Part shown: positions 1-64,000 of the stretch, one piece after another | Position numbering within the stretch: the first letter of the stretch is position 1 | Layout of the letters: each line of letters starts with the position of its first letter | Source of the DNA: Basidiobolus meristosporus CBS 931.73 | Lineage: Eukaryota; Basidiobolomycota; Basidiobolomycetes; Basidiobolales; Basidiobolaceae | Direction of reading: 5' to 3' | DNA: 64,000 nt | Assembly: GCA_002104905.1 (NCBI GenBank) | Contig: MCFE01000034.1 | Coordinates: 1 to 64,000, forward strand | Notes under the pieces: model-generated | Told to the model about the DNA's origin: nothing | The model's database searches: none | Seen by the model: only the letters and a program-made list of their open reading frames with translations | Program-made: the position numbers and the translations under genes

Positions 1-729
1 CACAGCCAGCTATCAAGGTACACTTTAACTTTTATGTATTCACTATGATGATTGATATTGATATTCCACAACCGTTGATAGAAAACTCGTACATCATGTC
101 CAGATCTCCGCGCGCTTGCCAAAACCCCTTCTAGCCCAGTTCTATTGTTTTCCGATCGTAAACATTCCACCCCTACCATTTCTACGAATGAAACGGGTGA
201 GCACGTGCGTCGTAGAGCATATTCTCTTGGTGGGAGTGCTAAGCCGGCCACTCCAAGAGCGATCCATCGTCGGCCTCAAACATCCAGCAATTCGCCCATT
301 CTGACCGGAAGTAAGAAGATCCCCATTCCTCTTCAAGGTAATGAGCGCAAACACCAAGTCCGGTCGGTCAGCGCTTCGCCAGAAATTCGTTCGTTACGTA
401 AAATTGCTTCCTCCGCCACGTTAATGAGTAGATCTCCTGGAGCTCGATCGGTCTCCAACCCTTCAAACATGGGACTAGCTGGACTTCCTAGGTTTGACAG
501 CAAGGGGAATAATCGTACCAACATGCTACAGCAAAAGCTGACCATCCTGTCACAACTGCGCAAGGAGATGGACATTTTGGAGAGGGTCAATTCGGCGGCA
601 GCAGAGAGCATCTCACAAGAAGAGGAGAGACGTCGATTCCAGGCGATGCTGCGAAAGAAACGGGAATATATCCTGCGCCTGAAAGACCTCACCAAGGAAT
701 GTCAAGTGGCTTTGAGCTCGACCAGCTAA
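1..729 (+). CDS. Serine-rich protein with C-terminal coiled coil, 3' end only
   Basis: This is the 3' part of a gene that runs off the left edge. A short exon (1-17) ends at a good donor (CAAG|GTACAC). A 64-nt intron (18-81, ending GATAG) follows, and the last exon runs 82-729 to a TAA. The frame is open from 82, and the only nearby ATG (96) is in another frame and stops at once, so the exon continues from upstream rather than starting here. The visible protein is about 220 residues. Its first two thirds are rich in Ser, Pro, Arg and Thr and look disordered. The last 70 residues are charged and heptad-like, from LQQKLTILSQLRKEMDIL to KKREYILRLKDLTKE, and probably form a coiled coil. I do not recognise the family. 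A cytoskeletal or septin/kinase scaffold role would fit the composition, but this is a guess. Confidence 0.6.
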
Positions 730-1833
730 ATTGTGCGATGAATGATATCCAACGTCTTACTCTCTTCCCCACACCAACAACAGCAATAGTAGTGATTATC
801 AAGTATGATCGGGTATCCGCAAACCCTACATACATCCGACCACTGTATAGTATTCACGGACGACCCGTTTCGATCATAATCTTCCGAGTGGAGTCAGGCC
901 AACACGGCCTCCACACGTTTAACATTGGAAACGCAACCCAGCTATTTTGTAAATACCTTTATCAAAAACCCACCACCCTCCAAATCACTGTTCACTAATC
1001 CCGCTTCCCGATATATTCTCCCCGATGTTGTAATTTAGGATCCCGTGTAGTTTGTACGTTTCACAATCCAGCGAACCCTCGTCTAAACGAGCCTAACGTG
1101 TGCGCAAAGAACCCCCTCCCCCTCCTCTCCTGGCTGATTAACTTTAATGTAATTTTCCACTTATCCCCTCACGGACCGATGTTATTATGGAGCTCCTTCA
1201 AAATCGTCACCACCCACCTCCCCGGGGGATTTCAATGCGGCGATCTCCCTCCGGCTGTCTAGCCACCATAATTTTGCCACTTTCTATTCCACCCCACCCG
1301 CCCACTATTACCTCCTGCTCATGTATCAGCACTTTCGGTCCATACCAAAGTAACCATGAATGGCAATGTTTGTTCCGATTAAATCCTACTTTCAAGGTAG
1401 AAAGCATTCATACTCAACCACCCCTCACGGTAGATCCCTGAACGTTTCCGGCTGCTACCCTGTTTATGATCCACCACCGACTTCACTCGACTACCCAGTG
1501 GGGGCGGCCATCGATTTGGTCAACGTTCATATATGGGTAAAACCCGTAAGTGGTCAGGAAGGGCCAACCATGTCCCCAGGCTACCCCCCCCCCCTGACGT
1601 GGGTTTCCGAATCCGAGGGAGCCGATTTTCCCTTTAAGGTACCAACCACCCACGCAAAAGGATTATATTGGGGCTCCCTCGGGTTTCGAGCGACTCCCGG
1701 GTGCCGGCGTGGTTAGTCATGGGGTGGAAAAAGGTGAGTGCGGTGGGTTCAGGATTTTCAGTGTGTGTAAATGATCATGGATTTTTGAAAGTATTCACAT
1801 ACGAAATTCTCATCTCTACCCGATTTTTTTCAG
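730..1833. other. Intergenic, possible 5' exons of the next gene
   Basis: No convincing gene is visible. The stretch is pyrimidine-rich with C runs (for example ten or more C near 1586). A strong donor-like site (AAAAG|GTGAGT, intron from 1733) pairs with a pyrimidine-tract acceptor (TTTTTTTCAG, ending 1833), so exons of the broken gene downstream may begin here. Open stretches at 1187-1441 and 1360-1716 show no recognisable protein. Confidence 0.3.
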
Positions 1834-1902
1834 GATATACCCTGGAGTGGAATCGAACCACCAACCCCGCTCGTCGGCTTCGCAGGCTTGGCCACAAGCA
1901 AG
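1834..1902 (+). other. Exon-like island upstream of the methyltransferase-like pseudogene
   Basis: The 69 bases between a TTTTTTTCAG acceptor and an AAG|GTAAGA donor form 23 open codons (starting DIPWSG). The next plausible acceptor is TTATATAG at 2014, after a T-rich tract. It could be a 5' exon of the gene at 2052-3354, but the frame does not carry into that gene without a further break. On the minus strand it contains a tRNA T-arm-like string, but no matching acceptor stem. Confidence 0.25.
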
Positions 1903-2051
1903 GTAAGACTCAACTCTCGAGGAAATAGCTAGTATAACCTATTAATAAAATGTTTAGTTGTTCATCTACAAATTGTGGATGTTTATTTTGTGATTTTGTT
2001 GGTTGGTTATATAGAAACCAACTTGGTTAATTAAATGTCGAGAGCTGCCAC

Positions 2052-3354
2052 TTGAGAAGTCACTGCTTTCAGCAATGTAGAGTAACTTCACCTAAACACC
2101 AAAAAATTATTCTTCTTCGGTCTACGACTTATCAAGGGGAAGTGGACGCGCCGTGTTGCGAAAAGATCGAGTGCATCGCTCGGTACGACGAAGTTAGTTT
2201 GGAGGAGGTTGGTTTGTTATGGAGAACGTTTAAACTTGGGGATACGATGAAACTCCTCGGCACCTTTGAGGGGGTTGAGTATTTCTTCCGAGTCAATACA
2301 CCCTTCTCAACTGGTTCATGTGAAGGGAATCTCGGTCCTCTCGAACTGGACTTCTAAGACACATTGCCTACTTCCCGAGCGGGTCTTTTGGGGACGAAAA
2401 GAGAAACGACCCTCTCAAAAGGACGAAGCGCCGGTTGTATCGGCGGATAATGAATGTAAATATTGGGTAAATACTGGCCATTGCGAGGTTTTACATTGCC
2501 CACATAATCTTCCCACGAATTCCGAAGAACTTTCCAGGCTTCGTAAGGAGTGGGTGGCTGGGGTGAGCCGTCTGTGAGGAACACTTCCGCTTTCGACTTC
2601 TTATATAACGGTCATTTCCCTTCCACTCGACCTTAGCGGGTCCAAAGAAGACGTAAATTGAATCTCTCCGAGGAGGATCCACACTCCAACGAGGAAAAAC
2701 AATCCCATAGACTCCGGGCAAAACACCTTGTCGACTGTTGATTCGGACCTTTTCAATGGAATACCTGAATTCCGGTCAAGGGGTGCTGGACGTGGCGGGC
2801 GGAAGAGACAATATCTCGTTTGAGTTGCATACCAAGCGTGTCATCCGAACCTCTTTGGTAGAGCCCAGAGAGATGAAAATAAGCAAGGCTCAGCGGAAGT
2901 TTCTCAAGTAGCAAGACTCATCTCACGGAGAAGTGTAAACAGATACTAGGCATCTTGGATTCGAACTTGATCGAATCGCATCGGGACTTGGTTCAAGGCT
3001 GCAGCATCATAATAGGAATGCATCCTGATCAAGGTAACCCCCCCCCCCCATGAACTCGTAAGTCAACCACTCAGGCTCATTGACATCTCATTTCCAGCCA
3101 CCGTGCCGATTGTAAATACCGCTATAGAATTTGTTAAACCTTTCGCCGTGGTTCCATGTTGGGTATTTGGACATGAGAATCCCCGCTGTCGACTTAATGG
3201 ATGGGGCAGTGTGAACCAATATGAAGAGTTCGTTCAATACCCAATAGAAAAGCAGTCCCCTCATACCACCGTCAAGAAGGATTTCATGAGCATCACCAGT
3301 CGGAACAAGATGGTCTTTTGTAAACCATACACTCGATCTCCCCCCGCTAAATAA
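2052..3354 (+). pseudogene. Broken CCCH zinc finger / methyltransferase-like gene
   Basis: From recalled family pattern, the order of parts matches a eukaryotic protein family: an N-terminal segment with a YQGEVD motif and a KLGDTMKLLGTFE stretch (2094-2270, frame 3), a CCCH-type finger (CKYWVNTGHC then CPH, 2458-2505, frame 1), a Rossmann methyltransferase core with GVLDVAGGR (2787-2813), GMHPDQ (3015-3032) and PFAVVPCWVF (3139-3168), and a C-terminal tail to the stop at 3354. Two introns are clear: 2563-2636 (GTGAGC...CTTAG) and 3034-3097 (GTAACC...TCCAG, with a C run). The frame is broken near 2262-2275, at 2736-2740 (one base short where VDWL is expected but VDC-stop is read), and at 2909-2911 (in-frame TAG before the frame changes). 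The SAM motif reads GGRDN where a GGRG-type loop is usual. I judge it a pseudogene; assembly error is the alternative. The 5' end is uncertain. It is convergent with the chitin synthase. Confidence 0.6.
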
Positions 3355-3577
3355 ACGGCCGTATGATGCTGCTTTTTGGAAGGGGAGGGTTGCTCTTTCT
3401 TGGTTTTATTATGTACAGTTCGTGGCAACTGTGTGTTATCGTTTTCAAAACATGGGAACAGAAGAATCCAAATGGAAAATGGCCATTCTAGGTGTGGGAA
3501 GGGCGGGGTGAAATCTTAGGTGATCAAGAGCTATTAGGGAAGCTATACAGTGGTTGCCCAGATGATGACTAGTCCTT
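3355..3577. other. Convergent 3' region
   Basis: This is the gap between the stop of the broken methyltransferase-like gene (+) and the stop of the chitin synthase (-). It should hold both 3' UTRs. No clear hairpin or consensus polyadenylation signal stands out. Confidence 0.4.
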
Positions 3578-6121
3578 CTATCCGAAAATTAGGCGTAGTA
3601 CGAGATAACTGACACAGCCAGTGAATTTGATCAACGAGAGGATAGCCACGGACCAGAAGATAAACGCCAAATAACCATCCCCGTTGCCATCTCCTGAGAT
3701 GACTCCGATCATTAGGATTGCGTTGGAAATGATCCATAGCAAGACGACTCGAGTACGGAATAGTTTGTAGTAGTCTTCTTTCTTGGTGGAAGGATCGATT
3801 TCCTCTTTTTTAGGTTCCGGCCGGATTCGTAGCTCACTCTCCAGACAATCGTAGATTGCGTTGATGTCCGTCTTTTCCGTTGGCACTTCGACCTGGGCCA
3901 CCTCCACACCCTGGTTATTGGTAGTGGAGGTGACATTACCATGGCTTGCAGGCTGTGTTTCTACCTTGTTGTCTCCTTTGGTACCCCACGATACATCATG
4001 TGTGTTGCAGAATGAGTACACCATCAGAATGTTGATGAACGAGGGAAAGATGAATATGAACTGGATGAAACTGGTAAATATGTGCCACGGCTGCAGATAC
4101 AGGAAGGACGAGACGATGTAGAGCCCATAAGTGGAGGCAATGGCGATAAAGATGTTCGTAGTCTGCGAGGTGAAAGGACTAGAATCTAATAACGACATAT
4201 GCGCGGGATCCTTGAAGTACACTACGAGGTTGAAAACAATGGTATAGGTGATGATAAACATGACGAAGGCAAAAAGATAAACGCAGAGTATGTAAATCGA
4301 TCGCGATCCTTGAGGACGGTTTCCAAGTGCCAGGATAAACTGCACAATAATTCCAATACAGAACAAATCACGAACTATAGGGTAGATTAGCCAAGACGCT
4401 CCAAAGAAAGGATCTATTTGACCTGGGTCTCGGCCCTTAATGATATCGCCCTTATCATTCCTGGGGATGGAGTTGTTGGAGATGAAGTAGAAGATGAGGT
4501 AGAAATTGCCAACGGAGAACCAACTAAACATAAGAGAGATGGTGCTGTAGACGAATTCAACCATGAACAAAAACTTGCGGCCGCTTCCGTGTTCTGTCTT
4601 GAAGATTTGGAACCAGTGGGCCATGGCAAAGAACGCGGCGAAGAGGGAACCGTTCAACCAACGACGACGCTGTGAAATGAACTCTGGCCAAGAGTCTGGC
4701 GCATCCGTCTCGGCTTTCGCCGACTTAACATACTTCAAAATCCATTTACAGTTTTTCTTGGCGACCAACTCGAAGCACAGGATACGATCTTCCGCAAGAT
4801 ACATATTTGCCTCGAAGATGCCACCAGTAGCATTGGGGCCGTGCATCGCCTCCCCCTTGAAATAGGAGGCAAGTGGTCCAACACCAGGCGCCGAGTTCTT
4901 CAAGGCTGCATATCTGTAAGCGGAGAAGGCGCCGGGGAGAACACTTATGTACCCAAAGACACTTTCCAGAGGTTTATCCAGGATATTACTCATCTTGTAC
5001 TCGAAGTTTTGCGCAGCGATGAGTGGGTTCAACAAATTCTTCCATTTCGGACCCAATTCGACACAGATCTCACCACATGCACCACCCAAGTTTGGGTTCC
5101 GATCAAAGGCTTTCCATAAGTGGTAGATAGATGTTCCACTAGGCTTGGTCCCAACATCCAAGAGAACGCACACATTTGGGTTTAGGAGTGGGGCGAAGGC
5201 GTTGAAAAACCAACGATGGGAATTGAGTTTCTTGGCATTTTTCTCCTTTAGGCAGAAGAGAATCTGAATGGGGTCCATATTGTTTTCCTTGATACTGTGA
5301 ACGTTGAACTCCCCGTCAACATACTTCTGCGTAGAGAATTCGTATATGTGTGCAGTCACCGGTTTCCCGTTTACAGAGCCCTGACTGATGCCGTCTTGAT
5401 AGACCCCCATCAAACCAAGGACTTGTAGAACCCGTGGGTGGATTTTGGCTCGACCATCCGAGACAATACAGACCACCACTTTCTGCCATCCGTTGTTGCC
5501 CCACACACGGGATTTGGAGCGTTTGCATAGATGATGAATGTTCTTTAACACCCCGGTGAACGTCTTGATAAATAGTTCTTCGCTCTCATTATACATAGTC
5601 ATGACGATGAACAACTCAGTGGATCTTCCGTAGAGGGCCGGTCTCAAGGTATATCTCTCTTTCAAGAAGTCGTTGGGGTCGCAAGTGGCAGCGGTATAGC
5701 GCATGTGCGTGAATTCCTCGTGATCCGTGAATGGGACGTTTTGTATCACCTTATCTGGCACTGGGCAGTCCAAAACCAGGTTTCCAGATGTGAGCTCTAC
5801 GTAACGCATGTTTTGCTTCCTTTCCTCCATGAACTGCTGGTACCTTCTAGCATTAGGTGGTGGCGCATTTCTGTTGTCGTACAGATCCTCAATCGTAGAA
5901 GCCACATGGTGGGACACCAGAGGAATATTGCTCTCACAAGACATGCGATCTGTATTTGACTCCTCTGAGGCTCTTACCATCGGTGACTCTGGACGGGGGT
6001 ATCTTGGAGAGAGGTTGGAGCTACTTTCTTCATACTCTTGGAAGCCATCGACGGAGAGCATCGGAGACCCGCCATACGAATCTTCCAAATTAAACTTCGG
6101 GTTATTGAAGGGATCAGCCAT
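3578..6121 (-). CDS. Chitin synthase, family GT2, division 1 (class I-III type)
   Basis: This 847-residue intronless integral membrane enzyme moves GlcNAc from UDP-GlcNAc onto growing chitin at the plasma membrane. A disordered N-terminus (1-90) precedes the chitin synthase N-terminal domain and the GT2 core. Visible motifs are MYNE (176-179), SDGR (221-224), LDVGTKP (321-327), AEDR (443-446), and the product-binding/catalytic QRRRWLNGS (484-492). Hydrophobic helices follow at about 515-550, 575-600, 608-635, 655-700 and 798-845. SWGTKG (711-716) lies in the C-terminal loop and is typical of this class. Length and motif order are those of a complete division-1 enzyme, which lacks the myosin motor or cytochrome-b5 parts of division 2. 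The start (MADPFNNP) is the first ATG of the frame. Nothing looks damaged. Confidence 0.95.
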   Translation of the reverse strand: MADPFNNPKFNLEDSYGGSPMLSVDGFQEYEESSSNLSPRYPRPESPMVRASEESNTDRMSCESNIPLVSHHVASTIEDLYDNRNAPPPNARRYQQFMEERKQNMRYVELTSGNLVLDCPVPDKVIQNVPFTDHEEFTHMRYTAATCDPNDFLKERYTLRPALYGRSTELFIVMTMYNESEELFIKTFTGVLKNIHHLCKRSKSRVWGNNGWQKVVVCIVSDGRAKIHPRVLQVLGLMGVYQDGISQGSVNGKPVTAHIYEFSTQKYVDGEFNVHSIKENNMDPIQILFCLKEKNAKKLNSHRWFFNAFAPLLNPNVCVLLDVGTKPSGTSIYHLWKAFDRNPNLGGACGEICVELGPKWKNLLNPLIAAQNFEYKMSNILDKPLESVFGYISVLPGAFSAYRYAALKNSAPGVGPLASYFKGEAMHGPNATGGIFEANMYLAEDRILCFELVAKKNCKWILKYVKSAKAETDAPDSWPEFISQRRRWLNGSLFAAFFAMAHWFQIFKTEHGSGRKFLFMVEFVYSTISLMFSWFSVGNFYLIFYFISNNSIPRNDKGDIIKGRDPGQIDPFFGASWLIYPIVRDLFCIGIIVQFILALGNRPQGSRSIYILCVYLFAFVMFIITYTIVFNLVVYFKDPAHMSLLDSSPFTSQTTNIFIAIASTYGLYIVSSFLYLQPWHIFTSFIQFIFIFPSFINILMVYSFCNTHDVSWGTKGDNKVETQPASHGNVTSTTNNQGVEVAQVEVPTEKTDINAIYDCLESELRIRPEPKKEEIDPSTKKEDYYKLFRTRVVLLWIISNAILMIGVISGDGNGDGYLAFIFWSVAILSLIKFTGCVSYLVLRLIFG

Positions 6122-8369
6122 GTAGAGACTAGGGGTATTTCTTGATTGAAGTGGCTATTGATGGGAACAATAAACGGTCAAATGTCTACGTCTCTGGTGT
6201 TGAAGGAAGCACGAAGAACCTACAGGATGCGTGAGAGGAATGGTCGGTAAACAGACAGTGTTACTCTTGCTCATCAATAAATAATTGTCGAGGATCATAA
6301 CAATTCTGGCCAATGGGGGTTTGACTTCATTGTTGATCTCGTTGGAATTATGGAATGATCCTGAAACCCTTCCATTGGTTACCTCCAAATGAGCCAATGA
6401 TCGTTGGTGATCAGTTCTCAATGCTACTTGATTCGATACGCTTGCGGATCTGGATATATTAACTAGAAATCAGGATTCTGTTGGAAGCAGAAGTGGAGTT
6501 TGGAAATCTTCCTCCGATGATGCACCCGTTGTGAAAGCCTAATTCTACCACCAGTAGACCGTCTTTCATACAATATGTTTGACTGTTGGAACGCTGGAGG
6601 GTTGGCAATGGGTATGAAACCCCAATGATGGTGACGGAGTGTTGGGATTTTAAAACTAGTTGGAGGCCAGTTTGATACTCTTACCGAGTCAAGGTGTGAC
6701 CGATGATCGCAGCCATTGTGTTACTTGGACGATCGGGTCTTTTCTAGGTTAGGATTAGGTGAGCTAAACAAGGCCCATATTATTAAACAGAAAGTAACCA
6801 ACTGTTCACTACATAATCGCTGTGACATATTAGACGGTGGATGATGGTAACGAGACTCGAATTAGATGGCATCAATCCTCCAGAGATACCCATTGGTGGG
6901 CTATCTTGAATGTGACACCAACCTGACATCCATCGTGTCTGCTGAGTATATTTATCAAAAGCATAGGCCTCAGTAGTCATGGGAAAGTTCCAACCATTGT
7001 GGCGCCTATTGGCCAATACATGGAGTATGTATACTACTGTTGTCTGGCGTTTCCTGCAGTGGATACCTGTTGTAGTGCCAAGTTGCATACCAACTAGCCT
7101 GGGACTACTCATCATCTAAATACGAACTTGAAGATAATAAATGCTGGATGGAACGGCATCCAGCAGTGAACACGTCACTCAAGGCCGTGTAAAACATGGC
7201 CCCAAAGGAGAGGATCGGTGTTTATCTTTATGTGGATCAACTGTCAACAGTAATGTATCAGTCCATGGAGATGCCCATACAAGATAGGAAGCAGTGTAGG
7301 CCATAGAGATGATGGATTGCATAATGGCCTATCCCTCCATCACGTCAAGTCCACCCCTGCCTATAAGAACCGGTTATCCATGAGCTGATCTCAATGAACG
7401 ACTATTGAGTCAACAGGTGAGGTGCAGATGGAATGAATGTGTGTTTGATTCAGAAAGCCCATTTCAATGTATAGTGGGGATTCTTTTCGATTGGATTCGT
7501 TGTTTCTCGTAGGTCCTAATGAGTTGCTGTGTAACTACGTTAGGAAGACCTAACCATTCTTTATGTTTCATCCCTTTCTACAATGGAGTACATGTGTAGC
7601 CGGAGAGCTTCATCATAATGGGGCGGAAAACCAGTTGCCATCCCAATCTCACGTGAATAGACTCTACTCAACTCCAGCATTGAGTTCCATACAGAAAAGT
7701 GGATGGTGACCGAAATGAAGTGTCGATCATCCAGTCAGACAAGCATCCAAATGACGGTCAAATTGTCAATTTAATGAGCACTGATGGAGCCGGTTTTGGG
7801 CGGACGGAGGTATGAAGATGCCGTCTCTAGTGGGGTCCATCAAATCCTCCCATGGCTCATTTGCTGCTGCTGCTGCAGATGCTGGAGTGAAATGACTCTG
7901 GCTAACTAGGCTTGGTTAGATTGGCTCGTTTCAAATGACTCAAATCCGTCAAGTACCCACTCCAAGGAATCCACCACTAGGCAGCCAATCAATGAGAAGT
8001 AGTGGCAGCGGAAGTTCCATTTCAGATTATGATCAAGCGATGGCAAGCGATATAGTACGGGTCATCTCGTAGTCAAACAGGTCCCCGACACCGGGGAACG
8101 TATGTTACCTTCATTTAATTCGAAAGTAAGGGATTTGTGGTAATGTGAATACGACAAGGATGAGGACATTTTGGACAGATATTGTGTGGGTGTTGGCGTT
8201 TGTTCAAAGAAATCGTTGAGAGATTTTGCAAGTATATCACATAAGAGTCGGTTCGGTTATATTGAGGAAATAAACAATGTTGGGAGGTGGGTCGGTGTTC
8301 AGAGGGGAGTGGACGGGAAGGGAAGGGAGAATACAAAACCAAAATAAACAATTGAAAGTATGGATTTTT
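6122..8369. other. Long intergenic region
   Basis: This stretch lies upstream of the chitin synthase and downstream of the zinc-finger gene. It holds a short CTG run near 7866 and scattered open stretches with no recognisable protein (for example 6783-7115 minus). The chitin synthase promoter should lie in roughly 6122-6700, but no strong TATA box is obvious. I see no RNA gene or mobile element. Confidence 0.4.
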
Positions 8370-9811
8370 CTATTCACGGCACTGAGGTCTCTTTGCGCGG
8401 TGCCGGCCCAGCGCGTCCATTCTGGAGAACTTTTTGCCACAGTGATCGCAATTGAATGGCTTCACACCGGAATGAATCTTGTAGTGGCGTTTTAAATCAT
8501 GGTTACGGCTGAATGTCTGATCACACTTGTCGCAAGCAAAGGGTCGGTCGTCAGTATGCGTACGGTAATGCGATTTGAGATTGTATAGACGAGTGAAGGC
8601 TTTCCCACAGGATGGAAACTCGCAAGTGTAAACTGCAATGGATTCGTCCGACTCGGGGGTATCCATGTTCTCTGTAACACCCTTTTTCCGAGAATTTTTC
8701 GGTACCGGGGGCTTTGGATGCTTTCTGGCCGTGTCTCTAGATGGGGATGCTTTGCTGCAAGCAGTACCTTTCATCGAGGGTGAATCAGCAATATCCTCCG
8801 TGGATGATGATGAGATGCTTGAGCGCCTGCTACTAGAGGGTGTGTAATCAGAATCTATATCCTCTTTATCTGGTGTCCCCTCACTACTCTCTGTGTCTAA
8901 GAACTCACTCAGCATATCGGTGATATCGTTGGGATGGTCTGTCACTGGAATCTCCCCACAGTCAGTATCTGCTGTCACTAGGTCGCTGAATAAATCTTCG
9001 AATACGAACTGATTCCCAACATCAAATTCAGCGAAACGATCACCTTCCCTAGTATGCCCTTTTTGTTTCTTATTCGACGGAAAGAGATCTACATCGATGC
9101 TATGACGCTTGGTCGTTGTGCTAGTATTACATTGCTCGGATTTCTCCACTGGGCTGGTCGCACTGTGCGGTTTTGTGAAGGAGTCATCGTTGAACTCCAA
9201 AATGTCACAAGGCCTGCATATGGAGGTTGGGTCGATTGCAAGAGGATTTTCGTAGATGGGGGTAATAAGAAATGAGGTGGGTGCAGAGAGTGGAGAGGTA
9301 TTTGTTAGTGTGCTTGATTCTGAGAATGCGAAGGATGTGTGTTGTATGTTGTCTGTAGCAAATGATGGGAGGATTTTGTGGTCTCCAAGTGGTGATTCTG
9401 AATAGGGGAGTCCAAGGATTGAGTCAAGACAGCCTTCCTGAGCGTCGTCACTTCTCACGGGCTGTTGGGAGTTTCCTAAACATCGTGAAGGGACAATACA
9501 AGTCAGTCAACCTTGCTCTGTATGGGTAGGAGCTGGGGCAGCAACGTACCAAGTGGGGTCTGTACAAGAGTTGGTACATTGGTGAGCTCGTAGTCACTGG
9601 GCTGGACCATGGACAGTGAATCGATGCTACAGGTCTCAAGTGGAGAAAGTACAAAGTTGAAGTCCAGCATATCATTCGATTGCATATACTTGTCCGAATG
9701 AAGATAATCATTCGACGATGGGAGCAGCTGTTCATCCAACAACAATCCGTCAGCATTGAATAAGAAGGAAGAGTCGATACTCATTCTTTCTAATTGTCCA
9801 ATAGAGAGCAT
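8370..9811 (-). CDS. C2H2 zinc-finger transcription factor, Crz1-like
   Basis: Two exons: 9811-9550 and 9475-8370, joined across a 74-nt intron (GTACGT...GTTTAG). The splice restores one frame and gives about 455 residues. The frame is closed by a TGA at 9868-9866, and the only codon between that and 9811 resembling a start is GTG, so the first ATG (MLSIGQLE) at 9811 is chosen. The N-terminal 370 residues are acidic, Ser/Thr-rich and disordered, with a KKQK-type basic patch, as in activation domains. Three tandem fingers sit at the extreme C-terminus: CEFPSC...HYRTH, CDKC...HYKIH and CDHC...HRAK. The linkers, the FTRLYNLKSHYRTHTDDRPF pattern and the SRMDALGRH third finger resemble calcineurin-responsive Crz1/PrzA factors. 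No clear PxIxIT docking motif was found, so control by calcineurin is inferred only. Confidence 0.85.
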
Positions 9812-11871
9812 TGTATAGGTGGTGGAAGAAAGATCCAAAGCTGATATAGAGTTGACAATTGACACTCAATATTCAAACGAGGCAAGAGTTGAACAACGGA
9901 CGATATCTTACTGGGACAGCTAATAATATTATTGAACCAGGATAAAGATGAGAAGGAGACTGTGGAGTATTTATAATGGCATCAAGCCAGTCACACAAGG
10001 GGACACTGCAATGAATCATTGGAGGATATAATTGAAGCTCACCACGCAAGATTGGACAAAATAAGGAGGAAATCAGAATCCCAATCATTTGGTTCATTTC
10101 TGGGGGAATCATTCGGTGTTTTTTCAGGTGAGAATTTCATCGGGAATAGGTTCGAGAAGCCGTCTCAGAAGCTCTAATAAAGCAAGACAAAGGCGAAACC
10201 AAAGCACAGCTCTGTATCCCCAGCCTAATTTATTGGGAATATATGTAGTTCAGATGTCGAGCGATTCTCTATCCGGTGTGCGGCTAGAATCAATCAAGGA
10301 TCCACAAGGCTTATACTAAATTAGATGCACCACTCTTTCGACCAGACCATTCAACTCGTGCATGCTAACGTACAATCCAAATCTAGGAATTAAAGGAAGA
10401 AACAAGTTTATGCCACCATGCACTCTTTCCTTACTTTAGGTCGAGCAGCAAGTTGATGTCCTATTAATCAACGACGCTGTCCCAGAGTAGGGGTCTGGGT
10501 AGAGTCTCACCCTTGCTCTCTCTCTCCACACACTCCATTAGCATACATATGGTATGGTGTGATTGCTACGAGAACATACACACCACCCAATCATCACATC
10601 CTTATTTTTACGCAACCTCTTATTCAACATTTACGCAATCCTGCTGTACTTTAAGCAAGACTGATGCAACGAAATGATCGACTCTTTGTTTAAAATGGGC
10701 TCATCATAAATGCCAAACCACATGGTGACTGAATCCTATACCTGGCCATTATACTGGATCATGGACTTGACCATCAGTATGTTTAGCATGGATCATGCTC
10801 CATTGTACATGATAGTCTTTTGGTATTGTTAGCTTAACGGCTTGCGTACCAGTTGGTACTACGCCGGAATGTTTTGATTGAGGTGTTTAAACTGGGAAAG
10901 GAAAGAATTCAATCTATGTTTTCACACCAAACTCTCACAGAAGCCTACTTCCCTGAGATTTTTCAATCCAGACCAGAAGAATTGAGGATGAGCAGGTGGT
11001 GTTATTCCATAGCTGAATTGGCCGTGTACTGGCATAGGGGATCTGCATGAAAGCCCTGTAGCTCTCTACCAAGTTTCGTCTTAGCCAAACGCTGCTAAGC
11101 CACCCCATAGCTGATTATCAAAATGGAAGAATGCCAAGAGACATCAATACACTATGCTACTACAGCAAGTGTTACTGCATTCCAGCTTGACATCCCATAG
11201 CTCAGCATCGTGAGGAAGGAGCGAGTGGGATTGTCACAAACCTCCAGAATCCCTTTCACATTTGCAAATGAATGAATGAACGAACCCTTAGACCTTCTGA
11301 CATTCAGGTCATGTTTACTATCTTGGAGTTCACCACCATCAACATGAGCTAGGCCCGAATTCACCCGATATAGATGCTCCTCATGAGCACTCAAGTTGGT
11401 TGTTGGAGGATCTAGATATCAAGGAAAATCGCATCAAGCAAACCTGCTCAAATGAGGCCCATATCTCTTGCACAATAATTGAAGCCAGGCGTTATTGGAC
11501 ATTTCTGTGGTACATAACCAGCGAACTTCCATTCTTGGCCTTACCGACAAGAAAAATATGTTGATCAAGCTCACACTATTCATGACTCATAATGGAAGGT
11601 GGATACTGAAAAAAATTTGCTCGCAAACTAATCAGAGGACAGAATCGCCATCCACTCGTAAGAGCCGCTCATACCGAATGTTCTATTCATGGTTACATTT
11701 GGGCCATTCATTCGCCTCTTGGTACTGCTTTTGTTTCTACTAGGGGTCATCTCGGGGGATCCCCGTTTTTTGCGCAATACATACAAAAACCCACTGAAGT
11801 TCAGCTGAAAAAAGGTTTGTGACTCCGCTCAAATTTCCTTACTCTTTCACACTCTTTCGTTATCTTTATAG
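9812..11871. other. Divergent intergenic region
   Basis: This region separates two genes transcribed away from each other: the zinc-finger factor (-) and adenylosuccinate synthetase (+), so it should contain both promoters. A pyrimidine-rich stretch (11828-11870, CTCTTTCACACTCTTTCG) leads directly to the ATG of the synthetase, as is common in highly expressed fungal genes. A CTCTCTCTCTCC run lies near 10515. No other gene is supported. Confidence 0.45.
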
Positions 11872-13206
11872 ATGACTGTCGATAACAAGGTTACCGTTGT
11901 ATTAGGTGCCCAATGGGGTGATGAAGGCAAAGGAAAACTGGTTGACCTTCTTGCCGCTGATATCGATCTCTGTGCCCGTTGCCAGGTATAGTACACTCGT
12001 TTCGTTCTGTATGAGATCAGCACTGACTCTCCGCACTAGGGTGGTAACAACGCTGGCCATACTATCGTCGCCAATGGAGTCAAGTATGATTTCCATATGC
12101 TTCCCTCTGGCTTGGTGAACCCCAACTGCTACAACCTTCTTGGAAACGGTGTTGTCATTCACTTGCCAGCTTTCTTCCAGGAGTTGGAGACCCTCATCAA
12201 CAAGGGGCTCGACTGCGAGAAGCGCATCTTCGTCTCCGACCGTGCCCACCTTGTCTTGGACCTTCATCAAATCGTTGATGGTTTGAAGGAGCTCGAGCTT
12301 GGACGTGGCAGCATCGGTACCACCAAGAAGGGCATCGGACCAGCTTACTCTTCCAAGGCTAACCGTGACGGTATCCGTGTTCACCACCTCTTCAACGAGG
12401 AGGAGTTCAACAACAAATTCCGTGCTTTGGTGGAGAAGAAGCATAAGCGTTACGGAGACTTTGAGTATGATGTTGACGCTGAATTGGCTAGATACAGACA
12501 ATTGGCCGAGAAGATCAAGCCTTTCGTTGTTGATGGTGTTTCTTTCATCCACAAGGCCCTCAATGAGAACAAGAACATCTTGATCGAAGGTGCCAACGCT
12601 ATCATGCTTGACATCGACTTCGGTACCTACCCATATGTCACCTCATCCAACACTGGCGTTGCTGGTGTTTGCACTGGTCTTGGTATTCCACCCAGAAGCG
12701 TCGGTAAGGTTATTGGTGTTGTCAAGGCTTATACCACTCGTGTTGGTGGTGGCCCATTCCCTACTGAGCTTCATGATGAAGATGGTGAGCGCCTTCAAAC
12801 CATTGGTGCCGAAGTTGGTGTCACCACTGGTAGAAAGAGACGTTGCGGTTGGTTGGATCTTGTCGTCCTCAAGTACTCTCACATGATCAACGGATACTCC
12901 AGTATCAACATCACTAAGCTCGATGTTCTTGATACCTTCCCCGAGATCAAGGTTGCCACTGCATACAAGCTCAACGGACAAGTGTTGGAGTCCTTCCCCG
13001 CTGACCTTGGAACCCTTGGACAAGTCGAGGTGCAATACGACGTTCTCCCTGGCTGGCAAAGCGATATCTCGAATTGCCGTAAATTCGAGGAGCTCCCAGT
13101 CAACGCTCAGAAGTATGTTAAATACATTGAGAACTTCCTTGGTACCAAGGTTGAATGGATTGGTGTGGGTGCTAGCCGTGATGCTATGATTCACATTCCT
13201 TTGTAA
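11872..13206 (+). CDS. ADE12: Adenylosuccinate synthetase (EC 6.3.4.4)
   Basis: This enzyme joins IMP and aspartate with GTP to make adenylosuccinate, the first committed step from IMP to AMP, in the cytosol. Two exons (11872-11985 and 12040-13206) flank a 54-nt intron (GTATAG...CACTAG) that falls between codons and leaves 426 residues, the usual family length. Visible motifs are the N-terminal [11 protein letters not shown] loop with the catalytic Asp, GGNNAGHT just after the intron, [43 protein letters not shown] and [12 protein letters not shown], all in order. The start is the ATG immediately after the pyrimidine tract. Codons are strongly biased towards C-ending and GGT-type choices compared with neighbouring genes, which fits high expression. 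No damage is seen. Confidence 0.97.
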
Positions 13207-14538
13207 ATCTTTACACTCAATAGACAGAACTTGGTCATTTTCTACCCTACTCTTACCCCCTCAAAAGCTTGTTTATTTTGAAGCGAAGCCGTGGTGAACG
13301 ACTTCATCTTTGTTTATAAACTTGAAATCCGGTGTTACGTCTCGCACGAAATTCTAAATAAAGGATAATATGTACCATACCGGTGATGGCCAATACCTGA
13401 TCTGTTTCCCCCACCCACTATCCCTGCGGATGTGACCATCCAGGAATGGAACCCTCCAGGTTACCATGTGCCCCTGTCAACCATTTCTTAATCCGGCCTT
13501 GGGCGAGTACGATGCACGACGTACGCCAGTTGACTCATGCTGGCCGCTCTACACCATATATGACTATATCTAGCGTATGGTCATAACGAGCGCTGGTGGC
13601 CATTTTCGAGGCCAAATTCGTTTAACCCTTGTGTGGAAATTGAGTCATGGCGAAAATCCACGCCGGTGCACAATTGTACTTACGCCCTATTCCCATTGGG
13701 GGAGTCTGATCGGGTGATAGGCTTTTGCGATTTGCAGGGAGGCTTCTCCAATTTTCCGAGGTCCACCCAACCCGCTTCTGTGGACACGTTGCTCAAGCAC
13801 GATGATACGATGGTGGTGGTGGAGGGGAAGGGGAAATCTCATATTCCGAAGCAAACTCAGTGATGCTTCCACGCGCTCCCAGTTCCCAGGCTACCGCTAT
13901 AGCCTACGGCGTATTTGCATTTATCCGAATGGATCTTTCGAAGCTAAATCTATCTCATAAGAATCTTGATCAAGGCTATTCCATTATTACCATCGAATCA
14001 GGATTGTTTCTACCCTTCTTTAGTGCTATGCTAGATGGGATAAAGCTTCAGCAGTTCTGGTACTCCAGCCAGAGTAGTGGTCTGCATCTAGGGGAGAGCT
14101 ACGGAAATCGACACCTCCGATCCTCGGTTTGCAAGAAGGGTGAGTGAATGATCCCCTCTTTTAATTCATCGATTCTCGCTCTGGAACATCCGCAAAGTGT
14201 GATGTGTATGCTGTTGTATATCAATGCAAATGTTGATTGAAGCCTGTTCGAAGTGTTCTGGGCACCAGTACTGTAGTGTTCGTAGTGTATTACATTGTCA
14301 GGAATATTGGGATATTTTTGAATAGTATATACATTGCTCCCATTTAGCAACCACTGCCGGTCACTACTTTGATTAAATAATCCATTCAGAAGCCCTTAGA
14401 ACCTCAGTAATACCTCTAACCATTGACTCTGTATTGGGAAAACTTTGGAGATATTTGTCTGATTGGGAGAATTAGTAGCTGATCTGGTTTTCACCAAATG
14501 GTTTATTCAGTTTGTAAGTGGCATTGTTACCTTACAAG
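13207..14538. other. Intergenic region before the Copia element
   Basis: After the 3' UTR of the synthetase (AATAAAGG near 13356 is a plausible polyadenylation signal) nothing is recognised. Short open stretches at 13633-13863 and 13860-14147 show no known protein. The right end becomes AT-rich near the retrotransposon. Confidence 0.4.
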
Positions 14539-14660
14539 TGTTGTAAAAATTTGGAATTCCACCTAAATATTCACCTAACTTGGTCACCTAGATCATTACC
14601 TACAAAATCTTGGTGAATACTGACCAAATTCCTTGTTGGGATTTACTTGGAATATTTTCA
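14539..14660 (+). repeat. Truncated 5' LTR of the Copia element
   Basis: The sequence matches the first ~120 bases of the 3' LTR, from TGTTGTAAAAATTTG through CTTGTTGGGATTTACTTGG to ACCCAGAA. It then jumps into gag coding sequence, so about 210 bases of the LTR are missing. Confidence 0.9.
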
Positions 14661-15600
14661 CCCAGAAGAAAGTACAAAGTGCCTTTAACTGCATTTGCCT
14701 TAGTGTTAAGGACAAATTGCTAATTCAATGCTCAAGAGCAAAAATGGCAAAGAATGCCTGGAAGGCATTAGAAGACACCTACCAGTCATGTTCAGCTGCT
14801 AAGAAAATGTATCTGAGACAAAAACTCTTTACTACAAAGATGCTGCCAGGAGAAGAAATGAAAAATCTAATTAACAGAATTACCCTGCTGGTAGATGAAA
14901 AGGAATCTGTGGGCATACCAACTACTGATGAGGATGTGATAGTTACCATCCTGAATAACCTGACAGACAAGTTTCAGGGCCTTGTATCTGTTGTAAGAGT
15001 CTTGGAGATATTGGAAGTGATTGGGAGAACAAGTGGATTATGTGGTTTTCACTTAATGATTTTTTGAGTGTAAAAGTAGTATTTATTCTTTTACCTAGTC
15101 TTGGCATTACAAACACATAGAATAGGTTAAGGAAGGTCCCAAGAACATGTGTGCAAAGTTTGAGGCTGTTTGGACAACTTTGAGAATTTTCATGCTCTGG
15201 GTAAATATTCTAAGTAAATCCTAACAAGGAATTTGGTCAGTATTCTCTAGGATTTGAGGGTAATGATCTAAGTGACTAAGATAGGCTACTATCTGGGTGG
15301 AATTACAAATTTTTTACAACAGTATCAGCCCTAGAGTCCAGAACTGAAGATTTGTCCTAAAATTATGTATATGGAAGGCTCTTGGATGAAGAATTAAGAA
15401 AATCAAATGCCAATAAGAAGGAAGAAGAAAATGTTTTAATAAGCAATTATAACCAACAAAGGAGTTACCCAAGACCCTACAAAGGCAACAGCAACCTGTT
15501 CTGTAACTACTGCAATAGGAAAGGACACACATCAGACTAGTGCTTCAAAAAGATAGTCAGCAAAAGAAGCCCAAATATGGAAATGCTGCAACAACTGAAG
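14661..15600 (+). pseudogene. Copia gag fragment, split by a solo LTR
   Basis: UBN2/gag-like sequence (KNAWKALEDTYQ, LNNLTDKFQGLVS) is read to 14988. After the inserted LTR it resumes at about 15322 (ALESRTEDLS then a stop, NYVYGRLLDEE). It ends with a CCHC knuckle, CNYCNRKGHTSD then TAG then CFKK (15499-15550), where an in-frame stop sits inside the knuckle. It would have formed the particle coat and bound RNA. Not functional. Confidence 0.85.
14989..15321 (-). mobile_element. Solo LTR inserted in gag, target duplication GTATC
   Basis: A complete 333-base LTR of the same family lies in reverse orientation, bounded by TGTTGTAAGAG and TTTTTTACAACA. The five bases before (14984-14988) and after (15322-15326) are both GTATC. 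Removing the LTR and one GTATC rejoins the gag reading frame, so this insertion is younger than the element it sits in. The missing internal part points to LTR-LTR recombination. Confidence 0.93.
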
Positions 15601-17457
15601 ATAGACTATTCATATCTGCACTAAATATGACCACAAACAAGGATTCTCAGATGGGGTATATTGACTGTGGAGCATCTCAACACTTTACACACCAAACAGA
15701 ACTTTTTACCCAAAATCAAGAAATTCCAAGAAGGTTTTCATGGGTGACAATATAACACTTGATGCAATGGGAGAAGGAACTATCCAAGTAAACCTAAGAA
15801 GCAGTGAAGGAAGCCATACACTGACCTCTAAAGAAGTACTCTTTGTACCAGAAATAGCCAAGAACCTACTATCTGTAAGTAAGGCCACAGCAGAAGGACT
15901 CAGTTTCAGCTTTGACAATTCTGGATGCAAGATCACTGATCAATAATGGTGCCCATATTGCTTTGGGTATCAGAGATCAGAATCTATACAAGTTGACTTA
16001 TATCCCATCATATCTGGAAGCCAATATAAGTAACTTAAATGAAGAAACACTAATCCTTTGGCTCAGGAGATTTGGGCACATCAATTTCAATTATTTGCGC
16101 AAAATGATCAAAGATCAGCTAATTTCTGAAGTAAAAGTTGATCCCCCAGCTAATCTGGAGCACTGTGAAGCCGGCATATATGGGAAACAAGCCAGACAAC
16201 CGTTTAAGAGCTCTGGGTTAATCAAAACTAAGAAAAAATTAGAACTAATTCACTCAGATCTGTGTGGACCTATGCAAAATTTATCCTTAGGCAGGATGAA
16301 GTATTTAATCACTTTTATTGATGATTATACAAGATACACATGGGTCTACTTCATAGAGAGAAAGGAAGAGGCTCTGTCTAAGCTCAGGGAGTTTAAAGTC
16401 ATGGTGGAGAGAGAAACTGGTGAAAAAATCAAGAAAATACGCACTGACAATGGTGGAGAATATACCTCAAAACTCTTCATCCACTTCAGCAAAATTCATG
16501 GGATAAAGCAAGAGACTACTGTACCATACTCCCCACAGCAAATTGGAGTAGCATAACATGCTAACAGATCAATATTGATATGGCAAGATCTATGATCCAT
16601 GATCAAAAATTATCCCATGATTTTTGGGCAGAATCAGTTGTTACCGCTGTATACCTTAAAAATAGGAGTTATAACAGAATACTTGGTGATTCTACTCCAT
16701 TTGAAGCATGGTATAGATACAGATCAAGTGCAGAACATCTAAGAATATTTGGGTGTACAGCATATGCCAAGAAACTGCCTGGAAATCAGTCAAAATTTGA
16801 GCCAAAAAGTGAAAATGCATATTTTTGGGCTACTGCAATGAGAGTAAAGCATACAGACTCTACAATACCAAAGCAAAGAAGCTAATCAAGTCCAGGGATG
16901 TGTTGTTTGATGAAAATTCAAAATTTTCACAAAAAATGACATCAGATGATGACAAAAATTTGATCTCAAGTCCACCAATTGTCAGGATTGAATCAGAGCA
17001 AAGCAATGAAAATTTTTTCACTCCAGAGGACTCTACAACCATGGTTCAGCCAGAATCAGTGCCCAGGAATATCCCAGAAGTGATCATTCCAGTGTCAAAT
17101 GCCTGGAGATCCAATTGGACAAGAAATAGCCCAAATTACCATATCAATGAGGGTACAAACTTAGCCTATGCCTATTCCGTGCATATTGATGAACCTCAGA
17201 CTGTAAAAGAGTCCCTGAATAGCCCTCAGACAAAGTTTTGGAGATTTGCAATGACTGAGGAATATCAGGCCCTGATGGAAAATCAAACTTGGGACTTTGT
17301 CAAATTACCAATCAACCAAAAATCAATTGGATGCAGATGGGTCTTCAAGACAAAATACAAGGTTGATGGTACAATTGAAAGATACAAAGCCAGACTTGTG
17401 GCCAAAGGATACTCTAAACAAAAGGGCTTGCCTATACTGAGACCTTTGCACCAGTAG
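15601..17457 (+). pseudogene. Copia protease and integrase remnants and start of reverse transcriptase
   Basis: The aspartic protease active site reads YIDCGAS (15657-15677). A frameshift near 15735 separates it from MGDNITLDAMGEGTI. The GAG-pre-integrase part (RRFGHINFNYLRK, HCEAGIYGKQ) and the DDE integrase core follow: SDLCGP, FIDDYTRYTWVYF and IRTDNGGEYTSK. Another break at 16554-16580 disrupts the motif after SPQQIGVA. The frame then resumes with SHDFWAE, breaks again near 16835, and reaches the RT start (GCRWVFKTKYK...RYKARLVAKGYSK), where it breaks near 17440. Confidence 0.88.
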
Positions 17458-18571
17458 CCAAGTTTAATTCCATCAGATTAATATTGGCTAGATAGATTCT
17501 TATTTGGAATCTTTGAGTTTCAAAAGGAGTAATGCTGACTATAGTATATACTATAAGCCTGATAGAGCAAGTCCAGTTCTATTAGCTCTATCTGTGGATG
17601 ATCTTATTATAGCCACCAATAACCTAGAAACATTGGAAGAGACAAAATCCAGCCTATCTAAGGAGTTCAAGATGTCTGATCTAGGAGAACTCAGTTACTA
17701 CTTAGGGATTAAGCTCTCCATAGACAGAAGTACCCAGACTATTACCCTAAGCCAATCCAAGTATATTCAAGATATACTAAATAAGTACAAAATGGAAGAC
17801 TGTAAACTGGCAGCTACCCCAATGGCAACAAACCTTAACTTGGTCAAAACTCAACCAAATCAAAAGAGCTTGGTGCCATCTGAAAGCCCTGACTTTCCTT
17901 ATCAATCTATGGTTGGCAGTCTGATGTATATCATGCTTGGAACACTTCCAGATATCTCATATTCAGTGGGAGTTGTCAGCCAACATAATCAGAACTATGG
18001 ATCTGATCATATTGCAGCAGCTAAGCAGATTTTTAGATATCTAAAAGGAACTGCTGATATCTGCTTAAGATACACTTATAAAGATTCAGAACAGGATCTT
18101 GTGGGATACTCTGATGCTGATTGGGGACAAGATTTAGAAGACAGAAGATCCACCACAGGATACACCTTTCTTTACTGTCAAGGAGCAATTTCATGGAATT
18201 CAAGAAAGTAACCAACTGTAGCACTTTCTACCACAGAGGCAGAGTATATGGCAGCCTGTGAAGCTACAAAAGAAGCAATGTGGTTAAGAAAGCTGTTTAC
18301 AGGTTTAGGCCTATGTCAAAAAATGCCTATTACTTTATTTCAAGATAATCAAGGATGTATACAATTAGGTAGATATCCAACTTTTCATGCTAGAACCAAG
18401 CACATAGATATTAGACATCATTTCATATGTGAAGCTATAGAGAATAACTTGGTTAGCTTAGTTTACTGTCCTACAGATGAAATGATTGCAGACATATTTA
18501 CCAAACCATTAGATAGAGACAAGTTTGAATATCAGAGGTCAAAATTAGGACTAGTCAGTACAAACATTTAG
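17458..18571 (+). pseudogene. Copia reverse transcriptase (deleted palm) and RNase H remnants
   Basis: After ETFAPVAKFNSIRLILA the sequence jumps at about 17490 to the end of the RT fingers/palm, so the region that normally carries the DVKTAFLNG motif is absent. The catalytic box reads LSVDDLIIA rather than the usual YVDD. The thumb/connection part (DLGELSYYLGIKL, DISYSVGVVS) and the RNase H (YSDADWGQD, STTEAEYMAA, DNQGCIQL, ARTKHIDIRHHF) follow, with one stop at 18209-18211. The C-terminus (ADIFTKPLDRDKF) is that of Copia. Confidence 0.88.
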
Positions 18572-18582
18572 CTGAGTGGGAG

Positions 18583-18914
18583 TGTTGTAAAAATTTGTAT
18601 TTCCACCTAAATATTCACCTAAGTTAGTCACTTAGATCATCACCTTCAAATCCTAGAGAATACTGACCAAGTTCCTTGTTGGGATTTACTTAGAATATTT
18701 ACCCAGAACATGAAAATTTGATAAGTTGCCCAAACAGCCCCAAACTTTGCACACATGTTCTTGGGACCTTCCTTAACCTACTCTACGTGTTTGTAATGCC
18801 AAGGCCATGTAAAAGTATAAATACTACTTTTACATTCAATAAATCATTAAGTGAAAACCACATAATCTACTTGTCCTCCCAATCACTTCCAATATCTCCA
18901 AGACTCTTACAACA
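18583..18914 (+). repeat. 3' LTR of the Copia element
   Basis: 332 bases from TGTTGTAAAAATT to GACTCTTACAACA with 8-base inverted ends. It contains a TATA-like AGTATAAATACTAC and an AATAAATCAT polyadenylation-like signal. The purine tract lies just before it. It serves here as the reference copy for the other LTRs in the window. Confidence 0.92.
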
Positions 18915-18997
18915 GTATTTAAACCCAAATATCCCTTTAGCTTAGTTGCTAATATCACAGCTTATGGGCTCTACTATTTCTTGCCTATATTCATGCT

Positions 18998-19240
18998 GGA
19001 TTTACCTAGAATGTTTTTACCAAAATGCGTAGTATCCTATGCATGAAGATTCTGATGATTGTACAAAAGCCCTAATCTTTTCACACATGCTTTGGACACC
19101 CATCCAAGCATACTTGATGCGCTTATTTTGCCAAGCTCCTATAGAAGTGTAAATGCTCATTTTAAATTAAATAAATTATCAAGTAAAAACCAAATGATCT
19201 ACTTATTCTTCCAATCACTTCCAAATTTCTCCATGACTCA
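18998..19240 (+). repeat. Old, diverged LTR relic
   Basis: The stretch follows the LTR in order but with many changes: TTTACCTAGAATGTTTTTACC, CACACATGCTTTGG, GTAAATGCTCATTTTAAATTAAATAAATTATCAAG, and CCAATCACTTCCAAATTTCTCCATGACTC. Neither end is intact. It is older than the adjacent 3' LTR. Confidence 0.7.
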
Positions 19241-20243
19241 TGCCTCAGGATCTATCTAGCTTCTCAGTAGGTACGAGGATTCAAATGAAAGCATTAGTAG
19301 TCATTATACACGAAGATTGCTCGAGTCTCATTAAATATACTTAGGTTAGGAATGTCATAGAAGCATTAGGGGTACAAATTGACTTGTACTCGCATACTAT
19401 TCAGTGCAAGAGATGTGCTATACATTGAAAAGACTTTTGCGAAAAAAAATGCAAGTATGTTAAAGAAGGTTCCAAGATTATGTTTGCAAGGTATGCGATT
19501 TTCTAAATGCCTCCCATGGTTGTCATTTTCTAAGTATTTAACGTTTTGGCGAAAATACGTCGTGGCCGAGAATTTGGTTGGGAAACAAGGAAGTTAACTA
19601 TGATTGAAGTAATTAACTTAATGTATGGATCTTCACCGAACGGGGCAAAAGATTTGTTGAAAGTTAGCACAAAAGGTTAGTATTCTAAGATATTTGGAGT
19701 ACTGAAAACCCCCCCATTCTATCGTTTATTCCACAATTCTGAAAAACCAATAAATGCTATGAAGTACAAACGTATTGATAGTCCGAATTAGTGCTTGAGA
19801 TACCAACCGGGTTCAAAAGTGTAAAAACAAATCATGGCAATGAAGGTCCATAGGATTATTGGTTCTAATGTTGGTAACTTCGCCTTTACCGCAGCCCTTA
19901 CAAGCCATGTTCTTGTACAATCCAAAAAGGGGAGGAGACCTGGTCGCGACACACGTGGTCTCACCGAAATGATAGCGGTATGGCATTGGAGGAATGAATT
20001 TTTGACTTGATTAGCACTATTTCGGCTAATGCTGATAAATCAGGACTTTAATGGGATTAGGAGGCAATCATCTAGAAGTCTTCTCTGTCATGATGGAATC
20101 GACCACCTTCCAAATAAAGGTTAGGAGGTGTAGTTCACTCGGTATGATAAGCATTATGTTTATTACTTTAATTGGCAGTTTATTGATTGTCCATAGCCAA
20201 GCATATAATAGTCAAATATGGAAGCTATCTATAAAAATAGTAA
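19241..20243. other. 3' flank of the first giant gene
   Basis: No gene is seen. The part from about 19870 to 20243 is homologous to 47060-47502 beside the second giant gene. Shared strings include CATGTTCTTG, GGAGGAGACCTGGTCGCGAC (one difference) and TCCAATCACAAATAATGG. It should contain the transcript end of the giant gene. Confidence 0.55.
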
Positions 20244-20400
20244 TCATATCCAATCACAAATAATGGATTGACCAAGGGATTTACACACCGTTCCGCTGGC
20301 GCAATGGTTCTGGATCAGACGTCCATTACTACAAACGAAGAAGATTCGCGAGGTACCTGAATCAAAGCAAGTGTATCGCCCGTTGACGCAATCCCCACCG
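20244..20400 (-). other. C-terminal CBM19-like module of giant protein A
   Basis: The last ~50 residues hold six cysteines in the order CVNGRYTC, FFVCSNGR, NHCASGTVC and IICDWI-stop. This is the closest match in the protein to CBM19 as found at the C-terminus of fungal chitinases. The same module closes the paralogue at 47503-47660 with few changes. Confidence 0.8.
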
Positions 20401-23400
20401 AAGGTGGGTTTCGCCAGTTTTTCGTCCCGTGTGACAGTGACTGTATGAATATTGTGCAGTGTGACTGTTTGGATGTTGGTTACCGAGACAACGACAGTAG
20501 CAGTAGCGCATTGGGGTGCGTATGTCGCTTCAGTGGAAGACAGAGGAGATTGAGAGCCCGTCACAGTTGGCTCGACAACGATAGTACGATCGATGACCGT
20601 GCGTATATTACCATTTCCATCGGTCACAGTAGTTACGTGCGCAAGCGTCTCAGCAGATGAGGCCAGAGGGGATTGAACACCAGCAGATTTGGAGATCTCA
20701 GTTGACTTCTCGTTGTGAGACGACTCCGTTGACTTGTGCTCTGACTCAGAGTGGCTAGGCTTGACAGATGAATTGACTTGGCTTGCAGTGTGAGCGTATA
20801 TGGTGGATGATGCAATGTGTCTCTCTCTATGAGCCTTTTCCGTTGTCTTATCGTGATCAGCAGATTTCGAGCGCTCAGTTGGCTTCTCGGAATGAGACAA
20901 CTCATTAGAACTGTAGGTAGGTATCAAATGCTCTGTAGGTTGTTCGGAGTGAGACGACTGCTTGGGTCTATGTTCTGACTCCGAGTGGGCAGGTTTCACC
21001 AAAGATCTAGTATGGCTTGCAATATGATGGTGCTCAGTGGACTTCTCAGATTGCGAGTGTTCCTTGTGTCTGCGCACTGACTCCGAGTGGGTAGGCTTCA
21101 CAGACGACTCAATATGGCTCTCACTGTGTACATGCTCAGTGGGCTTCTCTGAGTGTGCCGATTCATCGGAATTGATGTGAACTGACTTCGAAGTTGACTT
21201 GCCATGAGCTGCAGATTTGGAGTGCTTCCCGGGCTTATCAGAATGAGATGTTTCCTTGGGTCTGTGTTCCGAATCCGAGTAAGTATGTTTTGTTGTGGAG
21301 TCTACATGGGTTTGCGAGTGTGCATGTTCTGTAGGATTCTCAGAATGGGATGGTACTTCGGAACCAGTGTGGGCTGACTTCGAAATTGTCATTGCATGTT
21401 CGGCAGATTTCGAATGCCCTATGGACTTCTCAGAGTGGGACGACTGCCTGGGTCTGCGTTCTGACTCTGAGTGAGTAGGCTTCACAGATGGAGCAATGCG
21501 GCTTTCACTGTGAGCCTTTGCTGTTGTCATATCGTGGCCAGCAGATTTGGAGTGCTCAGTTGGCTTCGCAGAAGGAGACGATTCATTAGAACTGCGGGTA
21601 GATTTCAAATGCTCAGTAGACTGTTCGGGGTGAGACGAATCCTTTGGACTGTGCTCTGACTCTGACTGTGTAGGCTTCACAGATGAGTTAACATGACTCT
21701 CACTGTGGGTGTGTTCGGTGGGCTTTTCGGAATGCAATGATTTTTCGGAGTCGGTGTGGGTTGGCTTCGAAGTAGTCTTTTCGTGTTCCACAGATTTTGA
21801 GTGCTCAGTTGACTTCTCAAGGTGTGAAGACCTCTTAGGTCTCTGTTCTGACTCTGAGTGAGTAGGCTTCACCAAGGATTCGGTATGGGCAGAATTCAAT
21901 GAGTACCCAGTTTCGGTGTGTACTGCCTTCGAAATTGACTTGTTATTAGAAGAATTGGAGTGCTCACCGGGCTTCACGCGGTGAGACGACTCCTTGGGTT
22001 TCCCAGAGGATTCAACATGTTGTTCACTGTGTATGCTCTCAGTAGGCTTGTCTGACTCGTTGTGGACTGGCCTTGAGTGAGATGACTCCTTAGATCTACC
22101 TTCTGACTTCGGGTGTGTAGGCTTCATGATGGATTCAGAGTGGCTCTCACTATGAGCGTGTTCTGTGGGCATCTCAGTTTGCGATGACTTTTTGGACTTG
22201 CTGTGAGCTATCTTGGAGTGCTCAGTAGACTTCTCGGAGTGAGATGACTCCTTAGGTCTATATCCCGACTCCGAGCGAGTAGGATTCACAAATGATTCTA
22301 CATGGCTCTCACTGTGGACATGTTCCGTGGGCTTTTTAAGATGTGATGAGCTATCCGATTCAGTATGCACTGGCTCTGAAATAGACTTGATCGCAGCCGA
22401 TTTGGAGTGCTTGACTGACTTCTTTGAGTGAGATGATTCCATATAACTGTGCACTGGCTCCGAGTGTGTAGGCTTCACAGATGGGTTAGAGCGATATTCA
22501 CTGTGAACGTGTTCCGTGGGCTTCTCAGAATGCGACGGCTTATCGGATTCTGAGTGCTCTGGCTCCGATGATGTCTTATCATGATCAACAGCTTTCGAAT
22601 GCTCGCTGGGCTTCACAGAGTGAGACGACTTCTTTGCTTTGCGTTCTGGCTCTGTGGGAGTAGGTTGCACTGACGATTCAATGTGACTCTTACTGTGAAT
22701 CTTTTGTGTTGTATTATTCTGATCGGCGGATTTCGAGCGTTCAGTTGACTTCTCAGAATGCACGCTTCTACTGTCAACATGTTCTGTGGGCTTCACGGGC
22801 TCTAAGGAATTTTCGGATTTTGCGGATTTCGCAGACTGCGAGGATTTCATGAACTCAGAGTGGGCCGACTTCGAAGCAAAGTTATGACTTTCAGAATTGG
22901 AGTGCTTGGTGGGCTTCTCAGCATGGGACGACTCCCAATGACTGTACGCTGACTTTGAGCGGGTAGACTTCACTGATGAGTTAACATGGCTCTCACTGTG
23001 GACACTTTCGGTAGGCGTCCCGTAATGCGATGATATTTTGGACACAGTGTGGTCTGGCTCCGAAGTAGTTATCTCGTGTTCAGCAGATTTGGAGTGTTCA
23101 GTTGACTTCTCCGTATGAGTCGACTTTTCAAATCTGTGAGTAGATATCAAATGCTCAGAAGATTGTTCAGAGTGAGACGACTGCCTGGGTCTGCGTTCTG
23201 ACTCCGAGTGAGCAGGCTTCACAGACGATTCAATGCGGCTCCCACTGTGGACATGTTCAGTGGGCTTCTCTGAATGCGCTGATTTGTCCGAGTTGGTGTG
23301 AACTGACTTCGAAGGAGACTTGCCATGATCGGCAGATTTGGAGTGCTCGTTGTGCTGATCAGAATGAGATGATTCCCTGGGTACGTGCTCTGATTCTGAA

Positions 23401-26400
23401 TGAGTAGGCTTCACAGACGATTCTACATGGCTCTCACTGTGGACACGTTCAGTGGGCTTCTCTGAATGCGCTGATTTGATCGAATCGGTGTGGACTGTCT
23501 TCGAAGTTGGCATGTTATGATCAGCAGATTTGGAGTGCTCACTGGGCTCATCAGAATGCGATGTCTCTTTAGGTCTGTGCTCTGACTCCGAGTGGGTAGG
23601 CTTCGTGAATGAATCTACATGAGTTTGCGAGTGAATGTGCTCATTAGACTTATCAGAATGTGACGGTTCCTTGGGTTTGTGAACTGACTGCGAGTGAGTA
23701 GGCCTCACAGATGTGACAGCATGGCTTTGACTTTGAACGTGTTCGGTGGTCTCCTCAGAGTGAGATGAGTCTTCATGTTTGTGCACTGACTCCGAGTGAG
23801 TAGGCTTCACAGTCGAGTCAATATGGTTATCACTGTGGACATGTTCAGTGGGCTTCTCAGAATGAGCTGATTTTTCGAAATCGGTGTGAACTGACTTCAA
23901 AGTGGACTTGTATTGAGCAGCGGATTTGGAGTGCTCTCCGGACTTATCAGAATGAGATGTTTCCTTGCGTCTATGAACTGATTCCGAATGGGAAGGCTTC
24001 ACAGATGAGTCTACATGGGTTTTCGAGTGACTGTGTTCTGACTCCGAGCGGGTAGGCTTCACAGAGGAGTTAACGTGACTCTTACTGTAGACATGTTCTG
24101 TGGGCTTCTCAGAATGCGATAATTTATCGGACTCACTATGGGCTGACTTCGGTGTTGTTGTCTCGTGTTCAGCAGATGTAGAATAATCAGTGGACTTCTC
24201 CGAGTGAGACGGCTTCTTGGGTCCGTATTCTGACTCTGAACGAGTAGGCTTTGCTGTTGAGTCAACATGACTTTCACTGTGGGTATGTTCTGTTGGCTTC
24301 TCCGAATGTGATGATTTTACAGACTTAGTGTGGGCTGGCTTTAAAGTTGACATCTCGTGCGCAGCAGATTTCGTATGCTCACTGGAATTTTCGGAATGAG
24401 ACGACTTTACGGGTCTGCGTTCTGACTGTGTAGGCTTCACAGATGAGTGAACACGGCTCTCATGGTGGCTGCTTCCGGTAGGCTTCCCGGAATGCATTGA
24501 TGTTTCGGACACAGTGTGGGCCGGCTCCGAAGTAGTCATCTCGTGTTCAGTAGATTTCGAATGCTCAGTGGACTTCTCGGAGTAAGACGACTCCTTGGGA
24601 CCATGCTCTGACTCTGAGTGAGTAGTCTTCACAGATGATCCAATGTGAGTCTTACTGTGAGCCTTTTCCGTTGTCTTATCGTGATCAGCAGATTTCGAGC
24701 GCTCAGTTGGCTTCTCGGAATGAGACAACTCATTAGAACTGTAGGTAGGTATCAAATGCTCTGTAGGTTGTTCGGAGTGAGACGACTGCTTGGGTCTATG
24801 TTCTGACTCCGAGTGGGCAGGTTTCACCAAAGATCTAGTATGGCTTGCAATATGATGGTGCTCAGTGGACTTCTCAGATTGCGAGTGTTCCTTGTGTCTG
24901 CGCACTGACTCCGAGTGGGTAGGCTTCACAGACGACTCAATATGGCTCTCACTGTGTACATGCTCAGTGGGCTTCTCTGAGTGTGCCGATTCATCGGAAT
25001 TGATGTGAACTGACTTCGAAGTTGACTTGCCATGAGCTGCAGATTTGGAGTGCTTCCCGGGCTTATCAGAATGAGATGTTTCCTTGGGTCTGTGTTCCGA
25101 ATCCGAGTAAGTATGTTTTGTTGTGGAGTCTACATGGGTTTGCGAGTGTGCATGTTCTGTAGGATTCTCAGAATGGGATGGTACTTCGGAACCAGTGTGG
25201 GCTGACTTCGAAATTGTCATTGCATGTTCGGCAGATTTCGAATGCCCTATGGACTTCTCAGAGTGGGACGACTGCCTGGGTCTGCGTTCTGACTCTGAGT
25301 GAGTAGGCTTCACAGATGGAGCAATGCGGCTTTCACTGTGAGCCTTTGCTGTTGTCATATCGTGGCCAGCAGATTTGGAGTGCTCAGTTGGCTTCGCAGA
25401 AGGAGACGATTCATTAGAACTGCGGGTAGATTTCAAATGCTCAGTAGACTGTTCGGGGTGAGACGAATCCTTTGGACTGTGCTCTGACTCTGACTGTGTA
25501 GGCTTCACAGATGAGTTAACATGACTCTCACTGTGGGTGTGTTCGGTGGGCTTTTCGGAATGCAATGATTTTTCGGAGTCGGTGTGGGTTGGCTTCGAAG
25601 TAGTCTTTTCGTGTTCCACAGATTTTGAGTGCTCAGTTGACTTCTCAAGGTGCGAAGACTTTTGAGGTATATTGTGTGACTCGGATTGAGTAGGATTGCT
25701 CAAGGATTCAGTATGGCGGTCAATATGAGCGTGCTCAGTGGACTTCTTCGAGTGTGAGGATTCAGTGAGTCTGTGCTCAGACTTTGTGTGAATAGAATTC
25801 ACAGATGATTTGACATGGCTCTCACTGTGGACATGTTCAGTAGGCATTTCAGAATTAGCGGACTTGGGGAGAACCGACCTCGAAGTAAGCCTGCTATGAT
25901 CAGCAGATTTGGAGTGCTCCCTAGGCTTATCGGAATAAGATGATTCCCTTGGTCTGTGCTCTGACTCCGAATGAGTAGGCTTCATTGACGATTCTACATG
26001 GCTCTCACTGTGGACACGTTCTGTGGGCTTCTCTGAATGCACTGATTTGCTAGAATTGGTGTGAACTGACTTCGAAGTTGGCATATCATGATCGGTAGAT
26101 TTGGAGTGCTTGCTGAGCTTATGAGGAGATGATCCCCTGGTTCTGTGCACTGACTCCGAGTGAGTAGACTTCACAGATGAGTCTATATGTGTCTGTGAAT
26201 GAATGTGCTCAGTTGACTTCTCCGAGTGGGAGTGTACCTTGTGTCCGTGCTCCGACTCCGAATGAGTAGGCATCATTGATGATTCAATATGGCTATCACT
26301 GCGCACATGTTTAGCGGGCCTCGCTGAATGTGCTGATTTGTCATCACTGGTGTGAACTGACTTCGAAGTTGACTTGTCATGCTCAGCGGATTTGGAGTGT

Positions 26401-29400
26401 TCCCTGGGCCTGTCAGAACGAGATGAATCCTGGTGTCTGTGAACTGACTCCGAGTGGGAAGGCTTCATAGATGAGTCAATGTGGGTTTGCGAGTTTATAT
26501 GTTTTGACTCCGAGCGAGTAGGCTTCACAGAGGAGTTAACATGGCTCTCGCTGTGGAGACGTTCTGTGGGCTTCTCAGAATGAGCCGATTTATCGGAGGT
26601 GGTGTGAACCAATTTCGAAGTTGACTGGGCATTATCAGCAGATTTGGAGTGCTCACTGTGCTTATGAGAATGGGATGATTCCCTGGGCCTGTGCTCTGAT
26701 TCCGGGTGAGTAGACTTCGTGGATGAGTCTATATGGGTCAGTGAACGAATGTGCTCAGTGGACCTCTCCAAGTGAGAGTGTTCCTTGTGTCCGTGCTCTG
26801 ACTCCGAATGAGTAGGCTTCACGGACGATTCAATATGGCTATCACTGTGGACATATTTCGTGGGCTTCTCAGAATGTGCTGAGTTATCGGAAGTGGTGTG
26901 AGCCAATTTCGATGTTGACTGGACATGATCAGCAGATTCGGAGTGCACGCTGTGTTTATCAGAACGATATGAGTCCTTGTGTCTGTGTACTGACTCCGAG
27001 TGAGTAGGCTTCACAGATGAGTCCCAATGGGCTTGTGTGGGAGTACGCCTTGACTCCGAGTGGGTAGGCTTCGCTGAGGAGTCAACATGGCTCTCACTGC
27101 GCACATGTTTAGTGGGACTCGCTGGATGCGCTGATTTGCCATCACTGGTGTGAACTGACTTCGAAGTTGACTTGTCATGATCAGCGGATTTGGAGTGTTC
27201 CCTGGGCCTGTCAGAACGAGATGAATCCTGGTGTCTGTGAACTGACTCCGAGTGGGAAGGCTTCACAGATGGGCTAACACGGCTTTGCGAGTTTATGTGT
27301 TTTGACTCCGAGCGAGTAGGCTTCACAGAGGAGTTAACATGGCTCTCGCTGTGGAGACGTTCTGTGGGCTTCTCAGAATGAGCCGATTTATCGGAGGTGG
27401 TGTGAACCAATTTCGAAGTTGACTGGACATTATCAGCAGATTTGGAGTGCTCACTGTGCTTATGAGAATGGGATGATTCCCTGGGCCTGTGCTCTGACTC
27501 CGGGTGAGTAGACTTCGTGGATGAGTCTATATGGGTCAGTGAACGAATGTGCTCAGTGGACCTCTCCAAGTGAGAGTGTTCCTTGTGTCCATGTTTCGAC
27601 TCCGAATGAGTAGGCTCAGAATGCGCTGAGTTATCGGAAGTGGTGTGAACCAATATCGAAGCTGACTTGACATGATCAGCAGATTTCGAGTGTTCGTTGG
27701 GTTTATCAGAGTAAGATGATTCTCTGTGTCTGTGCTCTGATTCCGAATCAGTAGGCTTCACAGTCGATTTTACATGGCTCTCACTGTGAATATGTTGAGT
27801 AGGCTTCTCAGAATGCACTGATTTATGTGAATTGGTGTGAACTGACTTCGAAGTTGACTTGTCTCGGTCAGCAGATTTAGAGTGTTCGTTGGGTTTATGA
27901 GAAAGAGATGATTCCCAGTGTTTGTGCTCTGACTCCGAGTGGGTAGGCTTCACCGACGATTCACTGTGGCTCTCACTGCGCACATGTCCAGTAGGCTTCT
28001 CTGAATGCGCTGATCTGCTAGAATACGAATGAACTCCATTCGAAGTTGACTTTCTGTGATCAGCAGATTTTGAGTGCTCCCCGGGCTTATCTGAGTGCGA
28101 GTGTTCCTGATGTCTGTGCACTGACTCGGAGTGAATAGACTTCACAGATGTTTCAATATGGCTCTCACTGTGGATACGTTCAGTAGGCTTCTCTGAGTGC
28201 GCTGATTTGATAGAATTGGTGTGAACCAATTTCGATGTTGACCTGACGTGATCAGCAGATTTGGAGGTCTCGCTGTGCTTATCAGAGTGGGATAATTCCC
28301 TGTGTCTGGGCTCTGACGCCGAATGAGTAGGCTTCCCAGACGATGCAGTATGGCTATTACTGTGGACATGTTCAGTACGCTTCTCTGATTGCGCTGATTT
28401 GCCAGAATCGGTGTGGATCGGCTTGGAAGTTGTCTTTGTGTGTTCAGGTGATATCTCAGACTGAGACGACTCTATATGCCTTTGCTTTGACTCTGAGTGC
28501 CATGGTTCCTTGGACCTATGTTCTGACTCCGAGTGCGCAGATTTCACAGAGGATCCATCGTGGCTTACGCTGGGAATATGTTCTGTGGGCATCTTAGAGT
28601 GCGGCGGCTCCTTGGATTTGTGCTCCGCCTCCGAGTGTGTAGGCTTTACCAAGGATTCAGTATGGCTTGTATCATGAATGTGCTGAGTGGACTTCTCAGA
28701 GCGAGACGATTCCTTGGGTCTGTACTCTGACTCCGAGTGAGTACGCATCACAGATGAGTCAACATGGCTCTCACTATGGGCGCGTGCTGATGGCTTCTCC
28801 GAATGCCGTGACATTTCGGAGTTAGTGTGGGCTGATTTCGAAGTTATCATCTCGTGTTCCGCAGATTTTGAGTGCTCAGTTGACTTCTCAAGGTGTGAAG
28901 ACCACTTAGATCTGTGTTCCGACTCTGCGTGGGTAGGCTTTACAGACGATCCAATATGGCTATCGCTGTGGACATGTTTCGTGGGCCTCTCTGAATGCGC
29001 TGATTTGATAGAATTGGTGTGAACTGACTTCGAAGGAGACTTGCCATGATCGGCAGATTTGGAGTGCTCGTTGTGCTGATCAGAATGAGATGATTCCCTG
29101 GGTACGTGCTCTGATTCCGAATGAGTAGGCTTCACAGACGATTCTTCGTGGCTCTCACTGTGGACACGTTCAGTGGGCTTCTCTGAATGCGCTGATTTGA
29201 TCGAATCGGTGTGGACTGTCTTCGAAGTTGGGATGTCATGATCAGCAGATTTAGAGTGCCTGCTGGGCTTATCAGAGTGGGAAGATTCCCTGGGTCTGTG
29301 CTCTGACCCCGAATGAGTAGGCTTCATTGACGATTCTTCGTGGCTCTCACTGTGAATACGTTCAGTGGGCTTCTCTGAATGCGTCGCTGATTTGTCAGAA

Positions 29401-32400
29401 TCGGTGTGGACTGACTTTGAAGTTGACTTGCCATGATCAGCAGACTTGGAGTGCTCGCTGTGCTCATCAGAGTGGAAAGATTCCCTGGGTCTGTGCTCTG
29501 AATCCACATTTGTAGGCTTCATTGACGATTCTACATGGCTCTCACTGTGGACATGTTCGGTGGGCTTTTCCGAACGCGCTGAACTGCTAGAATAGGTGCG
29601 GACTGACTTTGAAGTTGTCGTGTTATGATCAGCAGATTTGGGGTGCTTGCTGGGCTTATCAGAGTGAGATGATTCCCTGTGTCTGGGCTCTGACTCTGAG
29701 TGAGTAGACTTTACAGACGATGCAATATGGCTGTTACTACGGACACGTTCAGTAGGCTTCTCTGAATGCGCTGGTTTGTTAGAATCGGTGTGGATTGACT
29801 TTGAAGTTGACTTGCCATGATCAGCAGACTTGGAGTGCTCGCCGTTCTTATCAGAGTGAGATGATTCCACATGTCTGTGCTCGGACTCCGAATGAGTAGG
29901 CTCCACAGACGATTCTACATGGCTCTCACTGTGGGCACGTTCAGTGGGATTCTCTGATTGTGCTGATTTGCCAGAATTGGTGTGGACTGACTTCGAAGTT
30001 GGTATGTTATGATCAGCAGATTTGGAGTGCTCGCCGTTCTTATCAGAGTGAGATGATTCCTTATGTCTGCGCACTGACTCCGAATGAGTAGGCTTCATTG
30101 ACGACTCTTCGTGGCTCTCACTGTGAACACGTTTAGTGGGCTTCTCTGAATGCGCCGCTGATTTGTCAGAATCGGTGTGGACTGACTTCGAAGTTGGCAT
30201 GTCATGATCAGCAGATTTAGAGTGCCTGCTGGGCTTATCAGAGTGAGATGATTCCCTGGGTCTGTGCTCTGACCCCGAATAAGTAGGCTTCATTGACGAT
30301 TCTTCGTGGCTCTCACTGTGAATACGTTCAGTGGGCTTCTCTGAATGCGCCGCTGATTTGTCAGAATCGGTGTGGACTGACTTTGAAGTTGACTTGCGAT
30401 GATCAGCAGACTTGGAGTGCTCGCCGTTTTTATCAGAGTGGGAAGATTCCCTGGGTCTGTGCTCTGAATCCACATGTGTAGGCTTCATTGACGATTCTTC
30501 GTGGCTCTCACTGTGGACATGTTCAGTGGGCTTTTCCGAACGCGCTGATCTGCTAGAATAGGTGCGGACTGACTTTGAAGTTGTCGTGTTATGATCAACA
30601 GATTTGGGGTGCTTGCTGGGCTTATCAGAGTGAGATGATTCCCTGTGTCTGGGCTCTGACTCTGAGTGAGTAGACTTTACAAACGATGCATTATGGCTGT
30701 TACTGCGGACACGTTCAGTAGGCTTCTCTGAATGCGCTGGTTTGTTAGAATCGGTGTGAACTGACCTCGAAGTTGGCATGCTATGGTCAGTAGATTTGTA
30801 GTGCTCGCTGTGCTTACCAGAGTGAGATGATTCCACATGTCTGTGCTCGGACTCCGAATGAGTAGGCTCCACAGACGATTCTACATGGCTCTCACTGTGG
30901 GCACGTTCAGTGGGCTTCTCTGATTGTGCTGATTTGCCAGAATCGGTGTGGACTGACTTCGAAGTTGGCATGTCATGATCAGCAGATTTAGAGTGCCTGC
31001 TGGGCTTATCAGAGTGAGATGATTCCCTGTGTCTGGGCTCTGACTCTGAGTGAGTAGACTTTACAGACGATGCAATATGGCTGTTACTACGGACACGTTC
31101 AGTAGGCTTCTCTGAATGCGCTGGTTTGTTAGAATCGGTGTGGACTGACTTTGAAGTTGACTTGCCATGATCAGCAGACTTGGAGTGCTCGCCGTTCTTA
31201 TCAGAGTGAGATGATTCCATATGTCTGTGCTCGGACTCCGAATGAGTAGGCTCCACAGACGATTCTACATGGCTCTCACTGTGGGCACGTTCAGTGGGCT
31301 TCTCTGATTGTGCTGATTTGCCAGAATTGGTGTGGACTAACTTCGAAGTTGGTATGTTATGATCAGCAGATTTGGAGTGCTCGCCGTTCTTATCAGAGTG
31401 AGATGATTCCTTATGTCTGCGCACTGACTCCGAATGAGTAGGCTTCATTGACGATTCTTCGTGGCTCTCACTGTGAACACGTTCAGTGGGCTTCTCTGAA
31501 TGCGCCGCTGATTTGTCAGAATCGGTGTGGACTGACTTCGAAGTTGGCATGTCATGATCAGCAGATTTAGAGTGCCTGCTGGGCTTATCAGAGTGAGATG
31601 ATTCCCTGGGTACGTGCTCTGACCCCGAATGAGTAGGCTTCATTGACGATTCTTCGTGGCTGTCACTGTGAATACGTTCAGTGGGCTTCTCTGAATGCGC
31701 CGCTGATTTGTCAGAATCGGTGTGGACTGACTTTGAAGTTGACTTGCGATGATCAGCAGACTTGGAGTGCTCGCCGTTCTTATCAGAGTGGGAAGATTCC
31801 CTGGGTCTGTGCTCTGAATCCACATGTGTAGGCTTCATTGACGATTCTTCGTGGCTCTCACTGTGGACATGTTCAGTGGGCTTTTCCGAACGCGCTGATC
31901 TGCTAGAATAGGTGCGGACTGACTTTGAAGTTGTCGTGTTATGATCAGCAGATTTGGGGTGCTTGCTGGGCTTTTCAGAGTGAGATGATTCCCTGTGTCT
32001 GGGCTCTGACTCTGAGTGAGTAGACTTTACAAGCGATGCATTATGGCTGTTACTGCGGACACGTTCAGTAGGCTTCTCTGAATGTGCTGGTTTGTTAGAA
32101 TCGGTGTGAACTGACCTCGAAGTTGGCATGCTATGGTCAGTAGATTTGTAGTGCTCGCTGTGCTTACCAGAGTGAGATGATTCCACATGTCTGTGCTCGG
32201 ACTCCGAATGAGTAGGCTCCACAGACGATTCTACATGGCTCTCACTGTGGGCACGTTCAGTGGGCTTCTCTGATTGTGCTGATTTGCCAGAATTGGTGTG
32301 GACTGTGTTTGAAGTTGGCATGTCATGATCAGCAGATTTATAGTGCCTGCTGGGCTTATCGGATTGCGAGTGTTCCTTATGTCTGCGCACTGACTCCGAA

Positions 32401-35400
32401 TGAGTAGGCTTCATTGACGATTCTTCGTGGCTCTCACTGTGAACACGTTCAGTGGGCTTCTCTGAATGCGCCGCTGATTTGTCAGAATCGGTGTGGACTG
32501 ACTTCGAAGTTGGCATGCCATGATCAGCAGATTTAGAGTGCCTGCTGGGCTTATCAGAGTGAGATGATTCCATATGTCTGTGCTCCGACTCCGAGTGAGT
32601 AGACTTCACAGATGATTCAATATGGCTATCACCGTGGACATGTTCAGTGGGCTTCGCTGAATGTGCTGAATTGTCAGAATTGGTGGGAACTGACTTGGGA
32701 GTTGACCTGTCATCAGCTGCAGATTTGGAGTGATCGCTGGGATTATTAGAATGTGATGATCCTCTAGCTCTGTGTTCTGACTCCGAGTGTGTAGGCTTCA
32801 TAGATGAGTCCATATGGGTTTGTGAATGAACATGTTCAGTTGACCTCTCCGAGTGGGAGTGTTCCTTGTGTCTGTGCTCTGACTCCGAATGAGTAGGCTT
32901 CACGGACGATTCAATATGGCTATCACTGTGGACATATTTCGTGGGCTTCTCAGAATGTGCTGAGTTATCGGAAGTGGTGTGAGCCAATTTCGATGTTGAC
33001 TGGACATGATCAGCAGATTCGGAGTGCACGCTGTGTTTATCAGAATGATATGAGTCCTTGTGTCTGTGTACTGACTCCGAGTGAGTAGGCTTCACAGATG
33101 AGTCCCAATGGGCTTGCGTGGGAGTATGCCTTGACTCCGAGTGGGTAGGCTTCGCCGAGGAGTCAACATGGCTCTCACTGCGCACATGTTTAGTGGGACT
33201 CGCTGGATGCGCTGATTTGCCATCACTGGTGTGAACTGACTTCGAAGTTGACTTGTCATGATCAGCGGATTTGGAGTGTTCCCTGGGCCTGTCAGAACGA
33301 GATGAATCCTGGTGTCTGTGAACTGACTCCGAGTGGGAAGGCTTCATAGATGAGTCAATGTGGGTTTGCGAGTTTATGTGTTTTGACTCCGAGCGAGTAG
33401 ACTTCACAGAGGAGTTAACATGGCTCTCGCTGTGGAGACGTTCTGTGGGCGTCTCAGAATGAGCCGATTTATCGGAGGTGGTGTGAACCAATTTCGATGT
33501 TGACTGGACATTATCAGCAGATTTGGAGTGCTCACTGTGCTTATGAGAATGGGATGATTCCCTGGGCCTGTGCTCTGACTCCGGGTGAGTAGACTTCGTG
33601 GATGAGTCTATATGGGTCAGTGAACGAATGTGCTCAGTGGACCTCTCCAAGTGAGAGTGTTCCTTGCGTCCATGTTCCGACTCCGAATGAGTAGGCTCAG
33701 AATGCGCTGAGTTATCGGAAGTGGTGTGAACCAATTTCGATGTTGGCATGCCATGATCAGCAGATTTAGAGTGCCTGCTGGGCTTATCAGAGTGAGATGA
33801 TTCCATATGTCTGTGCTCCGACTCCGAGTGAGTAGACTTCACAGATGATTCAATATTGCTATCACTGTGGACATGTTCAGTGGGCTTCGCTGAATGTGCT
33901 GAATTGTCAGAATTGGTGGGAACTGACTTGGGAGTTGACCTGTCATCAGCTGCAGATTTGGAGTGATCGCTGGGATTATTAGAATGTGATGATCCTCTAG
34001 CTCTGTGCTCTGACTCCGAGTGTGTAGATTTCACAAATGAGCTAATATGACTTTCACTATGAGCGTGTTCGGTGGACTCTTCCGAACGCGAAGGTTTTTG
34101 GGACTCACTGTAGGTTGGCTTCGAAGTAGCTTTATGGTGGTCAGCAGATTTCGAGTGCTCAGTGGACTTTTCAAGATGTGAAGACTTCTTAGATCTGTGC
34201 TCTGACTCCGAATGAATAGGCTTTACAGATGAGTAAATGTGACTATAACTATGGGCGCGTCCGGTGGACTTCTCCGAATGGGGTGATTTGTCGGACTCTG
34301 TATGAGCTGGCTTTGAAGTTATCTTTTCATGTTTAGCGGATTTGTACGATTTTTCGGGTCGGGTGTGCATGGACATCGAAGTCGACTCGCCGTGATAAGT
34401 GGACTTGAGGGGCTCAATGGACTTTTGACTATCAGATGACCCAGGAGATTTGATATGCTTAGTAGGCTTTTCTGAGTAGGATGACTCTCTATGTCCTTGT
34501 TCGGACTTCGAGTGTTTAGACCTAACAGATGATTCAGGGTGTCTGTCACTGTGGGCGCGTTCGGTGGGCTTTGCGGAATGTGTTGATTTTTCGGACTTGG
34601 TGCGGTCTGGCCTCAAAGTTGGCATCTCATGTTTAGCAGATTTTGAATGGTCAGTTGGCTTCTCGTAGTGGGACGATTCCCTGGGCCTGTGCTCCGACTC
34701 TGTGTGGCTAGCCTTCACTGTTGAGTCAACGTGACTTTGTGAGCGAACGTTTTCTGTAGTCTTCTTCGAACGCGATGATTTTTCGGGCTCAGTGTGTACT
34801 GGCTTCGAGGTTACTTTATGGTGGGCAGCAGACTTTGAGTGCTCAGTGGGCTTGTCCAGATGCGAAGACTCCTTAGATCTGTGCTCTGACTCCGAATGAA
34901 TAGGCTTTACAGATGAGTCAACGTGGCTATCACTATGGGCGCGTTCGGTGGGCTTCTCCGAATGTGATGATTTGTCGGACCCTGTGTGGGCTGGCTTCGA
35001 AGTTGTCTTTTCGTGCTCAGCAGATTTCGAGTACTTAGTGGAATTCTCGTAGTGAGACGGCTCTTTGGGTCTGTGATCAGAATTGGAGTAACTAGGCCTC
35101 ACAGATGAGTTAATGTGACTCTCAGTGTGGATGTGTTCCGTGGGTTTCTCAGTATGCGATGATTTTTCGGATTTTGTGTAGTCTGGCTTCGAAGTTGTCT
35201 TGACGTGTTCAGCAGATTTCGAGTGCTCAGTGGATTTCTCAGAGTGAGACAATTCCTTCGACTTGTGCTCGGATTCCGAGTGTGTAGGCTTCACAAATGA
35301 GCTAATATGACTTCCACTGTGAGTGTGTTCGGTGGGCTTCGCAGTTTTATCTGCATTTTCGGACTCACTGTGGACGGACTTTGAAGTTGAACTATCGTGA

Positions 35401-38400
35401 TGTAGAGATTGGGAGCGTCCTGTTGATTTGTTAGTATGTGACATTTCCTTAGATTGGCTTACCGACGCTGAGTGTTGAGCCTTCACAGATGATTTAACGT
35501 GGCTTTCAATGGGAGTTCGACCGGTAGGGTTTTCTGAAGGTGATAATTTCTGAGACTGACTGTGCACTGGCTTCGTAGTTGTCTTGTCATGGCCTTGAGA
35601 TTTATAGTGTTCAGTTGGCTTCTCGGAGTGGGACAACGATGAGTCAATATGGCTTTCATTATGAATATGCTCGGTGGACTTCTCAGAGTGCGATGATTTC
35701 TTGTGTCTGTGTTCTGACTCCGAAGGAGTATGTCTCACAGATGAGGCAACATTGCTTTCACTTTGAACATGTTCGGTTGTCTTCTTAGAGTGCGACGATT
35801 CCTTCGGTATGCGCTCTGACTCCGAGTGAGTAGGCTTCACAGACGATTCAATGTGGCTCTCACTGTGAATATGCTCCGTAGACTCAGTGTGGGCTGGCTT
35901 GGAAGTTGTCTTCTTATGTTCAGAAGATTGTGAATGCTCAGAATGAGATGATATCCCATGGCTGTGTTCTGACTTCAAATGAGTAGGTTTCACAGACGAG
36001 CCAAGGTGACTTTTACTGTGGGCACGTTCGGTGGGCTTCTCCGTATACGATGATTTCTGAGACTCCCTGTGGATCGGCTTGGAAGTTGTCTTTGTGTGTT
36101 CAGGTGATATCTCAGACTGAGACGACTCTATATGCCTTTGCTTTGACTCTGAGTGCCATGGTTCCTTGGACCTATGTTCTGACTCTGAGTGCGCAGATTT
36201 CACAGAGGATCCATCGTGGCTTACGCTGGGAATATGTTCTGTGGGCTTCTTAGAGTGCGGCGGCTCCTTGGATTTGTGCTCCGCCTCCGAGTGTGTAGGC
36301 TTTACCAAGGATTCAGTATGGCTTGTATCATGAATGTACTGAGTGGACTTCTCAGAGCGAGACGATTCCTTGGGTCTGTACTCTGACTCCGAGTGAGTAC
36401 GCATCACAGATGAGTCAACATGGCTCTCACTATGGGCGCGTGCTGATGGCTTCACCGAATGCCGTGACATTTCGGAGTTAGTGTGGGCTGATTTCGAAGT
36501 TATCATCTCGTGTTCCGCAGATTTTGAGTGCTCAGTTGACTTCTCAAGGTGTGAAGACCACTTAGATCTGTGTTCCGACTCTGCGTGGGTAGGCTTTACA
36601 GACGATCCAATATGGCTATCGCTGTGGACATGTTTCGTGGGCCTCTCTGAATGCGCTGATTTGATAGAATTGGTGTGGACTGACTTCGAAGGAGACTTGC
36701 CATGATCGGCAGATTTGGAGTGCTCGTTGTGCTGATCAGAATGAGATGATTCCCTGGGTACGTGCTCTGATTCCGAATGAGTAGGCTTCACAGACGATTC
36801 TTCGTGGCTCTCACTGTGAACACGTTCAGTGGGCTTCTCTGAATGCGCTGATTTGCCAGAATCGGTGTGGACTGTCTTCGAAGTTGGTATGTTATGATCA
36901 GCAGATTTAGAGTGCCTGCTGGGCTTATCAGAGTGGGAAGATTCCCTGTGTCTGTGCTCTGACCCCGAATGAGTAGGCTTCATTGACGATTCTTCGTGGC
37001 TCTCACTGTGAATACGTTCAGTGGGCTTCTCTGAATGCGCCGCTGATTTGTCAGAATCGGTGTGGACTGTCTTCGAAGTTGGCATGTTATGATTAGCAGA
37101 TTTAGAGTGCCTGCTGTGCTTATCAGAGTGAGATGATTCCCTGGGTCTGTGCACTGACTCCGAATGAGTAGGCTTTACTGATGAGTTAATGTTGCTCTTA
37201 CTGTGAATGTGCTCCGTTGGCTTCTCAGAATGCGATGATTTGTAGGACTCGGTGTGAACTGGCTTCGAAGTAGACTTACCGTGGTCGTCAGACTTGGTGT
37301 GCTCACTGGGCTTCTCAGAGTGTGACTTCGAAGACGCCTTATCGTGATCAGGAGATTTAGTGTGCTCGGGGGTCTTCTCAGTGTCAGAAGACTCCATAGA
37401 TCTGTGCCCGGACTCCGAGTAAGTATGCTTCACAGATGAGGTAGCGTGGCTTTCACTTTGAACGTGTTCAGGGGTCTTCCTAGAATGCAACGATGTTACG
37501 GACTTGGTGCGAGCTGGCTGCGAAGCTGTCATTTCGTGATCAGCAGATTTCGAGTGCGCATTGGACTTTTCATAGTGAGAGGTTTCTTTGGACCTGTATT
37601 CTGACTCCGAGTGTGAAGGCTTCACAGATGAGACAACATGGTTTTCGCTTTGAACGTGTTCTGTTGGCTTCGCAGGCTGCGATGATATTCCATGCTCAGT
37701 GTGTACTGGCTTCGAGGTTACTTTATGGTGGGCAGCAGACTTTGAGTGCTCAGTGGGCTTGTCCAGATGCGAAGACTCCTTAGATCTGTGCTCTGACTCC
37801 GAATGAATAGGCTTCACAGATGAGTCAACGTGGCTTTCAGTACGAGTGTGGCCGGTAGGCTTCTCGGATGACAACAATTTACTTGACTCAGGATGCGTTG
37901 TCTTCAGCGACGACTTATCGTGATGTTGGGACTGAGGGTGCTTGGTTGGCACATCAGATTGAGACGGCTCTTTGTGTCTATGTATCGACCCCGAGTGAGT
38001 AGGCTTGAGAGGAGAATCAACGTGATTTTCACTGCGAATGTGGTTTATGGATTTTTCAGATGGTGATACCGTTCCGGACGCCTTGTGGACTGGCTTCGAC
38101 GATGGGCTATCGTGATCTGAAGTTTCGTGGCGCCTAGTGGGCTTTTCAGAGTGAGACGACTGCTTCACCGATGATTCAGTATGACTTTCATTATGAATGT
38201 ACTTGCTGGGCTTCTCAGAGTGCGACGATTCTCTGGGTCTGTGACCTGATTCTGTGTGAGTAGGCTTCGCAGTTGACTCCATGTGGCTTTCACTGTGAGC
38301 GTGTTCGGTGGGATGCGCTGATTTGACGGACTCCGCGTGGACTGACTTCGAAGTTGCTTTATTGTGATCAGCAGATTTGGATTGCCCTGCGGGCATCCGA

Positions 38401-41400
38401 GGTGAGGAACAAGACTTTGACTCGCTATGAACCGGCTTCGAAGAAGGCCTGTCATGACCCTGCGGCTCCGAGTGCTTAGTTGGCTTTCCTGAGTGAGAGT
38501 ATTCCTTGGATCTGTGTACCGATTCCGAGTGACTAGGCTTCGCAGTTGACTCCGTGTGGCTGTGGCTGTGAGCGTGTTCGGTGGGATGTGCTGATTTGAC
38601 GGACTCCGCGTGAACTGACTTCGAAGTTGCTTTATTGTGATCAGCAGATTTGGATTGCCCTGCGGGCATCCGAGGTGAGGAACACGACTTTGACTCGCTA
38701 TGAACCGGCTTCGAAGAAGGCCTGTCATGACCCTGTGGCTCCGAGTGCTTGGTGGGCCTTTCTGAGTGAGAGTATTCCTTGGATCTGTGTACCGATTCCG
38801 AGTGACTAGACTTCGCAGTTGACCCCATATGGCTTTCACTGTTAGCGTGTTCGGTGGGATGTGCTGATTTGACGGACTCCGTGTGAACTGACTGCGAAGT
38901 TGCTTTATTGTGATCAGCAGATTTGGATTGCCCTGCGGGCATCCGAGGTGAGGAACACGACTTTGACTCGCTATGAACTGGCTTCGAAGAAGGCCTGTCA
39001 TGACCCTGTGGCTCCGAGTGCTTGGTGGGCTTTTCTGAGTGAGAGTATTCCTTGGATCTGTGTACCGATTCCGAGTGACTAGGCTTCGCAGTTGACTCCG
39101 TGTGGCTTTCACTGTTAGCGTGTTCGGTGGGATGCGCTGATTTGGCGGACTCCGCGTGGACTGACTTCGAAGTTGCTTTATTGTGATCAGCAGATTTGGA
39201 TTGCCCTGCGGGCATCCGAGGTGAGGAACACGACTTTGACTCGCTATGAACTGGCTTCGAAGAAGGCTTGTCATGACCCTGTGGCTCCGAGTGCTTAGTT
39301 GGCTTTTCTGAGTGAGAGTATTCCTTGGATCTGTGTACCGATTCCGAGTGACTAGGCTTCGCAGTTGACTCCATGTGGCTGTGGCTGTGGCTGTGAGCGT
39401 GTTCGGTGGTATGTGCTGATTTGACGGGCTCCGTGTGAACTGACTTCGAAGTTGCTTTATTGTGATCAGCAGATTTGGATTGCCCTGCGGGCATCCGAGG
39501 TGAGGAACACGACTTTGACTCGCTATGAACTGGCTTCGAAGAAGGCTTGTCGTGACCCTGTGGCTCCGAGTGCTTGGTGGGCCTTTCTGAGTGAGAGTAT
39601 TCCTTGGATCTGTGTACCGATTCCGAGTGACTAGGCTTCGCAGTTGACTCCATGTGGCTGTGGCTGTGGCTGTGAGCTTGTTCGGTGGGATGTGCTGATT
39701 TGACGGACTCCGTGTGGACTGACTTCGAAGTTGCTTTATTGTGATCAGCAGATTTGGGTTGCCCTGCGGGCATCCGAGGTGAGGAACAAGACTTTGACTC
39801 GCTATGAACCGGCTTCAAAGAAGGCTTGTCATGACCCTGTGGCTCCGAGTGCTTGGTGGGCTTTTCTGAGTGAGAGTATTCCTTGGATCTGTGTACCGGT
39901 TCCGAGTGACTAGACTTCGCAGTTGACTCCATATGGCTTTCACTGTTAGCGTGTTCGGTGGGATGCGCTGATTTGACGGACTCCGTGTGGACTGACTTCG
40001 AAGTTGCTTTATTGTGATCAACAGATTTGGATTGCCCTGCGGGCATCCGAGGTGAGGAACACGACTTTGACTCGCTATGAACCGGCTTCGAAGAAGGCCT
40101 GTCATGACCCTGTGGCTCCGAGTGCTTGGTGGGCCTTTCTGAGTGAGAGTATTCCTTGGATCTGTGTACCGATTCCGAGTGACTAGGCTTCGCAGTTGAC
40201 TCCATGTGGCTGTGGCTGTGGCTGTGAGCGTGTTCGGTGGGATGTGCTGATTTGACGGACTCCGTGTGAACTGACTGCGAAGTTGCTTTATTGTGATCAG
40301 CAGATTTGGATTGCCCTGCGGGCATCCGAGGTGAGGAACAAGACTTTGACTCGCTATGAACTGGCTTCGAAGAAGGCCTGTCATGACCCTGTGGCTCCGA
40401 GTGCTTAGTTGGCTTTTCTGAGTGAGAGTATTCCTTGGATCTGTGTACTGATTCTGTGTGAATAGGCTTCTTAAATGAGTCAATATGGGTATTACTGTGA
40501 GTTCGATCGTGGGGCATCTCTGATCGAGATGATTTGGTGGTTGGTGTATATGAAGGTTTTGAGGTAATTGGTGCTTCTGAAGCAGACATGACTGATTTCC
40601 CTTTCGGTGGAGCTCCAGCACAAGCAGGGCCGTTCGTAGTCATTAGGCAGACTTGACTCCCACTACAACTGTATTTTTTTATGACCCCGTTAATGCAAGC
40701 ATTAACAACTCCTGTTCTACGTTCGTCTTCGCATGTGGCTGCTTGACACTCTGGCTTCTTAGGAATCTGTGGCGTAAACTTGCTTTCATGAGGGACAGAT
40801 TTACTTACAGTTAATGTTCCTGGTGGAGAAGTAGGAGTGTTAGATCTATCGCTACTTCTTACAAGAGTGGAAGTAGTGGAGTCTGATTTATCGCTACGTC
40901 TTTTAAGGGTAGAAGTAGCCGAGTTAGACTTATCGCTGCTTCTTTTAAGGGTAGAAGTAACCGAGCTAGATTTATCACTACTTGTCGGGATTGAACTAAC
41001 TGTGTCGGTTTTATGGCTACCTCTTTTAAGTGAAGTAGATGTGCCAGGTTGATCGCCGCTTCCCATCAAGGTAGAAGAATGTGTACTTGTTGTACTAACG
41101 GTTGAATGTGAGGTTTGGAGGTCAGCAATTTGCAAAATGCACTCGATTCCCTCCCACTGACGGCTCCAGCTTACCCAATCTATGCATATCGCTGTTCCTT
41201 GGCAGTTGAACTGAACCATCTCGCCATTGATGCATTTCTTGAATTGTCTACTCTGACCTGGGTCAACACATTGATATTCGGCCGGGCAGTTGTTCTTTTT
41301 TGAGACAGTAACCACAGCTGTTGTTTCGGCCACCATATGAGTAACCACCTTGGTTTGGAGTACAACGCTTTCCACGATATCTAAGGTTGATGATGCAGGT

Positions 41401-42329
41401 TCCACGGAAGGCGAATTTACAATGGGATTCTCGACTTTCATCTCAACACATCCTTGCTTCTCTTTACATATCGTTCCGGTGGGGCACATCGTCGTTTGCC
41501 ATTGACCATTTATACATAACGCAAGTGCGTCTCTACCAGAACATGAGAACTCGAATTCTTTCGGACATGGGCCACTCAGTGGTTTGTAGTTTCCTTCGGA
41601 ACCGGGAAGTATACACCCTAGGTTCTCTTTACATATTTGATTTCCGCTACATGTCTCGATTGTCGGTTCGCCAAAACTCGGGCAGTATTGCATTGTGTGT
41701 TTGTCTATGCAAGACCAAGGTACATCTGGATTGCATTTATTTTGAGTGTTAGGTGCGTGAATGGGTTTGCACCCTGGCTGACCATTGCTCATTTGGCAGT
41801 TATACCCGCTTGAACAGGCTACTTCGGCGACATTCCCCTTGTAGCAAGTTAGATATCGATCCTTGCTTAGGCATCTGCCTTTGTAAGTGGACGGGCTGCA
41901 TCCCATCGTTACGACTGCCTGGGATGTCTCCGCGGACTGGTGGACAGAAAGGGAGGTAACAGCAATCATGCCAGTTGTAAGTGAGGAGGCTTTCATTGGT
42001 AATTCGCATTGGGCCCGACCGGCACCGTCAGAAACGCAAACATACTGTTGTCTGACTGGTTTGTATTGGGTTGGGCAAGCGTATACCACCCAATAGCCGT
42101 TCATGCACATTTTGTACTGGTGATTGTCGTTGGGCATGCAATAGACCTGGCCTTCGTTACATCGCTGGGCTAATGTCGTAACGGCGATTCCTTGAGATAG
42201 CGTCGAGGTCAGCCCGTGAACGGTATTGATCGAACCTGGTTGAAATGTTGCTGTTTCTGGTAGTAGGGGAGACCCCCAAACAGGTGCTAACAGAGCAAAG
42301 TAAGCTGCCAACACAGCGTTTACCTTCAT
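20244..42329 (-). CDS. Giant secreted repeat protein with CBM19-like modules at both ends (7,361 residues)
   Basis: A single uninterrupted frame of 22,086 bases with no intron. A signal peptide (MKVNAVLAAYFALLAPVWG, about 1-20) is followed by six modules of exactly six cysteines each: 57-108, 144-187, 199-239, 255-294, 348-397 and 528-570. A Ser/Thr linker with about four 15-residue SSDKSNSATSTLKR-type repeats lies between modules five and six. Residues from about 580 to 7,200 form a low-complexity stalk of Ser, His, Lys, Glu, Pro and Thr. It starts with eight copies of a ~93-residue unit and continues with 64-residue units such as EKPTERVHSESH...SDKPSRHSKSADH. A short Thr/Val-rich segment then leads to a seventh six-cysteine module (CVNGRYTC...CASGTVC...CDWI) at the very end. 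The cysteine pattern and C..NG.W....C..GT.C signature match chitin-binding CBM19. No GPI signal or transmembrane helix is seen. I infer a wall or extracellular fibre bound to chitin at both ends. Confident as a gene; function inferred. Confidence 0.88.
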   Translation of the reverse strand: MKVNAVLAAYFALLAPVWGSPLLPETATFQPGSINTVHGLTSTLSQGIAVTTLAQRCNEGQVYCMPNDNHQYKMCMNGYWVVYACPTQYKPVRQQYVCVSDGAGRAQCELPMKASSLTTGMIAVTSLSVHQSAETSQAVVTMGCSPSTYKGRCLSKDRYLTCYKGNVAEVACSSGYNCQMSNGQPGCKPIHAPNTQNKCNPDVPWSCIDKHTMQYCPSFGEPTIETCSGNQICKENLGCILPGSEGNYKPLSGPCPKEFEFSCSGRDALALCINGQWQTTMCPTGTICKEKQGCVEMKVENPIVNSPSVEPASSTLDIVESVVLQTKVVTHMVAETTAVVTVSKKNNCPAEYQCVDPGQSRQFKKCINGEMVQFNCQGTAICIDWVSWSRQWEGIECILQIADLQTSHSTVSTTSTHSSTLMGSGDQPGTSTSLKRGSHKTDTVSSIPTSSDKSSSVTSTLKRSSDKSNSATSTLKRRSDKSDSTTSTLVRSSDRSNTPTSPPGTLTVSKSVPHESKFTPQIPKKPECQAATCEDERRTGVVNACINGVIKKYSCSGSQVCLMTTNGPACAGAPPKGKSVMSASEAPITSKPSYTPTTKSSRSEMPHDRTHSNTHIDSFKKPIHTESVHRSKEYSHSEKPTKHSEPQGHDRPSSKPVHSESKSCSSPRMPAGQSKSADHNKATSQSVHTESVKSAHPTEHAHSHSHSHMESTAKPSHSESVHRSKEYSHSERPTKHSEPQGHDRPSSKPVHSESKSCSSPRMPAGQSKSVDHNKATSKSVHTESVKSAHPTEHANSESHMESTAKSSHSEPVHRSKEYSHSEKPTKHSEPQGHDKPSLKPVHSESKSCSSPRMPAGQPKSADHNKATSKSVHTESVKSAHPTEQAHSHSHSHMESTAKPSHSESVHRSKEYSHSERPTKHSEPQGHDKPSSKPVHSESKSCSSPRMPAGQSKSADHNKATSKSVHTEPVKSAHTTEHAHSHSHSHMESTAKPSHSESVHRSKEYSHSEKPTKHSEPQGHDKPSSKPVHSESKSCSSPRMPAGQSKSADHNKATSKSVHAESAKSAHPTEHANSESHTESTAKPSHSESVHRSKEYSHSEKPTKHSEPQGHDRPSSKPVHSESKSCSSPRMPAGQSKSADHNKATSQSVHTESVKSAHPTEHANSESHMGSTAKSSHSESVHRSKEYSHSERPTKHSEPQGHDRPSSKPVHSESKSCSSPRMPAGQSKSADHNKATSKSVHAESVKSAHPTEHAHSHSHTESTAKPSHSESVHRSKEYSHSGKPTKHSEPQGHDRPSSKPVHSESKSCSSPRMPAGQSKSADHNKATSKSVHAESVKSAHPTEHAHSESHMESTAKPTHTESGHRPRESSHSEKPSKYIHNESHTESSVKQSSHSEKPTRRHETSDHDSPSSKPVHKASGTVSPSEKSINHIRSENHVDSPLKPTHSGSIHRHKEPSQSDVPTKHPQSQHHDKSSLKTTHPESSKLLSSEKPTGHTRTESHVDSSVKPIHSESEHRSKESSHLDKPTEHSKSAAHHKVTSKPVHTEHGISSQPAKPTEHVQSENHVVSSVKPSHSESEYRSKETSHYEKSNAHSKSADHEMTASQPARTKSVTSLHSRKTPEHVQSESHATSSVKHTYSESGHRSMESSDTEKTPEHTKSPDHDKASSKSHSEKPSEHTKSDDHGKSTSKPVHTESYKSSHSEKPTEHIHSKSNINSSVKPTHSESVHRPRESSHSDKHSRHSKSANHNMPTSKTVHTDSDKSAAHSEKPTERIHSESHEESSMKPTHSGSEHRHRESSHSDKPSRHSKSADHNIPTSKTVHTDSGKSAHSEKPTERVHSESHEESSVKPTHSESEHVPRESSHSDQHNEHSKSADHGKSPSKSVHTNSIKSAHSERPTKHVHSDSHIGSSVKPTHAESEHRSKWSSHLEKSTEHSKSAEHEMITSKSAHTNSEMSRHSVKPSARAHSESHVDSSVMRTHSESEYRPKESSRSEKSTQYIHDTSHTESLVKPTHSEAEHKSKEPPHSKKPTEHIPSVSHDGSSVKSAHSESEHRSKEPWHSESKQRHIESSQSEISPEHTKTTSKPIHRESQKSSYTEKPTERAHSKSHLGSSVKPTHLKSEHSHGISSHSEHSQSSEHKKTTSKPAHTESTEHIHSESHIESSVKPTHSESERIPKESSHSKKTTEHVQSESNVASSVRHTPSESEHRHKKSSHSEKSTEHIHNESHIDSSLSHSEKPTEHYKSQGHDKTTTKPVHSQSQKLSPSENPTGRTPIESHVKSSVKAQHSASVSQSKEMSHTNKSTGRSQSLHHDSSTSKSVHSESENADKTAKPTEHTHSGSHISSFVKPTHSESEHKSKELSHSEKSTEHSKSAEHVKTTSKPDYTKSEKSSHTEKPTEHIHTESHINSSVRPSYSNSDHRPKEPSHYENSTKYSKSAEHEKTTSKPAHTGSDKSSHSEKPTERAHSDSHVDSSVKPIHSESEHRSKESSHLDKPTEHSKSAAHHKVTSKPVHTEPEKSSRSKKTTENVRSQSHVDSTVKASHTESEHRPRESSHYEKPTDHSKSAKHEMPTLRPDRTKSEKSTHSAKPTERAHSDRHPESSVRSKHSKSEQGHRESSYSEKPTKHIKSPGSSDSQKSIEPLKSTYHGESTSMSMHTRPEKSYKSAKHEKITSKPAHTESDKSPHSEKSTGRAHSYSHIYSSVKPIHSESEHRSKKSSHLEKSTEHSKSADHHKATSKPTYSESQKPSRSEESTEHAHSESHISSFVKSTHSESEHRARGSSHSNNPSDHSKSAADDRSTPKSVPTNSDNSAHSAKPTEHVHSDSNIESSVKSTHSESEHRHMESSHSDKPSRHSKSADHGMPTSKLVHTTSDNSAHSEPTHSESEHGRKEHSHLERSTEHIRSLTHIDSSTKSTHPESEHRPRESSHSHKHSEHSKSADNVQSTSKLVHTTSDKSAHSETPTERLHSESHVNSSVKSTRSESKHINSQTHIDSSMKPSHSESVHRHQDSSRSDRPREHSKSADHDKSTSKSVHTSDGKSAHPASPTKHVRSESHVDSSAKPTHSESRHTPTQAHWDSSVKPTHSESVHRHKDSYHSDKHSVHSESADHVQSTSKLAHTTSDNSAHSEKPTKYVHSDSHIESSVKPTHSESEHRHKEHSHSERSTEHVHSQTHMDSSMKPTHSESEHRARGSSHSNNPSDHSKSAADDRSTPKSVPTNSDNSAHSAKPTEHVHGDSHIESSVKSTHSESEHRHMESSHSDKPSRHSKSADHGMPTSKSVHTDSDKSAAHSEKPTERVHSESHEESSMKPTHSESVRRHKEHSQSDKPSRHYKSADHDMPTSNTVHTNSGKSAQSEKPTERAHSESHVESSVEPTHSESEHRHVESSHSGKHSEHYKSTDHSMPTSRSVHTDSNKPAHSEKPTERVRSNSHNASLVKSTHSESEPRHRESSHSEKPSKHPKSADHNTTTSKSVRTYSSRSARSEKPTEHVHSESHEESSMKPTHVDSEHRPRESSHSDKNGEHSKSADHRKSTSKSVHTDSDKSAAHSEKPTERIHSDSHEESSMKPTHSGSEHVPRESSHSDKPSRHSKSADHDMPTSKSVHTDSDKSAAHSEKPTERVHSESHEESSMKPTHSESVRRHKESSHSDKNGEHSKSADHNIPTSKLVHTNSGKSAQSEKPTERAHSESHVESSVEPTHSESEHRHMESSHSDKNGEHSKSADHGKSTSKSVHTDSNKPAHSEKPTERVRSNSHIASSVKSTHSESEPRHRESSHSDKPSRHSKSADHDMPTSKSVHTDSGKSAQSEKPTERAHSESHVESSVEPTHSESEHRHVESSHSGKHSEHYKSTDHSMPTSRSVHTDSNKPAHSEKPTERVRSNSHNASFVKSTHSESEPRHRESSHSDKPSKHPKSVDHNTTTSKSVRTYSSRSARSEKPTEHVHSESHEESSMKPTHVDSEHRPRESSHSDKNGEHSKSADHRKSTSKSVHTDSDKSAAHSEKPTERIHSESHEESSMKPTYSGSEHRPRESSHSDKPSRHSKSADHDMPTSKSVHTDSDKSAAHSEKPTKRVHSESHEESSMKPTHSESVRRHKESSHSDKNGEHSKSADHNIPTSKSVHTNSGKSAQSENPTERAHSESHVESSVEPTHSESEHRHVESSHSDKNGEHSKSADHGKSTSKSIHTDSNKPAHSEKPTERVRSNSHIASSVKSTHSESEPRHRESSHSDKPSKHPKSADHNTTTSKSVRTYSSSSARSEKPTEHVHSESHVESSMKPTNVDSEHRPRESFHSDEHSEHSKSADHGKSTSKSVHTDSDKSATHSEKPTERIHSESHEESSMKPTHSGSEHRPRESSHSDKPSRHSKSADHDIPTSKTVHTDSIKSAHSEKPTERVHSESHEESSVKPTHSESEHVPRESSHSDQHNEHSKSADHGKSPSKSVHTNSIKSAHSERPTKHVHSDSHIGSSVKPTHAESEHRSKWSSHLEKSTEHSKSAEHEMITSKSAHTNSEMSRHSEKPSARAHSESHVDSSVMRTHSESEYRPKESSRSEKSTQHIHDTSHTESLVKPTHSEAEHKSKEPPHSKMPTEHIPSVSHDGSSVKSAHSESEHRSKEPWHSESKQRHIESSQSEISPEHTKTTSKPIHTDSGKSAQSEKRTEHVHSNSHTASSGKPTHSASEPRHRELSHSDKHSETSKSADHVRSTSKLVHTNSIKSAHSEKPTERIHSESHIETSVKSIHSESVHRHQEHSHSDKPGEHSKSADHRKSTSNGVHSYSSRSAHSEKPTGHVRSESHSESSVKPTHSESEHKHWESSLSHKPNEHSKSADRDKSTSKSVHTNSHKSVHSEKPTQHIHSESHVKSTVKPTDSESEHRHRESSYSDKPNEHSKSADHVKSASILVHTTSDNSAHSEPTHSESKHGHKEHSHLERSTEHIRSLTHIDSSTKSTHPESEHRPRESSHSHKHSEHSKSADNVQSTSKLVHTTSDKSAHSEKPTERLHSESHVNSSVKPTRSESKHINSQSRVSPSVKPSHSESVHRHQDSSRSDRPREHSKSADHDKSTSKSVHTSDGKSAHPASPTKHVRSESHVDSSAKPTHSESRRTPTQAHWDSSVKPTHSESVHRHKDSYRSDKHSVHSESADHVQSTSKLAHTTSDNSAHSEKPTKYVHSDSHIESSVKPTHSESEHGHKEHSHLERSTEHIRSLTHIDSSTKSTHPESEHRPRESSHSHKHSEHSKSADNAQSTSKLVHTTSDKSAHSEKPTERLHSESHVNSSVKPTRSESKHINSQTHIDSSMKPSHSESVHRHQDSSRSDRPREHSKSAEHDKSTSKSVHTSDDKSAHSARPAKHVRSDSHIESSMMPTHSESEHGHKVHSHSEKSTEHIHSQTHIDSSVKSTHSESVHRTRGSSPHKLSKHSKSTDHDMPTSKSVHTNSSKSVHSEKPTERVHSESHVESSMKPTHSESEHRPRESSYSDKPREHSKSADHSRLTSRSVLPKSANSEMPTEHVHSESHVKSSVNSIHTKSEHRLTESSHSKKSTEHAHIDRHTESLSNPTQSESHNIPQKSSHLEKSTEHSKSVEHEKTTSKPTHTDSEKSLHSEKPTEHTHSESHVNSSVKPTQSESEHSPKDSSHPEQSTEHLKSTRSSNESSPSAKPTEHSKSAGHDMTTAKAHSESRIAPSVKPTHSESERRPRQSSHSEKSIGHSKSAEHAMTISKSAHTGSEVPSHSENPTEHAHSQTHVDSTTKHTYSDSEHRPKETSHSDKPGKHSKSAAHGKSTSKSVHINSDESAHSEKPTEHVHSESHIESSVKPTHSESVRRHKEHSQSEKSTEHHHIASHTRSLVKPAHSESEHRPKQSSHSEQPTEHLIPTYSSNELSHSEKPTERSKSADHDKTTEKAHSKTHIGSSVKTTHSESEHGPKESSYSEKSTEHSKSTEHEMTTSEPAHTVSETSMHSGKPTGSSHHESRVHSSVKPTQSERRPVKSSHSENSSEHTKSAAHEMSTLKPAHTKSVKSSHSEKPTEHTHSESHVDSTAKPTRSESEYGPKKPSHSEKSTDYSTSAEHETTTPKSAHSESDKLSHSEKPTEHVYSKSHVNSSVKPTRSESEHSHSKTHVDSSVKPSHSESVHRRKETSHSDKSGEHSKSAAQYKSTLKSVHTDFEKSAHSEKPTEHVHSDNHIDSTVKPTHSESVHKHEDSSHSEETTEHVQSQSHAVTSVRPTHSQSVHKPKEPSHSDKSNEHIHSQTHVDSFTKPTHSESEHRPKETSHSDEPSEHSKSADHNMPTSKTVHTDSIKSAHSEKPTERVHSESHVESSVKPTHSESEHVPRESSHSDQHNEHSKSADHGKSPSKSVHTNSDKSAHSEKPTEHVHSGSRIESSVKPAHSESERRPRQSSHSEQSSEHLISTHRFEKSTHTEKSTEHSKSAEHEITTSEPDHTVSKISSHYGTPTESVHSESHVNSSVKSTRSKSAYSHWESSHAEKPTKHSNSESHNFASKSAHSEFMKSSQSAKSAKSENSLEPVKPTEHVDSRSVHSEKSTERSKSADQNNTTQKIHSKSHIESSVQPTPTEPERKAKKSSHSVKPSEHSKAVDHDKTSSEPEHSESDKPSHSEKPTEHVHSEYRSNPSVKPTHSEPVHSYMESSHSKKSVKHSKSAAIKSISEPVHTESDSSSHLKKPTEHVHSESHVESFVNPTRSESGYRPKESSHSEKSTEHSKIAHSKSKKSSQTEMPTEHAHSESHSESIMKPTHPKSEGRSKESSHSRPVHNESDKPTESIHSEQHVESSGKPKESSHRVKPGEHSNSSNNKSISKAVHTETGYSLNSAHTESLVKPTHSESEQRPKRSSHLEKSTEHSKSVEHEKTTSKPTHTDSEKSLHSEKPTEHTHSESHVNSSVKPTQSESEHSPKDSSHPEQSTEHLKSTRSSNESSPSAKPTEHSKSAGHDMTTAKAHSESRIAPSVKPTHSESERRPRQSSHSEKSIGHSKSAEHAMTISKSAHTGSEVPSHSENPTEHAHSQTHVDSTTKHTYSDSEHRPKETSHSDKPGKHSKSAAHGKSTSKSVHINSDESAHSEKPTEHVHSESHIESSVKPTHSESVRRHKEHSQSEKSTEHHHIASHTRSLVKPAHSESEHRPKQSSHSEQPTEHLIPTYSSNELSHSEKPTERSKSADHDKTTEKAHRERHIASSTIYAHTASQVNSSVKPSHSESEHKSTESSHNEKSTEISKSAGVQSPLASSAETLAHVTTVTDGNGNIRTVIDRTIVVEPTVTGSQSPLSSTEATYAPQCATATVVVSVTNIQTVTLHNIHTVTVTRDEKLAKPTFGGDCVNGRYTCFDSGTSRIFFVCSNGRLIQNHCASGTVCKSLGQSIICDWI
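20832..21824 (-). repeat. ~1-kb block duplicated inside giant gene A, copy 1
   Basis: This block recurs at 24660-25652, an offset of 3,828 bases, with no difference seen in the parts compared. Similarity drops sharply just after CTTCTCAAGGTG. Because ordinary 64-residue units differ from one another at many positions, this is a recent internal duplication or gene conversion. Confidence 0.85.
24660..25652 (-). repeat. ~1-kb block duplicated inside giant gene A, copy 2
   Basis: This is the partner of 20832-21824 and keeps the reading frame (3,828 is divisible by three). Confidence 0.85.
26770..27620 (-). repeat. Internal duplicated block, offset 6,081, copy 1
   Basis: The sequence from about 26770 to 27620 recurs at about 32850-33700 with only scattered changes. 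Exact anchors are CACGGACGATTCAATATGG at 26820 and 32901, and the TTTGCGAGTTTATGTG string at 27284 and 33365. A third, partial copy of the last part lies at about 26460-26960 (offset 798). Confidence 0.75.
28415..29165 (-). repeat. Internal duplicated block, offset 7,656, copy 1
   Basis: About 750 bases recur at 36071-36821 with only a handful of substitutions, anchored by GGATCGGCTTGGAAGTTG at 28415 and 36071. The offset is exactly twice 3,828 and keeps the frame. Confidence 0.8.
29290..32560 (-). repeat. Densest array of near-identical 64-residue (about 192-base) units
   Basis: Runs of units of the SHSDKPSRHSKSADHDMPTSKSVHTDSDKSAAHSEKPTERVHSESH type recur as blocks. Equivalent points lie at 29327, 30293 and 31643 (offsets 966 and 1,350, about 5 and 7 units). 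In one unit counted by hand (64 residues, minus strand ending near 29945), 16 are Ser and 8 are His, and none is aromatic or Cys. Confidence 0.8.
32850..33700 (-). repeat. Internal duplicated block, offset 6,081, copy 2
   Basis: This is the partner of 26770-27620. Confidence 0.75.
36071..36821 (-). repeat. Internal duplicated block, offset 7,656, copy 2
   Basis: This is the partner of 28415-29165. Confidence 0.8.
38215..40480 (-). repeat. Eight tandem ~93-residue units, one cysteine each
   Basis: The unit (273-279 bases, once 552 for two) reads SHSESVHRSKEYSHSE, then KHSEPQGHD, KPVHSESKSCSSPRMPAG, QSKSADHNKATSKSVH, and a variable run of SH or ES dipeptides before MESTAKP. Length differs only in that SH run. 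Each unit carries one Cys in SKSCSSPRM, whereas the 64-residue region beyond it has essentially none. This array lies directly after the N-terminal module block, and units are far more alike than the 64-residue ones. Confidence 0.88.
40615..42160 (-). other. N-terminal block of six six-cysteine CBM19-like modules in protein A
   Basis: The modules lie at residues 57-108, 144-187, 199-239, 255-294, 348-397 and 528-570. Spacing is C-x5-8-C-x8-11-C-x9-10-C-x5-12-C-x5-14-C. Aromatic or tryptophan residues at the expected face are visible in several (NGYWVVYAC, NGQWQTTMC). Modules 1 to 6 are collinear with those of the second giant gene. Confidence 0.8.
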
Positions 42330-42369
42330 AATTCGACAGCCCTTCGATGGCTCTAGACTGCTGCCCAGC

Positions 42370-42377
42370 TATTTATA
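42370..42377 (-). promoter_or_regulatory. TATA box of giant gene A
   Basis: TATAAATA lies 41 bases upstream of the ATG at 42329. The paralogue has the same octamer 40 bases upstream of its MKV start codon. Confidence 0.75.
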
Positions 42378-42408
42378 CCACACCTCCGTAATCTTAAACA
42401 TCACGAAA

Positions 42409-42451
42409 AGTTGTCATCAGCACCTATTATTCCCAACCTCTCGATTAATCT
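42409..42451 (-). promoter_or_regulatory. Conserved upstream elements of giant gene A
   Basis: On the plus strand, AGTTGTCATCAGC (42409-42421) and CTCGATTAATCT (42440-42451) recur before the second giant gene at the same distances from the TATA box (32 and 63 bases). The sequence between them is much less alike. They are candidate binding sites of a shared regulator, or simply residual paralogy. Confidence 0.5.
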
Positions 42452-42459
42452 AATCTCGT

Positions 42460-44486
42460 ATGCCATGGCAATATCGGCGTTGCACATGTGGCTGCAACGT
42501 TTCTGTCTGGAGGAGATTCTGACCGACTACGTTTTGATTAACCATATTTGATTCACGGTATGCAGATTTCTCCCATCCCAACCACCTGGATGCAAATATT
42601 CTGCCAACCTAGGCCTTTTTGGCGGGTGGGGACGATATTCTGACTCCGTTCTTTTTCTTGATTGCTTTGCTGGTGATCGGGATGGGGACAGTGCACGAGC
42701 CCACCAGCAAATAAACCATTGATTTGGATTCCAATGACAACCATCATGGAATATTCGGATGGTGGTGTGACTCCAAATATAGGAAATCGATACATCACAA
42801 TGACCCCTGACCACCTCCGGGCATATATTTCACCGTGGATGACTTGGAATGTTATCAGCACTTGTTTGGAGGAAAATATACTTTGGTCACGGCTTGTTTT
42901 TACTTCTTGATATACTTCTGGTGAATACCTGGTTCCATTCCCTATTTGATTTTTTGCGATTGTGTCGACTCTTCAACACGCTTTTGGTCATGGCTCCTCT
43001 CTACTAATCAACACACTTCAGCTCAAGGCTTGTTTCGATTCCTTGATACGCTGTGGTCAAGGCCAGTCTCGACTTCTTTCCTCAAGTAAACATACTTTAT
43101 TTGAAGCATATGTTCTTAAGGGAACCACGTTACCTTGGAGTTAAAAGGTTCCCCAGGCGCGCAATGTCCTCAATCGGTCGTTCGGCAAGCTCTGCAGCTT
43201 TTCTTCTCTTTGCACTGAGAACCTAGTCGAGATTTCATGAAACCAATCCAAAGCCCAAATGATGTTCCAAGTTCATATCATCGATTCCTCGGGCTTGTTG
43301 AAACATTCAAGAGCGTATGTGTGTGGTATCACCATATAGGTCCCATATCTCGTGGAGTGTTGGCTTTTTGAATGTGCAAATGTTCGTGTTGCTATGCATT
43401 GACTCAAGTGCTCAACACCGGCCGGAAAATGGTTGGTAGGAGTGGACGGGAGAAGCAATGCTGTCAGATACAATTTTCAAACGAGTCTCCACATGGCATG
43501 AAGTATATAACATTAGAACACTTGAACAGGTTTGTAATTCGATAACTTCCAATACTTCACTGATTCAAAGCGTTAACAAATATCTTTGTAACTGAATCTA
43601 AAGTTAATAATTCATGTTTGAGCAATAGCCAAGCGAAAGATTTACATCCGTTTGTCAATAAATAGCTTCAACAGCCCTTAGGGGCATCCACTGCAGCAAC
43701 GACAATTTTCGAATTAAGAAATACAATGGTGTTTAGTATGATGGCAAGCGGAATTGGAAACCCAGAGGTAATTTTGGTTGTGTGGTATTATTGGTGCAGC
43801 AGGTTTTAGTTTGGCACCTAATTATTCATCGATCTTAAATACAGCACTTTTTTGGCGATCGTATCAATGGATATTTACTTCGATATAATTTAATCAGGTA
43901 TTCACCAATCCTTGATAACAATGAACTGGTTAACTTTCTGTGCAAGCTTTGGGAATATAGTGGTACAGATATTGGTGAAAGGTCTCAGGAAGTTTTCTGC
44001 TTTTGGATATATTGGAGAACCTATGTAAGATCAGGCACTCCCATTTCTAGTGCTTGAGTGTTTTTCCTTCAATCTTTGGTTGTAATTATTTGTGGAAGTA
44101 TTGAGTAGCTTATTACTAGGTTTGGTACAAATGTTATTCAACCTAGTCTACTCCTAGAGAATGTCTTCTGGTCTACCAAATAGCTAGAGCATAAGATATT
44201 GATAGTTGAAAGCTTAGAGAAGCTTGGCATTCTGCTGGTATTATAATGGCATTCTGCTGACCTTTAACTAATTTTTTTCTTTGAGAGCATGCTGTGCATC
44301 AAGCTGATGAGTATAGATTGACAAGGAAAGTCTGGGCTATAAGATAGTACTAAGCTCTCTGTAGTGCTCTATACTGATCAGATTGGAGTGTGGTTAGTGG
44401 TGTCAAGGCTAATCAACAATATGAAACCTCTGGTATGTTGAAACTGAAACAGCTAATTATGAGTTTGGTATACCAATAGGCAATAT
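42460..44486. other. Intergenic region upstream of giant gene A
   Basis: No gene is supported. From about 42885 to 43087 there are four imperfect copies of a ~33-base motif (GGTCAAGGCTTGTTTCGATTCCTTGATACG type) at 42885, 42985, 43021 and 43056. The rest is AT-rich and unrecognised. Confidence 0.4.
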
Positions 44487-44835
44487 TGTTGTAAAAATTT
44501 GTAATTCCACCTGAATATTCTCCTCACTTAGACACTTAGATCATTTTCTACAAATTATAGAGAATACTGACCAAATTCCTTGTTGGGATTTACTTGGAAT
44601 ATTTTCATCAAAATATCAGGTACTCAGTACATGATAATTCCTAAGATTTTCCAAACAGCCCCAAACTTTGCACATATGTTCTTGAAATCTTTTTTAACCT
44701 ATTCTACACATTTGTAATGCCAAGACCATGTAAAAGTATAAATACTACTTTTACATTCAATAAGTCATTAAATGAAAACCATATGATCTGCTATTTCTCC
44801 CAATCACTTCCAATATCTCCAAGACTCTGACAACA
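44487..44835 (+). mobile_element. Solo LTR (Copia family)
   Basis: This is a nearly complete LTR, TGTTGTAAAAATTTG to TCTGACAACA, with the TATA-like AGTATAAATACTAC. The flanks (AATAT, CTTGT) do not match. It abuts a second LTR piece. Confidence 0.88.
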
Positions 44836-44988
44836 CTTGTGACCCTCCTAAACATATTCAATGTGCTTGTTTGCTAAACTATGTAATAGTATAAATACTA
44901 CATTGACATTCAATAAATCATCTAGTGAAAACAACATAGTCTACTTGCTCTCCCAATCACTTCCAATATTTTCAATACTCCTACAACA
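44836..44988 (+). repeat. 3' fragment of another LTR
   Basis: The order follows the LTR from CCTCCTAAACATATTCAATG through AGTATAAATACTACATTGACATTCAATAAATCAT to CTCCTACAACA. The 5' half is absent. It may be an older copy interrupted by the LTR beside it. Confidence 0.75.
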
Positions 44989-45124
44989 GAGACCACTTAA
45001 CCATATCCTATTAGGTTAAGAGGGAGCTCAGAATCTCTTAATTAGAAAATATACTCACAGATAGTGGAGGGACTTTCAGATGAGGGGAAATACCACAAAA
45101 GCTGATAAGCCCAGTAGCCTACAT

Positions 45125-45483
45125 TGTAGTAAGAGTTTTGGAGATATTGGAAGTGACTGGGTAAACAAGTAAGTTATGTAATTTTCACTAAATGATTTAT
45201 TGAATGTCAATGTAGTATTTATACTTCTATATAGTCCTGACATAAAAAAATGCGTTTAACATGTTTAGGAAGGTCCCAAGAACATGTGTACAAAGTTTGG
45301 GGCTGTTTGAACAACTTTGAGAAATCTCATGTTCTGGGTACCTGATATTTTGGTAAAAATATTTGAAGTAAATCACAACGAGGAGTTTGGTCCAAATTTT
45401 CCATAATTTGAAGGTAATGATCTAAGTGACTAAGCTGGGCAACATTAAAGGTGGAATTGCAGATTTTACAACATTGATAAGCC
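45125..45483 (-). mobile_element. Solo LTR (Copia family), reverse
   Basis: The ends are TGTAGTAAGAG and GATTTTACAACA, so one end has mutated. The internal order is complete, with several substitutions. No matching five-base flanks were found, so it is older than the copies at 14989 and 62010. Confidence 0.85.
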
Positions 45484-45599
45484 ATACCAAAGCTTTTATG
45501 CAACTGAAAGCACTATAGTAAGCCTGATAATAGTGTACTAACATGTATAACTATTAAGCTTAGACTATTATGTAGCAGTACCCCAGGAGCTATAATTTC

Positions 45600-45873
45600 A
45601 ATTCAATGTAAAAGTATTAGCTATACTCCTCCAAAGTCTTGGCAAAACAAACATATTAAGTATGCTTAGAAAGGTCCTAGGTGCATATGTAAAATACTAG
45701 GGCTATTGGGGTGATTCAGAAATTCTTCATATCCTGGTTGTCTGATGTTATGGGGCAATGTCTGAGTAAGTGCCATCAAGGAATTTAGGCTGAATTCTGT
45801 ATGATTTGCAGACTTTGATCCTAGTGACTAATTAAGTGAATATTTAGGTGTAATACAAAATTCATTTGCAACA
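45600..45873 (-). repeat. Old, diverged LTR relic, reverse
   Basis: Strongly diverged but collinear with the LTR: ATTCAATGTAAAAGTATTAG, CATATTAAGTATGCTTAG, CATCAAGGAATTTAGGCTG, CTAATTAAGTGAATATTTAGG, TTTGCAACA. The outer end is lost. Confidence 0.65.
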
Positions 45874-47059
45874 CCAATGAGCTGTAATTTGAATCATTCA
45901 CTGGCCACTGAGTGCTCTGCATGATGCAATATTTGTGTGTGGATTAATTGTAGAGTTCTGGCTGTTTATACTTCAATGCTAGGGAACCTTGGTCATTCAT
46001 CTGGCTGCCACAACAACAAAAATTAAAAGTATAGAAATATATATGGCACACCTTTTTTGTTTGATTTTTTACTTCTCATCCTGGTAATATAATTGTAGTG
46101 ATGAATTTGCATCTGGAATGCATCTACTTGGAAGCTTAGCACAACCAATTAGTGTCTTCTAAGTCTTTACATGCATACTTTGCTTTTTCAGCTCTTTAGC
46201 ACTGACTTGGCAGCTTAGACAACAATGATATGAGAGCCCAGATTATGTTGAATAAAATTCTTGACACACAGATCAGGGCTAACCTCTTGGATGCTGACGT
46301 AGTCCCATCTTTGCAACAGTGGTAGTAGGGATCCAGATGTAATATAGACAGTATTAAATGAGTCACTTCATTTAAGAATCCATTGAGTTGAGATAATTGC
46401 GCGCTTTACAGTAGCAGTAATGCAGCATTAATAGAGGGTCCAGAGAGTTGTGTGATAAAGCACAGAGTCCATTGGTGGTCCATGACATTTTCTAATATTT
46501 TAAGTAATTCCACGATTTCAACAAATTGGACAAATCAGCAGCGTTGAGCGAGAATCAACCAAAAGAAATACGAGTCATATGGTGCTCAACTAATTTATTG
46601 ATGGGGTCTCTGATGCATATCAAAACATCTCACCATATCTGCTGACAAATGTATTGTTTGCCCCTTAGTGCAATAGTGTAAAGCAAAACATTAGAGCTTG
46701 GAAGGCAGAGGAAAGAAGTGTGCAAGGTTTGGGGCTATCCGTCTCCGCAATTCACAGGAATCAACATATGTGTACATGAATAATCATAAGTCCGAATCAC
46801 CATTTTAGTAATCGAAAATGCATCACATAGTGTACGAATAATATGGTGTGATGCAAATGATTTGTGACTTGCCGAGTGATAGGCAACGAAGCATGATTCC
46901 CATAAGTTTTACCCGTGACAGTTCTACGGAGAACCACATCTTTTTTACCTAAACCATACCTATCGTATCAAGCATTTCGAGTCCTGCACGTTTTCCTTCC
47001 GTGTCCAATAAGAGCTTCCGATTATTTCCAGTGTCAACAGTTTTGCCTGACAGGCACGG
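45874..47059. other. AT-rich intergenic DNA
   Basis: No gene, RNA or complete mobile element is recognised. It is probably old transposon debris by composition and position. Confidence 0.3.
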
Positions 47060-47502
47060 TTCACAGTGCGACACTCACAAGTCATGTTCTTGAGCAACTC
47101 AAATATGGGAGGAGACCTAGTCGCGACCCACGTGGCCTTACTGGATTAGGTGCAAATCTGTATTCAAGACCGGTCTATTGGGTTCTGGACAGAAAGATTA
47201 GCAATATTTCAGCTTATTCTGGCAAATCAGGATTCAAGTGGGATTCGGAGGCAACCACCTAGAAATATCCATCGTCATGGGTCGGTGGTAGTGCTTCAGG
47301 GGTTGCGAGTGGCTTCTGGTGGGGTACGAAAAGCAATGATTGAGTGAGCTTAAACCACAGTTTGCCTAATAAAGACTGGGAGGTGCGATTCTTTGGGTTT
47401 GATAAACTTTATGTTTATTCCTTTGAATGGCAATTCACGGGTTGTCCAATTGCTAACCAACAATGGTCATATATGGATGCGATCTATAAATATGATTTAT
47501 GC
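47060..47502. other. 3' flank of the second giant gene, homologous to 19870-20243
   Basis: Matching strings in order include CATGTTCTTG, GGAGGAGACCTAGTCGCGAC, AAATCAGGA, AGGAGGCAA/GGAGGCAACCACCTAGAA and TCCAATCACAAATAATGG. The homology continues into the last codons of both genes. Confidence 0.65.
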
Positions 47503-47660
47503 TTACATCCAATCACAAATAATGGATTGGCCAAGGGATTGGCACACCGTACCACTTGCACAATGGTTCTGAATCAGGCGTCCATTACTGCAAATGAAGA
47601 AGATTGGTGAGACGCCTGAGTCGAGGCAGCTGTACTGCCCGTTGATGCAATCTCCACTGT
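47503..47660 (-). other. C-terminal CBM19-like module of giant protein B
   Basis: Six cysteines: CINGQYSC, FFICSNGR, NHCASGTVC, IICDWM-stop. Nearly identical to the last module of protein A. Confidence 0.8.
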
Positions 47661-47929
47661 TGGTGATGGGTTTCACCAGTTTTTCGTCTCGCGTGACAGT
47701 GACTGTGTAAATATTGTGCAGTGTGACCGTTTGGATGCTGGTTACGGTAACTTGACTAACATCAGTTACCGAGACCATCACCGTTGCAGTAGCGCATTGA
47801 GGTGCGCATGTCGCTTCAGCGGAAGACAGAGTGAGCCGAGAAACATTTGCAGTTGCAGTTGGCTCGACAATAATGGTGCGATCGATGATCGTGCGCACGT
47901 TACCATTACCCCCGGTGAGAGTAGTGACG

Positions 47930-50400
47930 TGGGCAACAATCTCAGCAGATGCTTGGGGTTTGACAGTAACAGTACTGTCTTCAAGAGAACGAGCATTGCC
48001 ACTAGTTTCAGTTACAGTAACAGATGGCTCGGCAACAATGCTACCAATACCACTTACCATAGAATCGGTAGGTTCAATTGTGACAGTGCGATCAATAATG
48101 ATGTGAATATTGCTGTCGGACTCCGTTACAGTGACAGTGTGCGCATCGCTTTCCACAGAGACTATAGGCTGGATACTGACAGTGCGGTCAATCACAGTGT
48201 GGGAATTACCATTGGATTCAGTTACACTGACAGTACGTACACCACTTTCAATAGACACTGTAGGCTGGAGAGTGACAGTACGGTCAACAGCGGTATGCAT
48301 CTTGCCATCAGATTCAGCTACAGTAACAGTACGAGCACCACTTTCCACAGAGACTGTAGGTTGGACAGTAACAGTATGGTCAGCGTTGGTATGAACTTTG
48401 TCACCGCATTTAGTAACAGTAACTGTACGAGCGCCACTTTCAACAGAGACTGTTGGTTGGATAGTCACAGTGCGGTCAACGATGGTATGTACCTTGCCAT
48501 CAGATTCAGTAACAGCAACAGTACGAGCACCACTATCCACAGAGACTGTGGGCCGGATAGTGACGGCATGGTTAACAATGCTATAGACATTACCACTAGA
48601 TTTAGTTAAAGTGGTAGTTTGAACGCCACTATCCACAGAGACTGTAGGCTGGAGAGTGATAGTGCAGTCAGTAACGGTATGGACATTGTCATTAGATTCA
48701 GTTATGGTAACAGTACGAGCACCGCTTTCTACAGAAACGACTGGCAGGTCAGTTTCGGGACGGTCAATAACGGTGTGGGAATTAGCGTCGGATCCAGTTA
48801 GAGTATCAGCTCGAGCACCGCTTTCTACAGAGACTGTGTGCTGGATAGTGACAGTACGATCTATGGTCGTATGTATCTTGCCATTGGATTTGGTTACAGT
48901 AATGGTACGGGGACCTCTTTCAATTGAAACTGCTGGTTGAGCAGAAACAGTTCGGTCAACAATAGTGCAAGCCTTACCAGATGATTCAGTTGCAGTAATT
49001 GTTTGAGACCCGCCTACTACAGATACAGTAGACTGGTCAGTTACGGTACGGTCAATCACTGTATGGACGTATCTATCAGACTTAGTTACAGTGATGGAAC
49101 CAGTGCCACTTTCAACGGAAATGATAGGTTGGACGGTCTCTGCGCTGTCAACAACAGTGTGAACCTTGCCATTGGATTCAGTAATGGTGATGGTACGAGC
49201 GCCGCTTTCGACCGATACAGTAGGTTCGACGGCTACAGTCTGGTCAAGTACTGTGTGGACATTGCCATTGGATTCGGTTACAATGATTGTACGAGTACCG
49301 CTTTCTACAGAGATTGTAGGCTGTTCAGTTACAGTGGCAGTATGAGTGCCACTTTCTACAGAGATTGTAGATTGCACAGTCACTGTACGGTCATCAACAG
49401 TCTGAACCTTACCATTGGAATCTGCCATAGTGACGGTACGCGCCCCACTTTCAACAGAAACGGTCGGCTGGATAGTAACAGTGCGGTCAATAACAGTGTG
49501 AACCTTCCCATTAGATTCAGTCACCGTAAAAAATACTGTGGGTTGGATAGTGATCACGGTACGAATATTGCCATTAGATTCAGTGACAGTGACAGTACGA
49601 GCACCACTTTCCACAGAGACTGTTGGCTGGACAGTGACAGTGCGGTCAACAACGGTGCGGATATTACCATCAGATTCAGTTATAGTGACAGTACGAGCAC
49701 CACTCTCCACAGAGAATGTAGGTTTGATAGTGATAGTACGGTCAACGACGGTATGTACCTTACCATCGGATTCAGTTATAGTGACAGTACGAGCATCACT
49801 CTCCACAGAGACTGTTGGTTGGATAGTCACAGTGCGGTCAACGATGGTGTGAAAATTGCCGTTGGATTCAGTCATAGTAATGGTATGAGCACCACTCTCA
49901 ACAGATACGGTAGGCTGAACAGTCACTGTACGGTCAGCAACAGTATGAACATTGCCGTTGGAATCAGTCGCAGTAATAGTGTGAGCACCACTCTCTCCAG
50001 AAACGGTAGGCTGAACAGTAACAGTGCGGTCAACAACAGTGTGAACATTGCCGTTGGATTCAGTCGCAGTAGCGGTGCGAATACCACTTTGAACAGATAC
50101 GGTAGGCTGAATAGTAACAGTGAGGTCGATAACAGTGTGAACATTGCCGTTGGAATCAGTCATAGTAACGGTGCGAACACCACTTTGTACAGAAACGGTA
50201 GGCTGAACAGTAACAGTGCGGTCAACAACAGTGTGAACATTGCCGTCGGATTCAGTCGCAGTAATGGTGCGCGCACCACTCTCAATAGACACGGTAGGCT
50301 GAATAGTAACAGTGCGGCCAACAACAGTGTGAACATTGCCGTTGGGTTCTGTCACCGTGACTGTACGAGCACCGCTTTCAACAGAAACGGTAGCCTCCTC
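47930..50400 (-). repeat. Thr/Val-rich array, 32-residue (96-base) unit, roughly 25 copies
   Basis: The unit reads RTVTVQPTVSVESGARTVTI then TESNGNVHTVVD. The alternation of Thr/Ser and Val/Ile suggests beta strands. The third-position pattern also keeps long open frames on the opposite strand, which are shadows. Protein A keeps just one such unit (TLAHVTTVTDGNGNIRTVID) near its C-terminus. Confidence 0.88.
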
Positions 50401-51650
50401 TGTAACGGAATACCTGTGGGTTACTGTGGGCTCAGTGATGGTCACTGTTGGTTCAGTAACAGTAATGTCGATTGAAGTATCATGTTGAATGGTGACTTCC
50501 TTTGAAACCTCCTCTGTAACTGAGTGCTTATAGGTCAGAGCAGGCTCAGTTACAGTGACAGTTGGTTCGGTGATTGTCACGTCAACTGAAGCTTCACGTT
50601 GAATAGTCACCTCACGGGATGGCCTCTCAGTAACGGAATGCCTATGGGCTACTGTGGGCTCAGTGATGGTCACTGTTGGTTCAGAAATAGTAATATCGAT
50701 CGAAGTATCAGGTTGAATGGTGACTTCCTTCGAAGCCTTCTTTGTAATTGAGTGCTTATAGGTCAGCGTAGGTTCAGTTACGGTGACAGTTGGTTCGGTG
50801 ATTGTCACGTCAACTGAAGCTTTACGTCGAATGGTCACCTCACGAGATGGCTTCTCAGTAACGGAATGCCTGTGGGTTACCGTGGGCTCAGTGATGGTTA
50901 CTGTTGGTTCAGTAACAGTAATGTCGATCGAAGTATCATGTTGAATGGTGACTTCCTTCGAAACCTTCTTTGTAACTGAGTACTTATAGGTCAGTGTGGG
51001 CTCAATGATGGTCACTGTTGGTTCAGTAACAGTAATGTCGATCGAAGTGTCATGGTGAATGGTGACTTCCTTCGAAGCCTCCTTTGTAACTGAGTGTTTA
51101 TAGGTCAGTGCAGGCTCAGTTACGGTGACAGTTGGTTCGGTGATTGTCACGTCAACTGAAGCTTCACGTTGAATAGTCACCTCACGGGATGGCCTCTCAG
51201 TAACAGAATGCCTATGGGTTACTGTGGGCTCAGTGATGGTCACTGTTGGTTCAGTAACAGTAATGTCGATCGAAGTATCATGCTGAATGGTGACTTCCTT
51301 CGAAGCCTCTTTTGTAACTGAGTACTTATAGGTGACCGTAGGTTCGGTCACAGTCAGTGTTGGCTCAGCGAGAGTAATGTCATTGGAAATAACTGGTCTT
51401 TCTGTTTTTACGTTATGAGACTTGATTGTTACGGTGTAATCTTTGGTAGATGTAAGCTCGGTCACGGTTATTGTTGGCTCATTGATAGTAAAATCACTCG
51501 ACACAATAGGTTGAATCGTTACTCTTCGTCCCTTTTCAGTATATGAGTGAACGATAAATTTGGTAGACTCAGTGATAGTCACAAGGGGTTCCGTAACGGT
51601 GAAATCAACAGAGATGGTCGGATGTAATGTCACTTTATCAGAAGCCGACT
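50400..51650 (-). repeat. Thr/Val-rich array, 38-residue (114-base) unit
   Basis: Two subtypes alternate: EASKEVTIQHDTSIDITVTE plus PTVTITEPTVTHRHSVTE, and RPSREVTIQREASVDVTITE plus PTVTVTEPALTYKHSVT. The true higher unit is therefore 76 residues. The first copies next to the His-rich stalk are more diverged. Confidence 0.85.
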
Positions 51651-54600
51651 TAGAGCGAGATGTCCTACTAGATTCATACTCCGGCCGATGGGTAGAATCC
51701 ATGTGCTTAGACTTGACCGGTTTCTTTGATGATGTATCGTGATTCTCGCTGCGAGGGTGATTCGAAGGCTTCTCAGAATGGGTCGATTTTCCGAATTCGG
51801 TATGGACTAACTTGGAAGTTATCATTTTGTGGTGAACAGATTTGGCTTGCTCAGTGAACTTTTCAGAGAGAGCCGATTTTTTGGATCTAAGCTCTGATTC
51901 CGAATAAGTCGGTGCCATAGAGGATTCAACACGGCTTTCGCTGTGGGTACGCTCGTTAGGCTTCTCTGAATGCGACAATTTTTTGGATGCCCCGGGAGTG
52001 GGATTCGAAGTTGCCTTATCATGATCAGTAGATTTCAAGTGCTCAATGGATTTTTCGGAGTGAAGCGACTCCTTGGATCTATGTTCTGACTCTGAGTAAG
52101 TAGATTTCAAAGAGGGTTCAACATGTCTTCCACTTTGAACGTTTTTGGTGGGTTTGTCCGAATGCGAGGATTCTTCGGACTCGTTGTGGACTGACTTGGA
52201 GTGAGATGGCTCCTTAGATGTGCCTTCTGACTCTGAGTGAGTTGGCCGCGCAGACGATTCAACGTGGTTTTCACTGTGGGCGCGTTCTGTAGGCTTCCCG
52301 GAATGTGATGATGTTTCGGACACGGTGTGGATCGGCTTCAAAGTTGTCACGCCGTGCTCACCAGGCCTGGAGTGCTCACTAGGCTTGATCAATGATTCAG
52401 TATGGCTTTCATTATCAATGTGCTCAGTGAACTTCTTAATGTGCAACGATTCCTTGGGTCTGTCCTCTGAATCAGAGTGTGTAGGCTTCACAGGTGGTTG
52501 TACGTGACTCTCACGGTGGGCTTGTCCTGAGGGTTTTTCAGAACGCAACATTTTTTCGGACTCACTATGGACCGGCTTCGAAGCTGTCTTAAGGTGATCT
52601 GGAGATGCCGAGTGCTCAGTGGACTTATCAGAGTGAGAGGACTTCTTAGGTCTATGTTCCGACTCCGAGTTAGTGGGCTTCACTGATGATTCTACACGGT
52701 TTTCACTGTGGGAGTTTTCTGTGGGCTCCTCAGAGTGTTGTGATTTCTCATACTCACTATGGATCGGTTTCGTAGTTGTCTTTACGTGATCAGCTGGTTT
52801 CGAGTGCACAGTTGGCTTCATAGGGTAAGACGCCTCCTTGGGCTTGTACTCAGACTTAGAAAGAGTAGGCTTCCCAGGGGATTCAGCTTGTTGTTCACTG
52901 TTTATGCTCCCGGTAGGCTTGTCCGACTCGTTGTGGACCGGCTTTGAGTGAGATAACTCTTTAGATCTGCCTTCTGACTTCGAGTGCGTAGGCTTCATGA
53001 AGGATTGAAGGTGGCTCTCACTATGAGTATGTTCTGTGGGCATCCCAGTTTGCGATGACTTTTCGGACTTGCTGTGGGCTATCTTGGAGTGCTCGGTAGA
53101 CTTCTCGGAGTGAGACGACTCTTTAGGTCTATGTTCCGACTCCGAGTGGGTAGGATTCACAAATGATTCAATATGACGCTCACTGTGAACATGTTCCGTG
53201 GGCTTCTCTGATTGCGCTGATTTGTCAGAATCGGTGTGGACTGACTTCGAAGTTGGCATGTTATGATCAGCGGAATTAGAGCGCTCGCTGGGCTTACTAA
53301 AATGATATGGTTCCCTAGGTCTGTGCTCTGATTCCGAGTGGGTAGGCTTCGTGGATGAATCTACATTAGTTTGCGAGTGGATGTGCTCAGTTGACTTCTT
53401 AGAGTGCGACGGTTCCTTGGGTTTGTGAACTAATTCCGAATGAGTGGACTTCACAGATGTGACAACATGGCTTTGACTTTGAACGTGTTCGGTGGTTTTC
53501 TCAGAGTGAGGCAATTCCTTGTGTCTGCGCTCTGACTCCGAGTGAGTAGGCTTCACAGACGGCTCAATATGGCCCTTACTATGAACAAGCTCAGTGGGCT
53601 TCCCAGCATGGGCTGATTTATCGGACTCGGTAAGAACTGACTTCGAAGTAAACTTATCATGATCAGCAGATTTGGGGTGCTCGCTGGGCTCATCAGAATG
53701 CAATGATTCCTTGTGTCTGTGAGCTGACTCCGAGTGGGAAGGCTTCACAGAGGAGTCAACATAGCTCTCACTGTGGACGTATTCTGTGTGCTTCTCAGAA
53801 TGCGAGGAGCTATCGGACTCACTGTGGGCTGACTTCGGCGTTGTTGTCCCGTTTTCAGCAGATTTGGAATAATCAGCGGACTTCTCCGAGTGAGACGGCT
53901 TCTTGGGTCCGTATTCTGACTCTGAATGAGTAGGCTTTGCTGTTGAGTCAGCATGAACTTTACTGTGGGCGTGTTCTGTTGGCTTCTCCGAATGTGATGA
54001 TTTTTCAGATTCAGTGTGGGCTAGCTCCGAAGTAGTCATCTCGTGTTCAGTAGATTTCGAATGCTCAGTGGACTTCTCGGAGTGGGACGACTCCTTGGGG
54101 CTGTGCTCTGACTCTGAGTGAGTAGTCTTCACAGATGATCCAATATGACTCTCACTGTGTGCCTTTTCCGTTGTCTTAGCATGATCAGCGGATTTTGAGC
54201 GCTGCGTTGGGTACTCAGAATGAGACGACTTAACAGAACTATGAATAGATTTCAAACGATCAGTTGGTTGTTCGGAATGAGGTGACTCCTTGCGGACTGA
54301 CTCCGTCTTGTCGTGATTAGTAGATTTTGAGTGTTCGGTGGACTTCTCAGAGTGAGACGGCTTCCTAGGTCTGTGTTCCGATTCCGAGTGAGTAGACTGC
54401 ACTGATGAGTCTACATGGCTTTCGCTACGGGCGTGCTCTGTGGGTGTTTCACAATGCAATGATTTGTTGGACTCCGTGTGGACTGGCTTTGAAGTTGCTA
54501 CATCGTGCTGACCAGGCTTTGGGTGTTCACTGGGATTCTCAAAGTGGGTCAACTCCTTCGGTCTGTATTCTGATTCTGAATGAGTAGGCTTCGCAGGTGA

Positions 54601-57330
54601 GTCTACATGGTTTTCACTATGAACGTGTTCTGTGGGCCTCTTGGAATGCGCTGCTTTATCAGAATCGGTGTGGGCCGATTTTGAAGTAGTTCTTTCGTGA
54701 TCAGTTGATTTGGAGTGCTTATTGAGCTTCTCAGTGCTAGATAGCTCCTTGGGTCGATATTTTGGTTCGGAGTGTGTGGGCTTGACAGTGGAGATGATAT
54801 GGCTTTCACCATGGACGAGTTCTGAGCTTTTCTTAGAATCAGACGACTCTTTGGATCTGTGTTCCGATTCGGAATGAGTAGGCCTCACCGAAGAATCAAA
54901 GTTACTTTCGTCGTAAGTATTTTCGGTAGACTTTTCAGAATTGGAGGATTTCTTGGGCTCAGTGGGAACCGTCTTCGAAGAAGACTCTTCATGATCAGCA
55001 GATTTGGAGTACTCTGTGGGGTTTTCAGTTTGGGATGATTTTTGATATCCGTGTTCTGACTGTGAATAAGTAGGCTTCACATATGAGTCAATATGGCCTT
55101 CGCTATGGGTGCCTTTTGAGTGGTTCTCAGTATGATGAGACTTCTTGGGTCTGCTCTCCGACTCGTAATAGGTAGGTTTCACCGACGAGCCAAGCTGATT
55201 TTGACCATGAGAATGCTTAGTAGGCTTTTCGGAATGTGCTGGTGTATAGGTCACGGAGTGAACAGGATTCGAGATTGACTTGTATTGCTCCATAGGTTTA
55301 GAGTGCACACTGGGCTTCTTAGCATGAGACGAACGCATGGGTTTTTGTTCGGACTCCGAATAAGTAGGCTTTGCAGATGTGTGGACATGGTCTTTACTTT
55401 GAGAGTAATCGGTAGTCTTCTCAGAATACGATGATTTATCGTACTCAGATATTGGCTTGCTATGATCTGCAGAGTTGGAGTGCTCGGTCGGCTTGTTGTT
55501 GGCATCAGATTTTGAATGCACACCGGGCTTCTCAGAATGCGATGGCTCTTTGGATCTACCCTCCAAATTCGAGTGTGTAGGCTTCACAAAGGATTCAACG
55601 TGGTTTTTGCTATGAGTGTGCTCATTAGGCTTCTCAGAGTGGGACATCTGTTTGGGTTTGTGCTCAGAGTCCGAATGTGTAGGCTTCACGGATGATTCTG
55701 CGTGGCTTTCGCTGTGGGCTCGTCCTGAGGGTTTCTCAGAACGCAATGATTTTTCGGACTTATTGTGAACAGGTTTCGAAGTTATTTTGTGATCAGCTGA
55801 TTTCGAGTGCTCAGTAGACTTTTCAGAGTGAGGCGACTCCTTCGACCTATGCTCTGACTCTGAGTGTGAGCTATCATGGTTCTCACTGTGTGCATGCCCT
55901 GTTGTCATTATAGAATGCGATGATTTTTCATGCTTAGTGTGGGTTGGCATCGAAGTAGTCATTTCGTGTTCAGCAGATTTCGAATGCTCAGTGGGCTTCA
56001 CAGATTGAGACGACTCTTTGGGCCTGCGATCTGACTCTGAGTGTATAGGCTTTGCAGATGATCTAAAGTGGCTCTCACTGTGGACATGTTCTGTGGGCTT
56101 CTCAAAGTGCGATGATTTGTCAGAATTGGTGCGAACTGACTTCGAGGTAGACTTGTCACGATCAACAAATTTGGAGTGATCACTGGGCTTATCAGAGTGC
56201 GACGGTTCCTTGCGTCTGCGCTCTGAATCGGAGTGAGTGGGCTTCACAGATGAGTTAACATGGCTCTCATTGTGGGCATGTTCTGTGGGCTTCTCAGAAT
56301 GAGCCGATTTGTTAGAATTGATGCGAACTGACTTCGAGGTAGACCTGCTACGATCAGCAGATTTAGAGTGCTTGCTGGGCTTACTGAAATAAGATGATTC
56401 CGGAGGTCTGTGCTCAGACTCCGAGTGAGTAGGCTTCGCAGACGATTCAATATGGCTCTCACTGTGGACATATTCTGTGTGCTTCTCAAAATGCGATGAT
56501 TTGTCAGAATTGATGAGAACTGACTTCGAGGTAGATTTGACATGATCAGCAGATTTGGTATGCTCACTGGGCTTACCAGAATGAGATGATTCCCGAGGGC
56601 TGTGCTCTGATTTGGAGTGGGAAGGCTTCACAGTAGGTCTCTCAGAATGCGACAGTTCCTTGGGTCCGCGGTCTGACTCCGAGGGAGTAGGCTGTGCAGA
56701 CGGTTCAACATGGTTTTCACTGTGAGCGCGTTCTGTAGGCAATGATTTTTCTGACTCTTTGTGGATCGGCTTCGTAGCTGTCTTTGTGCGATCAGCTGAT
56801 TTCGAGCGTTCAATGGACTTTTTAGGGTGAGATAACCTCTTAGATATGTGCTCCGATTCTGAGTGAGTGGGCTTCACAGATGATGCGATGTAGTTCTCAC
56901 TGTGAGTGCGTTTCGAAGGTTTCACCGTATCGCTGTGGGGCGGCTTCGGAGTTGTCCTTTCATGAATAGTAGACTCGGGGTGCCCAGCGGGCTTCCCAGT
57001 GTCAGATGACTCCCTGTGTTTGTGTTCCGACTCCGAGTGTGCGGGTGTGACAGAGGAGTTGCTTTGGTCTTTACTATGGATGTGTTCTGTGGGCTTTTTG
57101 GAATGTGATGCTTCATGTGATTCGTACTCTGGCTTCGATGATGTGTTATCATGATCAACAGATTTCGAGTGTTCACTGGGCTTCTTAGAGTGAAACGATT
57201 CCTTTGGTTTGTGTTCTGTTTCTGAGTGAGCAGAATCCACTGAAGAGTTCAGGTGACCTTTACTATTGGGGCTTTCTGTGCGCTTCACGGGAAGTAGCAC
57301 TGTATGGCTTTTGGTGTGGGAAGAAGAGAG
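51650..57330 (-). repeat. Ser/His/Lys/Glu-rich stalk of protein B
   Basis: The units resemble the 64-residue units of protein A (HSEKPTEHVHSESH, KPTHSESEHRPKESSHSEKS, TEHSKSADH) but are more diverged from each other. The 93-residue cysteine unit is absent. Confidence 0.8.
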
Positions 57331-58227
57331 TTGAGGCTTGGTTCTGGAAACGGGCTGGATAGTCTTGCTAGCGGGAGCTGATGAAGTCGGTGCTCTTGAA
57401 GCTGACATTACTGACTGTCCTTTTGCTGGAATTCCTGCGCATGCGGGTCCGTATGCACTCATTCTACAGACTTGGCCCCCAGGGCAGCTGTATTTCTTGG
57501 TAACTCCGTTATTACAAGCATTGACAACGCCTGTTCTTCCTTCGTCTTCACACATGGCTATTTTACACTCTGTCTTCTGCGGAATTTTTGGCGTTAACGT
57601 GTTTTCGTGAGTGATAGATGTACTCACTGACGATTCTTCGAACAGAGAAGTGGCTTCGTCAGATTTGCCGTTACTTTTCATATGGATGTAAGAAGCTGTC
57701 GCAGATTTGTCACTACTTATTATAAGCGTCGAAGTAGCGGTGTTAGACTTACCGCCACTTCCAATTGTGGCCAAACGTTGTGTAGTGGTTGAATGAATGG
57801 TTGAAGGCGAAGTTTTGACACCAGCGATTTCCAAAATGCACTCGATTCCCAGCCACTGCGTGCCAGAATAATTCACCCAATTTATGCATATGGATGTGTC
57901 TGAACAGTTAAATGGAACCATTTCGCCATTGACGCATTTCTTGAATTGTCTACCCTGACCTGGGTGGACACATTGATATTCGGCCGGACAGTTGTTCATT
58001 TTCGAGTAAGTGACGACAGCTGTCGATTCAGCAACCGTATGGGTGAGCACCTTGGTTTGAAGTATGACGCTTTGTACGATATTGATGGTTGGTGTGGTTG
58101 ATTGCCCAATATTTGAGAGTGATGTACTTGGCTTCGTGGGAGGTACATATCCACTTGGATAATCGATAGGCTTCTGAGCACACACATTATCTTTACAAAC
58201 CCATCCTTCATTACACACCATGATTTT

Positions 58228-58230
58228 TCA
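58228..58230 (-). other. In-frame TGA at a conserved tryptophan codon
   Basis: The minus-strand reading is GGC GAA TGA AAA ATC ATG GTG TGT. The aligned paralogue reads GGT CAA TGG CAA ACG ACG ATG TGC (NGQWQTTMC). TGG to TGA is a single G-to-A change. The frame is identical on both sides. Confidence 0.9.
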
Positions 58231-59100
58231 TTCGCCAGCAATGCACCATCCCATTGCATCTACACCTGAACAAGCAAACTGACCTTCATTTTTGCATGTA
58301 CCACTCAATGGTTTGAACTTGTCTTCGTCTCCAGGAATAACACATCCGAGCTTATCCTTACATATTTGGTTTCCGCTACACGTCTTGATTCTCGGGTCCA
58401 AACCACTACTCGGGCAATATTGCATTGTATTTTTGTCAACACAAGACCAAGGCTCATTTCGATCACAGTGGACTGGAGCGTAAGTCACGGGTATTTGACG
58501 GCAATATGGCTGGCCATTGAGCATTTGGCATTCATTCCCACTGGAACAGGCTGCCTTGACAACGTTTCCCTTGTAACAGGTTAGGTACAGATCCTTGCTT
58601 AGGCATTTGCCTTTGTAAGTGGACGGGCTGCACCCCATCGTCACAACTGCCTGCCGGGTTTCCACTGATTGGTGAACGGAAAGGGAGGTAGCAGCAATAA
58701 GGCCAGTTTTCAGAGAAGACGCCCTCAATGGCAATTCGCACTCGTCTTCACCGTTACCCTTTAAAACGCAAACAAACTGCTGATGGACTCCCTCGGTTTG
58801 GAACGGGCACTCGTATACTACCCAAAAGCCGTGCATACATTTTCTGTACTGGTGATTATTGTTGGGCATACAATAGATCCCCTTATCGTTACAATGCTGC
58901 GCCAATGTTGTAACGGCAACGCCGTGAGATAGTGTGGAGGTCAACCCATAAACGGTGTTGATTGAACCTTGCTGAAATGATGCGGTTTTCGGTGCCGGAG
59001 GAGTGGCCAATACCGATGCCAACAACGCAAAGGAAGCTGCCAACACAGCCATTACTTTCATTTTTACGAGGTCCTTTAATGATTTCAGACTACTGGCCAT

Positions 59101-59108
59101 TATTTATA
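59101..59108 (-). promoter_or_regulatory. TATA box of giant gene B
   Basis: TATAAATA lies 40 bases upstream of the MKV ATG at 59061, as in gene A. The ATG at 59100 follows the box with no gap, so it should lie upstream of the transcript start. Confidence 0.75.
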
Positions 59109-59139
59109 TTACACGGCCGCAAACTTAAACTTCTCGAAG

Positions 59140-59182
59140 AGTTGTCATCAGCGCATATCGCTCCCGAATTCTCGATTAATCT
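59140..59182 (-). promoter_or_regulatory. Conserved upstream elements of giant gene B
   Basis: AGTTGTCATCAGC (59140-59152) and CTCGATTAATCT (59171-59182), on the plus strand, have the same spacing from the TATA box as in gene A. A weaker shared TGCCATxGCAAT string follows in both. Confidence 0.5.
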
Positions 59183-59931
59183 TATCACCTTTGCCATAGC
59201 AATGGCCTCTTTGTATATTGGGGTAAATGGTATAACTATCAGAGTGGCTATCGTGGAATACTCGAATCTCAGAGTCCTGCTCGGTCATATATTCTACCGT
59301 GAGTGGTGTTTTGCATCATTTTGTTTAGCATACTTCCACTCTCGTTATGCCATCTTTTCAAGGCAAACAATCGGGTATCTATTACGAATTTGGTTAGTGC
59401 TTTCCATCTTCGTCTTGCAAGAGGATTTTCATATGCTACTTTATAAATCACGTATTTTAAACTACCACAATTGGTCGATGGGCAAGTGGCGCACTGACTC
59501 CCAACCACTCCAATTCGTTTTATTCCAATAGTTCGGGTCGAACCCCAGTTTCGCAGCCTCCAATACCTACACAACCTTCCGGGTAAATTTGGTTGCTGTA
59601 ATGGTTGGCGAAACTCTTTTTCCCTCCAAATTTCTTGATTTTACTTTTGGCCAAATAGGCTAGAGGCTTGATTTTTCCGGAATGCCATGGAAATAGGATG
59701 TAGGTTTCAGCACCGAGAACCCAATCCACGCACCTCAAAAGCATTCACACTGGTTTGTGTGGATTTTGAGACTGGTGCAGTGCTCTGGAATATTCACCCA
59801 TGCTGATATCTTACTTGGCTCTTATGGCATAGCTTACATGAAATAAATTCTTTTACTTGGCAGCCTTCCCCATATGTAGCGTAAAGTCAAATCTTGAGTA
59901 CTGGTCTTCAAGACTAACACAAGGTTCTATA
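59183..59931. other. Upstream region of giant gene B
   Basis: No gene is supported; an open stretch at 58962-59531 (+) overlaps the giant gene and its promoter and is a shadow. Confidence 0.4.
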
Positions 59932-60265
59932 TGTTATAAAAGTTTGAATTTCCACCTAAACACTCACCTAGCTTGATTACTTAGAGCATGAGAATACTAA
60001 CCAAATTCCTTGTTGGGATTTAGTCGGAATATTCTTACCTAAATATCAGATACTGACAACATGAAGATTCTCAAGGTTGTCCAAAGAGCTCCAAACTTTA
60101 CACACATGCTCCTAGAACCATCCTAATAATACTCTATGCATTTGTATTGTCAAGATCATGCAAGAGCATGAATACTATTGCTACATTAATTAAATCACTA
60201 AGTCAGAACCACATAATCTACTAGCTTGTCCATTTACTTGCAATATCTCAATGACACTTACAACA
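59932..60265 (+). mobile_element. LTR (Copia family), diverged
   Basis: TGTTATAAAAGTTTG to CACTTACAACA, collinear with the reference LTR but with many substitutions. No matching flanks. Confidence 0.85.
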
Positions 60266-60350
60266 GGTTAAGTGCCCTGTCACTCTTGGCAACATCCACT
60301 ACTGCTATTACTAGATCTCCCCCTCTGTTGGAAGGGTATATGGAACCAAC

Positions 60351-60697
60351 TGTTGTAAAAATTTGTAATTCCACCTGAATGTTCACCTAACTTAGTCACT
60401 TGGATCATTACCTACAGTTTCTAGAGAGTACTGACCAAATTCCTTGTCAGGATTTACTTGAAACATTCTCACCAAAATATCAGCCACCCAGAACATTTAA
60501 TTCTGAAAGTAGTCCAAACAGCCCCAACTTTGCATACATGCTCTTGGGATCATCTTAAACCTATTCTACATGTTTACTATGCAAAAATCATGAAAACGTA
60601 TAAGTACTACTTTCACAACTAATAGAACAATAAGTGATAATCACATAATTTACTTGTTCTCCCAATCACTTTCAACATCTTCAAGACTCTTACAGCA
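60351..60697 (+). repeat. 5' LTR of a deleted Copia copy
   Basis: TGTTGTAAAAATTTG to CTCTTACAGCA. It is followed at once by internal Copia sequence in the same orientation, so it is the left LTR of a copy that lost gag and protease. Confidence 0.85.
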
Positions 60698-61650
60698 CTG
60701 TTAGCAAAGTCACAGCAGAAGGACTCAATTTTAGCTTTGACACAGGAGATTTGGACACATCAATTTCAATAATTTGCCCAAAAATATCAGAGATCAGCTA
60801 ATTTCCAGAGTAGAAATTGATCCATTAGCTAATTTGGAGCACTGTGAGGCCTACATATATGGGAGACAAGTCAGACAGCCACTTAGGAGCTCTGGGTTAT
60901 TCATTGTGAGTACTAAATGTATTACCAACTCTTTGCATAAGAGCTCCCCCAGAGTCCTGCCCAAAGTCACACTGTATCCTCCCTATAATTCCCTTGCATG
61001 TCATTCCTCCCATTCCTGTTCATGCTTAGTTGAGACACTTACCATAACAGGAAGGTGCTCACACCCCTATTTTATTACACACTGTTGATTGCCTAAGCCC
61101 CTCCCAGTGAGATATATATATCTAATTAAGTTAAGATTGACAGAAGGGTTTTTCTTTGGACATAATAAGTACAAGTCTTTATTATCTTACTGCCTTCTAT
61201 CAGAGGCTATTCTGAATCAAGTGGTACTGACTTGACCAACAAGCCCTCCCAACTGCCAAGTACAGTCAGTAATAACCCACAATCATGACTAAGAAAAAAT
61301 TGATATAATTCACTCAGATCTGTGTGGACCCAAGGAAAATTTATCTTTAGGCCAGATGAAATAGTGACTCACTTTGATTGATAATTATTCAAGACATACA
61401 TGGGTCTACTTTTTTGGGGAGCTCAAAGACATGGTAGAGAGAACTGGTTAAATATCAAGAGAATAAGCTCTGACAATGGTGGAGAATATGCCTCAAAACT
61501 CTTCACTCACTTCTGCCAAATTTGTGGGATAAAGCAAGAGACCACTGTATCATACTCCCACAGCAAAATGGGGAGACAGAATGTGCAAACAGGTCAAAAA
61601 TTGATATGGCAAGATCTACAATCAAAAATTATTTTATGATTTTTAAGCAA
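60698..61650 (+). mobile_element. Internal Copia pol fragment, interrupted by a foreign LTR
   Basis: Sequence matching 15875-16630 of the larger element: SKVTAEGLNFSFD, then a gap, RDQLISRVEIDPLANLEHCEAYIYGRQ and SSGL, then after the inserted element (60905-61281) MTKKKL, DNGGEYASKLFTHF and KQETTVSYS. Stops and frameshifts are frequent. It ends about where the larger element reads FWAES, at a junction with unrelated repeat DNA. Confidence 0.85.
60905..61281. mobile_element. Solo LTR of a second family inside the Copia fragment
   Basis: 377 bases from TGTGAGTAC to AACCCACA, bounded by TTCAT (60900-60904) and ATCAT (61282-61286), which differ at one position. The uninterrupted Copia copy reads GGGTTAATCAAAACTAAG at this point, so ATCAT is the target. 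It contains a GATATATATATATC TATA-like run (about 61112). It shares no sequence with the Copia LTRs. Confidence 0.75.
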
Positions 61651-61661
61651 AATTGGTTCCC

Positions 61662-61925
61662 CATGAAAAATAATTGTGAGGATCCCATCAGAAGGCCATA
61701 AGAAAATTTAAATCCTGTGACTATGAGGCATTAATGCTGTTAGGACACCTTACAAAGACCATCTAGAATAAATTGCACCCCAGATTTACCAAAAACCTAG
61801 TCAAAATATTTCATTGCAATTATGCATTAGTGGCTTTTAGTTGGTGCTCTGCCAATTCTCTCACTTTCTGATCCCTGACTCTCCATTACCTCCTACTGTG
61901 GGTACATTAATTAGCTATTGCACTG
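61662..61925. repeat. Unidentified repeat 'a', copy 1
   Basis: About 265 bases similar in order to 62553-62815: GATCCCATCAGAAGGCC, AATTGCACCCCAGATTTACC, TCTCACTTTCTGATCC, GGCTATTG/AGCTATTG. No terminal repeats or recognisable protein. Confidence 0.6.
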
Positions 61926-62009
61926 CAACCATTTGCAGTGTCTGTAACTGCCACAACACTCCACTGTAGGCACTGCAATAGTTATTTGAGTTCCTGATGT
62001 ATTTGCTTT

Positions 62010-62357
62010 TGTTGTAAGAGTCTTGGAGATATTGGAAGTGATTTGGAGAACAAGTGGATTATGTGGTTTTCACTTAATTATTTAATGAATGTAAAAGTAG
62101 TATTTATACTTTTACCTGGTCTTGGCATTACAAACACGTAGAATAGGCTAAGGAAGGTCTCAAGAACATGTGTGCAAAGTTTGGGGCTGTTTGGACAACT
62201 TTGAGAATTTTCATGTTCTGGATACCTGGTATTTTGGTGAAATATTCTAAGTAAATCCCAACAAGGAATTTGGTCAGTATTCTCTAGGATTTGAAGTTAA
62301 TGATCTAAGTGACTAAGTTATGTGAATATTTAGATGGAAATACAAATTTTTACAACA
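62010..62357 (-). mobile_element. Solo LTR (Copia family), target duplication GCTTT
   Basis: 348 bases, TGTTGTAAGAG to TTTTTACAACA. The five bases on each side (62005-62009 and 62358-62362) are GCTTT. It lies in unidentified repeat DNA. Intact ends and flanks make it one of the youngest insertions here. Confidence 0.93.
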
Positions 62358-62369
62358 GCTTTGTCTATC

Positions 62370-62545
62370 AGTGGGATCTACACTCTGTCTATAACAGGGG
62401 ATGCAGAAGCTATGGCAGATATATTGCTTTTCATCACAAGCTCATTTACCTCACTAGAGTGTAGCTCAACTGGCTCTGCTGCCAACTCTTGAGAAAACAG
62501 CTTTTGTCTTGTTGGTAATTTCTCTTGGCTATGATGGGATTCACC
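62370..62545. repeat. Unidentified repeat 'b', copy 1
   Basis: Similar to 63270-63440: GCTCATTTACCTCACTAGAGTG versus CACCTACCTCACTGAAGTG, then CTCAACTGGCTC / CTCAACTAGCTG, then GAAAACAGCTTTTG / GAAAATAGCAGTTT, then TTGGCTATGATGGGATTCA / TTGGCAATGATGAAATTCA. Confidence 0.55.
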
Positions 62546-62552
62546 CTCCCTA

Positions 62553-62815
62553 TGCAAAATTATGGTGATGATCCCATCAAAAGGCCTTCACAAATTTAAA
62601 GTTCCATGACTAAGAGGTATTGAGCCCATCAGGACCCTGTGTAGAGACTGTCAAAAAATAATTGCACCCCAGATTTTACAAAAAACTTTGTCAAAATTTT
62701 CATCACAACAATACAAAAGTGGCTTTCAATTGCCTCTGCAAATTTTCTCACTTTCTGATCCTGGACAGTAAATCACCTGCTACATTTATGTGCATTGATT
62801 GGCTATTACCTATTT
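62553..62815. repeat. Unidentified repeat 'a', copy 2
   Basis: Partner of 61662-61925. It keeps the same order of matching blocks with frequent substitutions and small gaps. Confidence 0.6.
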
Positions 62816-62994
62816 CTCAAACTCCTTATTTCCTGGCTTAACTGTTCCTCTTACTTTTCATGCATACAAATTGATTTATATGTATTGAGACTTCAGTTGT
62901 GTCTCAGTTGTATCAAGCTATGCAAGTCCCTATACCTTACACTAATATTAAGCCCAACCCCACACTTACAAGTAACTCCATTAAAATTCACCAC

Positions 62995-63644
62995 TCAATA
63001 AGTATTTTTACTGCAACACTCTTGCCATGACTTTGGCAGGAACCCTACAGCTTTATGCCACTGTTCATTCACTGGTTCCCATGTGTCCTGGTAATCAGCT
63101 GGTGCTGCAAGGTCTGGCACCTCATCTGCCAGTCTTTGCAATAAATCCTTGAAATATTCAAGGGAGTCTTCTTGAGCACTGCTCTTGGAGAAGTGCTGCA
63201 AACTCTAGGTGTGCCTATTAATGTTCCCAAATTCCATGGAAGGTAATTTGATAACCTTTTGAGGCCTTGATGTTGCTAGATGGAGGCTGTGGTAGACAAG
63301 TTGCCTTTCTCCGCAAACACACCTACCTCACTGAAGTGCAGCTCAACTAGCTGCACTTCCAGCTGTTGTGAAAATAGCAGTTTTTTTTGTAGGTATTCTT
63401 CTTGGCAATGATGAAATTCAGTTTGTTCCAGGCTAACAGTGTCAATTGGCAAGAGCTGCAGCTGCTTTCTCCCACATCCCTGACTCTGGCTTAGGTATAC
63501 TTTTTTCCATTTATCTTTTCCTTCAGCAATGCCAGGTCTTTCACTGCCACTTTGTGTGAGTGCTTCCTGTATTGAACAACATTTACTCCTTGATAAATGC
63601 TGCTCTGAGGCATCTGTTGTGGCCTGCTTGTCCCTTGCTGGCAC
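62995..63644 (-). pseudogene. Possible remnants of an unidentified mobile-element protein
   Basis: Two minus-strand open stretches (63201-62995 and 63644-63276) lie in repeat DNA. The first has an amphipathic acidic pattern (SLEYFKDLLQRLADEV), the second a Gln/Glu-rich helix-like part (EEYLQKKLLFSQQLEVQLVEL). Parts of the underlying DNA are repeated nearby (62370-62545). I do not recognise a family; transposon gag-like or accessory protein is only a guess. Confidence 0.3.
63270..63440. repeat. Unidentified repeat 'b', copy 2
   Basis: Partner of 62370-62545. Confidence 0.55.
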
Positions 63645-63802
63645 TCTGCAGGCAACCTGATGCTTCTGTACTGCTAGTTTTGAGCTCTCAGCCTATGCTA
63701 TGATGGGCTCCTGAGGTAGCTGCTGGCTCTTATAACTGCCAGGTACTTCACTGCTACTTTAACTGAGTGCTTCTTGAGTGGAACTATGTTTCTTCCTTGA
63801 TA
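63530..63802. repeat. Short direct repeat pair 'c'
   Basis: 63530-63596 and 63737-63802 match in order: TGCCAGGT, TTCACTGC, CACTTT/TACTTT, GAGTGCTTC, and TTACTCCTTGATA / TTTCTTCCTTGATA. Offset about 207 bases. Confidence 0.5.
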
Positions 63803-64000
63803 ACCCTATGAAAAGTAATGTGGTCCCAAGGGGGATACAATCCAGATCAGCTGTCAAGATCCTGTGAGAATACAGCTATAATACCAGCAGCTTGGAATTA
63901 ATAAGTCTAATGACCATCTACACTATCTTATTGTGGGATCACATCAGCATTTGGTTAATTTTACAGCCAAATAAAATTAAAAAACATAAAGGTGTTTGTA

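Follow-up and report, generated by a model that had tools for sequence, protein, structure and literature searches.

The 64-kb window (the whole stretch of DNA analysed here, from Basidiobolus meristosporus CBS 931.73) raises the question of what is encoded at 20244–42329, where cysteine-rich modules stand on both sides of a very long stalk, and what such a protein could hold together. The first-pass annotation had proposed a single intronless, secreted protein of 7,361 residues whose CBM19-like modules would bridge chitin from both ends, in a layout not known from any described protein. The frame is indeed one: on the minus strand, which that annotation did not mention, it runs for 7,361 codons from ATG to stop (20244–42329), the five other frames of the same stretch carry 183–653 stops each, and the longest open run in the giant's frame in 200 base shuffles was 357 codons. 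The hydrophobic N-terminus (residues 1–19, 42273–42329 (−)), read by eye, is a likely signal peptide, as that annotation held.

The frame has plausible gene borders. A putative TATA box (TATAAATA, 42370–42377 (−)) lies 48 nt 5′ of the ATG, and two probable AATAAA signals (20159–20164 and 20179–20184, spanning 20159–20184 (−)) both lie less than 90 nt 3′ of the stop codon. A TATA-like site is found 5′ of all eight family starts compared, those of the window's giant and its neighbour included, and takes the form TATAAATA in five of them; its distance to the ATG was measured for two starts. For the neighbour and one C911 gene the second in-frame ATG was taken as the start, because the first one sits right at the TATA box. 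A block AGATTAATCGAG ... TGATGACA (42412–42451 (−)), 5′ of the TATA box, occurs in the giant of the window, in its neighbour and in both giants of C911, and possibly reflects shared regulation of these four. In the 64-kb window no Rfam family was found at gathering score, and no tRNA.

The Cys clusters lie as claimed, with six six-Cys modules near the N-terminus (module 1, residues 57–108, 42006–42161; module 2, residues 144–187, 41769–41900; module 3, residues 199–239, 41613–41735; module 4, residues 255–294, 41448–41567; module 5, residues 348–397, 41139–41288; module 6, residues 528–570, 40620–40748; all (−)) and one at the C-terminus (residues 7314–7358, 20247–20390 (−)). When the modules were scanned singly against Pfam, only module 4 passed the CBM_19 (PF03427) cut-off of 20.1 bits, with 26.6 bits. 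The other six fell below it or went unreported: module 1 scored 15.1 bits for CBM_14 and 13.5 bits for CBM_19, the C-terminal module 17.4 and 15.7 bits, and module 5 12.4 bits for CBM_14 with CBM_19 not reported, while no family was reported for modules 2, 3 and 6. The CBM14 (PF01607) cut-off of 22.1 bits was reached by none of the seven, the C-terminal module having the best score. Taken as a 600-aa piece, the giant's N-terminus scored 20.0 bits against the CBM_19 cut-off of 20.1; among the N-terminal pieces of seven family members, two passed (L015, 24.4; L019, 21.3), the window's own, L016 (19.7) and L013 (12.4) stayed below, and CBM_19 was not reported for L011 and L017. Three of the six C-D-W-x-ended proteins scanned also passed (L027, 24.9; L031, 25.4; L035, 21.5), L038 remained below at 18.0, and CBM_19 was not reported for L025 and L059. 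BKACE and SRP14 matches on the giant's N-terminus were below cut-off and were discarded.

The reference for profile–profile comparison was a set of eight CBM19-type modules found in this genome, to which L041 contributed four, L037 two, and L033 and L044 one apiece. L033 and L044 scored 15.2 and 19.9 for CBM_19 in one scan and above the cut-off in another. The probabilities against this set were 98.7% for the C-terminal module, 95.3% for module 1, 94.8% for module 5, 93.9% for module 4, 92.3% for module 2, 34.4% for module 6 and 4.2% for module 3, the profiles of modules 3 and 4 being built on three and four sequences; 20 column shuffles per module, with the Cys kept, gave at most 14.4. Module 3 is tied to the set only via module 4 (87.5–92.5) and module 6 via the C-terminal module (94.4–95.0) and module 2 (92.3–93.1), the shuffle control applying to the CBM19-set comparison alone; the remaining module pairs ranged from <1 to 96.7. 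In Cys pattern and profile kinship, directly for five modules and by linkage for modules 3 and 6, the seven thus appear to be of the CBM19/CBM14 kind, and the earlier assignment stands in that sense, with one module in seven above the Pfam cut-off.

The two ends of the giant are not equivalent, because only the C-terminal module keeps a terminal Asp-Trp. This module, which is predicted to adopt a small, CBM14-like beta fold, contains the last residues of the protein (...SIICDWI-stop) and so ends in C-D-W-I-stop; the Asp-Trp is absent from all six N-terminal modules. Human chitotriosidase has an essential Trp at its end, the giant's C-terminal module has Cys-Asp-Trp-x-stop, and this Asp-Trp is similar to residues on which chitin binding depends in the relatives that have been studied, which suggests that the C-terminal module may bind chitin. 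Because the search pattern for the C-terminus permitted no more than four residues beyond the last Cys, the short tail arises by construction, but the D-W letters do not; the profile-comparison set did require C-D-W. L055 (CDWQYTS), L044 (CDWPSSGNSSE) and L033 (CD) fall outside the pattern.

The giant is not a lone protein: this genome encodes a large family to which it belongs. N-terminal matches number 21 in nine loci with several modules, the window's giant included: two on C580, the contig of the window, two on C911 and one each on C489, C447, C713, C708 and C437. The N-termini on C713 and C708 are nearly identical, and alleles or overlaps are therefore counted within the nine; in five further places the N-terminal match lies in a single stretch only. 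A C-terminal module follows downstream on the same strand in seven of the nine loci (both on C580, both on C911, and C489, C447 and C713, the intervening stretch having been read in part on C447 and C713). The C708 frame reaches the contig end, and for C437 no C-terminal module is among the matches listed. Stop-to-stop frames extend to 5,162 and 4,592 aa on C911 and to 5,240 aa on C489. With the giant's last 139 residues as query, 153 places were matched (150 of 215 candidates scored, allelic copies included). Among the matches listed, the C-terminal module is covered by at least 76 places on 41 contigs (81 listed minus five without module coverage); 17 of the 76 lie in frames of at least 2,000 aa (16 frames), and a stop codon falls within three, C911:23997, C805:53326 and C918:21566.

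Outside this genome the searches returned little. A profile of seven N-termini found three matches among 8,000 candidate proteins scored, all from Basidiobolus meristosporus CBS 931.73, and one match (E 1.8) among PDB sequences. The module profile gave seven PDB matches up to E 10, six of them at 0.62 or worse; a cysteine-rich eggshell membrane protein (1.4 × 10−5) matched in short stretches of ~20 residues and was set aside as sharing no more than the pattern. None of 154 candidate proteins matched the C-terminal region of a 559-aa relative, and since its own protein was missed too, this search tests absence elsewhere only weakly. In the literature searched (CBM19, fungal adhesins, early-diverging fungi and Basidiobolus, with few subscription journals covered and sources available in part), the giant family is undescribed and no paper joins CBM19 with a fungal adhesin. 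For C. obscurus, of a related genus, one report gives 11 CBM19 genes (PMC12387763).

A tandem paralogue, also unmentioned before, lies next to the giant at 47503–59100 (−), with a single in-frame TGA. Its larger piece (3,572 aa, 47503–58221 (−)) holds modules 5 and 6, a stalk and a C-terminal module, and its N-terminal piece (290 aa, 58228–59100 (−)) continues in the same frame, with the TGA falling in module 4. In the public annotation, model P0003 (454 aa) is spliced past this TGA and loses most of module 4. The paralogue's stalk keeps a purifying signal, and the TGA may therefore be recent or an assembly error, or the P0003 intron may be real. Pfam hits to tRNA_edit (30.9 bits, cut-off 25.5) and CARM1 (24.1, cut-off 22) on the larger piece were rejected as low-complexity matches, because no single stretch passes alone and both lie in VT-rich repeats. 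No enzyme domain was found above cut-off in the giant-family pieces scanned with Pfam.

The claim that the gene is intronless holds for the window's copy and less well for its kin. Judged from sequence pattern alone, six fetched loci (L049–L054) have a GT-AG intron-like stretch of 53–62 nt between the stalk and the C-terminal exon, with a GTAAG start, CTGAC inside and an AG end; L052 and L053 are identical, L050 and L051 almost identical, and the borders of L054 are uncertain. Such a stretch supports the view that stalk and C-terminal module form one protein. In L016 and L019 the frame shifts at a conserved GTAATT...AG stretch after module 6, as read by eye. The window's gene reads through the C-terminal-exon border uninterrupted, and a count of 11 intron patterns in the giant (100 codon shuffles: mean 5.3, range 1–13), though above the mean, gives no clear support for hidden introns. 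The absence of introns would thus appear to be a trait of this copy and some relatives rather than of the whole family.

Between the modules runs the Ser/His/Lys/Glu-rich stalk, claimed at about 6,600 residues and measured at 6,670 (residues 591–7260, 20550–40559 (−)), which contains Ser 1,661, His 911, Glu 710, Lys 657, Ser plus Thr 2,186 and Pro 408, with Trp and Cys at eight each. Its acidic and basic residues nearly balance (K+R 943 versus D+E 953), and protonation of the His would make its charge strongly positive. From chain length, an extended and glycosylated stalk could span at least 1 micrometre. The strongest period is 192 bp (64 aa). A tandem array of 8.2 copies of a 273-bp (91-aa) repeat (38202–40470 (−)) carries regularly spaced single Cys, which had been overlooked: eight in residues 664–1307, 91–93 residues apart. 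The stalk grows by duplication. Exact repeats of at least 20 residues number 95, and a recent 1,002-bp internal duplication (copy A, 24657–25658 (−); copy B, 20829–21830 (−)) encodes 334 identical residues, the copies differing at 2 of 1,002 bases. All 22 tandem-repeat rows, several of which describe the same arrays, have a period divisible by three.

The repeats are under a purifying selection signal in the true frame. For ungapped repeat pairs within the giant's stalk (from 40 down to 8 partly overlapping pairs over five identity thresholds), dN/dS was 0.46–0.61 in the true frame versus 0.77–1.08 in the two other frames, the contrast being clear at identity thresholds of 0.60–0.70 and narrower for the most similar pairs. 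The neighbouring paralogue's stalk gave 0.34–0.47 versus 0.85–1.04 (29 to 4 pairs), its ‘frame1’ being the true frame since the start offset, 800, does not divide by three.

The layout has precedents in part, which tempers the claim that it was undescribed. CMCMC peritrophins are animal proteins with CBM14-type modules, smaller than the giant. One of them, SfPER, is secreted, alternates Cys-rich chitin-binding modules with mucin-like stretches, and has been proposed as a linker of chitin fibrils; insect intestinal mucins have two to five chitin-binding modules and, in some cases, Thr-, Pro- and Ser-rich mucin domains (PMC4753498). If CMCMC is read as modules at both ends, the giant has the same arrangement, as in the CMC type; its modules miss the CBM14 cut-off, and its stalk is His/Lys/Glu-rich where the insect mucin domains are Thr/Pro/Ser-rich. 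Common descent of the two whole layouts has no support. The GPI-anchored yeast adhesins (Flo, Als) have a signal peptide, N-terminal ligand modules and long Ser/Thr-rich repeats, and the giant shares with this plan a likely signal peptide, N-terminal modules and long Ser-rich repeats. It was not taken for a GPI-anchored adhesin: its C-terminus is a Cys module in which Trp is the penultimate residue, and no GPI-type hydrophobic tail was seen by eye.

We consider it probable that the giant is a secreted, very long chitin-tethering protein, anchored C-terminally and carrying a His-rich polyampholyte stalk. After secretion, its C-terminal CBM14/19-type module would dock on chitin via the terminal Asp-Trp; the stalk, in which His, Ser, Thr and Pro abound and acidic and basic residues nearly balance, would serve as a long flexible spacer, probably O-mannosylated; and the N-terminal six-module cluster would grip a second chitin chain, a wall glycan or a glycoprotein. 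The giant would then hold the fungal wall together, or fasten it to chitin surfaces, insect cuticle for example, much as in SfPER's proposed linking and in BAD-1. Bridging via both ends, as first proposed, remains the likeliest role, with chitin-binding-type modules at either end and the Asp-Trp at one. Basidiobolus capilloconidia stick to insects by adhesive tips, which suggests these tips as the most attractive place for the giant to act. We regard as unlikely, taken whole, the bolder version in which the giants are the glue of these spores: micrometre-long, pH- or metal-responsive His-rich cables, the terminal Trp locking chitin and diverged CBM19-type modules holding cuticle, with the module expanded into dozens of giant and small secreted proteins that form a lineage-specific matrix partly cut from public annotation. 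Outside the phylum of the model yeasts, adhesion molecules have been described only sparsely in the six other fungal phyla (PMC6023273). The family gives a concrete large set in an early-diverging fungus, candidates for the capilloconidial adhesive, and a binding residue at the C-terminal end that can be tested; if chitin tethering is right, fungi share with an insect gut-lining protein the use of a stalk flanked by chitin-binding modules, here at extreme length.

The closest fungal comparison is BAD-1 of Blastomyces dermatitidis, a secreted protein without a GPI signal whose repeat stalk makes up more than 80% of its length, and which is released and then rebinds wall chitin through a C-terminal, Cys-rich, chitin-binding anchor. 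The giant is likewise fungal, secreted-looking and without a GPI signal, with a repeat stalk and a C-terminal Cys-rich module, whereas BAD-1, at 120 kDa, has an EGF-like anchor, repeats containing Trp and Cys, and no N-terminal module cluster. On a possible but on balance doubtful reading, the giant would be a surface adhesin on this plan, its C-terminal module a mere non-covalent wall anchor and its stalk or N-terminal modules binding something other than chitin (host or bacterial glycans, or glycoproteins). The Asp-Trp end confined to the C-terminal module is consistent with this, as are the lower CBM19-set scores of the N-terminal modules. However, the N-terminal modules may bind chitin too, since module 4 passes CBM_19 and modules 1 and 4 keep the NG-x-W motif, and in the relative L017 the second residue beyond the last Cys of module 1 is a Trp. 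Membership of the BAD-1 family itself was rejected, with eight Trp and eight Cys in 6,670 stalk residues, a C-terminal module of the CBM14/19 kind, and no EGF family in Pfam scans of C-terminal pieces. A stalk flanked by such modules already occurs, on a smaller scale, in an insect gut-lining protein and, in part, in a fungal adhesin, and we file the giant neither as a peritrophin nor as a BAD-1 member.

It is improbable that the giant is instead a structural wall or slime polymer, a matrix in which His-rich polyampholyte chains are condensed or crosslinked round chitin by pH, metal ions or the stalk Cys. The 911 His in 6,670 residues, the balance of K+R and D+E and the eight single Cys at intervals of 91–93 residues would suit such a material, as would the squid beak, which combines chitin-binding proteins with separate histidine-rich ones (PMC9716703). 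Against it, the stalks of four other giants profiled are His-rich in the first part and VT-rich, mostly with 2–5% His, in the second, so that His-richness almost throughout, as in the window's giant, is no family rule; nor was the regular Cys array seen in the four other giants read. Very improbable, finally, is a decayed or misannotated locus whose long frame is a by-product of codon-like repeats, with no single giant made, since 7,361 codons without a stop, a purifying signal that peaks in the true frame, paralogues of like layout and the intron-like borders before the C-terminal exon outweigh the short public models of three relatives (607, 529 and 454 aa), the neighbour's in-frame TGA and the lack of any match at E ≤ 0.01 for residues 1–600 among 3,160 candidate proteins of like length.

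Several further arrangements were seen in the genome. At C489 76641–78335, giant frames of 2,890 aa (+) and 5,240 aa (−) meet tail to tail, each ending in a C-terminal module. On C865 (~19.1–35 kb), the pieces L032 and L037 of a 5,331-aa frame hold several CBM19-type modules, and the frame ends in a C-terminal module (L059). Several module matches in small frames lie close together per contig on C387 (~9.8–22.9 kb), C824 and C805, C391 and C375. Two of these frames, L031 and L035, have an extra Cys-containing N-terminal part without a Pfam match. Small proteins with one Cys module followed by a shared domain (YMNDFL..GYFWDVA) are encoded by L020, L021, L022 and L024 (C1214, C1106, C515), and Pfam scans of L020 and L022 gave no match. 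The window that holds the giants also contains Copia-type pieces at ~14537–18700 (+) (gag_pre-integrase, integrase core and reverse transcriptase), similar-looking fragments at ~60741–61700 (+), and, at 3578–6121 (−), an uninterrupted frame for a Chitin_synth_1-type chitin synthase.
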